Shown here piece by piece: positions 1 to 64,000 of a stretch of 64,000 nucleotides of DNA. Position numbers and translations under genes: made by a program. Source of the DNA: Ampullaceana balthica (taxonomy: Eukaryota; Mollusca; Gastropoda; Lymnaeidae). Location: positions 2,862,001 to 2,926,000 of the forward strand of contig CALYLW010000017.1 in the NCBI GenBank assembly GCA_944989445.1, given 5' to 3'. A model generated the notes under the pieces. That model searched no databases. It worked only from the letters and a program-made list of their open reading frames with translations, and was not told where the DNA came from. Numbering within the stretch: the stretch's first letter is position 1; the number at the start of each line of letters is the position of its first letter.

Positions 1-735
1 ATAAATTGTATACTTTTTTGATTGTCTTTATTTATTAGTGTTTTAATATGGAAATGATATATAATGCTTTTTTATATTTGTCTCTATGTTATACGATTTA
101 AATTTACGGCTTTTATGTAATAGGTATAATTTTAAAAAGGGATTCAAGTATGTTTTGGATCATGTTTCCCGATGGGACATCATTGTTTGTAAATTATATT
201 TCAAACACCAGATTTAGTTTCTGAAAAATAAATAAATTATTTACGAAATAGGAAAAAAAGATGCTATGTTTGACTAAACATCTATTTTTAAAATGGCTTT
301 TGTTATTCCGCTACAGCGTAATGACCATGGCATATTCAATTCGCCGCCCAACTTAATTAATTGCTTATAGGTTCACTTGTATTGAGTTTAATATGCATAT
401 GTTTATAAGTCCGGTAGAAAGGTTTAAATTGTAAATTTATAGAGCTTATGTAATAAAAAAAACTCAGCATTGGTCGTAGGCTTTTATATGCATGTAATAT
501 TCATTGATGATTAACTTTAATAATTAAATTTAAGGGATTGAGCAAGTAAAATAAGCAAGAAAAATTAATATAGAACACCCAACAAATTTTAAGAAAAACA
601 AACGTATAGTTCCTCTAAATTACGATTAAGCTTTTTTGACTTGGGCAATTTCTTTCCACATAAAATAGCCTCACATAATTAGTATTTGTTTAAATTAAAA
701 TTTGAGTCATTAGAAACAACATAATAAAACTCTTA
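1..735. other. AT-rich stretch without a recognisable gene
   Basis: This stretch is AT-rich with short A and T runs. No open frame of useful length, no splice-flanked exon and no known repeat signature was seen. Confidence 0.5.
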
Positions 736-1080
736 ATTTAAAAATAAATACCATACATCGTGTGACAAATGTAATGAAATAGTGTTAACAGATCTATAAT
801 ATCAAGAAAGTATTTGTATAAAAGGCCACTGTTTTGTACCGCAAGGCCAAAACAAATATGAATGTTATTATAATAAAATTACACTGCTCACTTTTAGATG
901 CGTACACGAAAAGGTACGCACCGTAATTTGACAATAAAAGATTTTTGAAAGCGCACAGCTAAAAATAAAGTATTGTAAAAAATAACGCACCAAAATGAAC
1001 TCGTTTTGAATGCCCGCATGAAGCTGTTCAATATCGAAATGAGAATTTATTTTGTCTTTATTTGGCTCTACATTTTCTGA
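736..1080 (+). repeat. Dispersed direct repeat, copy 1
   Basis: About 345 bp matches 10603-10945 in the same orientation with scattered substitutions. Shared landmarks are GTGTGACAAATGTAATGAAA, TTTGTACCGCAAGGCCAAA and ACTCGTTTTGAATG. The two copies diverge after the shared ACATTTTCTGAT. No coding sequence was found. It is probably part of an old transposable element; the class is unknown. Confidence 0.75.
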
Positions 1081-1261
1081 TTATGGGCCCCCTTACCCTA
1101 GGGGTGGTCACCTGGGGTTGAAACATAGCCTACGACCTGTCTAGGGTCGAATGAGAGCCCCATGCAAAATTTCAGCATCCTGGGTCCAACGGTGTGGAAT
1201 TCCATTGGTAACAAACAAACACACAAACTTTCATCTTTATATATTAGATTTATAGTCAAAA

Positions 1262-3400
1262 ACTTTGTTTTTAAATCCCTTATATTAACTTCGCGGCCGT
1301 CTCTCTCTCTCTCTCTCTCTCTGTCTTGGGCTCGGCGGGCTGGGCGGAAAAACAGAAGTCAAAAATGACCCACTTCCCATGATCCGATCGAACTGAAATT
1401 TGGCACACGGACCCGTCTGACCTAACAATGCATCGTATCAAAATTTCAGATCGATCGAACGTACCGTAATTAAATTAATGCATTTTTAGTTTATCCTTAT
1501 ATGAGGTATGTAATTCAAAATTCACTGTTTGTTATTGTTTTTTTTCTGCCAGATTCACGTGAGTTTGAGTTGACGCCGACCGTCGTGTTGACGCCGACCG
1601 TCGTGCCGACACCCCCTCACATCCCACCCCCATTTATTAAAGACAAGGGACATTACTCGGTGTCAGTCTGTAAATGTTTGAAAATAATCAATACTGTTAG
1701 TTATGTCTCATATATAAGGGATTTATAGTCAAAAACTTTGTTTTTACGGGTTTGTTTTTATTAAATCCCTTATATTAACTTCGCGGCCGTCTCTCTCTCT
1801 CTCTCTCTCTCTGTCTTGGGCTCGGCGGGCGGGCGGAAAAACAGAAGTCAAAAATGACCCACTTCCCATGATCCGATCGAACTGAAATTTGGCACACGGA
1901 CCCGTCTGACCTAACAATGCATCGTATCAAAATTTCAGATCGATCGAACGTACCGTAATTAAATTAATGCATTTTTAGTTTATCTATATAAACTATATGT
2001 AGAGGTCACTATCGTTTACATTTTACGGGTCACTTGACTTCAGGCCAGCCACCGGTGTGAACACGTCTCGTGCTTAAACCAGGTAAAGCGGCGTGCTTTT
2101 GTTTACATTTGGCGTTTCACGGTGAACTTTCCCCAGTGATCGGTGACAAGACCTTTCCCCTCTCCCACCCCCACCCCACCCTTTTTGAGTTAAAAGCAAA
2201 GGGGAGTAAAGACAGATTCAGTCTGTAGATATTTGTAAATACTTTAAGTTCTGTCTCATATATAAGGGATTTATAGTCAAAAACTTTGTTTTTACGGGTT
2301 TGTTTTAGTTTGTTTTTTAAATCCCTTATATTAACTTCGCGGCCGTCTCTCTCTCTCTGTCTTGGGCTCGGCGGGCGGGCGGAAAAACAGAAGTCAAAAA
2401 TGACCCACTTCCCATGATCCGATCGAACTGAAATTTGGCACACGGACCCGTCTGACCTAACAATGCATCGTATCAAAATTTCAGATCGATCGAACGTACC
2501 GTAATTAAATTAATGCATTTTTAGTTTATCCTTATATGAGGTATGTAATTTCAAATTCACGGTTTGTTATTGTTTTTTTGCCACGTGAAATTTTGAGCTG
2601 AGCATTGAGGCGACCCAACGAAGCGACGGGCGCTTTTGTTTACATTTTACGTGTCACTCTGAGCTCGGTCAAGCGAATCGGTGACCAGACTTTTCCCCTC
2701 TCCCCCCCCACCCACCCCTCCCCCCACTAGGGTTATGAAGCAAAGTTGAGTTAAGACAGATTCAGTCTGTAAATGTTTGAAAATAATCAATACTGTTAGT
2801 TATGTCTCATATATAAGGGATTTATAGTCAAAAACTTTGTTTTTACGGGTTTGTTTTATTAAATCCCTTATATTAACTTCGCGGCCGTCTCTCTCTGTCT
2901 TGGGCTCGGCGGGCGGAAAAACAGAAGTCAAAAATGAACCACTTCCCATGATCCGATCGAACTGAAATTTGGCACACGGACCCGTCTGACCTAACAATGC
3001 ATCGTATCAAAATTTCAGATCGATCGAACGTACCGTAATTAAATTAATGCATTTTTAGTTTATCCTTATATGAGGTATGTAATTTCAATTCACGGTTTAT
3101 TATTGTTTTTTTGCCACGTGAAATTTTGAGCTGAGGCATTGAGGCGACCCAACGAAGCGACGGGCGCTTTTGTTTACATTTTACGTGTCACTCTGAGCTC
3201 GGTCAAGCGAATCGGTAACCAGACTTTTTCCCCTCTCCCCCCCCACCCACCCCTCCCCCCACTAGGGTTATGATGCAAAGTTGAGTTAAGACAGATTCAG
3301 TCTGTAAATGTTTGAAAATAATCAATACTGTTAGTTATGTCTCATATATAAGGGATTTATAGTCAAAAACTTTGTTTTTACGGGTTTGTTTTATTTAAAT
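1262..3400 (+). repeat. Four tandem copies of a ~0.5 kb repetitive element
   Basis: Four direct copies start with AAATCCCTTATATTAACTTC at about 1273, 1763, 2319 and 2861, so the units are about 490-556 bp. Each runs through a (TC)n tract of different length, a conserved core containing AAAATTTCAGATCGATCGAA, and a pyrimidine-rich stretch, and ends with ATATATAAGGGATTTATAG. The two ends form a short inverted match (AAATCCCTTATAT). A spacer of about 45 bp (TAGTCAAAAACTTTG and on) lies between copies. Single relatives lie at 34817-35367 and, inverted, at 58100-58417. The open frames seen in it are incidental. Confidence 0.85.
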
Positions 3401-3401
3401 T

Positions 3402-3745
3402 TTGCGTTGTAGGCAGTGCTGATTGACGCAAATAGTTATTTTTTGGTGCAGTAATTTGGTGCGCTGCTTTCGAAAATTAGTTGAAAAATCGTGTGGTGAT
3501 TAGCACTATAAAAATTATTATATAAATGCTTTGTTTAATTTTCAGGAATATTTCATACAAGGATAAGTTACTTGGGCTTTTGACATAAAAAATAAAATAA
3601 AAAACCATTATAAAATACTTTTTGTACATTTAAGAAATTTTAATATTAAGTATTTATCATACAAGGACGATTTTGTTGGGCTTTTGAAAAAGGTGGGCGC
3701 CGTAGGCGCCCTTAGAAAAAAAGTGGGCGCCGCAGCACAAACTAG
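3402..3745 (+). mobile_element. Helitron-like 3' end fragment
   Basis: The fragment ends in a GC-rich palindromic block (GGCGCC repeats) and then GCAGCACAAACTAG followed by T, which resembles the CTRR|T terminus of Helitrons. The same terminus and about 330 bp of upstream sequence recur at 14425-14893 and, inverted, at 11161-11590. There is no coding sequence. Confidence 0.55.
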
Positions 3746-3772
3746 TATATATATATATAACTATATATATAT

Positions 3773-4690
3773 GTTGGATGACGCAGCCCTTACCTCACAT
3801 ACAGTGGCAGGACTCCAACAGTTGGTCAATAAGTTCTAAGAGGCATGCAAGGATTTTGGTTTAACGATTAGCCTAAAAAGGACCAACATTATGAGACAAG
3901 GCACTGATCGCCTTCCAGCAATCTCCATTGAGGGAAACACCTTGGATATCGTCGAGGATTTCACCTACCTTGGCAGTAACATCACAAGCACACTCTCCTT
4001 GGATAAGGAAATAGGATCCAGAATCGGCAAGGCCGCATCATTAATGGCTAGGCTGAATCAAAGAGTGTGGAACAATGCGCAGCTCACAGTTAGGATGAAA
4101 ATCACTGTGTACCAGGCCTGCGTGCTCAGTACACTCCTCTATGGCAGTGAGTGCTGGACGACCTACGCCAAGCAAACAACGCAGCTCATCAGCTTCCACT
4201 TTTGATGCTTGCGTAGGATTCTACGCATCAAGTGGCAGGACAAGATCACCAATGTCGAGGAACTCAGAAGAAGCCATATGCTGAGTATGCACTCAATTCT
4301 GAGTGAGAGCCGCCTGCGGTGGTTAGGTCATGTCCGCAGGATGAGCTCGGAGCGCATTCCTAGAGCCTTGCTTTACGGCGAGCTGGCAACTGGTATGAGA
4401 AAAAGAGGTCGCCCCTGCTTGCGCTTCAAGGACTTCTGCAAGAAAGACATGTCATTTGCACAGATAAACCATAAAATGTGGGAGACCATTGCCGAGGAGC
4501 GCACCTCTTGGCGGGCAAAAGTACGTGAGGGCATTCATGTCGTGGAAGCATCCCTCATAGCTTTGAGTGAAGAGAGAAGGGCCATCAGAAAAGGGGGGGC
4601 AGAGGAGCAGGAGTACACGCCATCGTCCCATGAGGACGGGCGGTTGACATACGGTTACCATACCTATACAAAACTAAACAAAAAGACAAC
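3773..4690 (+). pseudogene. Truncated RTE-type LINE reverse transcriptase, C-terminal part
   Basis: The fragment begins at the catalytic acidic motif (…LDDAAL, where a [YF]xDD box is expected), so nearly all of the endonuclease and the N-terminal RT is missing. Downstream are hallmarks of this LINE group: FTYLGSNIT, LLYGSECWT, a CLRRIL block, RLRWLGHVRRM and a KRGRP-type basic stretch. The frame is broken by TAA near 3837 and by TGA at 4204-4206, between the two long open segments (3891-4205 and 4209-4718). The LINE group is assigned from these C-terminal motifs. It is a dead 5'-truncated copy lying just downstream of gene A on the opposite strand. Confidence 0.85.
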
Positions 4691-4772
4691 ATTAAAAAAA
4701 AATTTAATATCTTTTTAAATTTCTTTAATCAACATAAATTATTTGAAGCCGTATACTATGAAATTTAAATGC

Positions 4773-4778
4773 TTTATT
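4773..4778 (-). terminator. Candidate poly(A) signal of gene A
   Basis: AATAAA on the minus strand lies about 70 nt after the gene A stop codon. The position is sensible for a short 3' UTR, but a single hexamer is weak evidence. Confidence 0.45.
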
Positions 4779-4847
4779 TCAAAGCAATCAGATTAGTGAG
4801 AATACCAATTTTCCTTACTTTCCAACGACGCCAATGAGACCAGCTGT

Positions 4848-7800
4848 TTAAATAATTTCTTGTAAAGTAAGATCTTGCTCTCTCTTTCCACCAACTAAGA
4901 CACTCCCTGCCAATTGAAGGATCTCTGAAAAGCTAAGATCTTGCTCTCTCTTTCCACCAGCTAAGACACTCCCTGCCAATTGAAGGATCTCTGATAAGCT
5001 AAGATCTTGCTCTCTCTTTCCACCAGCTAAGACACTCCCTGCCAATTGAAGGATCTCTGAAAAGCTAAGATCTTGCTCTCTCTTTCCACCAGCTAAGACA
5101 CTCCCTGCCAATTGAAGGATCTCTGATAAGCTAAGATCTTGCTCTCTCTTTCCACCAGCTAAGACACTCCCTGCCAATTGAAGGATCTCTGATAAGCTAA
5201 GATCTTGCTCTCTCTTTCCACCAGCTAAGACACTCCCTGCCAATTGAAGGATCTCTGATAAGCTAAGATCTTGCTCTCTCTTTCCACCAGCTAAGACACT
5301 CCCTGCCAATTGAAGGATCTCTGATAAGCTAAGATCTTGCTCTCTCTTTCCACCAGCTAAGACACTCCCTGCCAATTGAAGGATCTCTGATAAGCTAAGA
5401 TCTTGCTCTCTCTTTCCACCAGCTAAGACACCCCCTGCCAATTGAAGGATCTCTGATAAGCTAAGATCTTGCTCTCTCTTTCCACCAGCTAAGACACCCC
5501 CTGCCAATTGAAGGATCTCTAATAAGCTAAGATCTTGCTCTCTCTTTCCACCAGCTAAGACACTCCCTGCCAATTGAAGGATCTCTGATAAGCTAAGATC
5601 TTGATCTCTCTTTCCACCAGCTAAGACACTCCCTGCCAATTGAAGGATCTCCGATAAGCTAAGATCTTGCTCTCTCTTTCCACCAGCTAAGACACTCCCT
5701 GCCAATTGAAGGATCTCTGATAAGCTAAGATCTTGCTCTCTCTTTCCACCAGCTAAGACACTCCCTGCCAATTGAAGGATCTCTGATAAGCTAAGATCTT
5801 GCTCTCTCTTTCCACCAGCTAAGACACTCCCTGCCAATTGAAGGATCTCCGATAAGCTAAGATCTTGCTCTCTCTTTCCACCAGCTAAGACACTCCCTGC
5901 CAATTGAAGGATCTCTGATAAGCTAAGATCTTGCTCTCTCTTTCCACCAGCTAAGACACTCCCTGCCAATTGAAGGATCTCTGATAAGCTAAGATCTTGC
6001 TCTCTCTTTCCACCAGCTAAGACACCCCCTGCCAATTGAAGGATCTCTGATAAGCTAAGATCTTGCTCTCTCTTTCCACCAGCTAAGACACTCCCTGCCA
6101 ATTGAAGGATCTCTGATAAGCTAAGATCTTGCTCTCTCTTTCCACCAGCTAAGACACTCCCTGCCAATTGAAGGATCTCTGATAAGCTAAGATCTTGCTC
6201 TCTCTTTCCACCAGCTAAGACACTCCCTGCCAATTGAAGGATCTCCGATAAGCTAAGATCTTGCTCTCTCTTTCCACCAGCTAAGACACTCCCTGCCAAT
6301 TGAAGGATCTCTGATAAGCTAAGATCTTGCTCTCTCTTTCCACCAGCTAAGACACTCCCTGCCAATTGAAGGATCTCTGATAAGCTAAGATCTTGCTCTC
6401 TCTTTCCACCAGCTAAGACACCCCCTGCCAATTGAAGGATCTCTGATAAGCTAAGATCTTGCTCTCTCTTTCCACCAGCTAAGACACCCCCTGCCAATTG
6501 AAGGATCTCTAATAAGCTAAGATCTTGCTCTCTCTTTCCACCAGCTAAGACACTCCCTGCCAATTGAAGGATCTCTGATAAGCTAAGATCTTGATCTCTC
6601 TTTCCACCAGCTAAGACACTCCCTGCCAATTGAAGGATCTCCGATAAGCTAAGATCTTGCTCTCTCTTTCCACCAGCTAAGACACTCCCTGCCAATTGAA
6701 GGATCTCCGATAAGCTAAGATCTTGCTCTCTCTTTCCACCAGCTAAGACACTCCCTGCCAATTGAAGGATCTCTGATAAGCTAAGATCTTGCTCTCTCTT
6801 TCCACCAGCTAAGACACTCCCTGCCAATTGAAGGATCTCTGATAAGCTAAGATCTTGCTCTCTCTTTCCACCAGCTAAGACACTCCCTGCCAATTGAAGG
6901 ATCTCCGATAAGCTAAGATCTTGCTCTCTCTTTCCACCAGCTAAGACACTCCCTGCCAATTGAAGGATCTCTGATAAGCTAAGATCTTGCTCTCTCTTTC
7001 CACCAGCTAAGACACTCCCTGCCAATTGAAGGATCTCTGATAAGCTAAGATCTTGCTCTCTCTTTCCACCAGCTAAGACACCCCCTGCCAATTGAAGGAT
7101 CTCTGATAAGCTAAGATCTTGCTCTCTCTTTCCACCAGCTAAGACACTCCCTGCCAATTGAAGGATCTCTGATAAGCTAAGATCTTGCTCTCTCTTTCCA
7201 CCAGCTAAGACACTCCCTGCCAATTGAAGGATCTCTGATAAGCTAAGATCTTGCTCTCTCTTTCCACCAGCTAAGACACTCCCTGCCAATTGAAGGATCT
7301 CCGATAAGCTAAGATCTTGCTCTCTCTTTCCACCAGCTAAGACACTCCCTGCCAATTGAAGGATCTCTGATAAGCTAAGATCTTGCTCTCTCTTTCCACC
7401 AGCTAAGACACTCCCTGCCAATTGAAGGATCTCTGATAAGCTAAGATCTTGCTCTCTCTTTCCACCAGCTAAGACACTCCCTGCCAATTGAAGGATCTCT
7501 GATAAGCTAAGATCTTGCTCTCTCTTTCCACCAGCTAAGACACTCCCTGCCAATTGAAGGATCTCTGAAAAGCTAAGATCTTGCTCTCTCTTTCCACCAG
7601 CTAAGACACTCCCTGCCAATTGAAGGATCTCTGATAAGCTAAGATCTTGCTCTCTCTTTCCACCAGCTAAGACACTCCCTGCCAATTGAAGGATCTCTGA
7701 TAAGCTAAGATCTTGCTCTCTCTTTCCACCAGCTAAGACACTCCCTGCCAATTGAAGGATCTCTGATAAGCTAAGATCTTGCTCTCTCTTTCCACCAGCT

Positions 7801-8840
7801 AAGACACTCCCTGCCAATTGAAGGATCTCTGATAAGCTAAGATCTTGCTCTCTCTTTCCACCAGCTAAGACACCCCCTGCCAATTGAAGGATCTCTGATA
7901 AGCTAAGATCTTGCTCTCTCTTTCCACCAGCTAAGACACTCCCTGCCAATTGAAGGATCTCTGATAAGCTAAGATCTTGCTCTCTCTTTCCACCAGCTAA
8001 GACACCCCCTGCCAATTGAAGGATCTCTGATAAGCTAAGATCTTGCTCTCTCTTTCCACCAGCTAAGACACCCCCTGCCAATTGAAGGATCTCTGATAAG
8101 CTAAGATCTTGCTCTCTCTTTCCACCAGCTAAGACACTCCCTGCCAATTGAAGGATCTCTGATAAGCTAAGATCTTGCTCTCTCTTTCCACCAGCTAAGA
8201 CACCCCCTGCCAATTGAAGGATCTCTGATAAGCTAAGATCTTGCTCTCTCTTTCCACCAGCTAAGACACCCCCTGCCAATTGAAGGATCTCTGATAAGCT
8301 AAGATCTTGCTCTCTCTTTCCACCAGCTAAGACACTCCCTGCCAATTGAAGGATCTCTGATATGCTAAGATCTTGCTCTCTCTTTCCACCAGCTAAGACA
8401 CTCCCTGCCAATTGAAGGATCTCTGATAAGCTAAGATCTTGCTCTCTCTTTCCACCAGCTAAGACACTCCCTGCCAATTGAAGGATCTCTGATAAGCTAA
8501 GATCTTGCTCTCTCTTTCCACCAGCTAAGACACTCCCTGCCAATTGAAGGATCTCCGATAAGCTAAGATCTTGCTCTCTCTTTCCACCAGCTAAGACACT
8601 CCCTGCCAATTGAAGGATCTCTGATAAGCTAAGATCTTGCTCTCTCTTTCCACCAGCTAAGACACTCCCTGCCAATTGAAGGATCTCTGATAAGCTAAGA
8701 TCTTGCTCTCTCTTTCCACCAGCTAAGACACTCCCTGCCAATTGAAGGATCTCTGATAAGCTAAGATCTTGCTCTCTCTTTCCACCAGCTAAGACACTCC
8801 CTGCCAATTGAAGGATCTCTGATAAGCTAAGATCTTGATC
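4848..8840 (-). repeat. 66-bp coding tandem array of gene A
   Basis: About 60 units keep a perfect 66-bp period with no indels. Most units differ only at a few sites: CTC[T/C]GAT, ACAC[T/C]CCCTG and an occasional GAA for GAT. A rare marker (TTGATCTCTC instead of TTGCTCTCTC) occurs at 5601 and again at 6591, 990 bp or 15 units apart, with matching neighbours. This shows a 15-unit block duplication. The array grew by recent unequal exchange or conversion. Confidence 0.95.
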
Positions 8841-8900
8841 GCTCTTTGCAGCTGTGTCGACATCCCAATTTTTAACATCTTCAGGTTTTTGTTCAGGAAT
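4848..8900 (-). CDS. Gene A exon 2: secreted multi-copy peptide precursor (60 units)
   Basis: The exon encodes 1350 residues plus a stop. It opens after a good acceptor (pyrimidine-rich stretch ending CTACAG at 8901-8906) with a 20-residue acidic leader beginning IPEQKPEDVKNWD. Then come 60 units of exactly 22 residues (66 bp) and a final 10-residue partial unit. Each unit is E-QDLSLSEILQLAG-[SG]-VLAGG-KR. The KR dibasic sites suggest prohormone-convertase cleavage; removal of KR leaves a C-terminal Gly that could serve as amide donor. Rare variants are SFSEI, SISEI, SLLEI, LTLQEI, LVGG and KRD in place of KRE. The reported frame extends upstream to an ATG near 8966, but that part is intron. 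The true start is taken as exon 1 at 15026, which supplies a signal peptide in the same phase. The family is not recognised. A repetitive secreted structural protein is an alternative, but the regular G-KR favours peptide release. Confidence 0.85.
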   Translation of the reverse strand: MPEQKPEDVKNWDVDTAAKSDQDLSLSEILQLAGSVLAGGKREQDLSLSEILQLAGSVLAGGKREQDLSLSEILQLAGSVLAGGKREQDLSLSEILQLAGSVLAGGKREQDLSLSEILQLAGSVLAGGKREQDLSLSEILQLAGSVLAGGKREQDLSLSEILQLAGSVLAGGKREQDLSISEILQLAGSVLAGGKREQDLSLSEILQLAGGVLAGGKREQDLSLSEILQLAGGVLAGGKREQDLSLSEILQLAGSVLAGGKREQDLSLSEILQLAGGVLAGGKREQDLSLSEILQLAGGVLAGGKREQDLSLSEILQLAGSVLAGGKREQDLSLSEILQLAGGVLAGGKREQDLSLSEILQLAGSVLAGGKREQDLSLSEILQLAGSVLAGGKREQDLSLSEILQLAGSVLAGGKREQDLSLSEILQLAGSVLAGGKREQDLSFSEILQLAGSVLAGGKREQDLSLSEILQLAGSVLAGGKREQDLSLSEILQLAGSVLAGGKREQDLSLSEILQLAGSVLAGGKREQDLSLSEILQLAGSVLAGGKREQDLSLSEILQLAGSVLAGGKREQDLSLSEILQLAGSVLAGGKREQDLSLSEILQLAGGVLAGGKREQDLSLSEILQLAGSVLAGGKREQDLSLSEILQLAGSVLAGGKREQDLSLSEILQLAGSVLAGGKREQDLSLSEILQLAGSVLAGGKREQDLSLSEILQLAGSVLAGGKREQDLSLSEILQLAGSVLAGGKREQDLSLSEILQLAGSVLAGGKRDQDLSLSEILQLAGSVLAGGKREQDLSLLEILQLAGGVLAGGKREQDLSLSEILQLAGGVLAGGKREQDLSLSEILQLAGSVLAGGKREQDLSLSEILQLAGSVLAGGKREQDLSLSEILQLAGSVLAGGKREQDLSLSEILQLAGSVLAGGKREQDLSLSEILQLAGSVLAGGKREQDLSLSEILQLAGGVLAGGKREQDLSLSEILQLAGSVLAGGKREQDLSLSEILQLAGSVLAGGKREQDLSLSEILQLAGSVLAGGKREQDLSLSEILQLAGSVLAGGKREQDLSLSEILQLAGSVLAGGKREQDLSLSEILQLAGSVLAGGKRDQDLSLSEILQLAGSVLAGGKREQDLSLLEILQLAGGVLAGGKREQDLSLSEILQLAGGVLAGGKREQDLSLSEILQLAGSVLAGGKREQDLSLSEILQLAGSVLAGGKREQDLSLSEILQLAGSVLAGGKREQDLSLSEILQLAGSVLAGGKREQDLSLSEILQLAGSVLAGGKREQDLSFSEILQLAGSVLAGGKREQDLSLSEILQLAGSVLAGGKREQDLSFSEILQLAGSVLVGGKREQDLTLQEII

Positions 8901-8959
8901 CTGTAGGTCAATAAAAAAGATGCATGAAATTACCGCATATTTTTTTGTTATACACATTA

Positions 8960-9147
8960 CAGTCATACTTCTCTAAATCGAACTCAAAGGGACCCGAAAA
9001 AAAATCTACTTATGGAGTTGTCGAGTTAGGGAAAATGGCGTAATAGGTGCAGATTAACTTAATCAAGGAATTAGGCTGGGACCCAACAATTAATTCGATT
9101 TAGGAGGTTATCGACTTAGGGAAGTTCGACTTTGCGAGGTCCGACTG
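8960..9147 (-). mobile_element. pogo/Tigger-like MITE in the gene A intron
   Basis: This 188-bp element has terminal inverted repeats (CAGTCATACTTCTCTAAATC at the left, and GCGAGGTCCGACTG at the right). It is flanked by TA on both sides (8958-8959 and 9148-9149), the target preference of the Tc1/mariner-pogo group. It has no coding capacity. It sits 60 bp upstream of exon 2 of gene A. A longer relative lies at 25835-26998. Confidence 0.8.
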
Positions 9148-9526
9148 TATTTTCTACGTTCATCATTCATCACCTATAAAATGTATTCATATGTTTTATT
9201 TATTTAGTCATTTGTTATTTGTCGGGTGTTTCAAGCAAATAGGAATCCTACTTTGAAAATGAAAGTAACTCTCTGATTTTTTTTTACAAATACCATATTA
9301 AATACTTGAAATGCTTAAGCGCTCGTGTTAGAGAACAAAGAAACTCCCAGAGGAAATTTAGAATAAATAATATATTATAAATTAACTACATGTCATCCAT
9401 AATAGAGTATTTATACATTGTACATTTAAAGGCAAGAACGATTTGGATCAACTGATACTTCTTTTTACGAATCGCCTGAAATGCTATTATATATATATAT
9501 GCCAATAATTATTTGTTAAGTATGTA

Positions 9527-9778
9527 TGTGTATACGGGTTCGAATCCGTGTGAAGGCAAGGGTTTGTTCCCGGGGCCTAGGGCGTCCCTGAGTCACCCCG
9601 CTCCGAATGGGTACCTAACACTACATGTAGTTAGGCGGCTGGGTAATGCGTGGAACCCACAAAGCCGTGGCCTGTGAATGCTGCATCACTTGCCAACAGA
9701 TCATCTGTCATGATCTGTGGACGCAACTATCTTCTGCATAGAAGGAGCGTCTGTATTGATAAGATAAGATAAGATATA
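9527..9778 (+). mobile_element. tRNA-type SINE with (ATAAG)n tail
   Basis: The element begins near a Pol III B-box-like GGGTTCGAATCC and then a conserved body (GAATGGGTACCTAACAC … GGCGGCTGGGTAATGCG). It ends with ATAGAAGGAGCGTCTGT followed by (GATAA)n. The A box is not clear, so the head may be truncated. A second, inverted and shorter copy is at 56414-56555. Its last ~45 bp match the 3' end of the LINE at 24021-25485. Confidence 0.75.
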
Positions 9779-10602
9779 AGTTTAGCCTTCTGGATATAAT
9801 ATATTAAAATTTTGTGCTGAGCTAACTCTTGAGAATACAACTTTCAGTTGGTCAGAAATATACATATGAAAAATGAAATTATCTAATTCTAAGACCATTT
9901 TACGTAATATAAAGAGCTCTAAGAAACTAAACAAACAATTTAATAGGGCATTCCTTTAATTTAAATTCCTGCATACAAACATTTCTCTTAGGTATAGATC
10001 CAACGTAGCGAAGGATTGCATTCGGAAAAAAACATGTTGTCTTTAATTCGCCGATAGAACTTACAGGAAGAAAGTCCAATAAATCAACAACAACAACAAA
10101 AAAAAACAAAAAAAAACATCATGATTAGTTTGATAATTTTTTTGTTCCCTTTTGTCCTCTTCACCATAACAGTCCTATTTACTGATGGATACTCATATCT
10201 AATATGTTGCTGTTTTAATAAAGGATGCAATTCTTTGATTATTTACGTTTTCCGATCAGACATTATATTTTGTAAATTATATCATTTAGCCGATTTTTTT
10301 TATATCCCCGTCCTCTTTTCTTCAAGTTTTTGTTTCTTGAAATTATATAAATTATTTGCCAAGTATATTTAAGATTGATCATCTATTCGCTTAAAACATA
10401 TGTGAAATATAAATATACATTAAAAATATTTTAAGTGATATACTGTGGAAATCTATGCCTAAGTCACGCATATAACTGACTTTTGCTATCGCTTTCCACA
10501 TTATATTCACTCACTAATTATGTTACTATTTTTTTTAAAAAAATTAAAATTTGACTTATTATGAACAACATATCACAATAATTGTCAATTTCATTAACCT
10601 CA

Positions 10603-10945
10603 TGTTAAAAAATAAATACCATAGATCGTGTGACAAATGTAATGAAATAGTTTTAACCCATCTATAATATAAAGAAAGTATTCGTATAAAAGGTCACTGC
10701 TTTGTACCGCAAGGCCAAACTAAGCACGAATGTTATTATAATAAAATTACACAGCTCAATTTAAGAGGCGCACACGAAAATATCCGCAATTTGACAATAT
10801 AAGATTTTTGAAAACGCACCGCTCAAAATAAAGTATTGGAAAAAAATACCGCACCAAAATAGACTCGTTTTGAATGTCCGTATGAACCTGTTCAATATGG
10901 AATTGGGATTTAATACTCCTCTCTTTGTGTCAACATTTTCTGATG
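10603..10945 (+). repeat. Dispersed direct repeat, copy 2
   Basis: This is the partner of 736-1080. It lies in the gene A intron and is non-coding. Confidence 0.75.
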
Positions 10946-12159
10946 TTTTAATTGATGGCTTTCGGACAAAGGGACAATTACAAAAAATATACGTAAACCA
11001 TCTGCAGGTTAAAAGGAACCGTCCTGCTAAATTTGGTCCCCGTCCGTCACTTGGTTTTTCCGTGATTGTGGAGCTACAGTCGAAAAGTGAAACATAAAAA
11101 TTTACAAACATACAAAGATACAAACATCAACTGAGCTTTATATATTAGAATATGTATCTACTAGTTCATGCTGCGGCGCCGTGGCGCCTGCGGCGCCCCC
11201 TTTTTTAAAGGGTGCCTACGGCGCCCACCTTTTTCAAAAGCATAACTAACTTGTCCCTTTATAATAAATACGTAATATTAAAATTTCTTAAATGTACACA
11301 GAGTATTTTATAAAAGTTTTAAATGTCAAAAGCCCAAGTAACTTATCCTTGTATGATAAATACGAAATATTACTGAAAATTAAACAAAGCATTTATATAA
11401 TAATTTTAACAGTGCTAATCACCACACGATTTTTAAACTAATTTTAGAAAGCAGCGCACCAAATTACTGCACCAAAAAATAAATATTTGAGTCAATCAGT
11501 ACTGCTTACAACACAAAATTTTCAAAAAGCAGAGTGATGTCCCTCAGCGTTAGGTATCAGCGATAAATGAGCGTAAATATATAATATACTAGCGTACACC
11601 CGTCAAAAATGTCGGAAGTTTTCAGCTGAAATCTATTTATTTTATTTAAAAATGCACTTTTTTAGGGTGCCTACGGCGCCGAACTTTTTCAAAAGCCCAA
11701 CTAACTTGTCCTTGTTTGATAAATACGAAATATTAAACTTTCTGAAATGTACACAGATCCTACCCCGAAGGAATAAAATATAAATTAACATAATATATAT
11801 AAATAAATATATTCCCATGGCCATGGTGCCCCTATGCTCGTTTGCCCCCGGGCAAATGCCCAACGGGCCTATGCGTTAAGGCGGCCCTGGTTGTAGGGCG
11901 CCTACGGCGCCCCCTTTGTTTTTTGATTTTATAATTAACCATCATCAAATCCTCTTTTTACATTGATCCCTTTTCGAAAATTAAAATATGAGCGAAAACA
12001 ATTAAGTCATATAATATTTTTTTACAGCACATCTTTAATTTGCACACCTTTTGATGCATTGGTGCAGTAATTTGGTTTTCCCTGCTTTCTAAAATTAGTA
12101 GCGTCAGGACAGACTGACTGACTTGCGTGACAATTGCAAATTATATAGTTTTCTATACT

Positions 12160-13345
12160 AATAAAAGGCAAAGCCCTGACTGACTGACTCATCCCTAATT
12201 CTCCAACTTTCCGTGTCGGTAGAAGCATGAAACTTTGGGAAGTTGTTGAGTACACTCTCACGGCGATAATTGACGAAAAAGAATTTTAAAATTCCCATTC
12301 ATGGGGGCCGGGGGCCCAAATGTAGTTTTTTCCTTATATGAGTTATATAAAAATGATTCATCACTATTTCTCAAATTTCCCGTATAGATAAAAGCATATA
12401 ACTTAGGTAAGTTGTTGAGTACACTCCCACGATGGTAACAGGTGAAAAAATATTTAAACTATTACTTCCCGGGGTGTCGGGGCCAAAATGTAATTTTTTC
12501 CTTATATGAGCTATATAAAAAAACGACTAATCACTATTTCTCCAACTCCCCGTGTAGGTAGAAGCATGAAACTTTTGGAAGTTGTTGAGTAGCCTTTCGC
12601 GACGATTAGGCGTAAAAGAATGTCAAAATTCACACTCAAGGAGCTGGGGGCCCAAAAACGTTTTTCCCCTAATATGGACTATATAAAATATGAAAATCAC
12701 TAATTCTCCTAATTTCCGAGTAGGCAGAAGCATGAAACTCTGGAAAGTTGTTGAGTATAATCCCGCATTGGTAACAGGCGAACAAATATTTAAATTATCA
12801 CTTCCTGGGGGCCGGGGCCCAAATGAAGTTTTTTTTCCCTAATATGAGCTATATACAAACTGAAAACCACTAATTCTCCAACTTCCCGTGTAGGTAGAAG
12901 CATGAAACTTTGGGCGTGGATAGTTGCTGAGTAGACTTCCGCGATAGTAACAGGGGAAAACAATATTTAAATCATCATTTACTGGGGGCCGGGGGCCCAA
13001 ATGTAGAATATTTATTATATTAAAAACGGACATCACTAATTCTCCAATTTTCCGTGTAGGTAAAAGCATGAAACTTTGAGGAGTTGTTGAGCACACCCTC
13101 CCGACGATAACTGGCGAAAAAGAATTTTAAAATTCCGACTCATGGGTGGCCGGGGGCCTAAATGAAGTTTTTTCCTTATATGAGCTTTATAAAAACTGAA
13201 AATCACTCATTCTCCAACTTCCCATGTAGGTAGAAGCATGAAACATTGGGATGTTTTTGAGTACACTCCCGCGATGGTAACATGCAAAAAAATATAATTA
13301 ATTATCACTCACTGGGGGCCTTGGGGCCCAAATTCAGCTTTTTCA
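12160..13345 (+). repeat. ~168-bp tandem repeat, about seven copies
   Basis: The motif GTAGAAGCATGAAACTTTGG recurs at about 12221, 12391, 12561, 12727, 12896, 13061 and 13231, a spacing of 166-170 bp. Each unit also holds GGGGGCC[GT]GGGGCCC and a TATGAGCTATATAAAA block. The first unit is preceded by TCTATACTAATAAAAGGCAA, which resembles a Helitron 5' end. There is no conserved open frame. The array is internal to the 11161-14893 element. Confidence 0.85.
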
Positions 13346-13844
13346 CCTTACATGAGTTAAATAAAAATTTGTTAAAACTTTGAATACTATGTAAATTGAT
13401 TTTGACAAAACATTGAATAAAAAGAAAACGTGATGGCCTATATTAAATAGGGCATTAAAATTTTTATTTTTCATTGTTTTCAAGCGGAGGGCCCCTCATC
13501 TCAATTTTGTAAGCGTTTAAGAAATTTTACCATTTGATTTCACACAATTTGTTTTCCAAATTTTGACAAACAAATATATTTATCATAAATCAGATTGAAA
13601 TAAAATGTTGTTTTGAACTTTACATCTAACACCAATAGGGCCCCGGGCCCTTATTTTAGTTTTTTAAGCCGTATAAATAGTATTTTATTCATCCCGTGGC
13701 CATTAAACTTTAAGAAGTACGCTCCCACGAAGATTTCTGTAATTAATTGTTTTAAAAACAACACTTATTAGGGGCCGGGCGGGGCCCGTAATGTCATTTT
13801 AAAACATGAGTTATATCAAAGGTATTTTAAACAGTGGCTACTTG

Positions 13845-13984
13845 CACTGGCGTAGCTAAGGCAGGGGGGGTCTAAAATCTAAATCCCCCTGGGCCCCTTT
13901 GAGGGAGCCCCAAAATTAGTGTCCCCAAAAGAGGTTAAGCCTCACGGGCCCTCAAACTCCTACAAATTCCTAGCTATGCCACTG
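13845..13984. mobile_element. hAT-type MITE
   Basis: The ends match in inverted orientation (CACTGGCGTAGCTAAGG and CCTAGCTATGCCACTG). The length is 140 bp with no coding. The terminal sequence is the CAGTGGCGTAGC type also seen at 28191. I could not find a matching 8-bp target duplication. Confidence 0.6.
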
Positions 13985-14951
13985 GTGTATAGATGAATTT
14001 TTGACCAAATTTGATATTTAAAAAAGTAAAATTCTATAGGATAATGAACTCCTAACGTCTGTTCCGTTGGGGCTGGGGCCAAAAATAAATTTTTCGTAAA
14101 CTTTTAAAGCTTCATTTCCGATTAGATTTTTAAACATTTAAATAAATATAGACACGTATCTCCATAATGACTCAGATTGAAATATTCAGGCCTTATGAGA
14201 TATGAACATCCTGCACCCATTTTTCCACAGGGAAGCTTAATGTAATTTTATTCCCAATTTGTTTTTACACGACCTCGACCAATATTGACAAACCAGTATA
14301 TCCATCATGATCCATATTGAAATCTATTGGTGTTTTGAATTGGGGTTACGCAGGTGCTCAACGCTAGCTGAAATCCTAATTTTCCGCTGCAAAGCGCGGG
14401 TATTAAGCTAGCATCATATAAATATTTACGCTCAATTATGTAGCCTAACGCTAAGGGACATCACTCTGCTTTTTTAAAAAAAATTGGATAATCATTTTGG
14501 TTTCCAGATTAACATTAAACACCCTCCACACTATTATTAATAATTAAACAATTTCATGCGGACGTTCGATAAGAGGTATTTTTGGTGCAGTAATTTGGTG
14601 CGCTGCTTTCTAAAATTACTTTAAAAATCGTGTGGTGATTAGCACTGTAAAAAAATATTATATACATAATTTGTGTACATTTCAGGAATATTTCGTATTT
14701 ATCATATAAGGATACGTTACTTAAGCTTTTGCAATACTATATTGTAAAATACTTTGTGTACATTTAAGAACGTTTAATATTACGTATTTATCATACAAGG
14801 ACAAGTTAGTTGGGCTTTTGAAAAAGGTGGGCGCCGTAGGCGCCCTTAAAAAGGGGGGCGCCGCAGGCGCCACGGCGCCGCAGCACAAACTAGTTATTAT
14901 ATATGAGAGATCAATTCAGACAATATAAATATGATGTTTACTCACATTCAC

Positions 14952-15026
14952 CCCGTTGATTGGATTCAGTGGCAATGCCGAGATAAAGCCCACGACGAGC
15001 AAGGCGACGAACGTTGATGCAATCAT
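14952..15026 (-). CDS. Gene A exon 1: signal peptide of the multi-copy peptide precursor
   Basis: The ATG at 15026 opens MIASTFVALLVVGFISALPL, a short hydrophobic N-terminus with a plausible cleavage site after ISA. The coding part ends at GGG (14952) before GTGAAT, or six bases later at AAT before the stronger donor GTGAGT (14946); both leave phase 0, matching exon 2 at 8900. The GGG end is chosen because the paralogous gene B ends its exon at the same GGG. A candidate acceptor (TTTAG) at 15044-15046 places only 17 nt of 5' UTR in this exon, implying an upstream untranslated exon that I could not locate. The joined protein would be about 1375 residues. Similarity to gene B exon 1 (15 of 20 residues, 63377-63436) is the strongest evidence. 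Confidence 0.8.
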
Positions 15027-15046
15027 CCTTGACTCTTGTACAGCTA

Positions 15047-15734
15047 AAGATTAACAAAAACATTTTTCTATACAATTTAAACTTGCGTAGCATTAGAGGT
15101 TCCAAGCTTACTCCCATACGAAAAAACTAACATTTACCATGGTAATTACGGTAGAAAGTGTCACATCAAAAAGTGTCAGTGCCGAAGATGTTTTATAAGG
15201 CAGCTTCACATCAGTAAACTACACGTATTTAAGGTTTTATGGGAGCAATGGGCGAATGAGGCCTAAACATAACTGGTGGAAAAGCTGATAGAATCCTAAA
15301 GCTTGAACCATTTGATACAAATATACCTGTGGGATGATAGCATGATATCAATCAAAACTCCTCCCTAACCTCCAAGACAGCTTACTCTTAGGTTCCAAAC
15401 AGAGAAGTTTTCGAAGTTAATTAACAATAGGTAATTTAAATCGAGAGGTGTGACCAGTACATGGGGACAGGAGGGTGCTCGGTTACTGCCCCCCCTCCCG
15501 GGCTAGGCTGATAATTGTGCCACCCTTCCATAAGAGAACCACAAGATTTGTCGAAAGTGGCGGTGGCCTTTATTTATTAAATTTTTTCAAAAAGTGAAAA
15601 GAAGTGCCGCCAATGGTGAATCACCCCTGTCTTCTTCCGCTACATGAAATCCACATGTAAGAAATGGATAACGTAAAAGCATGAGATTGTTCAATTAGCC
15701 AGTAGGCCCATGTTACCCTTAAAAGGGTGTAGAG
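15047..15734. other. Upstream flank of gene A, no feature resolved
   Basis: This region precedes the candidate 5' UTR acceptor of gene A and would hold an upstream intron or promoter. No convincing TATA box, donor or open frame was identified. Confidence 0.35.
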
Positions 15735-15951
15735 CAGTGGTGGCGAACCTTTTCAGGGCCGGGTGCCCAAAATTTAACCCAAAAAAAACCCACTTTATTT
15801 ATAGCAAAGTGCCAACACTCCAATGAAACCCGAAAATGGGGGGTTTGGCTTAGCTGGTTTGATTTTAAGGAAGTGATATTTGAGTCGCGTGCCGGCCGAT
15901 GAGTCTCTGCTTGCCGACTGTGGCACGCGTGCCATAGGTTCGCCATCACTG
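15735..15951. mobile_element. hAT-type MITE
   Basis: CAGTGGTGGCGAACC at the left and GGTTCGCCATCACTG at the right are near-perfect inverted ends enclosing 217 bp without coding. This terminus is typical of a widespread hAT subgroup. The flanking octamers do not match, so the insertion is old or altered. Confidence 0.8.
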
Positions 15952-15959
15952 TTATAATA

Positions 15960-17480
15960 GAGAATGGGCAACCCTCAGTCCATTGTTAAAATCCTGTATT
16001 TCTCCAACATGTGCACAAACTTTCAGCCTCTCGAGGAATAATTGAACTCCAGTGACTTGATACGTCCATCTAGCCCCATCCCCGCCCCCCCCCCGCCCCC
16101 GTCCGCTGTCTTGACATGTTACAAGCCATATAAAGGGCTACCCGTCACCTTAACAAGAGATTTAAGTTGCGCCCATATCTTTTCACGTGGTATGTAAGAA
16201 AGTAAATTACAAAATTTACATTGAGCAGAGTACGGAAAGTTTATTAACAAGAGTTTAAGACTGTTCGACGACGGACGCTAAAGTCATCGTTTGCTGTTCG
16301 TTTTATGAATCTCTTTGCAGAAGCTTCGCTGAGCATGATTATATTTCCATGAAATATCTATTTTAAACAAATCTAGTTGAAAACACGTCGTCCTCCTCCA
16401 AGTGCAGCGTAAGGAGAAGTGTTTACCATCGCTCAATGGAAAGATACTTTTTTTTAAAAAAATGTCATAATGACTAAAGAAAACGTTTGGTATCTGTGAC
16501 AGTGTCGAACACTGACTTAATCTCAGTAACAAATATGGGACGCTCCTTATAAACAACTGCATCCGTCCAAAGTTTTTTTCTTCTTTTTTTCGTGTATAAA
16601 CTAAGTTAAGTGTTACATAATATTTCCACAACATCCTAAGTCATGCATATAGATGAATTCAATAAGAAATTGTTGTTTTTTTCACGTGATTTTAGCATGT
16701 TCAAAATTTTTAATTATTTTTTTTTACATAACCCCGACAGGGAGTATCCTTATAGTTTGATTCAATGTTTTCGTTCATGAAATTCACCGCGTATAAGAAG
16801 AAAAAAAAATCTTTGAAATTAAATTAATGATTATTATCACTAAATTAAAAGCAAGTTAAGAAAATTACTAACAAGATAAAATACACGTAATAAATGCAAG
16901 TACTGTATTGTTAAGTATTTAATTCTAATCCTAAAATAAATGCATTGAAAGAAAATTATTTATCCAATGACTTTAAAGGATTAACGAAGTCATTTTAGTT
17001 CTTCAAAGTTAATGACAATGACAATAGCTAAAGTCTCTACATCAAGGTGTTAAATAAAGGACCATAGTCTTTATATGCTGTAAATACTAGATTCCTTACC
17101 CCAGCTCAAAGATGGTATCAAGACAAAGTCAGAAGCTTTCCTTGTTGTTTTATATACTCTACCAGTCACGAAATTCGACTGTTGATATGTGGGCTAATTG
17201 TTCTTATGTCGAACCTTAATTTTTTTTAAGATAATCACGATTTAGTTTTGTCTCTAAGTCTTTTTTAATGCTTAAAGAGAAAACTTTTTTCCTTTACTAT
17301 CTCGACTTAAAAATTAGAAATTCACATCGTTTCCGATAAGAACATTCATGAATTTTTCCAATAGTAGATTAGGAAATATGTTTGTGCCTAAAAAAAATAT
17401 TTTTTTTTGTGTCATAGATAATAAAATCTGTACAGCTTTTATCCAAATAATTTCTCGTTTTAAAATAATACTAAAATGAT
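15960..17480. other. Gene-poor AT-rich stretch
   Basis: The open frames here are short, AT-rich and lack motifs. A C-rich run lies near 16080-16100. No gene is supported. Confidence 0.4.
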
Positions 17481-18160
17481 GGGGTCCCCAAACTTTTTTC
17501 ATGGAGGGTCGGATTACCCATAATAAAGCAACGTACGCGGGCCGCATACTCATTTTCTGCATTACAGCAAGAATGACGGCTCTGAAAAAAAAGACGAAAA
17601 ACTAAGATTGCATTTGCATTGCATTCCTTGTTAATCAGTGTTGAGTGGAGTGCAACGCATAAAAAACAATGCTCAAATAAATTTACTAAAACAGTTATAA
17701 AAGAATACATTTACATCATACCTTGTGTGTACCTATCTAAAAAAAAACAACAACACAAGCTACGCAGCACCAAAAAAAAATTTAAAAAAAAACACCCACA
17801 AAAATTATTTCTAAAAATGACTTTTTGCTTTCAATACAGCATCATTTTTTGCTTTGAAATCTGATTTAATCTGATAAAGAAAAATTGCTTTCAAATGCTG
17901 GTCAGTAAAGCAGTTGAGGCAAAATTTTGCTTGCAGATATACCTTGTACCAAACACTGAGGCCATTCTAGTGGGATGTTTCTTTAGTTTCGGAAACTCAA
18001 CATCAGATTAACAAGCGACAATTTCAACAATTTTTACGACTGTATTTTTATTTTTCAAAAGAATTTGATAGCAAATTAATGAGCTCAAACTATGCTTGAT
18101 CAAAGTTACTATAAATTGGAATCTCGAACAAAAGAATGTCACTCTCAATCTGTCAAGCTA
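17480..18160 (-). mobile_element. Remnant of a hAT element
   Basis: The left boundary GGGGTCCCCAAACTTTTTTC followed by a GGGCCGCA-type segment is a common hAT terminus. Downstream sequence is AT-rich and fragmented. I could not place the right end or a target duplication. Confidence 0.45.
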
Positions 18161-18307
18161 TGAAAATCTCTTTAAACAATTTCTCTTCAAGTCACGTATA
18201 AATTTTTTGTGAAAATCGAGCTTCGCAGCTTTGGGAACTGTCACATACTTCTCAATGCAAAAGTGAAAATGAGAAACGTTTATGCATTCCCTTTGTTCTT
18301 CAAATAA

Positions 18308-18470
18308 TGACCGTGTCCTATAATGACCATGTCCTATAATGACCATGTCCTATAATGACCATGTCCTATAATGACCATGTCCTATAATGACCATGTCCTA
18401 TAATGACCATGTCCTATAATGACCATGTCCTATAATGACCATTGTCCTATAATGACCATGTCCTATAATG
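18308..18470 (+). repeat. 16-bp minisatellite
   Basis: About ten copies of TGTCCTATAATGACCA lie in tandem, with one copy carrying an extra T. The array is non-coding. Confidence 0.95.
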
Positions 18471-19137
18471 ACTGTTGAGATTGAAGACGTGGATATCCTT
18501 TCCCCGGAAATTTAATTTTAGTTCATATAATGTTTACCAAAGATGACAACTTCGGCAGCCAGTTAGGATCTGACAGCCACGGGTCTAGATCAGATCTATC
18601 TTTATCTATGACAAAAAACAAATATGTCGTTTCGGGCCTTGTAAAAACTAAACAGGAGTTGACCGCAGCTGAATCATGGCCTTAGTGCTGGGGGATAAGT
18701 CATAAAATTCAGAATAAATTTCTTCAAATGTAGCCTGAAACTGAAACTGATGGAGATTAAGTGCATATTTTTAATAGATGCTCACAGGAAAAAGGACTGG
18801 TTTCACTACACAAGAAAAATCTTAAGTCTTTCCACTGAGTGCTTGTTGATGTATGATGCTGTGTACATGGGCGTAGGTAAGGGGGGGCACAAGGGGAATT
18901 TGCCCCCGCCCTACATTTTACAAAAAATGTAATAAAAATGTCATAAAGTTATTACAATAAAACTGAATTAAATTTCCTGAAAGTTTATTACATTGAAGAC
19001 AGTTTACATATATCAAACATAACAAAGAATTATATCTGCAAGTATAACTGATTACATTACTGATTGTTATAAATAGTCCAGTTGTTTAAAAATTTCGGTC
19101 ACATTTTCAGCAAAAATCCGCAAGCTTTTATATTTAA

Positions 19138-20164
19138 TTATGTATGTGTCCATTTAGTTTCACATAGAAAAGGAACATTTGGAATTAGTTTCCTTTGCTG
19201 ATTACTTTCTCGGAAAAACACTATAATTGACTTAATTGTTCCTATTTTGTTTCGTACAACATTTACATTATTTAAATCGTTCACAACAAGATTTAGTTTA
19301 TTTGAACTGCAATGTGCAAATGCTGCTTTGGGGTATTTTTTTCGAATTATTGCTTGGACTCCTCCTTCTTTACCTGCCATTGAAGAACATCAACATCCGT
19401 CGTATCCTTGACCAACAAGCTTTGTCATATCTAATCTAAATTCTAATGAATTTGTAATGATGATGTTGGCTAAACCTTCAGCTGTTCTATCGACAATTGG
19501 AATATATCCCAGGAATTCTTCTGTGACCATCATTTTCCCATTTTTTTTCTTTGACAAATCTAACACCAAGTGACAACTGCTCAATGCTTGAAATGTCGTT
19601 TGTCTCGTCGGCAAGTATAGAAAATGCAACTAAATTATTTACTGCAACGAACAATGTCTTCACGCAGAGAGACCCACACATTTCGATTATAGTGTTTTGC
19701 GTAGTTGCCGAGATATACTCAGCACTACAAGAACCAATTGACAAATGATAACCAAGAACTTCATCTCCAGATTCAACACGAAACTCTAACAGGTCATAAA
19801 AATTACCAGAATTGTATTCTTTTCCACGAAGTGCTAAATCATGCATGCCGCAAAACAGGATTGTAGAAATGATGGGACCCACTTTGTTGCGATTTTCTTG
19901 AATTTGTCTTCTAAATGATGAGTCCAACTGCTCATCTATAGAAACTGCTTTGGCTTCCAATAATGCAACAAAATTGCTTGAATCTTCATGAGAGCCTTTG
20001 TCCCATGTGCTTTGCAGGTGGCTACGTGTATCTTCGTTGAAATCTTTATATTTTGAACATGGTTTGATGACAAATGCCCACTGAACTCCTCGAATTACTT
20101 TTTGCAGAAACAACACGCAATATTTGCAAAAGCACCTTTTAACATTTGCCAGTATACAAGCCAA
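19138..20164 (-). pseudogene. Decayed hAT transposase (ZMYM1/DUF4371-like)
   Basis: Reading the minus strand, the longest segment (20164-19487) contains KVGPIISTILFCGMHDLALRG, then NSGNFYDLLEFRVESGDEVL, then FSILADETNDISSIEQLSLG. These are the GNF-x-LL and (A/I)DET-D-S blocks of this hAT lineage; the DET acidic residues are part of the presumed catalytic core. The coding then continues in other frames (19629-19390 with LVGQGYDGC, and 19380-19138 with AFAHCSSNKLNLVV, the CH-type block). The frame shifts show that it is inactive. It lies within the TIR- and TSD-bounded element 18866-21264. Confidence 0.85.
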
Positions 20165-20637
20165 GGTGAATAGTCTGATAACAATACATATCTAAAAACT
20201 CTGTTTCCCTCACTGTCAGCTATAAAATCATACTTTTATCAGGGGTCCAACAATCACGAATCAGCTGCAATTTCACCTTATTTGAAAGGTCGTATGTCCA
20301 GACATACCTTCCAATATCAAATTTAGGAAATGAATAAGTGTCAGCGACAATCAAATTGGAAACAGTTGCTTCAGTTGAGTCTGGCTGTTGAACGTGTACT
20401 GTTGTCCTCAATGCCAATGATAAGTCATATATGCTGCAGACGCCCCAAAATCTTCTAATAATGGCAGTTCGGAATCCCGCGATTGCTCTACTTTTCGTGT
20501 GTTTTTTTAGCCTGTAAAAAATTTCTGATATCCATCTTTGTTAATCCTGCAGTTTCTACACGTATATTATTTCACAGCAAAATTCAATTTTCTCGTGAGA
20601 ACTTAAGTTTTTAATTTATTAAATTCTATAATTAATA

Positions 20638-21085
20638 TCTATATATATCATTCGCTTCGTCGCCAAACGATGCCAGGCACCACCACGCCAGTATGTGCAA
20701 CCGAGCATGACGAATGTTCCTCGCGGGGGTCGACCAATGTATCGAGACCAACAATGGTCCTTGCGTTTCACTTGCATTGTTCCTTCACAGAATAACGTGA
20801 GAATCGTAGTGTACTGGTTATCACGCCCGCCTTATACGGGGTAAGGTTCTGGGTTCAAGCCCCAGCGAAAACATTTTTTTATTATTTTTAAAAATTTCTG
20901 TTTGTGCCCGTTCTTTTAGCCCCTTTACTGCCAAAAATGGCTGACCCTCGCTAGGGTCGGCCAACCGACGTTCAATCGAGTTGTGTTGATTTCTTCGTGC
21001 TGTAGTTTGTGTCCGTTCTTTCTCCACTTTCTTTGCACTCTCCGTGAGCAAGTCTGCGGCGTATGCTACGTCGCGGGGCGTCTAG
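20638..21085 (+). mobile_element. Helitron-like short insertion inside the hAT element
   Basis: The insertion begins TCTATATATATCATTCGC after an A, and ends GTCGCGGGGCGTCTAG before a T, as Helitrons do (5' TC, 3' CTRR, A|T target). It is 448 bp long, has no helicase and carries a tRNA-Val-like sequence at 20800-20872. Confidence 0.55.
20800..20872 (+). pseudogene. tRNA-Val-like pseudogene or SINE head
   Basis: The 73 nt follow the tRNA-Val layout: an A box (TAGTGTACTGG), a perfect 5-bp T stem (CTGGG/CCCAG) around TTCAAGC, and a Val-like 3' acceptor CGAAAAC. The acceptor stem pairs in only three of seven positions, the anticodon stem is mismatched, and the anticodon position reads TAT instead of a Val triplet. 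It is therefore not a working tRNA. Confidence 0.7.
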
Positions 21086-21439
21086 TATGTTGTATTTTTA
21101 GCTATTACAGTACTAATTTGCAACTCTTATTAATTTCTAAGGCTTTTTTCTGCCCTTATGTTATACTTAATTTGAATTTAATTGAAAATTGAGCCTTTAT
21201 GGCATTGTCAATGAAATTAAAAAAGTGGCCCCCCCCCCTGGAAAAATTCCTAGCGACGCCCATGGCTGTGTATGGACAGAAAAGCTGGAATCAAAAAATC
21301 TTTCAATTGAATCCTGATCTGCTCCCACAAGACCCTTCCTCGCTCTAGCATATTTTTTCCGCAAAAAACAGTAACACCTAGAGACTATTTCCATTTAAAT
21401 ATATAGCAGTTAACATATGGACCAAAAAAGGACGAATAA

Positions 21440-21755
21440 GGTTGGAGAATACGAACCAAACCATGAACTGTACAGTCTATACCAGGATCCCAAGATAGTA
21501 GCAGAAATTTTAAAAAAAGGTAGACTACGATGGGCAGGGACAATTAGAAAGAATGACACATTACAGGGAGAGCAGAGAGGGTACACCACCTAAATCCTAG
21601 AGGGAAGACCTAGGCTTAGATGGATAAATGAGGTAGAGAAAGATATACAGCAACTGGAGATATAATTTTGGAGAAATAGGCATTGATTAGGTCTGAGTGG
21701 AGGAAAGTGGTGAGGCAGGCCAAAGCCCTGCATGGGTCTGTAGTGACACGATAAC
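21440..21755 (+). pseudogene. Truncated LINE tail, same family as 41059-41455
   Basis: The DNA aligns with the LINE C-terminal segment at 41110-41430: GAATACGAACCAAACCA, AGACTACGATGGGCAGG, and near the end AAAGCCCTGCATGGG, ending in TGTAGTGACACGAT. Several indels destroy the frame. Confidence 0.75.
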
Positions 21756-22257
21756 ATATTTTTTCACCTCCATTGAGATGTCTTATCCACTTCCATGAAA
21801 ATGTCTTATTCAGTTATTGTTCATTGCATGCTGGCAATGGATATCAACTCTTTCGTTATTAGAATGTCTAAATGGACATCACGAATGACCCGATAATATG
21901 TGACGTACGCGTGTGATCAGAAGACTCAACCAGCGCCAGAGAATATCACAAGTTCTTAGCTTTCGTGCGTATATGTAACGTTATATTCTCTTCGATTTCT
22001 TGTGCTCTCTGCATAACTAAACATTCTCAAAGGCAGATCCTTTCAAACAAATCCACTTTTTAGGCGTACCCACAGTACCCACGTCATTTCCCCGTCCAAC
22101 ATACACTATTCCATGAAGATTATACCAGTAAATGTTTTTTTTCGTTCTGCTATCTTATGTACTATATTATATATTGTTCTCCTAGTATTCCAAAAATAAT
22201 CTTGAAATTCAAATTGCATTGAAACCTATCGTGTTACAGACTTTTTGTCGCGTTAAG

Positions 22258-22455
22258 TCAAATGCCGTCGGCGGGCCGGATAAAATGCCGTCGGCGGGCC
22301 GGATAAAATGACGTCGGCGGGCCGGATAAAATGACGTCGACGGGCCGGATAAAATGACGTCGGCGGGCCGGATAAAATGACGTCGGCGGGCCGGATAAAA
22401 TGACGTCGGCGGGCCGGATAAAATGACGTCGGCGGGCCGGATAAAATGACTTCAC
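22258..22455 (+). repeat. 23-bp GC-rich minisatellite
   Basis: About 8.5 copies of AAAATGACGTCGGCGGGCCG-GAT; the first two carry GCCGTC in place of GACGTC. Most copies contain the palindrome GACGTC and the GGGCC block. The repeat keeps two minus-strand frames open by chance of composition. Confidence 0.95.
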
Positions 22456-22459
22456 GGGC

Positions 22460-23400
22460 CGTAGTTTCGTGACCCCTGTCATAGTCGGAAGACTGTTCCA
22501 CAATTTTGGTGCCGCCGTTCCAAAAAGCCAACACCAAAGAACCCCCTCCTGTTTCCATCCACACCGGGAGCTTTCAGAAGTGACTACGTAGAAGATTGCA
22601 GCCCCTTTAGAGATACATGTTCTAATGTTCCACTGCATTTTCCTTCCAGATGATTCTTAGCTTGAGTTTACCCCCGACGTCTGTGCAAGAAATAATCCCC
22701 ACACGGATGGCGCCTGAATGCGAGGTCACGGTCACCTTGTTTTCCCTTCAGGGTGCCACGCAAGTGTCACGAGTCGTTATTTTTTCTTAAAATTCACATG
22801 ATGAGGGTCGATATATTAACGGCTCGTATATTTAAGAGTATACCTAGATTCAAGCTTTGTCCCGGGCTGCTTTATTGTTTGAAATCGGGTGCTCCGGATG
22901 AAACCAGCGTTGTATTGAAGATACAAATACAATGCGGCACTTGATGCACTTAACAGAAACGAAGGGCGAGAAATCTATATACCTGTTTTAAAAAAAATAT
23001 TTAGAAGAGGTCATTTCGGGCGTTAATCTCACCATAGTCCAGACAAGGACAACCGCTACAGGAAGGTCAAAGAACGATAGTTATTACAACAATAATTGGA
23101 GGGTGGAGATCAGATTTTTCTAAACCATTTATGACGCTTTGAAATCCAATAGTTATACTTTTGGTGTCATATCTGTCTTTATTTTCCGACATTTTATTTT
23201 ACTCTGCCGTAATTTTACATTCATATTTTCGATACCGTAATAGTATTTCGAATGTCATTTTCGTCCAGGAATTCCGTTCATTTTTTGGTTCGGGTGTCTT
23301 AAAGAAAGCGGGGGCGTAGCTGGTGTATAACTTGATTAAGACAGAACAATGCAATACGTTCAATAGAGGAGGAAAATGTGTCATCCAATGCGGACCATCC
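22460..23400. other. Unique-looking sequence, no gene supported
   Basis: A few short open frames occur, none with recognisable motifs or good splice flanks. Confidence 0.35.
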
Positions 23401-23419
23401 GGTTTGATGACACTGACCA

Positions 23420-23990
23420 GTCCAACATCGACACTGTCAACTCCTACTGGCACCACTGACACTCCAAACGTCGAAATAACCATTCATACCGGCACCACTG
23501 AGCACTCCAACCCTTGACACTGACCACTCCTACCTGCACCATTGACCACTCCAACCGTCGAAATAACCATTCATACCGGCACCACTGAGCACTCCAACCC
23601 TTGACACTGACCACTCCTACCTGCACCATTGACCACTCCAACCGTCGAAATAACCATTCATACCGGCACCACTGAGCACTCCAACCCTTGACACTGACCA
23701 CTCCTACCTGCACCATTGACCACTCCAACCGTCGAAATAACCATTCATACCGGCACCACTGAGCACTCCAACCCTTGACACTGACCACTCCTACCTGCAC
23801 CATTGACCACTCCAACCGTTGGTAATGACCATTCATACCTGCACCTCTGACCACTCCAACCCTTGACACTGACCACTCCTACCTGCATCATTGACCACTC
23901 CAACCGTTGGTAATGACCATTCATACCTGCACAACTGACCACACCAACTGTTGGCAATGACCACTCCTACCTGCACCACTGATAGACTTG
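23420..23990 (+). repeat. 87-bp minisatellite with ~22-bp subunits
   Basis: The 87-bp unit is itself four variants of a 21-22 bp block (ACTCC[TA]ACC … TGACC). The left units are nearly identical and the right-hand units (after 23815) are diverged. It keeps long frames open on both strands, but these are repeat read-through. Confidence 0.9.
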
Positions 23991-24020
23991 TTAGGTCAGA
24001 GTTAATTACTTTACTGTCTC

Positions 24021-25485
24021 CTTATCTTATCTTATCTGTTTACAGACGCTCCTTCTATACAGAAGATTATTGCGTCCTACGCTTATCTATGGTTTGTGTT
24101 TAGTCCTGCATTTTTATTAGAGATTTAAATGTTGATAAAGTGTTGGTTTTCCTGGATTCTTCAGGCAACCCATTCCACGCCCGAATTCCGGACGGGAAGA
24201 AGGAAAACTTGTATGTGTTTGTTCTTGCATACGGAATAAGAAAGGTGTTTTTATCCTTATGTCTATCTGAGGGTTGTATTAAGTTATCTTTGTGTTGTAT
24301 TTCTAAATTAGAATTAATTGCTTTATGTATGATTACTACTTTGCTCTTGGTTCTTCTATCCTCTAGTGTTTCAAGGTTTAATGATTTAACTAATGGTGTT
24401 ACTCTTGTCAGTTTCGAATATTCTCCAGTAATGAATCTTGCAGCTCTTTTTTGAATTTGTTCTAGTTTATCAATGTTTTCTTTGGTGGATGGGTCCCATA
24501 CAGAAGATGCATATTCTAGTGCAGGTCTCACCAAAGTGAGGTAGCATTTTAGTTTTATATCTCTATTACATTTGTTAAAGTTCCTTTTTATAAAGCCTAA
24601 GGTTTTGTTTGATTTTTTAATAACTTCATTGACATGGGGATTCCATGATAGTTTCTCATTTATTAAGACTCCTAAGTATTTTGCATCTTTAGTTTGGGTC
24701 AGTTCTTTTCCATGAATGTATTTTGAATTTATTTGTTTCTTTTTCTTTGTTACTCTTAACAGTTGACACTTTTCTGGATGGAAAGAGTTACTCCAGTTAG
24801 TTTCCCATTTTATCAATTCATCTAAGTCTTTTTGTAAAATTTTGCTATCTTGTTCTGATTTAATTGTTCTATAGATTATACAATCATCAGCAAATAGCCT
24901 AACTTTTGTACCTGTTGAGATGTTGTTGGGTAAATCATTTATATAAATTAAAAAGAGTAAGGGACCTAGCACAGTTCCTTGTGGAACTCCTGAGTTAACC
25001 TTTATTGGTGCAGATTTAGATCCATTAATTATTACAGTTTGCTCCCTGCCCAAAAGGAAGTCTTGGATCCAGTGATGTAAGGAACCTGAGATTCCAAAGT
25101 AGTTAAGTTTTTTAAGTAAACTAAGGTGGTGAACTTTGTCAAATGCTTTTGAGAAGTCTAGCAATATTGTATCTATTTGATCATTTTTGTCCAAGCCTTT
25201 TGATAGTTCATCTATTAAACCTATTAATTGTGTTTCACATGATCTGTTTTTTCTAAAGCCGTGTTGATGTGGGCATAGGGCATTATATTTGTCAAGGTGG
25301 TTAACTATTCTACTATATATTATGTGTTCTAGTAATTTACAGGTGATACTAGTAAGTGATACAGGCCTGTAATTACCAGGGTCTGATTTATCCCCTTTCT
25401 TAAAGAGTGGACTTACATTAGCTAATTTCCAATCCTGGGGCACTTTACCCTGGTTTAGAGAGGCTTGAAAGAGAACTACAAGGAT
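24021..25485 (-). mobile_element. CR1/Jockey-like LINE, 3' part with reverse transcriptase
   Basis: The minus-strand frame ends at 24100 and encodes about 460 residues, from ILVVLFQASLNQGKVPQDW through the RT core. Visible motifs are LFKKGD and NYRPVSL near the start, DFSKAFDKV (first catalytic Asp), GVPQGTVLGPLLFLIYIND, and the catalytic box FADD. Then come the thumb/C-terminal segments KYLGVLI, RPALEYASSVWDP and the RRTKSK stretch. The 3' UTR ends in (ATAAG)n at 24021. This part is intact with no internal stop. The missing upstream RT portion lies at 33841-33975, separated by a nested insertion. The endonuclease domain is absent, so it is 5'-truncated and dead. Confidence 0.9.
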
Positions 25486-25748
25486 ACTACATCTCCTTCG
25501 AAAAGTTCATGTTTTTTTTCTAAATAAAAAATCATCCGTGACCATTATGACACATAACCTTTGTTCCCGCCAATTCCCGTATTATCTGTGTTCAGTAATA
25601 GGTTAAAAAGTAAACAATGACTTTCATTATCAGCACCCGATCTGTACTACTGTAACATAACTAGTATTAGTGCGGACAGGGGAAAAAACGTACTGAACTA
25701 TAGCGGAAATAGTTTACCGTCGACATAAGGGGAAATTGTAACAAATAA

Positions 25749-25832
25749 TAATAATAATAATAACCATAATAACAATAATAATAATAACGATAATAATAAA
25801 AATAATAATAATGATAATAATAATAATAATAA
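25749..25832 (+). repeat. AAT trinucleotide microsatellite
   Basis: An imperfect (AAT)n tract immediately left of the pogo-like element. Confidence 0.9.
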
Positions 25833-25834
25833 AA

Positions 25835-26998
25835 CAGTCGGAGCTCTCTAAGTCGAACTCAAAGGGACCCGAAAAAAAATTCGACTGAGTTTCGAGTTAG
25901 GGAAACGGGCATAATAGGCGCAGATTAATCAAGGGCAATTTTGATATTGAGGGTGGGGGACAGCCTACCAGCGAGAATGCTTGACAGGAAGGAGAGACGG
26001 TGTCTGATGTTTCATATGAAAGGAAGCCAACTTAGATTTTAAATACCGGCACCACTGAGAAAGCCCCTCCCCCCACACTTTACTCCCTCAACAGAGGATG
26101 GGGGGAGTAAGATTTTCATTTTTACCCAAACACCTTGGAAAATTCGACTAAGGGAGGTGGGAAGACACAAATCTTTGATTTAATTAAGGAGATCTAAAAT
26201 ACATTAGTGTTATGGAATTTGGCCAGGACCTAACAATCAATTCGATATAGGGAGGTTTTCGAGTTAGGGGAGTTCGACTTAGCGAGGGGTTGGCCTCTAT
26301 GTGGCTCAACAGACGAGTAGGATTGCGGAGCTGACCTCAACCTGAAACCGACAACTCCTGGCAGGCAATGCTGAAGTCCGATATGTTAGGTGTTAGGTGC
26401 TAGTCACATATGATTACAGTCGCTGTACGGATCTTAGGCAGAGTATCAGATGCAATGCCCATGATGAAAAACCACAGTACCCGTTGAAGTTCGGGTTTTT
26501 CCAAAGCGACCGTTTCGTCCCCCCTCATTTTACTAGCAACGCCCTTGAGCGGTAACGGTTTAGGGCCAGGAGCGCCAGCACGGATTAGCAAAAGGCACCG
26601 TGAAGAACGTAGTGGACGCCAGCTCTGAGGAAACCTTCCAGTGGGGGTTACACCCTAGGCAGGTCATTGATGATCCCCCGCTTTTCGGCAGTCCTAACCA
26701 TTGAGACTCATGTGCTTTGCCGGGGCGGCGCCAAAGTGGTAGCGAGTCGAAGTAGGGAAAAGTCCACCCCTCCTTGTGAGGTCCCTTTTAGTGGGAGGCA
26801 TTTTCGACTTTGTGTCTTGGATGCCCGGGGCGGCCGCTTCAGAGCGACCGTACCGGGGGGGGGGAGGTCTCTCAGCTGTTAGCACCCTTAGGGGATGAGA
26901 GATTTGAGGGGGGTTTCCGGGAAGACCCAGGAAGAGCATTAGGCTCTGGGCTGCTGAATTTCTTCCACATGTAGGATATACTTAGCGAGCTCCGACTG
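25835..26998 (-). mobile_element. pogo-like element interrupted by a dispersed repeat
   Basis: The left end CAGTCGGAGCTCTCTAAGTC and right end GCGAGCTCCGACTG are inverted repeats related to the MITE at 8960-9147. TA follows the right end. The right terminal repeat is split by the 26287-26980 insertion. There is no transposase frame. Confidence 0.75.
26287..26980 (+). mobile_element. Dispersed ~0.7 kb repeat with 9-bp target duplication
   Basis: CTTAGCGAG flanks it on both sides (26278-26286 and 26981-26989), splitting the right terminal repeat of the pogo-like element. An inverted, partial second copy lies at 59402-59600, sharing TTCTTCCACATGTAGGAT and the GGAAGACCC[AC] stretch. The class is unknown; a short retroelement is possible from the variable-length target duplication. 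Confidence 0.7.
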
Positions 26999-27119
26999 TA
27001 ATAATAATAATATTACACACACAAATATACATGCACAATTTTTAAAGGGTTTACTACCCACGGTGCACTTAAAGGACAAATAGAAGGGAGTGAAATCATT
27101 TTTAAAAATCTGAAAGTGT

Positions 27120-27610
27120 AATTCCCTTTAAATTTAAAAGTTTTTGACTATAAATCCTTTATATACGAGACATAACTAAACGAATGTTCTTTATAATACG
27201 CAGCGCAAGACAATCCAAAAATGTATTTAAAAATGTATGTCTCTTACAGTATGTTTAATATAATGCTCACAGATCTGGAATATATTTTTAAAAAGTATCG
27301 TCAATATAATACGAACCGCACCGCGCGAAAGGAAAATATTTAAAAAAGGCTGTTCAGTATAATACGCACCGCGACGCTCTTGCACAAAAATGTACATGCT
27401 ACATATAGACAAATAGAGATATCTAAACATTAATTTTAATTCGATCGATCTGAAATTTTGAAAAATCATTTTTATCATCGGCACGAGTCTGCCTGCAAAA
27501 TTTCAGCTCGCTGGCATACGAGGAAGTGTGTTAAAAATCAATCCAAAGTTTTTTCGGCATTCAAGGCATCAAGCAATCAAGCAGACGCCACGAGTTAATA
27601 TAAAGGATTT
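27120..27610 (-). repeat. Diverged inverted relative of the 0.5 kb element
   Basis: TTTTTGACTATAAATCC and TCGATCGATCTGAAATTTTG mark it as a distant inverted relative of the 1262-3400 family. The body differs. Confidence 0.5.
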
Positions 27611-28960
27611 TAAAAAAAATATTATTTTTTTTTAAAGTCACTGAAGTGTGTAAAAAAGTTTGACTGCTTTACTTAATAAGCAAATTATTTTAAATGAATG
27701 CAAGAGACTTTCATTTAAAAAATTTTTTTTTATAAGAGTCAAAAGTTAATAATTGCCGCGCAGCAAATTTTGATAATGATAATATAATGTCTGTGTTTGT
27801 GGTGTGTAAAATTTAGCACTTTTAAAATATGATGCGCAACTTTGAACACGATTTAAAAAAGTAATTAATAAACATATTTGGCACACGGACATAAGAATTA
27901 AGAGGGAACGTGACATGATACTAGATATTTCGTCTTTTCTTGGGATATGAGAAATTTAATTTTAATATTGACATCCGGTTAAACAGAAAAGAACTCATGA
28001 TATGGGTCGCATTAAAAAAATATGACGTCAATCGAGAAATATTTTTGGTCATCTGGTAAGAATGACCGTTAAGGTCTATTTGGGTATTCAGTGACAGGAA
28101 CCAATACCCGTACTTCGACTAAGTCAGGTCCAATAACATGAACATTTAGCTGGTCTCTCTTCTATTACGAGGTATAGGATGTCTATGACGCAGTGGCGTA
28201 GCTAGAGGGGGCGGTGGGGGTGGTCCGACCCGGGCGGCACTCATTTAGGGGCGGCATTTGTGGGCATTTGAAAAGTGCAACCTATTCCGACAACCACCAT
28301 TTTTCTTTTGAAGGGTCCAAAACCAAGGTGAAACAAAAATATTCGGAATTTCTAGTCCTAATGGATTCCCACAACATTTGTTTGATTACATAGTGGATGT
28401 TATAACTTGCGCAAAACCGTTCAAATATTTAAAATCACTCAAAAAAGGTATTGATTTATTAGGAAAATTAAGCGGTATACAACCAAATGACGCTTTTATA
28501 AGAAAACTACACAAAAACACATCACCACTGGGCCCAATAATATATGCTATATGTAATATCGCTACGATGGTTTTTGCGTGGAATTTTGACATTCGCAGAA
28601 TGATGCGCGAACAAGTACCTACAATTCATGGTATTTCAAATATTGTGTTTAACTTGCAAGTAGTAATTTATATAACTGTTTGAGTTTTCAGACAATTTTT
28701 ATAAGGTACGTTATTAAAAATTAAATTAATTGTTTTTATTGCATTAAAGTAGCACACATAATTTGTGTTTTTCATTAAAATGCGGTTATTCATTAAAAAT
28801 GTACGCCTATCCAATTAAAGTAATGTGTAAATAATTTGAATTCGTCTATTTATGGCAAAAAAATATAAATATTTAAATTTCTCCGTTAATAAACACCACA
28901 ACAGGCATATAAAATAATTTCGAAAAGATATACTTTAAAATTTCAAGCATCTTAGAAAAA

Positions 28961-29770
28961 TTGACATCTGAAGAAGTAACTAGTAAAACGAGATCAGATG
29001 CTGGAATTTTACTCAATTCAATGCAATCTTTTTCTTTTATATGTTATCTCAATTTATGGGAACCGTCATTTTTTAAAATTAATGCAAATCCCTTGCATGG
29101 AACAAAGAGATGTGCTAATACAAAACGCTGTTATATCAGCCAAACAATTTGTGAGGAGTTGGAGATATCAACTAAACGCTGAGTTAGAAGGAGGACAAAA
29201 TATGAGTGGGGAAATTTAAGAAGACGTGGTTCTATCTTTAGAACGAGAAGTACAACGGGAAATGTTTTTTTTTCCATGGATGGAATCATAAAAGAAAATA
29301 AAAGAACGCGCTGATGAGTTGCATGTCCTTGCAAGAAAATATTCGTATATATTACCATGTAACCTACTAAATGAAGTATTTGAACATCAAATAAATTACT
29401 TTATTGACATTGATAAAGAACAGTTCAATATTGAAAGAAAAAGGATCCCGGTTTTTATGGCTGTACCTCAACAACAAGAAGAGGCATTATGTTAGAAAAA
29501 CGGGGAGGCCCCCTTGATATATTAAAATTTATTCAACAGTCAGATTGGAAAATTATGTACCCAACATTGTAATGTTGCTATGGTTTTTTTCAACAATTGC
29601 TATCAGTGTCGCTAGTTTTGAAAGGAGCTGCTCTTCATTCAACAATGAGCGATTTAAGACAACAAAATCTTGCAATATTGTCAATAGAACAAGATATTAC
29701 AAATAATGTATATTTTGATAACATAATACACGATTTTTCTATTATGAAAGTTAGGAATGTAAATGTATAA
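28961..29770 (+). pseudogene. Decayed hAT transposase, C-terminal half
   Basis: Segments in shifting frames read in order: TRSDAGILLNSMQSFSFIC, then an ELHVLARKYSY-like stretch, then the hAT C-terminal dimerisation block. The last shows as a STIAISVASFERSCSSFN-like match to the family's S-x-A-S-x-ERSFS core and ends LAILSIEQDITNNVYFDN. Frameshifts and stops (for example TAG at 29493) show it is dead. It is contained in the 28191-30589 element. Confidence 0.8.
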
Positions 29771-30117
29771 ATATGTTTACATACTAATGTCTACAATTTA
29801 TTTGTTTGTAAAAAAAATCATTTATTTATAAATTTAAAATGAAAGAATAGTAATTGATGTTTTTTTGGGTGTAAATTTGGAATATGTTTTGTCTCATTTG
29901 CTGCGACCTCAGTAACTTTCTTATGGCTTTTAAAAAATGTATAGTGTATTTTTATAAATGTGTATTTATAGGTATATCATCTAATGCGGCCTCTTTTATT
30001 ACTGCTTACATAACTATGGCATGGAATGGTAAACATGTTCCCCACCTTTACTTCGCTTCAATTTAAATTATTTATTTATGTTTATTAATTTATAAATTCC
30101 ATCATATCATTGACTGA

Positions 30118-30531
30118 AGGGGCCATCCATAAATGACGTCACGCTATTTTGGCTGATTTTTAACTCCCTCTGCCCTTGTCACAAGCCGTCACAAAAACTT
30201 AGACCCCTTTTTCAATATGAAGTCATAAAGCTTTGACAACCAAAATAAAAACTGTATTTTCTATTTGAAAATAAGCATGTTTCAAATGAATTTTTTGTCA
30301 TTTAAGTTTGTTTTTAGTGCAAGGCTGCACTCTAATTCGTAACACGCGTTTAACGTAAACGTCATTAAATAAAGTGTCAGTAATCAATATTTAAGTGAAA
30401 ATTTTATTTAAAATTGCGCGTTTTGATGTGACCTCACATTTCTCAAACACACACCACTCGTCACACATCGTCACAAGTGTATGATTCCCCTCTCCGCCCC
30501 AGGTTCGTGACGTCATTTATGGACGGTCCCT
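30118..30531. mobile_element. MITE with 24-bp inverted ends
   Basis: AGGGGCCATCCATAAATGAC at the left and GTCATTTATGGACGGTCCCT at the right pair with two mismatches over 24 bp, both including TGACGTCA. It is 414 bp long, non-coding, and nested in the hAT element. This terminus type recurs widely in invertebrates. Confidence 0.85.
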
Positions 30532-31859
30532 AAAAAGGGCGGCACATTGGAGACCGCTCCAGGCGGCAAATGCTGCAGGTACAGCGTTGCTATGACGTAT
30601 GGAAGTTCTACACATAGTACCGTTAATATTTCAAGGCGATGACTTTGACCAATGTAGGACTTCATGATTATTAAAATTATATTTAATTTGTCCTATAGCC
30701 TAATTAAAAAGTAAAGCGCAATAATGTCAAATGTACCTTTAGATAACACAAACATGTGGTCTACACCGAGATCGGCTTTTGCTTTAAAAAAATTATGTAA
30801 TTTTTGTGTGTGTGCTTCAGTTTGTTCACTTTATAAACGACCTATTCATTGTCTTGTGGTCATGGCTCAAAGCAATTTAGTCATTAAACTTTTAGATGGT
30901 AGACTTGATATAGACTAAACTAAACACATATTCTTTGGGTCTGAGATTACTCTCTTAAAAGGTCTTGGCCAACACCTGAGCAACCTGCCCCATCTTCTGT
31001 GCAGTGCCATATTACATTGTCTTAATGTGAGACTCTTTTGCCTCCCCTAGACCCCCCAGCCGACGCCGCGCGCCGAATACGCTGCCAAATTTTCGTCCGC
31101 CGAAAATCCGCCGGAAAATATGCGGCGCGCTGCATGAGCCACCTTATTTTGTCCGCCGTAAATCCGCCGAAAAATGAACGAGCCGCCCTAACGTAATGTT
31201 TCTGTTTTCTTAAGTTTCATTGCGTTTCTTTTTAAGATCGATTGCATTTTTAGAATAACCGTCGCCGGAAGTGTGACAAAAATGAGTTATTTGAATAGTT
31301 TTTTACAGTGCTTTTTTTTGTAAAAAAAAATAGGTGCGGTACTCAGTGCTGGATTGCCTAACTTTTAACTACCAGTTCGCACCTCGATGCAAGCTAAATC
31401 ACAACTGCAAAGATACTAAATTTCTCAAACAATTTTATGTTATAATTAACCAATAATAACACTATGTAACAAATTTTCACTGTTGTTCTGTTCCTGGGCT
31501 GAAAGTGTGTTTTCCTAACACGTTAGGTCTAGACCAGAAAGGAAATTGCTGTTATTCCAGAAAAACTTTGCTTCTGTGACCGGGACAATGAAATTTGGAA
31601 AATTGCGTGTTTTTGAGAACATTCTCGATTTTCTTTCAATGCCCAGCTTCATCCCTGAACTGCTAGATTTGTCCAGATGTTTATACTATTCTCCTGAACA
31701 TTCTAGAACGTGCAATAAACTTCCAGAACTTTCGAGACACTCTCAGAACTTTCTAGAACGTTCCAAAAGTAGCTGTATAAGTATAAAAGCACAGGTGTCT
31801 CGAACCAAGATTCCAATTCGTGTTATTGCAGACTGAAAGGATAACGATTCGTAGTTGAA

Positions 31860-33415
31860 GAGAAGTTATTTATTTGATATAGCATCCAGAGGTTGTTTGC
31901 ATCGAGCTGATTCATTCTGCTACGTGTGCGGACAATTCATAAAGACAAGCGCGAAAAAGTATTCCGTGGAAGCAAGTCGTATAATGTGCGAGGCCTATAC
32001 GCATACTTCGGCGTGTCGGTCGGGGACCAAGACAAATCTTGGGCACCGCATTTCACATGCGAATATTCCAAGAAAACACTTCAAGGTAAACTGGACAGTT
32101 CCTTCTCGCTTAGATGTGTTTTAATTTATTTTTATAAAATTTCAATGCTTTAGATCTAGTTCAAGTCAAAGAGTTGTAATTTACAAAGTTTTGTCATAAG
32201 TCGTGTACTGTAGGCAAATACGTTCCATCTTGAAATCGTTCCATATTTTGAAATTTCCTGCCCTCAAATTACTATAATTCTTATGTATTATTATGTGCTA
32301 TGTTGCGGGTTGGTACAGAGGATAGAAGTACCCAGTACCACACAGCCCATAGATCTGCCAGTTCCGACTCCTCCTAGGCGGCATCGGCCATCTTCAGGAG
32401 ACAGCAGCAAGTCATATAGCGAGGCAGATACTGGAGATATGGACTACGATTCTGAAGATGAATTTGGGGATAGAAATCCGTACTTAATTAGGGACCTTGG
32501 GCTTACGAAATCAAATGCTGAGCTTCTGGTATTCAGGCTCAAACAGTTGAACTTGGTTGATGATAGCATACAAGTCACGGATCAGAGGAAGCTGCATCAA
32601 AGATTCTCCAACTTCTTCAGTCAGCGTGATGGGCTGTGCTTCTGCAACGATGTTGCCGGTATATTACATGCTATAGATATCGCACGTAATCCTATTGAAT
32701 GGCGTCTATTCATAGTTCATCCCGGAGCATCAAAGCCGTGTTGCTTCACAACGGAAACAACTACCCGTCTCTCCCGATGGCCCACTCTGTGCATCTCAAA
32801 GAGGACTACAACAGTGTCAAAAAGTTGCCGAGTGCATTAAAGTATTACGACTACGGATGGGAGGTCATCGGTGACTTCAAAATAGTATAATTCCTAATGG
32901 GACGCCAAGGATGTTTCACGAAATTTCCTTGTTTCCTCTGCAATGTCTCTGGGACAGCCGTGACACTAAGGTGCATTAACGCACAAAGGACTGGTCACAA
33001 AAGAACCGAGTTTTTTGTTGGGAAGAGCAATGGGAAGTGGGAGCCGCTGATAGAACCTCATAAAGTGCTTATGTCACCGCTGCACATCAAGTTGGGCCTC
33101 ATTAAGCAATTTTTCACTACTCTTGACAAGGAGTCAGTAGCATTTCAATACCTCCAAGATCTTTTTCCAAAGCTGTCCGAGGCTAAGATCAGGGCTGGTA
33201 AATTCGTAGGAACACAGATCAAGAAGATCATAGAATGTGAGGATTTCGCAAAGCTGTTGAACAGGACTGAGAGAGCGGCTTGGAGCAGTTTCGTTGCAGT
33301 TGTTCAGGGCTTCCTAGGTAATCACAAAGCTGAAAACTATGTGGAGTTGGTGCACTCTCATAAAGAATTACGCCAAAATGGGATGCAGAATGTCTCTGAA
33401 AGTCTATATCCTTGA
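31860..33415 (+). pseudogene. Decayed conserved ORF family (large uncharacterised protein, probably transposon-derived)
   Basis: Three frame-shifted segments read in order. At about 31915-32090 is a CYVCG zinc-knuckle-like start, and in the adjacent frame GLYAYFGVSVGDQDKSWAPH. At 32440-32840 is DLGLTKSNAELLVFRLKQLN, then FCNDVAGIL and EWRLFI. At 32700-33415, in the next frame, are KAVLLHNGNNYPSLPMAHSV, a stop at 32888, then GRQGCFTKFPCFLCN, SPLHIKLGLIKQF, and GFLGNHKAENYVELV. From memory, proteins of this layout (LHNGN, AHS-H-KE, PCFLC, HIKLGL) occur as repetitive uncharacterised predictions in arthropods and cnidarians. The copy lacks its C-terminal part. Host versus transposon origin is not proven. 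Confidence 0.65.
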
Positions 33416-33840
33416 TTCTTTTTCTTACAAACCTAATTTATAAATTACTAATTGAAATACAAATTAATTAATTAATTAATTTAAGTCATCGTTAAGCTTT
33501 GTCGTAAATAGGCAATTTATTATTACTCAATTGTGGCTCAACGATCTTCTACTACTACTAGCAGAAAGGTAAGCCTAATTTAATTGTTTCAATTAACTAG
33601 ATACTAGTTTAGTCAATATTGGTTGATTTTTAAGGGTGATCCTGAAGTTTTAGCACGTAAATATTTTCGCTGCGAATTTTTAATCTTCTCTCGAGAACTT
33701 TCATTTTTAAATTATTAAATGCATTTATATATGTTATATTTGACTTATCATAGCGCTAATTTGTAAGGCTTTTTAATTTATAAGGCTTTTTCGGCCCTTG
33801 ACGCTACATAATCAGAGTAGGATAAATGATTTTTGTTTAT

Positions 33841-33975
33841 CTACAAGGATTGGGGACAGTTCATTGCTTAGTTCTTTTAATAACCTTGCAGGCAATTCAT
33901 CTGGGCCAGTAGCTTTGTTTGTTTTTAAGTTTTTTAGGAATGAATTTATACCTATCTCGTCTACAAAAAAAAAGC
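33841..33975 (-). pseudogene. Upstream RT fragment of the split LINE
   Basis: The minus strand encodes VDEIGINSFLKNLKTNKATG followed by PDELPARLLKEL and ends SPILV, the beginning of a CR1/Jockey RT domain. Its last codons (ATC CTT GTA) are duplicated at 25476-25485, where the rest of the RT continues in the same frame. The 5' boundary near 33975 abuts an A/T-rich run. Confidence 0.85.
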
Positions 33976-34489
33976 AAGAAAAGTTACGCGTTGAACCTCT
34001 GATATACGACATAGGAGTGGGACGGTGGAGTGGGACTTAAATTTACTTTTAATTGTGAGTTTCTATCGTTATGTATGAGATAGTGAGTATGACACATTGA
34101 CACTATTGTTTTTATTTATAATACATGATACATCAAGTAGGCCTATTGCTGTAGTCTGTATTAACGCAACAATATCCAGTTTTACCCACCAATTTATTTG
34201 ATATTATTTAGTAAATAATAAACTGTAAATTAGTAATGTTCTTGTCTTTTTCATCTTTTATATTCACGTTGTATGACTGTCACCGTCAGACTACGTAACT
34301 ATTGTCATAAATAAAATAAGAGAAATTCAATTATTTTTTTTCTAACAATTGAAAAAAATCGCAAAGCTGAAACTTGTCAACTTATCAAGGGCGCCAAAAA
34401 TAAACTAGCCAAGGGCGTAAAAAAACCTTTTACGCCTCTGTTGTGACGCTTAAAGTATGGCATCAATTACATTATTTATTTTTAAATCC

Positions 34490-35370
34490 TTTATATTAAC
34501 TCGTGGTGTCTGCGGCCGCCCGACCGACCGACCGACCGACCGCCCTTGTCGCCAAAACTTTTCAGCGAATTTTAACCCACTTGCTCGTAAGCTAGCGAGC
34601 TGAAATTTTGCAGGCAGTTTTGTACCAATAATAAAAACAATGCATCAAAATTTCAGATCGATCGCATGTACCGTAATTAAATTATTGATTTTTTAGATTA
34701 TTTTATTTATTCCTATGTATCATGCTATTTTTTTGAGATAGAGCGTCGCGGTGCGTATTATATTGAACAACCTTTCTGTCGCGCAATAAGGTGCGTATTT
34801 TATTGACAGCTTTTTTAAATCCCTTATATTAACTTCACGGCCGTCTCTGTCTCTCTCTCTGTCTCTCTCTCATCATCTCATGGGCTCGGCGGGCGGAAAA
34901 ACAAAAGTCGAAAATGACCCACTTCCAATGATCCGATCGAACTGAAATTCGGCACACGGACCCGTCTTACCTAACAATGCATCGTATCAAAATTTCAGAT
35001 CGATCGAACGTACCGTAATTAAATTAATGCATTTTTAGTTTATCCTTATATGAGGTATGTAATTTAAATTCACGATTTGTTATTGTTTTTTTGCCACGTG
35101 AAAGTTTGAGCATTGAGGCGACCCAACGAAACGACGGTGCGCTTTTGTTTACATTTTACGTGTCACTCTGAGCTCGGTCAAGCGAATCGGTGACCAGACT
35201 TTTCCCCTCTCCCCCTCCCACCCACCCCTCCCCCCTAGGGTTATGAAGCAAACTTGTGTTAAGACAGATTCAGTCTGTAAATGTTTGAAAATAATCAATA
35301 CTGTTAGTTATGTCTCATATATAAGGGATTTATAGTCAAAAACTTTGTTTTTACGGGTTTGTTTTTTTAT
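34490..35370 (+). repeat. Two further relatives of the 0.5 kb element
   Basis: 34490-34700 is a diverged relative with a (CCGA)n tract. 34817-35367 is a near-full copy of the unit tandemly arrayed at 1262-3400, with AAATCCCTTATATTAACTTC and ending ATATATAAGGGATTTATAG. Confidence 0.8.
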
Positions 35371-35853
35371 AAACATATTCCTGATCGGTGCGCATTATAT
35401 TAAACATGTTTTACGACACAACTGCAATTTTGTATTTCTGGATGGTCTGGCGCTGCGTATTATAATTAACATTCTTTTAATTACTTCTCGTACATAAAGG
35501 ATTTATAGCCAAAAACTTGGTTTTTTATGGGTTTTTCTTATTTTTGTCTAGCTGTCTGACGTAATCGATAGGGAAAGAAAAAAAATATCTTTTTTTAAAA
35601 ATGGTCCCGACATTGACCTTCGATTCATGGCAGCTCCACGCAACTACTGAACAAAGCGACCTGTAGGCCAACATACATAATTCTATTTTTAGTTTAGTTA
35701 ACTTTTTTTTGTCCAATATTTGTAGATAAGGGAATGTGTACTGTGTTTAACTCAGGAAATACGGTAAAAACATTGCTTAACGCGAATCCCCTTCATTCCA
35801 GATTTTTGCCGCTGACAGAGCTCAAGAGTTAATTATGTAAATGGGCTTGCAGG

Positions 35854-37989
35854 CAGTGGCGGATTTAGATTTGTCTGCGTGGGGGGGGGGCGCAAGAGAA
35901 TTTCAGGGGGCGCCGCCAAATTTTACTAATATCCTAGCTTTGCGTAAATACTAATAATTAGCCTACTAATTTAGTAAATTTTCTAAATCATCGAACAAGT
36001 CAAACAGAATCAACAATATAAACAGATATGTTTTGCAAAATAGTAACGTAAATTTGTTTCAATAGTATATTTATTGATCTAAGAAAGAAATTTAGCTTAT
36101 GCGAATTTATATAGAGCCCTGAGCCCTATATAAATTGCTTTCTACTTGATTTCATTGAAGCAAAATGATCTATCGTTGATTCAAAGTCAGCGTTCTCAGC
36201 TAGATAATGTTCAAATGAAATTAATGCCAATCCAGACACGTTCATTTGTCATTGTTTAGCGCAAATAATTTTTGATGATTTTCAATCTACTGAAACTTCT
36301 TTCAGCAGTAGCACTGCTAACAGGTAGATTCAAGCAACTTTTATAGAGTATTGACAAATTAGGGAGACCTGATGCAATTTGTTTGTCAGTCCAGAATGGC
36401 AGAACCTCTTTAAGTTGTAGTTCACTAGATAGTTATGAACATATTGATGCATACAAATCTTTGAAGGTATCATATTCTACAATTGCTTCTTCGAGGTTAA
36501 TGTTGTGTTTGTAAATTTCGCATAAACTTCGAAAAGAATCTTTATTTTCTTCCGACATTTGTGATGGATCAACACAATAGAAATAAGTAACTGTGCTCCC
36601 AAAGTCATTAAATCGATCAATCTATTTGTGTTACAAGTGTATCCAAGATAGTGAAGTACGTTTCAGATTTAAAGAGTGTAGTTGGATCATCAGCCCTTTC
36701 ATCTCTGCTAAGTTCACCTGCCATACTTTTATGTTTTTGCAATTCGCTTTTATTTAAATTCTGTTTTAACATCTAGTTTGGAACAGTTTTCGTTAATAAA
36801 TGATTTTACATCTACATTCAGAATTTCAAAAGCTTCATCGCTTCTCATTTCAACAAACTTATTTCTTCTATCATCGATCAATTGTTTTGCAAATGCAATG
36901 TCAATGCACATGCGTTTGCAAGTTGTTTGATAACACGAAGATATTATCCAACAACTTTTGTACAAATAGCATCAGAAAAACAAAAAATAGGTTGTTATAA
37001 AAACAGATATTCCCAAAGCTTCTGCTCTGACACTTCCTTTATATTCTGTTGATTCCCCGGAATTTATATCTTCAAGTGTGGCTAGAATAGCAGAGAATGA
37101 TCCAACAACTGCATCAACTGCATGCTTGCCTATCTTGTATCAGAAAGTCGTTTCAGAGTTTATTTGAGTTTGAAGGCCGCTCTTAATTCCAGACATCACA
37201 GATGCGCTATCGTATGTCTGTCCTCGACAGAGTGTGATATCAATGTTTCGCTTTTGTAGTTCCGTTAAAATCTTCTCAGCAAATGCAGCAGCATTGCTGT
37301 TTTCCAAAGAATAAAAGCCTATAAATCTTTCCACACCATGTCCTGATTTTAAAACTGAACGTAAAGAAACAGACATCTGATCAATCCTAGATATATCAAT
37401 GGTTGAATCAATAATTAAATAAAATAATTGTGCAGACTTAATTTCATTATCAATTGACGCCGATAATTCAGATGCGAGTGATTGAATTAAATCAATAGGG
37501 CACATCATGACTTAAATAAAGTTCAATTTTCTTTTGAAACTTCAGATGACTGTCCAAAGTGGAAGCATATTTGGCTAATAAAGATAACAATTCATGAACA
37601 TTTCCAGTATTTCTACAACTACCATAACTAAAGCAAGAATGTTCTCTGTGTCCTCTGAATGGAAACCCTTGTTTTGCTAAGAATAACGACCCGTCTATCA
37701 TCAGTTTCAATACTTCTCTATTCTTTTCCACTTGGAGACGCTCCTGACTGATTAAACCAGATATTACAAATTACAGTTTCATCATTTGAAATCCGATGTT
37801 TTGCAAGCCAATATTGTCGTATTCCAGTTTGGTGTTGATTAGAAGTTTCGTGTTTATCCATCTTTTTTTCTGCTCTAACGATACCTTTTCAGTGTTCATC
37901 GAGGGCGTCTTTAGGGGAGCGCCATTTTAGACCCAACAGGGGCTCGAGGGGCAAGCTGACCCCCTGCCCTATAGCTAAATCCGCCACTG
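35854..37989 (-). mobile_element. hAT transposon with TIRs and 8-bp target duplication
   Basis: CAGTGGCGGATTTAG at the left and CTAAATCCGCCACTG at the right are perfect 15-bp inverted repeats. Flanking octamers CTTGCAGG (35846-35853) and CCTGCAGG (37990-37997) match at seven of eight bases. The minus strand holds transposase remnants. The length is 2136 bp. Confidence 0.95.
37140..37870 (-). pseudogene. Decayed hAT transposase (ZMYM1/DUF4371-like)
   Basis: On the minus strand the segment 37731-37492 reads LFLAKQGFPFRGHREHSCFS and NVHELLSLLAKYASTLDSHL. It is followed in another frame (37508-37140) by IDSTIDISRIDQMSVSLR and SAAVxAFAEKIL-like sequence ending DSASVMSG, the family's D-x-x-x-D and Y-D-x-A-S-x-M-S-G blocks. 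Upstream near 37860-37740 is a WLAKHRISNDETVICN stretch. A frame change and stops make it inactive, and much of the C-terminal half toward 35854 is unreadable. Confidence 0.8.
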
Positions 37990-37997
37990 CCTGCAGG

Positions 37998-39214
37998 TCA
38001 AGCATCAGTAACATTGTAATTTCCTGTTATGCGTTCTTCTTCCCATTCCCCTATGGGCTACTGGTGTTGCTTTATTTTTTGGGAAATTGAATATGCCTAG
38101 ACGTATTCATTTAGGACTCTAATGGGTTGCATGTGTTCTGACTAACAGTGACCAACAATCAGAAGCATAACTGGATTTTCCGCGCCCTTCAAGGCTAATT
38201 TATTTTTGGCACCCTTGACAAACGGATATAAAAAAATCCAAAAGGTAGGAAAATAGTAAGTTTGAATAAATTGAAGGATTAGCTCTCGGAACCCTTTGCA
38301 ACTGCCCCGAGGCCAAGTTGTTACGCCTCTGCCAACAATAAATTATCAAACCCATCATTACTGTAACTTTTCATAAGAAAAAAATAAAAAGGAGGGGAAA
38401 ATACGAACATCTCCCTAACAAAAAAAAGATTACAAGAACGGAAAGTAATTGTAAAAATTACAATTTAAGACATAAAACTTTGGAGAAAAAAGGCTGTAAA
38501 ATTGTGAATTAAATTCATGTCGTATGGAATCAACGTACCAAATAGTTTTAAAACTCGATTTTAAAAAAAATAGGTTCTTTCTTGTATATTATTCGCAAAT
38601 CATGTTCCAGTAGGCCCAACTTCAATGTCCAAAATTTCGTTGTGGTTATCATTGTTAAAGTGTCTAGAAACATGACAACTCGCCTGATAATTATTGATAT
38701 TGTGCATGTCTTCTTTAATCTAGTCTCCAAGGCTAAATAACGAAATGAAGTGAAATTACGATGCAGACTTTGTACTTAACAAATTACGAATCGACACAGA
38801 TCATATGTAGACTTATATGTTTCTAAACGTTTCGCCAACCATTAGGACAAATTGCTAAGAATGAAGTCTTCAGGCCTTACAAATGTGTCTTACAAGTTTA
38901 TTGTGAATTGGATATTTATCCAAACCTCACAAAAGTCCTGTGAAGAGGATGTAAAGTGAATTTTTTAAAAGTATGATAATTTAAGAACGAATTTGTATCG
39001 AACATTTAAGGAAAATAACATATTTACATTTTAATTTGATTAAATCTGTTAATCTTGAATCTTTAAATGTATTATTTTTAAATGTGAATCAAACAATTTG
39101 GGAACATTTTATTTTAAACCATTATATCTGCTAAAATATATTGGGATTCAAAATAAAGGAAAGAATATTGATCAAAGTATTCTTTCTGTAATGATTAAAA
39201 ACGAATTATTAAGA
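37998..39214. other. No gene recognised
   Basis: The sequence is AT-rich with short uninformative frames. Confidence 0.35.
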
Positions 39215-39316
39215 GAGATAGAGAGGGGAGGGAGGGAGAGAGAGAGATAGAAAGGTGAGGGGGAAAGAGAGAGAGAGAGAGAGAAAGGTGAGGGTAAAGA
39301 GAGAGAGAGAGAGAAA
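39215..39316 (+). repeat. (GA)n-rich microsatellite
   Basis: Imperfect GAGA and GGGAGG tracts. The minus-strand frame rich in Ser and Leu here is a composition artefact. Confidence 0.9.
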
Positions 39317-39724
39317 TTATTTTAACATTATCACCCCTCATGTAAATATTAGTAGCAACAAAAAAATAATAATTTTGTTGCGTGAGACTTGTAGACAATG
39401 TGTCGTAGTTTTCTCAATAACTTTTATATTTTAAATTAAACAATTAAAAATTAATTAAGTTTTAATAAAAATTAAATCGCAAATTCTATTTGAGAAGTTC
39501 ACTAACATTTTAAAAATAAATTTTTGTCTCACGATATTTGAGCGCTTACAAATAAGGTGAGTATAAAAATCTCATCGGTCTCAGGAAACATAAGTGTATC
39601 AGATTATTGACAAACCAATAGAAGTATTTCAAATAACTTCGCGCGCATGATTTTATTCGCAATGTTATCCTAACCCCATCTAATGCAGAGATCCTTAAAG
39701 AAGAAAACGTGTTATTCCTTTTTT

Positions 39725-39852
39725 ACAAAAAACTTGGCTCTCTAGATGGATCCCGAAACTTGGTTCTTTAGTGAGATCCCAAAACTTGGTTCTTTAGCAA
39801 GATCCCAAGCCTGGTTCTTTAGCGAGATCACAGCCTGGTTCTTTAGTGAGAT
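39725..39852 (+). repeat. ~25-bp minisatellite
   Basis: About five copies of a unit built on TTGGTTCTTTAGCGAGATCC, with decreasing similarity toward both ends. Confidence 0.85.
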
Positions 39853-41058
39853 TCCAAGCTGGACTGTTTATAAATCAATTTCATTCCTATTTTAAGGTTT
39901 TTTTGGTGATATTTTACAACTTTTAAAACTATTAAGTCTGGATTCTCACAGTATAAATAAGTTAAAATACGCCAAACAAAAACAATCGTACTCTGGTATT
40001 AATGGGTTTTATAAAATCAATTACTGACATCATCATCATTTCGGTTGGGGATTATTTCGTAAAAACAGCAACCAGTACAATGTTTATTTACTTCCCAAGT
40101 CACACTTAACAAACAAACGTGTAAGTAGAATTCATAGTCCAAAACTGAAACCAGTACAATGCGTGGATAAACGTCTGATCCACAAAACCGTTTTGGTTTA
40201 AATATAGGATAAAACACGGAACAGCTGCTGATAGCGACAGTCACGATTTACCTTAACATTGACCTTTCACTGACCACAGTTAACGCTGAGATTAGGTGGT
40301 CAGAAACAGAGACACTTCTCATCAATCATTTCAATCCAGTAAAATATTTAAATCAAATAAATAGCTAACGCCGATATGTTAGCAGTTGCTTGGGTGTATG
40401 TTTAAATGATATAAGCCCGCAACAAGTTTATCATCGATCAGTCAAATTTGCAGTACGTTTGTTTCGCATGGTCGTTATGGAGCCGTGTTTTACAACCTGG
40501 GCCACTATTTGAAGATATTATAAGAATGAATTAATTATTTAATTAAAAAATAATTACTAACCTTTACCTTTATGTCTATAGTAACAGGTTTATTTATAGA
40601 TTTAGACTCATCTCTTTGATATTTAGAAGTAAATTAAATAAATTTCAGATTTTGGCTACATTGGAGCAACGCTTTGTGAAACCTTTTTTTTCGATTTCGT
40701 GGGATCGGTGAAGTGAAATATACTAATAGTGAAAGGTAAAGGTGGCCAAGTTAATAAATGGAGGTATTTTAATTTTGTGTTGTTTTGGATGATGGGTATA
40801 GAATAGTTGGCGAAGAATAAATATCCCTGTATTTTCTCAGCTTTTGACAGACAAACTCTTTCACGGAAAATTTTCTGTTTAACAGAGAACCTGTGAAGTT
40901 AAAAGTCTTTTCTGAGCTTTGACAAAATTTCTTTTTTCAATAATTTCGACAGTTTTGTTAAACGTATAAGTACACTTGATTGTGTGGAAGGGGCTTTCCA
41001 CCAGTAGTTGCATACGCTGGTGAGACTTTGACCCTGACCAGAAAAGCGGAGAACCTGC

Positions 41059-41455
41059 TAAACACTTAGGAGAGGAAAATACTCCGGAAAATATACGGCC
41101 CAGAGATACAAAATGATTCCTGGAGAATTCGAACAAACCAAGAACCTTACCATTTGTACAAAGACCCACGCATAGGAACAAAAGAAAGACTACGATGGGC
41201 AGGACATGTTGAAAGGATGCCAAAATGTAGAGCAGCGAAAGCTATATACAGGCAGAAGTCTAGGGGCAGAAGACTCACTGGTCGCCCAAGGCTGAGATGG
41301 GTCGATGATATGGAGATGGATATATACCATCTGGGGGCTCGTGCATGGAGGCGGAAAGCAATGGATCGCTCCGAATGGAAGGATGTGGTGGAGCAGGTCA
41401 GAGCCCTACATGGGCTGGCTGTAGTGCCACTGATGATGATGATGATGATGATGAT
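41059..41455 (+). pseudogene. 5'-truncated LINE C-terminal fragment with (ATG)n tail
   Basis: Translation gives RKILRKIYGPEIQNDSW, then RLRWAGHVERMPKCRAAKAI, GRPRLRWVDDMEMDIYHLGA and WKDVVEQVRALHGL. It ends at a TGATGATGATG microsatellite, as RTE-type LINEs often do. The fragment is open but lacks the RT and endonuclease domains. A decayed second copy is at 21440-21755. Confidence 0.85.
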
Positions 41456-41726
41456 GGATATTGCTTTCCAAATTGTTCATTACTTTGAGACAGAGAACAC
41501 TAGCAGCAATACCTGATTTTAATTTATATTAGTGGGGGAAATGAGCAGTCGGGGCTTGGAGTTGAAGATAAATCTTTCAGGGAGGTGGGGGGGAATGATG
41601 GCAAAACCGACTTTACATGGTTTTGTGGTACCTGGGGCGTGCCAGGCGGTGCCCTGATGATGCGCTTTGCAAAAACAATTGAATCAACTTACGGTGGTTA
41701 GTTAGAGGAGGTCAATATAAGCATTA

Positions 41727-44700
41727 CATTGATCAACTTGGTTAACTTTGGCGTACACTGATCCACTGAGCTGACTTTGGCCTACACTGATCAACTAGGC
41801 TGACTTTGGCCTACACTGATCAACTGGGCTGACTTTGGCCTACACTGATCAACTGGGCTGACTTTGGCCTACACTGATCAACTAGGCTGACTTTGGCCTA
41901 CACTGATCAACTAGGCTGACTTTGGCCTACACTGATCAACTAGGCTGATTTTGGCCTACACTGATCAACTAGGCTGACTTTGGCCTACACTGATCAACTG
42001 AGCTGACTTTGGCCTACACTGATCAACTAGGCTGACTTTGGCCTACACTGATCAACTGAGCTGACTTTGGCGTACACTGATCAACTGAGCTGACTTTGGC
42101 CTACACTGATCAACTAGGCTGACTTTGGCCTACACTGATCAACTAGGCTGACTTTGGCCTACACTGATCAACTGAGCTGACTTTGGCCTACACTGATCAA
42201 CTAGGCTGACTTTGGCCTACACTGATCAACTGAGCTGACTTTGGCCTACACTGATCAACTAGGCTGACTTTGGCCTACACTGATCAACTAGGCTGACTTT
42301 GGCCTACACTGATCAACTAAGCTGACTTTGGCCTACACTGATCAACTGAGCTGACTTTGGCCTACACTGATCAACTAGGCTGACTTTGGCCTACACTGAT
42401 CAACTGAGCTGACTTTGGCGTACACTGATCAACTGAGCTGACTTTGGCATACACTGATCAACTAGGCTGACTTTGGCCTACACTGATCAACTGAGCTGAC
42501 TTTGGCCTACACTGATCAACTAGGCTGACTTTGGCCTACACTGATCAACTAGGCTGACTTTGGCCTACACTGATCAACTAGGCTGACTTTGGCCTACACT
42601 GATCAACTGAGCTGACTTTGGCCTACACTGATCAACTGAGCTGACTTTGGCCTACACTGATCAACTGAGCTGACTTTGGCCTACACTGATCAACTGAGCT
42701 GACTTTGGCCTACACTGATCAACTGAGCTGACTTTGGCCTACACTGATCAACTGGGCTGACTTTGGCCTACACTGATCAACTGAGCTGACTTTGGCCTAC
42801 AATGATCAACTAGGCTGACTTTGGCCTACACTGATCAACTGAGCTGACATTGGCCTACACTGATCAACTGAGCTGACTTTGGCCTACACTGATCAACTGA
42901 GCTGACTTTGGCCTACACTGATCAACTGAGCTGACTTTGGCCTACACTGATCAACTGGGCTGACTTTGGCCTACACTGATCAACTGAGCTGACTTTGGCC
43001 TACACTGATCAACTAGGCTGACTTTGGCCTACACTGATCAACTAGGCTGACTTTGGCCTACACTGATCAACTAGGCTGACTTTGGCCTACACTGATCAAC
43101 TAGGCTGACTTTGGCCTACACTGATCAATTGGGCTGACTTTGGCCTACACTGATCAACTGAGCTGACTTTGGCCTAGACTGATCAACTGGGCTGACTTTG
43201 GCCTACACTGATCAACTAGGCTGACTTTGGCCTACACTGATCAACTGAGCTGACTTTGGCCTACACTGATCAACTGAGCTGACTTTGGCCTACACTGATC
43301 AATTGGGCTGACTTTGGCCTACACTGATCAACTAGGCTGACTTTGGCCTACACTGATCAACTGAGCTGACTTTGGCCTACACTGATCAACTGAGCTGACT
43401 TTGGCCTACACTGATCAACTAGGCTGACTTTGGCCTACACTGATCAACTGAGCTGACTTTGGCCTACACTGATCAACTAGGCTGACTTTGGCCTACACTG
43501 ATCAACTAGGCTGACTTTGGCCTACACTGATCAACTAGGCTGACTTTGGCCTAGACTGATCACCTGAGCTGACTTTGGCCTACACTGATCAACTAGGCTG
43601 ACTTTGGCCTACACTGATCAACTGAGCTGACTTTGGCCTACACTGATCAACTAGGCTGACTTTGGCCTACACTGATCAACTAGGCTGACTTTGGCCTACA
43701 CTGATCAACTAGGCTGACTTTGGCCTAGACTGATCAACTAGGCTGACTTTGGCCTACACTGATCAACTGAGCTGACTTTGGCCTACACTGATCAACTAGG
43801 CTGACTTTGGCCTACACTGATAAACTAGGCTGACTTTGGCCTACACTGATCAACTTAGCTGACTTTGGCCTACACTGATCAATTGGGCTGACTTTGGCCT
43901 ACACTGATCAACTAGGCTGACTTTGGCCTACACTGATCAACTGAGCTGACTTTGGCCTACACTGATCAACTAGGCTGACTTTGGCCTACACTGATCAATT
44001 GGGCTGACTTTGGCCTACACTGATCAACTAGGCTGACTTTGGCCTACACTGATCAACTAGGCTGACTTTGGCCTACACTGATCAACTGAGCTGACTTTGG
44101 CCTACACTGATCAACTAGGCTGACTTTGGCCTACACTGATCAACTAGGCTGACTTTGGCCTAGACTGATCAACTAGGCTGACTTTGGCCTACACTGATCA
44201 ACTGAGCTGACTTTGGCCTACACTGATCAACTAGGCTGACTTTGGCCTACACTGATAAACTAGGCTAACTTTGGCCTACACTGATCAACTGAGCTGACTT
44301 TGGCCTACACTGATCAATTGGGCTGACTTTGGCCTACACTGATCAACTAGGCTGACTTTGGCCTACACTGATCAACTGAGCTGACTTTGGCCTACACTGA
44401 TCAACTGAGCTGACTTTGGCCTACACTGATCAATTGGGCTGACTTTGGCCTACACTGATCAACTAGGCTGACTTTGGCCTACACTGATCAACTAGGCTGA
44501 CTTTGGCCTACACTGATCAACTGAGCTGACTTTGGCCTACACTGATCAACTAGGCTGACTTTGTCCTACACTGATCAACTGAGCTGACTTTGGCCTACAC
44601 TGATCAACTAGGCTGACTTTGGCCTACACTGATCAACTAGGCTGACTTTGGCCTACACTGATCAACTGAGCTGACTTTGGCCTACACTGATCAACTAGGC

Positions 44701-47700
44701 TGACTTTGGCCTACACTGATCAACTGAGCTGACTTTGGCCTACACTGATCAACTGAGCTGACTTTGGCCTACACTGATCAACTGAGCTGACTTTGGCCTA
44801 CACTGATCAACTAGGCTGACTTTGGCCTACACTGATCAACTGAGCTGACTTTGGCCTACACTGATCAACTAGGCTGACTTTGGCCTACACTGATCAACTA
44901 GGCTGACTTTGGCCTACACTGATCAACTAGGCTGACTTTGGCCAAGACTGATCACCTGAGCTGACTTTGGCCTACACTGATCAACTAGGCTGACTTTGGC
45001 CTACACTGATCAACTGAGCTGACTTTGGCCTACACTGATCAACTAGGCTGACTTTGGCCTACACTGATCAACTAGGCTGACTTTGGCCTACACTGATCAA
45101 CTAGGCTGACTTTGGCCTAGACTGATCAACTAGGCTGACTTTGGCCTACACTGATCAACTGAGCTGACTTTGGCCTACACTGATCAACTAGGCTGACTTT
45201 GGCCTACACTGATAAACTAGGCTGACTTTGGCCTACACTGATCAACTGAGCTGACTTTGGCCTACATTGATCAATTGGGCTGACTTTGGCCTACACTGAT
45301 CAACTAGGCTGACTTTGGCCTACACTGATCAACTGAGCTGACTTTGGCCTACACTGATCAACTAGGCTGACTTTGGCCTACACTGATAAACTAGGCTGAC
45401 TTTGGCCTACACTGATCAACTGAGCTGACTTTGGCCTACACTGATCAATTGGGCTGACTTTGGCCTACACTGATCAACTAGGCTGACTTTGGCCTACACT
45501 GATCAACTGAGCTGACTTTGGCCTACACTGATCAACTGAGCTGACTTTGGCCTACACTGATCAACTGAGCTGACTTTGGCCTACACTGATCAACTGAGCT
45601 GACTTTGGCCTACACTGATCAACTGAGCTGACTTTGGCCTACACTGATCAACTAGGCTGACTTTGGCCTACACTGATCAACTAGGCTGACTTTGGCCTAC
45701 ACTGATCAACTAGGCTGACTTTGGCCTAGACTGATCACCTGAGCTGACTTTGGCCTACACTGATCAACTAGGCTGACTTTGGCCTACACTGATCAACTGA
45801 GCTGACTTTGGCCTACACTGATCAACTAGGCTGACTTTGGCCTACACTGATCAACTAGGCTGACTTTGGCCTACACTGATCAACTAGGCTGACTTTGGCC
45901 TACACTGATCAACTAGGCTGACTTTGGCCTAGACTGATCAACTAGGCTGACTTTGGCCTACACTGATCAACTAGGCTGACTTTGGCCTACACTGATCAAC
46001 TAGGCTGACTTTGGCCTACACTGATCAACTAGGCTGACTTTGGCCTAGACTGATCACCTGAGCTGACTTTGGCCTACACTGATCAACTAGGCTGACTTTG
46101 GCCTACACTGATCAACTGAGCTGACTTTGGCCTACACTGATCAACTAGGCTGACTTTGGCCTACACTGATCAACTAGGCTGACTTTGGCCTACACTGATC
46201 AACTAGGCTGACTTTGGCCTACACTGATCAACTAGGCTGACTTTGGCCTAGACTGATCAACTAGGCTGACTTTGGCCTACACTGATCAACTGAGCTGACT
46301 TTGGCCTACACTGATCAACTAGGCTGACTTTGGCCTACACTGATAAACTAGGCTGACTTTGGCCTACACTGATCAACTGAGCTGACTTTGGCCTACACTG
46401 ATCAATTGGGCTGACTTTGGCCTACACTGATCAACTAGGCTGACTTTGGCCTACACTGATCAACTGAGCTGACTTTGGCCTACACTGATCAACTAGGCTG
46501 ACTTTGGCCTACACTGATCAACTAGGCTGACTTTGGCCTACACTGATCAACTAGGCTGACTTTGGCCTACACTGATCAACTGAGCTGACTTTGGCCTACA
46601 CTGATCAACTAGGCTGACTTTGGCCTACACTGATCAACTAGGCTGACTTTGGCCTAGACTGATCAACTAGGCTGACTTTGGCCTACACTGATCAACTGAG
46701 CTGACTTTGGCCTACACTGATCAACTAGGCTGACTTTGGCCTACACTGATAAACTAGGCTAACTTTGGCCTACACTGATCAACTGAGCTGACTTTGGCCT
46801 ACACTGATCAATTGGGCTGACTTTGGCCTACACTGATCAACTAGGCTGACTTTGGCCTACACTGATCAACTGAGCTGACTTTGGCCTACACTGATCAACT
46901 GAGCTGACTTTGGCCTACACTGATCAATTGGGCTGACTTTGGCCTACACTGATCAACTAGGCTGACTTTGGCCTACACTGATCAACTAGGCTGACTTTGG
47001 CCTACACTGATCAACTGAGCTGACTTTGGCCTACACTGATCAACTAGGCTGACTTTGTCCTACACTGATCAACTGAGCTGACTTTGGCCTACACTGATCA
47101 ACTAGGCTGACTTTGGCCTACACTGATCAACTAGGCTGACTTTGGCCTACACTGATCAACTGAGCTGACTTTGGCCTACACTGATCAACTAGGCTGACTT
47201 TGGCCTACACTGATCAACTGAGCTGACTTTGGCCTACACTGATCAACTGAGCTGACTTTGGCCTACACTGATCAACTGAGCTGACTTTGGCCTACACTGA
47301 TCAACTAGGCTGACTTTGGCCTACACTGATCAACTGAGCTGACTTTGGCCTACACTGATCAACTAGGCTGACTTTGGCCTACACTGATCAACTAGGCTGA
47401 CTTTGGCCTACACTGATCAACTAGGCTGACTTTGGCCAAGACTGATCACCTGAGCTGACTTTGGCCTACACTGATCAACTAGGCTGACTTTGGCCTACAC
47501 TGATCAACTGAGCTGACTTTGGCCTACACTGATCAACTAGGCTGACTTTGGCCTACACTGATCAACTAGGCTGACTTTGGCCTACACTGATCAACTAGGC
47601 TGACTTTGGCCTAGACTGATCAACTAGGCTGACTTTGGCCTACACTGATCAACTGAGCTGACTTTGGCCTACACTGATCAACTAGGCTGACTTTGGCCTA

Positions 47701-50700
47701 CACTGATAAACTAGGCTGACTTTGGCCTACACTGATCAACTGAGCTGACTTTGGCCTACATTGATCAATTGGGCTGACTTTGGCCTACACTGATCAACTA
47801 GGCTGACTTTGGCCTACACTGATCAACTGAGCTGACTTTGGCCTACACTGATCAACTAGGCTGACTTTGGCCTACACTGATAAACTAGGCTGACTTTGGC
47901 CTACACTGATCAACTGAGCTGACTTTGGCCTACACTGATCAATTGGGCTGACTTTGGCCTACACTGATCAACTAGGCTGACTTTGGCCTACACTGATCAA
48001 CTGAGCTGACTTTGGCCTACACTGATCAACTGAGCTGACTTTGGCCTACACTGATCAACTGAGCTGACTTTGGCCTACACTGATCAACTGAGCTGACTTT
48101 GGCCTACACTGATCAACTGAGCTGACTTTGGCCTACACTGATCAACTAGGCTGACTTTGGCCTACACTGATCAACTAGGCTGACTTTGGCCTACACTGAT
48201 CAACTAGGCTGACTTTGGCCTAGACTGATCACCTGAGCTGACTTTGGCCTACACTGATCAACTAGGCTGACTTTGGCCTACACTGATCAACTGAGCTGAC
48301 TTTGGCCTACACTGATCAACTAGGCTGACTTTGGCCTACACTGATCAACTAGGCTGACTTTGGCCTACACTGATCAACTAGGCTGACTTTGGCCTACACT
48401 GATCAACTAGGCTGACTTTGGCCTAGACTGATCAACTAGGCTGACTTTGGCCTACACTGATCAACTAGGCTGACTTTGGCCTACACTGATCAACTAGGCT
48501 GACTTTGGCCTACACTGATCAACTAGGCTGACTTTGGCCTAGACTGATCACCTGAGCTGACTTTGGCCTACACTGATCAACTAGGCTGACTTTGGCCTAC
48601 ACTGATCAACTGAGCTGACTTTGGCCTACACTGATCAACTAGGCTGACTTTGGCCTACACTGATCAACTAGGCTGACTTTGGCCTACACTGATCAACTAG
48701 GCTGACTTTGGCCTACACTGATCAACTAGGCTGACTTTGGCCTAGACTGATCAACTAGGCTGACTTTGGCCTACACTGATCAACTGAGCTGACTTTGGCC
48801 TACACTGATCAACTAGGCTGACTTTGGCCTACACTGATAAACTAGGCTGACTTTGGCCTACACTGATCAACTGAGCTGACTTTGGCCTACACTGATCAAT
48901 TGGGCTGACTTTGGCCTACACTGATCAACTAGGCTGACTTTGGCCTACACTGATCAACTGAGCTGACTTTGGCCTACACTGATCAACTAGGCTGACTTTG
49001 GCCTACACTGATCAACTAGGCTGACTTTGGCCTACACTGATCAACTAGGCTGACTTTGGCCTACACTGATCAACTGAGCTGACTTTGGCCTACACTGATC
49101 AACTGAGCTGACTTTGGCCTACACTGATCAACTGAGCTGACTTTGGCCTACACTGATCAACTGAGCTGACTTTGGCCTACACTGATCAACTGAGCTGACT
49201 TTGGCCTACACTGATCAACTGGGCTGACTTTGGCCTACACTGATCAACTGAGCTGACTTTGGCCTACAATGATCAACTAGGCTGACTTTGGCCTACACTG
49301 ATCAACTGAGCTGACATTGGCCTACACTGATCAACTGAGCTGACTTTGGCCTACACTGATCAACTGAGCTGACTTTGGCCTACACTGATCAACTGAGCTG
49401 ACTTTGGCCTACACTGATCAACTGGGCTGACTTTGGCCTACACTGATCAACTGAGCTGACTTTGGCCTACACTGATCAACTAGGCTGACTTTGGCCTACA
49501 CTGATCAACTAGGCTGACTTTGGCCTACACTGATCAACTAGGCTGACTTTGGCCTACACTGATCAACTAGGCTGACTTTGGCCTACACTGATCAATTGGG
49601 CTGACTTTGGCCTACACTGATCAACTGAGCTGACTTTGGCCTAGACTGATCAACTGGGCTGACTTTGGCCTACACTGATCAACTAGGCTGACTTTGGCCT
49701 ACACTGATCAACTGAGCTGACTTTGGCCTACACTGATCAACTGAGCTGACTTTGGCCTACACTGATCAATTGGGCTGACTTTGGCCTACACTGATCAACT
49801 AGGCTGACTTTGGCCTACACTGATCAACTGAGCTGACTTTGGCCTACACTGATCAACTGAGCTGACTTTGGCCTACACTGATCAACTAGGCTGACTTTGG
49901 CCTACACTGATCAACTGAGCTGACTTTGGCCTACACTGATCAACTAGGCTGACTTTGGCCTACACTGATCAACTAGGCTGACTTTGGCCTACACTGATCA
50001 ACTAGGCTGACTTTGGCCTAGACTGATCACCTGAGCTGACTTTGGCCTACACTGATCAACTAGGCTGACTTTGGCCTACACTGATCAACTGAGCTGACTT
50101 TGGCCTACACTGATCAACTAGGCTGACTTTGGCCTACACTGATCAACTAGGCTGACTTTGGCCTACACTGATCAACTAGGCTGACTTTGGCCTAGACTGA
50201 TCAACTAGGCTGACTTTGGCCTACACTGATCAACTGAGCTGACTTTGGCCTACACTGATCAACTAGGCTGACTTTGGCCTACACTGATAAACTAGGCTGA
50301 CTTTGGCCTACACTGATCAACTGAGCTGACTTTGGCCTACACTGATCAATTGGGCTGACTTTGGCCTACACTGATCAACTAGGCTGACTTTGGCCTACAC
50401 TGATCAACTGAGCTGACTTTGGCCTACACTGATCAACTAGGCTGACTTTGGCCTACACTGATCAATTGGGCTGACTTTGGCCTACACTGATCAACTAGGC
50501 TGACTTTGGCCTACACTGATCAACTAGGCTGACTTTGGCCTACACTGATCAACTGAGCTGACTTTGGCCTACACTGATCAACTAGGCTGACTTTGGCCTA
50601 CACTGATCAACTAGGCTGACTTTGGCCTAGACTGATCAACTAGGCTGACTTTGGCCTACACTGATCAACTGAGCTGACTTTGGCCTACACTGATCAACTA

Positions 50701-53700
50701 GGCTGACTTTGGCCTACACTGATAAACTAGGCTAACTTTGGCCTACACTGATCAACTGAGCTGACTTTGGCCTACACTGATCAATTGGGCTGACTTTGGC
50801 CTACACTGATCAACTAGGCTGACTTTGGCCTACACTGATCAACTGAGCTGACTTTGGCCTACACTGATCAACTGAGCTGACTTTGGCCTACACTGATCAA
50901 TTGGGCTGACTTTGGCCTACACTGATCAACTAGGCTGACTTTGGCCTACACTGATCAACTAGGCTGACTTTGGCCTACACTGATCAACTGAGCTGACTTT
51001 GGCCTACACTGATCAACTAGGCTGACTTTGTCCTACACTGATCAACTGAGCTGACTTTGGCCTACACTGATCAACTAGGCTGACTTTGGCCTACACTGAT
51101 CAACTAGGCTGACTTTGGCCTACACTGATCAACTGAGCTGACTTTGGCCTACACTGATCAACTAGGCTGACTTTGGCCTACACTGATCAACTGAGCTGAC
51201 TTTGGCCTACACTGATCAACTGAGCTGACTTTGGCCTACACTGATCAACTGAGCTGACTTTGGCCTACACTGATCAACTAGGCTGACTTTGGCCTACACT
51301 GATCAACTGAGCTGACTTTGGCCTACACTGATCAACTAGGCTGACTTTGGCCTACACTGATCAACTAGGCTGACTTTGGCCTACACTGATCAACTAGGCT
51401 GACTTTGGCCAAGACTGATCACCTGAGCTGACTTTGGCCTACACTGATCAACTAGGCTGACTTTGGCCTACACTGATCAACTGAGCTGACTTTGGCCTAC
51501 ACTGATCAACTAGGCTGACTTTGGCCTACACTGATCAACTAGGCTGACTTTGGCCTACACTGATCAACTAGGCTGACTTTGGCCTAGACTGATCAACTAG
51601 GCTGACTTTGGCCTACACTGATCAACTGAGCTGACTTTGGCCTACACTGATCAACTAGGCTGACTTTGGCCTACACTGATAAACTAGGCTGACTTTGGCC
51701 TACACTGATCAACTGAGCTGACTTTGGCCTACATTGATCAATTGGGCTGACTTTGGCCTACACTGATCAACTAGGCTGACTTTGGCCTACACTGATCAAC
51801 TGAGCTGACTTTGGCCTACACTGATCAACTAGGCTGACTTTGGCCTACACTGATAAACTAGGCTGACTTTGGCCTACACTGATCAACTGAGCTGACTTTG
51901 GCCTACACTGATCAATTGGGCTGACTTTGGCCTACACTGATCAACTAGGCTGACTTTGGCCTACACTGATCAACTGAGCTGACTTTGGCCTACACTGATC
52001 AACTGAGCTGACTTTGGCCTACACTGATCAACTGAGCTGACTTTGGCCTACACTGATCAACTGAGCTGACTTTGGCCTACACTGATCAACTGAGCTGACT
52101 TTGGCCTACACTGATCAACTAGGCTGACTTTGGCCTACACTGATCAACTAGGCTGACTTTGGCCTACACTGATCAACTAGGCTGACTTTGGCCTAGACTG
52201 ATCACCTGAGCTGACTTTGGCCTACACTGATCAACTAGGCTGACTTTGGCCTACACTGATCAACTGAGCTGACTTTGGCCTACACTGATCAACTAGGCTG
52301 ACTTTGGCCTACACTGATCAACTAGGCTGACTTTGGCCTACACTGATCAACTAGGCTGACTTTGGCCTACACTGATCAACTAGGCTGACTTTGGCCTAGA
52401 CTGATCAACTAGGCTGACTTTGGCCTACACTGATCAACTAGGCTGACTTTGGCCTACACTGATCAACTAGGCTGACTTTGGCCTACACTGATCAACTAGG
52501 CTGACTTTGGCCTAGACTGATCACCTGAGCTGACTTTGGCCTACACTGATCAACTAGGCTGACTTTGGCCTACACTGATCAACTGAGCTGACTTTGGCCT
52601 ACACTGATCAACTAGGCTGACTTTGGCCTACACTGATCAACTAGGCTGACTTTGGCCTACACTGATCAACTAGGCTGACTTTGGCCTACACTGATCAACT
52701 AGGCTGACTTTGGCCTAGACTGATCAACTAGGCTGACTTTGGCCTACACTGATCAACTGAGCTGACTTTGGCCTACACTGATCAACTAGGCTGACTTTGG
52801 CCTACACTGATAAACTAGGCTGACTTTGGCCTACACTGATCAACTGAGCTGACTTTGGCCTACACTGATCAATTGGGCTGACTTTGGCCTACACTGATCA
52901 ACTAGGCTGACTTTGGCCTACACTGATCAACTGAGCTGACTTTGGCCTACACTGATCAACTAGGCTGACTTTGGCCTACACTGATCAACTAGGCTGACTT
53001 TGGCCTACACTGATCAACTGAGCTGACTTTGGCCTACACTGATCAATTGGGCTGACTTTGGCCTACACTGATCAACTAGGCTGACTTTGGCCTACACTGA
53101 TCAACTGAGCTGACTTTGGCCTACACTGATCAACTGAGCTGACTTTGGCCTACACTGATCAACTGAGCTGACTTTGGCCTACACTGATCAACTAGGCTGA
53201 CTTTGGCCTACACTGATCAACTGAGCTGACTTTGGCCTACACTGATCAACTAGGCTGACTTTGGCCTACACTGATCAACTAGGCTGACTTTGGCCTACAC
53301 TGATCAACTAGGCTGACTTTGGCCTAGACTGATCACCTGAGCTGACTTTGGCCTACACTGATCAACTAGGCTGACTTTGGCCTACACTGATCAACTGAGC
53401 TGACTTTGGCCTACACTGATCAACTAGGCTGACTTTGGCCTACACTGATCAACTAGGCTGACTTTGGCCTAGACTGATCAACTAGGCTGACTTTGGCCTA
53501 CACTGATCAACTGAGCTGACTTTGGCCTACACTGATCAACTAGGCTGACTTTGGCCTACACTGATAAACTAGGCTGACTTTGGCCTACACTGATCAACTG
53601 AGCTGACTTTGGCCTACACTGATCAATTGGGCTGACTTTGGCCTACACTGATCAACTAGGCTGACTTTGGCCTACACTGATCAACTGAGCTGACTTTGGC

Positions 53701-56345
53701 CTACACTGATCAACTAGGCTGACTTTGGCCTACACTGATCAATTGGGCTGACTTTGGCCTACACTGATCAACTAGGCTGACTTTGGCCTACACTGATCAA
53801 CTAGGCTGACTTTGGCCTACACTGATCAACTGAGCTGACTTTGGCCTACACTGATCAACTAGGCTGACTTTGGCCTACACTGATCAACTAGGCTGACTTT
53901 GGCCTAGACTGATCAACTAGGCTGACTTTGGCCTACACTGATCAACTGAGCTGACTTTGGCCTACACTGATCAACTAGGCTGACTTTGGCCTACACTGAT
54001 AAACTAGGCTGACATTGGCCTACACTGATCAACTAAGCTGACTTTGGCCTACACTGATCAATTGGGCTGACTTTGGCCTACACTGATCAACTAGGCTGAC
54101 TTTGGCCTACACTGATCACTTGAGCTGACTTTGGCCTACACTGATCAACTGAGCTGACTTTGGCCTACACTGATCAATTGGGCTGACTTTGGCCTACACT
54201 GATCAACTAGGCTGACTTTGGCCTACACTGATCAACTAGGCTGACTTTGGCCTACACTGATCAACTGAGCTGACTTTGGCCTACACTGATCAACTAGGCT
54301 GACTTTGGCCTACACTGATCAACTGAGCTGACTTTGGCCTACACTGATCAACTAGGCTGACTTTGGCCTACACTGATCAACTAGGCTGACTTTGGCCTAC
54401 ACTGATCAACTGAGTTGACTTTGGCCTACACTGATCAACTAGGGTGACTTTGGCCTACACTGATCAACTGAGCTGACTTTGGCCTACACTGATCAACTGA
54501 GCTGACTTTGGCCTACACTGATCAACTGAGCTGACTTTGGCCTACACTGATCAACTAGGCTGACTTTGGCCTACACTGATCAACTGAGCTGACTTTGGCC
54601 TACACTGATCAACTAGGCTGAATTTGGCCTACACTGATCAACTAGGCTGACTTTGGCCTACACTGATCAACTAGGCTGACTTTGGCCTAGACTGATCACC
54701 TGAGCTGACTTTGGCCTACACTGATCAACTAGGCTGACTTTGGCCTACACTGATCAACTGAGCTGACTTTGGCCTACACTGATCAACTAGGCTGACTTTG
54801 GCAAACACTGATCAACTAGGCTGACTTTGGCCTACACTGATCAACTAGGCTGATTTTGGCCTAGACTGATCAACTAGGCTGACTTTGGCCTACACTGATC
54901 AACTGAGCTGACTTTGGCCTACACTGATCAACTAGGCTGACTTTGGCCTACACTGATAAACTAGGCTGACTTTGGCCTACACTGATCAACTGAGCTGACT
55001 TTGGCCTACACTGATCAATTGGGCTGACTTTGGCCTACACTGATCAACTAGGCTGACTTTGGCCTACACTGATCAACTGAGCTGACTTTGGCCTACACTG
55101 ATCAACTAGGCTGACTTTGGCCTACACTGATCAACTGAGCTGACTTTGGCCTACACTGATCAATTGGGCTGACTTTGGCCTACACTGATCAACTAGGCTG
55201 ACTTTGGCCTACACTGATCAACTAGGCTGACTTTGGCCTACACTGATCAACTAGGCTGACTTTGGCCTACACTGATCAACTGAGCTGACTTTGGCCTACG
55301 ATGATCAACTGAGCTGACTTTGGCCTACACTGATCAATTGGGCTGACTTTGGCCTACACTGATCAACTAGGCTGACTTTGGCCTACACTGATCAACTGAG
55401 CTGACTTTGGCCTACACTGATCAACTGAGCTGACTTTGGCCTACACTGATCAACTGAGCTGACTTTGGCCTACACTGATCAACTAGGCTGACTTTGGCCT
55501 ACACTGATCAACTGAGCTGACTTTGGCCTACACTGATCAACTAGGCTGACTTTGGCCTACACTGATCAACTGAGCTGATTTTGGCCTACACTGATCAACT
55601 AGGCTGACTTTGGCCTACACTGATCAACTAGGCTGACTTTGGCCTACACTGATCAACTGAGCTGACTTTGGCCTACACTGATCAACTAGGCTGACTTTGG
55701 CCTACACTGATCAACTGAGCTGACTTTGGCCTACACTGATCAACTAGGCTGACTTTGGCCTACACTGATCAACTGGGCTGACTTTGGCCTACACTGATCA
55801 ACTGAGCTGACTTTGGCCTACACTGATCAACTAGGCTGACTTTGGCCTACACTGATCAACTGAGCTGACTTTGGCCTACACTGATAAACTAGGCTGACTT
55901 TGGCCTACACTGATCAACTGAGCTGACTTTGGCCTACACTGATCAATTGAGCTGACTTTGGCCTACACTGATCAACTAGGCTGACTTTGGCCTACACTGA
56001 TCAACTAGGCTGACTTTGGCCTACACTGATCAACTAGGCTGACTTTGGCCTACACTGATCAACTGAGCTGACTTTGGCCTACACTGATCAACTAGGCTGA
56101 CTTTGGCCTACACTGATCAACTAGGCTGACTTTGGCCTACACTGATCAACTGAGCTGACTTTGGCCTACACTGATCAATTGGGCTGACTTTGGCCTACAC
56201 TGATCAACTAGGCTGACTTTGGCCTACACTGATCAACTGAGCTGACTTTGGCCTACACTGATCAACTAGGCTGACTTTGGCCTACACTGATCAACTGAGC
56301 TGACTTTGGCCTACACTGATCAACTGAGCTGACTTTGGCCTACAC
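41727..56345 (+). repeat. 29-bp satellite, about 503 monomers
   Basis: The monomer is ACTGATCAACT[AG][AG]GCTG-ACTTTGGCCTAC. From ACTG at 41757 to the last unit at 56344 is 14587 bp, exactly 503 periods of 29. The main variants are TAGG, TGAG and TGGG after the TCAAC block. Rarer markers are GATAAAC, AATTGGG, CTAGACTGATCACC and TTGTCCTA. Both strands carry stops in every frame, so it is not coding. The first monomers at the left edge are the most diverged. Confidence 0.97.
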
Positions 56346-56413
56346 CAGGGGTTCCCAACCTTTTTGTACTGTAGAGCACATTCTAAAATATCGGTAGGGG
56401 GGCGGGCACAACC

Positions 56414-56555
56414 TCTTATCTCTTATCAATACAGACGCTCCTTCTATGAAGAAGATAATTACGTCCACAGACCATGACAGATGATCTGTTGGCAAGTGAT
56501 GCAGCGTTCACAGGCCACGGCTTTGTGGGTTCCACGCATTACCCAGCCGCCTAAC
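56414..56555 (-). mobile_element. Truncated SINE copy
   Basis: This is the inverted counterpart of the SINE at 9527-9778, from its (GATAA)n tail to GTTAGGCGGCTGGGTAATGC. It lacks the B-box end. Confidence 0.85.
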
Positions 56556-56929
56556 TATTTTAATCGACAAACTCCTTCCATAACTTCTCATTTTCCCATA
56601 ATTTATTTTCTTATATTCATAATTTATTAATAAATAATAAACAAAAGTGTTTCAAAATAATAAAATTATTATTCAAATTGCATACACACAAAGAAATATA
56701 TTTACAAAACGTAAACAAAAAACACAAATACAAAGAAAACATTTGATTAAAAAATATAATATCAATATGTCAATGCGATCTTTGGCATTACATATCATTG
56801 GCCAGTGCCTCATAATGAGAGTATGACGATAATCCTGTTAGCAAACAATCCTAAAGATGCTAATCGGTGAGTCGCGATCTATATCTTATTTATTAAGTTC
56901 CTGTTTGAAAACATGTCGAACCAAAAAAT

Positions 56930-57990
56930 GATTAAATTTTATGTGCCGCTTATTTTCTAAAATGGGATCTTTTCTCTGTCCAGTGTATTCCAAAATTCCT
57001 CTGATATTAATAATTTCAGCAAAATATCATTTTAAGGTCCAACCTTTCTAACTCTAGTTCTTCTGTCTTAACTTTAACAAAATCTGCAATACATGTGGCC
57101 ATTTCCATTACATTTATTTGGCAAGTAAAAGGATTGATACAGAAGGACACAATTGGCTCCATACGTCAAAACTGCAAAAATCTCTCTTTTTAACACTTCA
57201 AGATGCTTCATAAATTATTACCCGTTTAATTCTTTGTTATCGAACATTTTCTTCGTATGTGGGAAATGCACGAGAGAATTGATCTGCAGATGTGATATCA
57301 ACAAATCCAATTGAGCTTTAAATGACTTTACAGAGTTTATCATTTCATCTATGTTGTTGTCTTTCCCCTTGCAACTCCAAATTAAAAGAATTCAATTTTT
57401 CCGTGATGTCTGTGAGAAATCCCAAATCAATGAGCCAGCGAGATTCAGATAGTTCATCATAATTTTCCTTTTTATCGTTTATAAATGTTTTTATTTCTTC
57501 AATTAAACTCAAAAATCTTGTAAGAACCTTTCCTTTACTGAGCCAACGTACTAAAGTATGCAGATAAGATTATGTTCTTTATCTTCAGAATCTTCTAACA
57601 GGGCCTTGAAAAGTCGGTGTTACAAAAGAGCTGCGCGAATAGAATTGATAATTTTTGTAACTATTTTCATAACGTGTTCAAATGGCAATATTTTACAACA
57701 CAGAGCTTCCTGGTGGATAATACAGTGGTAGGACATAAAGTTAGAAAATGATTCATCCTTCTTGCAGAGGGCAATAAATCCTTTGTTTTTACCTACCATT
57801 GCTGGTGCCCCATCGGTGGTTATCGCAGACAGCTTGTGCAAAGGTATATTTATTGACTTGGCGTATTTTCTGAATGTATTATAAATATCCTCATCCCTTG
57901 TCTGGCCTTTCATAGGTAATATTTGCAACATATCCTCTTTTACTGTGAAGTTACTAAATAACATTTTCACCATAACTTCTAACTGTTGAC
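56930..57990 (-). pseudogene. Decayed hAT transposase (ZBED5/GTF2IRD2-like)
   Basis: The minus strand from 57973 reads TDEDIYNTF-like sequence, LSAITTDGAPAMVGKNKGFI, and FMSYHCIIHQEALCCKILP. This is the TTDGAPAM-x-G … C-x-x-H block diagnostic of this hAT lineage. After a stop near 57620 the homology continues in other frames with RLFKALLEDSEDKEHNL, TLVRWLSKGKVLTRFLSL and SRWLIDLGFLTDITEKLN. It is broken and inactive. Confidence 0.8.
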
Positions 57991-58099
57991 TCCTAATTCG
58001 TTTTTCGTTAGATGAAGATGTTTCCTAGCTAACTGTCGCAGCAATCGCAATCACAGTGAGAACAACGTGGTTCCAGGCGTGGAATGCTATTTGCACATA

Positions 58100-58417
58100 A
58101 CTCCTTGTACACGCCGAAAACCCGAAGTGAGCCGATGATATATAACGCGCAAACTGAACTGTCACGTGAAAAAAAAACAATAACAAACCGTGAAATTGAA
58201 TTACATATATATATAAACTATAAATGCATTAATTTAATTACGGTACGTTCGATCGATCTGAAATTTTGATACGATGCATTGTTGGGTGACACAAGTCTAT
58301 GTGCAAAATTTCAGCTCGATTGCATCACGGGAAGTGGGTCATTTTTTACTTTTGTTTTTTCCGCCCGACGAAAAGATGACGACAGAGAGACAAGATTTCG
58401 AAGTTAATATAAGGGAT
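58100..58417 (-). repeat. Inverted copy of the 0.5 kb element
   Basis: On the minus strand it starts AAATCCCTTATATTAACTTC and carries the core AAAATTTCAGATCGATCGAA, as in 1262-3400. Confidence 0.8.
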
Positions 58418-58770
58418 TTTTAAAAATGTGGTAAATAAAAAAGGTCATGTGGTCAGATAAAGGTACGTACATTCTCTCTGCCCACTCCCTTTATTTATCT
58501 TCCCCATAAGTCTTGCCAACACATGGGCTCATGTGGTCGTCACTTAGTCTAACCCTCGTAACATGTAATTATGTAACATGTGCCAGCCAACGAACAGTCC
58601 CTGATTTCGCTATCATTTGTAATTACAATCAATTTTAAGTATTAAATCTTACTAGTCAACCTTCAATCTGTCCATAACATCTTTCTTCGGGCTTTGGCCA
58701 ATCGACGCTAGTCATTTCACGAACTGGCCGGCCAAAGCCAGAATTTCGGGCTTTGGCCGGCTAACATTAG

Positions 58771-58808
58771 CCACTTCGCGAATTGGCCGGCCATTTCGCG
58801 AAGTGGCT
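58771..58808. other. 38-bp CpG-rich palindrome
   Basis: GCCACTTCGCGAA and TTCGCGAAGTGGC flank a GGCCGGCC centre. Only one base pair breaks the symmetry. Flanking sequence repeats related GGGCTTTGGCC blocks. The function is unknown. Confidence 0.8.
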
Positions 58809-58941
58809 GATTTCGGGCTTTGGCCGTAACATATTCAAAAGAAAAGTTTTAAATTGATAAATTGTTTTCCCAAGCACAATGTGAACAGAGAAGAGCCACA
58901 TACGGCTCGTGAAACGCAGTTTGGCTACCGTTGGTATAGAC

Positions 58942-59150
58942 CAGTTTTTCTCAAATAGCGGAGCGCACCCCCGAGGGGGAGGTGAGGCTCTGTAAAGGGG
59001 GGGGGCTCGTTTTACCGTTATGCAGAGGTGTACTTATAATAACAATTTTATAGACAAATTATACTATTTAAAGTCATGCGGGGGGGGGTGCGAAATGTTT
59101 TCTTTCTTCCTAGGGGGGGGGGCATGACAGAAAATAATTGAGAAACACTG
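58942..59150. mobile_element. hAT-type MITE
   Basis: CAGTTTTTCTCAAATAG at the left and TTGAGAAACACTG at the right are inverted ends. Flanks GTATAGAC and GTATATAG agree at six of eight bases, consistent with an old 8-bp target duplication. It contains several G-runs. Confidence 0.75.
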
Positions 59151-59401
59151 GTATATAGTGTATATACATTGCAGCCACATTTTCACGGGTACCGGGGCGC
59201 AATTTTACTACCCGGGTAATTGCATGGCATCGGGTACCTGGGTCCCGGGTACCCGTTGACATGTCTATCAATGTTTATACTATTTGTTTTGGTTGCCGTC
59301 TTCAAATTAATTTGCATGCAGGTTTTGATAATTATAGATGGATGTTCTGTTAAGAAACTTGCCCTGGGAAGATTAGTAAAAATGGACACATAACCTTGAC
59401 A

Positions 59402-59600
59402 GGGCAGCCACTAATGATGATCCTACATGTGGAAGAAATCAGTAGCCCCGAGCCTAATGCTCTTTATGGGTCTTCCCGGAAGACCCCCTCAGCTATCTGG
59501 CCCCCAAAGGAACGTGACGGCTGAGAAATCCGACCGGAAGCGGTCGCTTCTGAGCGGCCACCTGAGCATCCAGGATAGACAGTCGAAAATGCCACTAGAA
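59402..59600 (-). repeat. Partial inverted copy of the 26287-26980 repeat
   Basis: It shares ATCCTACATGTGGAAGAAAT and GAGCCTAATGCTCTT with the other copy. It is non-coding. Confidence 0.75.
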
Positions 59601-60010
59601 CGATCATTACGCTACAAACCAATGAATTTGCATAATGACCATGAAATATTTCGCATTAGATTTATCATATTTTTCTATTAATATAAGATAATATTTTAAA
59701 ATTGGAAATGATTTTAATTAATTTTTTAAAATAATATTTTCTTAAAGATGATTAAAACATTTTTAACACAACATTTAACAGTGCAAATAAAACACAAGAA
59801 ATCAAAGTGCTCGAATAATTTTAGTATTAATTTTTAAATGACAACTACGTTTTGATGAATTCAAAAGATATTTAATCAACAAAAAAATCAGGGGTAAATT
59901 TTTTAAAAAATAAATATAGTTTTTTATAATAAAATAATATTTTTTTAAAAAAAGGATTCAGTCGTGCACAGCAAAATAATATTAAACACAATAAAACTAA
60001 TACAATGTAA

Positions 60011-60016
60011 TTTAAT
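60011..60016 (-). terminator. Candidate poly(A) signal of gene B
   Basis: ATTAAA on the minus strand lies about 95 nt beyond the gene B stop. It is the only close variant of AATAAA in the expected range. Confidence 0.35.
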
Positions 60017-60111
60017 CCCTTTTTTCCACGTACATGCTATTCTGGCTCTTATGAGAAATAGTGAACGCTGTCAAGAAAAGCTAGGACAGCTTCTACTAAA
60101 TGTATATCTTA

Positions 60112-62550
60112 TTAGGCAACTTCTCTCTTACCGGCGCCCTCTAGTAGAGCCAGGAGAGTTTCTACGAGATTTATATCTTGTTGGGCAACTTCTCTCTTAC
60201 CGGCACCTCCAAGTAGAGCCAGGAGAGTTTCAACGAGATTTATATCTAGTTGGGCAACTTCTCTCTTTCCAACGCCTCCAAGTAGAGCCAGGAGAGTATC
60301 CACGAGATTTATATCTTGTTGGGTAACTTCTCTCTTTCCACCGCCTCCAAGTAGAGCCAGGAGAGTTTCCACGAGATTTATATCTTGTTGGGTAACTTCT
60401 CTCTTTCCACCGCCTCCAAGAAGAGCCAGGAGAGTTTCCACGAGATTTATATCTTGTTGGGTAACTTCTCTCTTTCCGCCGCCTCCAAGTAGAGCCAGGA
60501 GAGTTTCCACGAGATTTATATCTTGTTGGGCAACTTCTCTCTTTCCACCGCCTCCAAGTAGAGCCAGGAGAGTTTCAACGAGATTTATATCTTGTTGGGC
60601 AACTTCTCTCTTACCGGCACCTCCAAGTAGAGCCAGGAGAGTTTCTACGAGATTTATATCTTGTTGGGCAACTTCTCTCTTTCCAACGCCTCCAAGTAGA
60701 GCCAGGAGAGTTTCCACGAGATTTATATCTTGTTGGGCAACTTCTCTCTTTCCGCCACCTCCAAGTAGAGCCAGGAGAGTTTCAACGAGATTTATATCTT
60801 GTTGGGTAACTTCTCTCTTTCCACCGCCTCCAAGTAGAGCCAGGAGAGTTTCAACGAGATTTATATCTTGTTGGGAAACTTCTCTCTTACCGGCACCTCC
60901 AAGTAGAGCCAGGAGAGTTTCTACGAGATTTATATCTTGTTGGGCAACTTCTCTCTTACCGGCAGCTCCAAGTAGAGCCAGGAGAGTTTCCACAAGATTT
61001 ATATCTTGTTGGGCAACTTCTCTCTTTCCGCCACCTCCAAGTAGAGCCAGGAGAGTTTCTACGAGATTTATATCTTGTTGGGCAACTTCTCTCTTTCCAC
61101 CGCCTCCAAGTAGAGCCAGGAGAGTTTCCACGAGATTTATATCTTGTTGGGTAACTTCTCTCTTTCCGCCACCTCCAAGTAGAGCCAGGAGAGTTTCAAC
61201 GAGATTTATATCTTGTTGGGTAACTTCTCTCTTTCCACCGCCTCCAAGTAGAGCCAGGAGTGTTTCAACGAGATTTATATCTTGTTGGGTAACTTCTCTC
61301 TTTCCGCCACCTCCAAGTAGAGCCAGGAGAGTTTCAACGAGATTTATATCTTGTTGGGTAACTTCTCTCTTTCCACCGCCTCCAAGTAGAGCCAGGAGTG
61401 TTTCAACGAGATTTATATCTTGTTGGGTAACTTCTCTCTTTCCGCCACCTCCAAGTAGAGCCAGGAGAGTTTCAACGAGATTTATATCTTGTTGGGTAAC
61501 TTCTCTCTTTCCACCGCCTCCAAGTAGAGCCAGGAGTGTTTCAACGAGATTTATATCTTGTTGGGCAACTTCTCTCTTACCGGCACCTCCAAGTAGAGCC
61601 AGGAGAGTTTCAACGAGATTTATATCTTGTTGGGTAACTTCTCTCTTTCCACCGCCTCCAAGTAGAGCCAGGAGAGTTTCAACGAGATTTATATCTTGTT
61701 GGGCAACTTCTCTCTTACCGGCAGCTCCAAGTAGAGCCAGGAGAGTTTCTACGAGATTTATATCTTGTTGGGCAACTTCTCTCTTACCGGCACCTCCAAG
61801 TAGAGCCAGGAGTGTTTCAACGAGATTTATATCTTGTTGGGTAACTTCTCTCTTTCCACCGCCTCCAAGTAGAGCCAGGAGAGTTTCAACGAGATTTATA
61901 TCTTGTTGGGAAACTTCTCTCTTACCGGCACCTCCAAGTAGAGCCAGGAGAGTTTCTACGAGATTTATATCTTGTTGGGCAACTTCTCTCTTACCGTCAC
62001 CTCCAAGTAGAGCCAGGAGAGTTTCTGCGAGATTTATATCTTGTTGGGCAACTTCTCTCTTACCGGCACCTCCAAGTAGAGCCAGGAGAGTTTCCACGAG
62101 ATTTATATCTTGTTGGGCAACTTCTCTCTTACCGGCACCTCCAAGTAGAGCCAGGAGAGTTTCTACGAGATTTATATCTTGTTGGGCAACTTCTCTCTTA
62201 CCGGCAGCTCCAAGTAGAGCCAGGAGAGTTTCCACGAGATTTATATCTTGTTGGGCAACTTCTCTCTTTCCGCCACCTCCAAGTAGAGCCAGGAGAGTTT
62301 CTACGAGATTTATATCTTGTTGGGCAACTTCTCTCTTTCCACCGCCTCCAAGTAGAGCCAGGAGAGTTTCCACGAGATTTATATCTTGTTGGGTAACTTC
62401 TCTCTTTCCGCCACCTCCAAGTAGAGCCAGGAGAGTTTCAACGAGATTTATATCTTGTTGGGTAACTTCTCTCTTTCCACCGCCTCCAAGTAGAGCCAGG
62501 AGTGTTTCAACGAGATTTATATCTTGTTGGGAAACTTCTCTTTGTCCCTC
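60112..62550 (-). repeat. 69-bp coding tandem array of gene B
   Basis: 35 units keep an unbroken 69-bp register. Synonymous and replacement variants are more numerous than in gene A (TTTC[CAT]ACGAG, CC[AG]CC[GA]CCTCC, GGAG[AT]GTTTC). A dimeric 138-bp pattern repeats at about 61150-61560. A block around 60961-61200 recurs at 62203-62440, an offset of 1242 bp or 18 units. Confidence 0.95.
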
Positions 62551-62631
62551 CAGGTGGCTGATGAGACCAAATAGGTCATTGATGAAAGCAGTGTTATCCA
62601 AGTTGATTTCTTTTAGAAGTTCATTCTGAGC
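60112..62631 (-). CDS. Gene B exon 2: secreted multi-copy peptide precursor (35 units)
   Basis: The exon encodes 839 residues plus a TAA stop. It starts after acceptor CCCTCAG (62632-62638) with AQNELLKEINLDNTAFINDL and ends its 31-residue leader in EGQR. Then come 35 units of exactly 23 residues (69 bp) and a terminal EVA. The unit is EV-[ATS]-QQDINLVETLLALLGG-[GAVD]-GKR. KR sites with a preceding Gly predict convertase cleavage and amidation of the preceding residue. The TTG at 62643 is not a start; the frame there is intron, and the protein starts in exon 1 at 63436. The last part of the leader may be a diverged founder unit. Gene B is a paralogue of gene A by signal peptide, intron phase and unit core. 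The family is not recognised. Confidence 0.85.
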   Translation of the reverse strand, partial: AQNELLKEINLDNTAFINDLFGLISHLEGQREVSQQDINLVETLLALLGGGGKREVTQQDINLVETLLALLGGGGKREVTQQDINLVETLLALLGGGGKREVAQQDINLVETLLALLGGGGKREVAQQDINLVETLLALLGAAGKREVAQQDINLVETLLALLGGAGKREVAQQDINLVETLLALLGGAGKREVAQQDINLAETLLALLGGDGKREVAQQDINLVETLLALLGGAGKREVSQQDINLVETLLALLGGGGKREVTQQDINLVETLLALLGGAGKREVAQQDINLVETLLALLGAAGKREVAQQDINLVETLLALLGGGGKREVTQQDINLVETLLALLGGAGKREVAQQDINLVETLLALLGGGGKREVTQQDINLVETLLALLGGGGKREVTQQDINLVETLLALLGGGGKREVTQQDINLVETLLALLGGGGKREVTQQDINLVETLLALLGGGGKREVTQQDINLVETLLALLGGGGKREVTQQDINLVETLLALLGGGGKREVAQQDINLVETLLALLGGGGKREVAQQDINLVETLLALLGAAGKREVAQQDINLVETLLALLGGAGKREVSQQDINLVETLLALLGGGGKREVTQQDINLVETLLALLGGGGKREVAQQDINLVETLLALLGGVGKREVAQQDINLVETLLALLGGAGKREVAQQDINLVETLLALLGGGGKREVAQQDINLVETLLALLGGGGKREVTQQDINLVETLLALLGGGGKREVTQQDINLVETLLALLGGGGKREVTQQDINLVDTLLALLGGVGKREVAQLDINLVETLLALLGGAGKREVAQQDINLVETLLALLEGAGKREVA

Positions 62632-63364
62632 CTGAGGGTTCAAATGCGAAAAAGATTGATATTTTACATTTACCTAAAGTCGTATAGTTGTTTGTGTGTG
62701 TGTTTTTTTTTCTTCTTCTTTTTATCTTTACGTAATTATTTTTACATGATATAAACTATCTTTTATTATGTAAATATAATTTTAATATTTGTGTCAGTTC
62801 TATGTGCTGACGAAGACATTTGTCGAAATGTTTACTTTCGTATTATTCAATAATTATTAATAAAGCTCTAATTTATTGTTTTGATGACGACATTTGTTTG
62901 AGTATCTTGCACTTTATTTAAGATCTATCACAGTTCTCTTCTGTCTATATAATTCGTGTTGTGGGGTGAACCCGGATTGGTTATTGGTTATAAATGTAAA
63001 GCAACTGAGATTTAAGTCAGTTGTTACACAGACCATGAGCATGGTGTCTAGATTTGCAGTATTGTTTCACAGTTGTACTATTACTTAATCGGAAACATGA
63101 AGTTGAATTCTACATCGAGTAGAGCTCTAAATAGTGGGATTTTGTTCAATGACACCGAGGTGCGTTATTGTTTACAGTCCTAACAGTACCGCATAAAAAA
63201 TATTAAAAAAGAAATTTGAAAACTTAAAGACGATGAGATTTTCATTCATTCACAGACCCAGATCTAAAGTTAGAGGGGCAATTTTCTAGCTGTTGCGAGG
63301 GCTTTGAACAAACCGCAACTGCTATCAACCACGCAAAATACAGGGACATCACTCTTATACTGAC

Positions 63365-63436
63365 CCCAATTTGAACAAGTGGCAATGCCGAGATGGAGCC
63401 CACGATGAGCAAGATGAGGAATGTTGGTGCAATCAT
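63365..63436 (-). CDS. Gene B exon 1: signal peptide of the multi-copy peptide precursor
   Basis: The ATG at 63436 opens MIAPTFLILLIVGSISALPL, a signal peptide with a likely cut after ISA, and continues VQIG to the donor GGG|GTCAGT at 63364. Phase 0 matches exon 2 at 62631, giving a protein of about 863 residues across a 733-bp intron. A longer upstream frame adds MHFDFSITTTPK, but a good acceptor (GATTTCAG at 63456) lies inside it, so that extension is intronic. The exon then has 19 nt of 5' UTR, mirroring gene A. The donor GTCAGT is weaker than consensus. Confidence 0.85.
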
Positions 63437-63735
63437 CTTCGGGGTTGTTGTGATGCTGAAATCAAAATGCAAGCATTACCGTGAGATATATTTATCTTTA
63501 AATCGACAATCTGAAAGCAAAGTTGACGCAACTTGTGGTAATGTCTCGTATGAACTGATATACATTACAATATTATGAAACAGAAATGTGCTTTTCATAC
63601 CCATCTACTACATCATTTTTTTTGTTGCATCGTTCTGAGGCGTACGTGCACGTTAGAATTGTGTACACAGATTGTCCTTCAATTCCCCCTGACAACCTCG
63701 CTCTATGGCGTAAGTAAATGTTAGAATTGTGTACA

Positions 63736-64000
63736 CAGTGGCGTAACAGGGGCTTGGCATTGAGGCAGTTGCCAAGGGCGCCGGCCCGCCAGTTCAGCGC
63801 GCTAAATCTCTAATTTTAAAATTTTTTATTTAAATAAATATTTCATTTTTATCTTCGATAACAAAAAAGTGAATAATTCATTATATTTAAATTAGGGCAT
63901 GCGGAAATTAAAGAGTAATTTCTCGATTAATCGTTAAAATTTTTTAAAGATCAAAAAAATTTTGACGATTAATCGACCCATCACTTACAAGTTATTGGAA
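63736..64000 (+). mobile_element. Start of a hAT-type element, cut by the window end
   Basis: CAGTGGCGTAACAGGGGC is a hAT-type terminus related to those at 28191 and 35854. The other end is beyond the window, so neither length nor target duplication can be checked. Confidence 0.55.

Follow-up and report, generated by a model that had tools for sequence, protein, structure and literature searches.

What is encoded by two long arrays of short, near-identical repeats that lie on one strand of a 64,000-nt stretch of the genome of the lymnaeid snail Ampullaceana balthica (C17:2862001-2926000, hereafter the window)? The first-pass annotation had taken them for a pair of paralogous precursors of secreted peptides, here called genes A and B. 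That the arrays encode paralogous secreted precursors, whose units are separated by KR and ready for amidation, is supported as the best reading of the sequence, but the family comprises at least four genes rather than two, and the reading is strengthened by the two additional members, genes C and D, because they have the same exon plan. Taken as a gene and processing model, that is, as a family of secreted multi-copy prepropeptides which would be cleaved and amidated, this reading is given a probability of about 0.7. We infer splicing, secretion, cleavage, amidation, expression and function from the sequence, and they are discussed in that sense below.

Re-reading of the sequence located both arrays, both signal exons and their GT-AG boundaries exactly where they had been annotated (Table 1), and a recount of the complete units ending in G-K-R again gave 60 for gene A and 35 for gene B. 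The predicted phase-0 intron of gene A begins at the donor GGG^gtgaat and ends at the acceptor ctacag^ATT (8901/8900), with the stop codon at 4848; in gene B the acceptor is ccctcag^GCT (62632/62631) and the stop lies at 60112. When the spliced models are split at KR, the complete units measure 22 aa each in gene A and 23 aa each in gene B. Tandem Repeats Finder resolves array A (4868-8847) into 60.3 copies of a 66-bp period and array B (60103-62541) into 35.3 copies of a 69-bp period, and the minus-strand frames containing the arrays are open for 1374 codons (4848-8972) and 853 codons (60112-62673), respectively. The proposal that the two genes share a phase-0 intron site holds as far as the boundaries are present in both, but gene A carries a second phase-0 donor, AAT^gtgagt, 6 nt downstream of the first and apparently nearer to consensus, which leaves the junction 14952^8900 uncertain; by position, the homologue of the donors in genes C and D is GGG^GT. 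The lengths given earlier for the 5' UTR pieces, 17 and 19 nt, were found again by eye. Downstream of the stop codon, AATAAA occurs as a candidate poly(A) signal at a distance of 69 nt in gene A and 1 nt in gene D; in gene C it overlaps the stop (judged by eye), and gene B has ATTAAA only.

Table 1. Features of genes A and B in the window (position 1 is the first nucleotide of the window).
Feature	Positions	Strand	Remarks
Gene A 5' UTR piece, 17 nt	15027..15043	-	sequence; candidate acceptor AG at 15044-15045 is inferred
Gene A signal exon, MIASTFVALLVVGFISALPLNPING	14952..15026	-	ATG at 15026; related to the signal exons of B, C and D
Gene A intron, 6051 nt	8901..14951	-	predicted splice; direct and inverted repeats inside
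Gene A array exon	4848..8900	-	leader of 20 aa, 60 complete units, eroded terminal unit, stop
Gene A unit array, 60 x 66 bp	4881..8840	-	consensus EQDLSLSEILQLAGSVLAG-G-KR; mean pairwise DNA identity 98.7%
Gene A candidate poly(A) signal, AATAAA	4773..4778	-	69 nt past the stop
Gene B 5' UTR piece, 19 nt	63437..63455	-	after a candidate acceptor
Gene B signal exon, MIAPTFLILLIVGSISALPLVQIG	63365..63436	-	ATG at 63436; phase-0 donor GGG^gtcagt
Gene B intron, 733 nt	62632..63364	-	predicted splice
Gene B array exon	60112..62631	-	leader of 31 aa, 35 complete units, eroded terminal unit, stop
Gene B unit array, 35 x 69 bp	60124..62538	-	consensus EV[AT]QQDINLVETLLALLGGG-G-KR; mean pairwise DNA identity 94.0%

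A search of the genome (1.097 Gb in 3363 contigs) with gene B revealed further arrays on contigs C2321 and C3080, belonging to genes C and D, both of which consist, as genes A and B do, of a signal exon, a phase-0 intron and a single array exon. Gene C has 23 complete units after the leader TQITEKT, the commonest being ELTQQD[IS or IT]VSDALAALIAALSGKR (each form in 6 of 22 free units), and its signal exon, MISTVFLASLVLGTISGFLIPIG^gtgagt, lies 2235 nt upstream. Gene D has 22 complete units, mostly ELTQQDNTVTDALAALIGALTGKR, after the same leader, and its probable signal exon, MIGTVFFASLVLGTISGSPLIPIG^gtgagt, is found on contig C2567. Because the last approximately 5.5 kb of C2567 match the beginning of C3080 at 97.3% identity, gene D is most likely a single locus whose exons are split over the two contigs. 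Its intron would then span about 14.6 kb and contains a reverse-transcriptase frame; this frame is matched best by unnamed environmental proteins, and its named matches, which include Pinctada and a Strongylocentrotus protein, indicate no taxon. Outside the arrays, the aligned segments of genes C and D are 87-97% identical (92% around the signal exon), as would be expected after segmental duplication. That the two might be alleles of one locus was judged unlikely, given that their introns measure 2.2 and about 14.6 kb, that their consensus units are unlike in five residues, and that a third overlapping sequence is 97% identical to D. A made-up consensus unit recovered C, D, B and A together with one further locus interrupted by internal stops; the signal of C, used alone, found C and D only, and that of B found B and A only. 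Weak matches on contigs C15, C1121 and C1823 proved on inspection to be other repeats, and those on C1025 and C496 contained stops in every listed match. The sequence thus points to at least four detectable members of the family, with 60, 35, 23 and 22 complete units, and the counts from these searches are lower bounds, as more divergent members could escape them.

By eye, the N-terminal exon is hydrophobic and signal-like in all four genes and mutually related among them, and each of the six pairwise comparisons of their signal peptides stands out from shuffled sequences (z 5.0-9.5). For genes A and B, the agreement of 15 of 20 signal-peptide residues noted in the first-pass annotation was reproduced by eye (z 8.2 over shuffles); 56 of the 72 bases of exon 1 are kept, and alignment of the flanks of the two genes requires heavy gapping (229 gap places). 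The common unit core that had also been suggested fared less well: the G-K-R ends occur in both genes, but unit A by itself shows only weak similarity to the other units (A-B p 0.010, A-C 0.042, A-D 0.17), and gene A is therefore counted in the family mainly on the strength of its signal exon and gene layout. The four consensus units have QD....[DE] in common, which is part of their N-terminal half. The residues up to the donor glycine differ among the paralogues (LAG, GGG/GAG, ALS and ALT), and the unit comparison found no C-terminal motif shared by all four. Within array B, the residue preceding the invariant donor glycine is G in 20 units, A in 12, V in 2 and D in 1 (n=35).

G-K-R ends all 140 complete units of the four genes, these having been located by means of GKR, and the constant spacing of the units (136 of 136 steps) indicates that none was skipped by this search. 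The array exons contain neither spacers nor a second peptide type. Acidic residues occupy positions 1, 6 and 11 of the units of genes B, C and D, and positions 1, 3 and 8 of those of gene A. Repeats that end in G-K-R are a well-established layout for cleavage by a convertase, trimming by a carboxypeptidase and amidation directed by the glycine. After removal of the signal peptide, a furin/PC-type convertase would cut behind each Lys-Arg, a carboxypeptidase would strip both basic residues, and an amidating monooxygenase would act on the glycine so exposed, so that each precursor would yield dozens of acidic amidated peptides of 19-21 residues. The predicted products are EQDLSLSEILQLAGSVLAG-NH2, EV[AT]QQDINLVETLLALLGGG-NH2, ELTQQDISVSDALAALIAALS-NH2 and ELTQQDNTVTDALAALIGALT-NH2. 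No KR stands ahead of the first unit in any of the four genes (..AAKS in A, ..EGQR in B, ..TEKT in C and D), and the first peptide would therefore be longer or differently cut. The terminal pieces of all four arrays are degenerate and lack GKR, that of gene D ending in Gly-Lys-stop. The helical amphipathicity of the units does not exceed that of shuffled sequences (p 0.11-0.45), and a strong amphipathic helix was therefore rejected as an argument for an antimicrobial role; a polar-to-hydrophobic gradient exceeds shuffles in C (0.041) and D (0.008) only, and does not do so in A (0.076) or B (0.092).

Long repeats of this kind might also be non-coding minisatellites which happen to be open in one frame. 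An open frame alone is weak evidence of coding here, because open minisatellites are plentiful elsewhere in this genome, where others run open for approximately 280-655 codons, and arrays B and C are additionally open in one antisense frame. The distinct site variants, however, scored against the consensus of their array and pooled over the four arrays (n=68), comprise 33 synonymous and 35 nonsynonymous changes and no stop. The synonymous fraction, 33/68, compares with an expected 26-30% (p 5e-5 to 1.2e-3 depending on the assumed transition bias), p-values that are optimistic because units within one array share history. Coding constraint is shown by the pooled arrays, unlike by gene A alone, whose 1 synonymous and 6 nonsynonymous variants give no synonymous excess, which is a point in favour of the non-coding reading. 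Against it, related signal exons precede all four arrays in the same phase and at the same boundary, which together with the pooled excess makes an accident of open frames very improbable. Coding is supported further by the unit length, which is constant over all 136 steps, by exon 1 of genes A and B, which is retained between poorly aligning flanks, and by the position of AATAAA relative to the stop in genes A, C and D. The units might instead be translated and remain uncut at their KR steps, forming a secreted fibre or mucus protein of helical repeats. The constant unit length would suit such a structural protein, as would the roughly one helix per unit that AlphaFold2, run on gene B without an alignment, gives in a low-confidence model (pLDDT 53). 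It would not account for the glycine before KR, which has no evident structural need and is kept in every complete unit though the neighbouring residues differ, or for the Gly-Lys that still closes the terminal piece of gene D; we regard this reading as improbable, though less so than the non-coding one.

If the units are released as peptides, as the prepropeptide model predicts, their role may tentatively be placed in bulk gland or mucus secretion, with a defensive, surface-active or chemical-signal function, at a likelihood that falls a little short of even. A neuropeptide or hormone is also possible, at distinctly adverse odds; it would involve the same genes and the same processing, with neurosecretory storage and action at a receptor, and extra copies would raise output as in FMRFamide and FCAP precursors, so that it competes with the functional part of the explanation only. 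The C-terminal residues of amidated neuropeptides are usually the receptor-binding part, and in the present genes these residues differ between paralogues and vary within array B; because the C-terminus is not conserved, there is a slight lean towards an exocrine role, which increases with the absence of spacers and of a common C-terminal motif and with the high copy number. The lack of a second peptide type and of a match to any Pfam neuropeptide family also speaks against a neuropeptide, while the partial retention of the N-terminal half across the four consensus units speaks for one. So does the layout, since the excerpted text of PMC6425005 describes such precursors as combining amidation with a signal peptide and basic sites of cleavage, and molluscan precursors are many-copy, with 6-28 copies in FCAP precursors according to the same excerpt and 24 FMRFamides and 21 FCAPs in a scallop according to that of PMC5996578; the 60 copies of gene A exceed the counts given in these two excerpts. 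In a box jellyfish, an RFamide precursor is credited with 19 copies in the excerpted part of PMC6402141.

The genes considered here resemble the FCAP and FMRFamide precursors, as far as the excerpts portray them, in a putative signal peptide, in many copies of a peptide arranged in tandem between basic sites, and in predicted amidation, and would differ from them, as a new family, in their acidic 19-21-mers, in having 22-60 units, and in lacking spacers and a common C-terminal motif. Fungal KEPs combine a signal peptide with near-identical units between KR-type sites, the plan predicted here, and the products of one of them, Rep1 of Ustilago maydis, are called water-repellents in the parts of PMC7329392 and PMC9769878 drawn on here. 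KEPs are defined as fungal secreted proteins with at least three units of at least 8 aa between KR, KK, RK or RR; the repeat layout fits, and the host is a mollusc, so that these genes fall outside the KEPs and the likeness may be taken as a mechanistic analogy only. Within the same genome, an egg-laying-hormone profile matches contig C605 (E 1.1e-61) and two weaker neighbours. This precursor, whose presence counts in favour of the prepropeptide model, shares basic cleavage sites (KR) and GKR amidation sites with the present genes, but its peptides are mixed with spacers and it has no long identical array. It carries the pieces RLRFN, RLRAS and RLRFH, which also occur in the Lymnaea caudodorsal cell hormone precursor, and it gave no match to solved structures. 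A molluscan haemocyanin profile matches 35 places in the genome, mostly clustered on contigs C193 and C677, and comparison of the haemocyanin with solved structures pointed to no class. By themselves, the haemocyanin and egg-laying-hormone matches indicate a mollusc, probably a gastropod and perhaps a pulmonate; a COX1 profile found no match in the assembly, in which no mitochondrial contig was seen.

In agreement with the first-pass annotation, which had been unable to name the family, Pfam, homologue and literature searches found no named peptide family for these genes. The array exon frame of gene A had no Pfam match, and six matches of gene B were dropped as summed repeat noise because each had no matched stretch of its own. 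Among the 8000 best word-sharing candidates from approximately 5.8 billion proteins, a database containing some animal proteins, there was no homologue of B (380 aa, E up to 0.001) or of C (350 aa, E up to 10). PDB matches of unit pairs from C and A were attributed to chance (best E 1.9 and 0.27), no relative was found among viral contigs, and Rfam and tRNA scans of the window returned nothing. Six peptide strings of 6-10 residues occur in none of 5.39 million open-licence papers, and titles and abstract openings yielded no such peptide family. As assemblies easily split or mask long coding repeats, gene D itself being spread over two contigs, relatives may be overlooked. The kind of gene, a multi-copy secreted prepropeptide, is well known, and the sequences suggest a new, unnamed family within that kind.

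The arrays may have grown by unequal exchange, which would add and homogenise units and so raise the peptide dose. Repeated multi-unit segments, seen by eye in the unit order of arrays A and C, and the eroded terminal units are as expected from such exchange. More speculatively, and in our estimate unlikely, the genes would form an exocrine system whose precursors contain hardly anything beyond a signal sequence and dozens of copies of one amidated peptide, and in which tandem amplification within a single exon sets the dose and homogenisation lets each array drift to a peptide of its own, by analogy with rapidly evolving defence, venom or pheromone systems. Drift is weakly supported by the arrays of C and D, which are 84-86% identical and so less alike than the other aligned segments of these genes; the 9 differences in 72 bases between their unit consensus sequences do not exceed the divergence of the most diverged flank segment. 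Should the peptides be produced, they would constitute an unnamed mollusc family whose precursors carry up to 60 copies, and would show that unequal exchange can both tune the dose of a secreted peptide and allow it to diverge.

The satellite separating the paralogous predicted precursor genes A and B was reported by Tandem Repeats Finder (TRF) with periods of 58 and 87, at 252 and 168 copies, respectively, and its basic unit, as judged by eye, is 29 bp. A retroelement frame and a transposase-like frame also lie in the window, and for the latter Pfam returned no match.

Repeat and mobile-element features of the window
Feature	Position	Strand	Basis
Satellite, 14.6 kb, between genes A and B	41725-56345		TRF
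Retroelement reverse transcriptase frame	24100-25506	-	RVT_1, E 6.3e-39
Frame resembling a transposase piece	57620-58024	-	By eye

Elsewhere in the genome, three adjacent matches of egg-laying-hormone-type precursor were observed on contig C605 (stretches L064 and L065), one of which contains RLRFN, RLRAS and RLRFH pieces. Haemocyanin exons are clustered on two contigs, C193 and C677, which are possibly haplotypes or a duplicate.

Near the further paralogues, genes C and D, a minisatellite (L041 from 3760; L047 from 5774) is open in several frames over ~280-655 codons, and provides a useful negative control on the argument from open frames.
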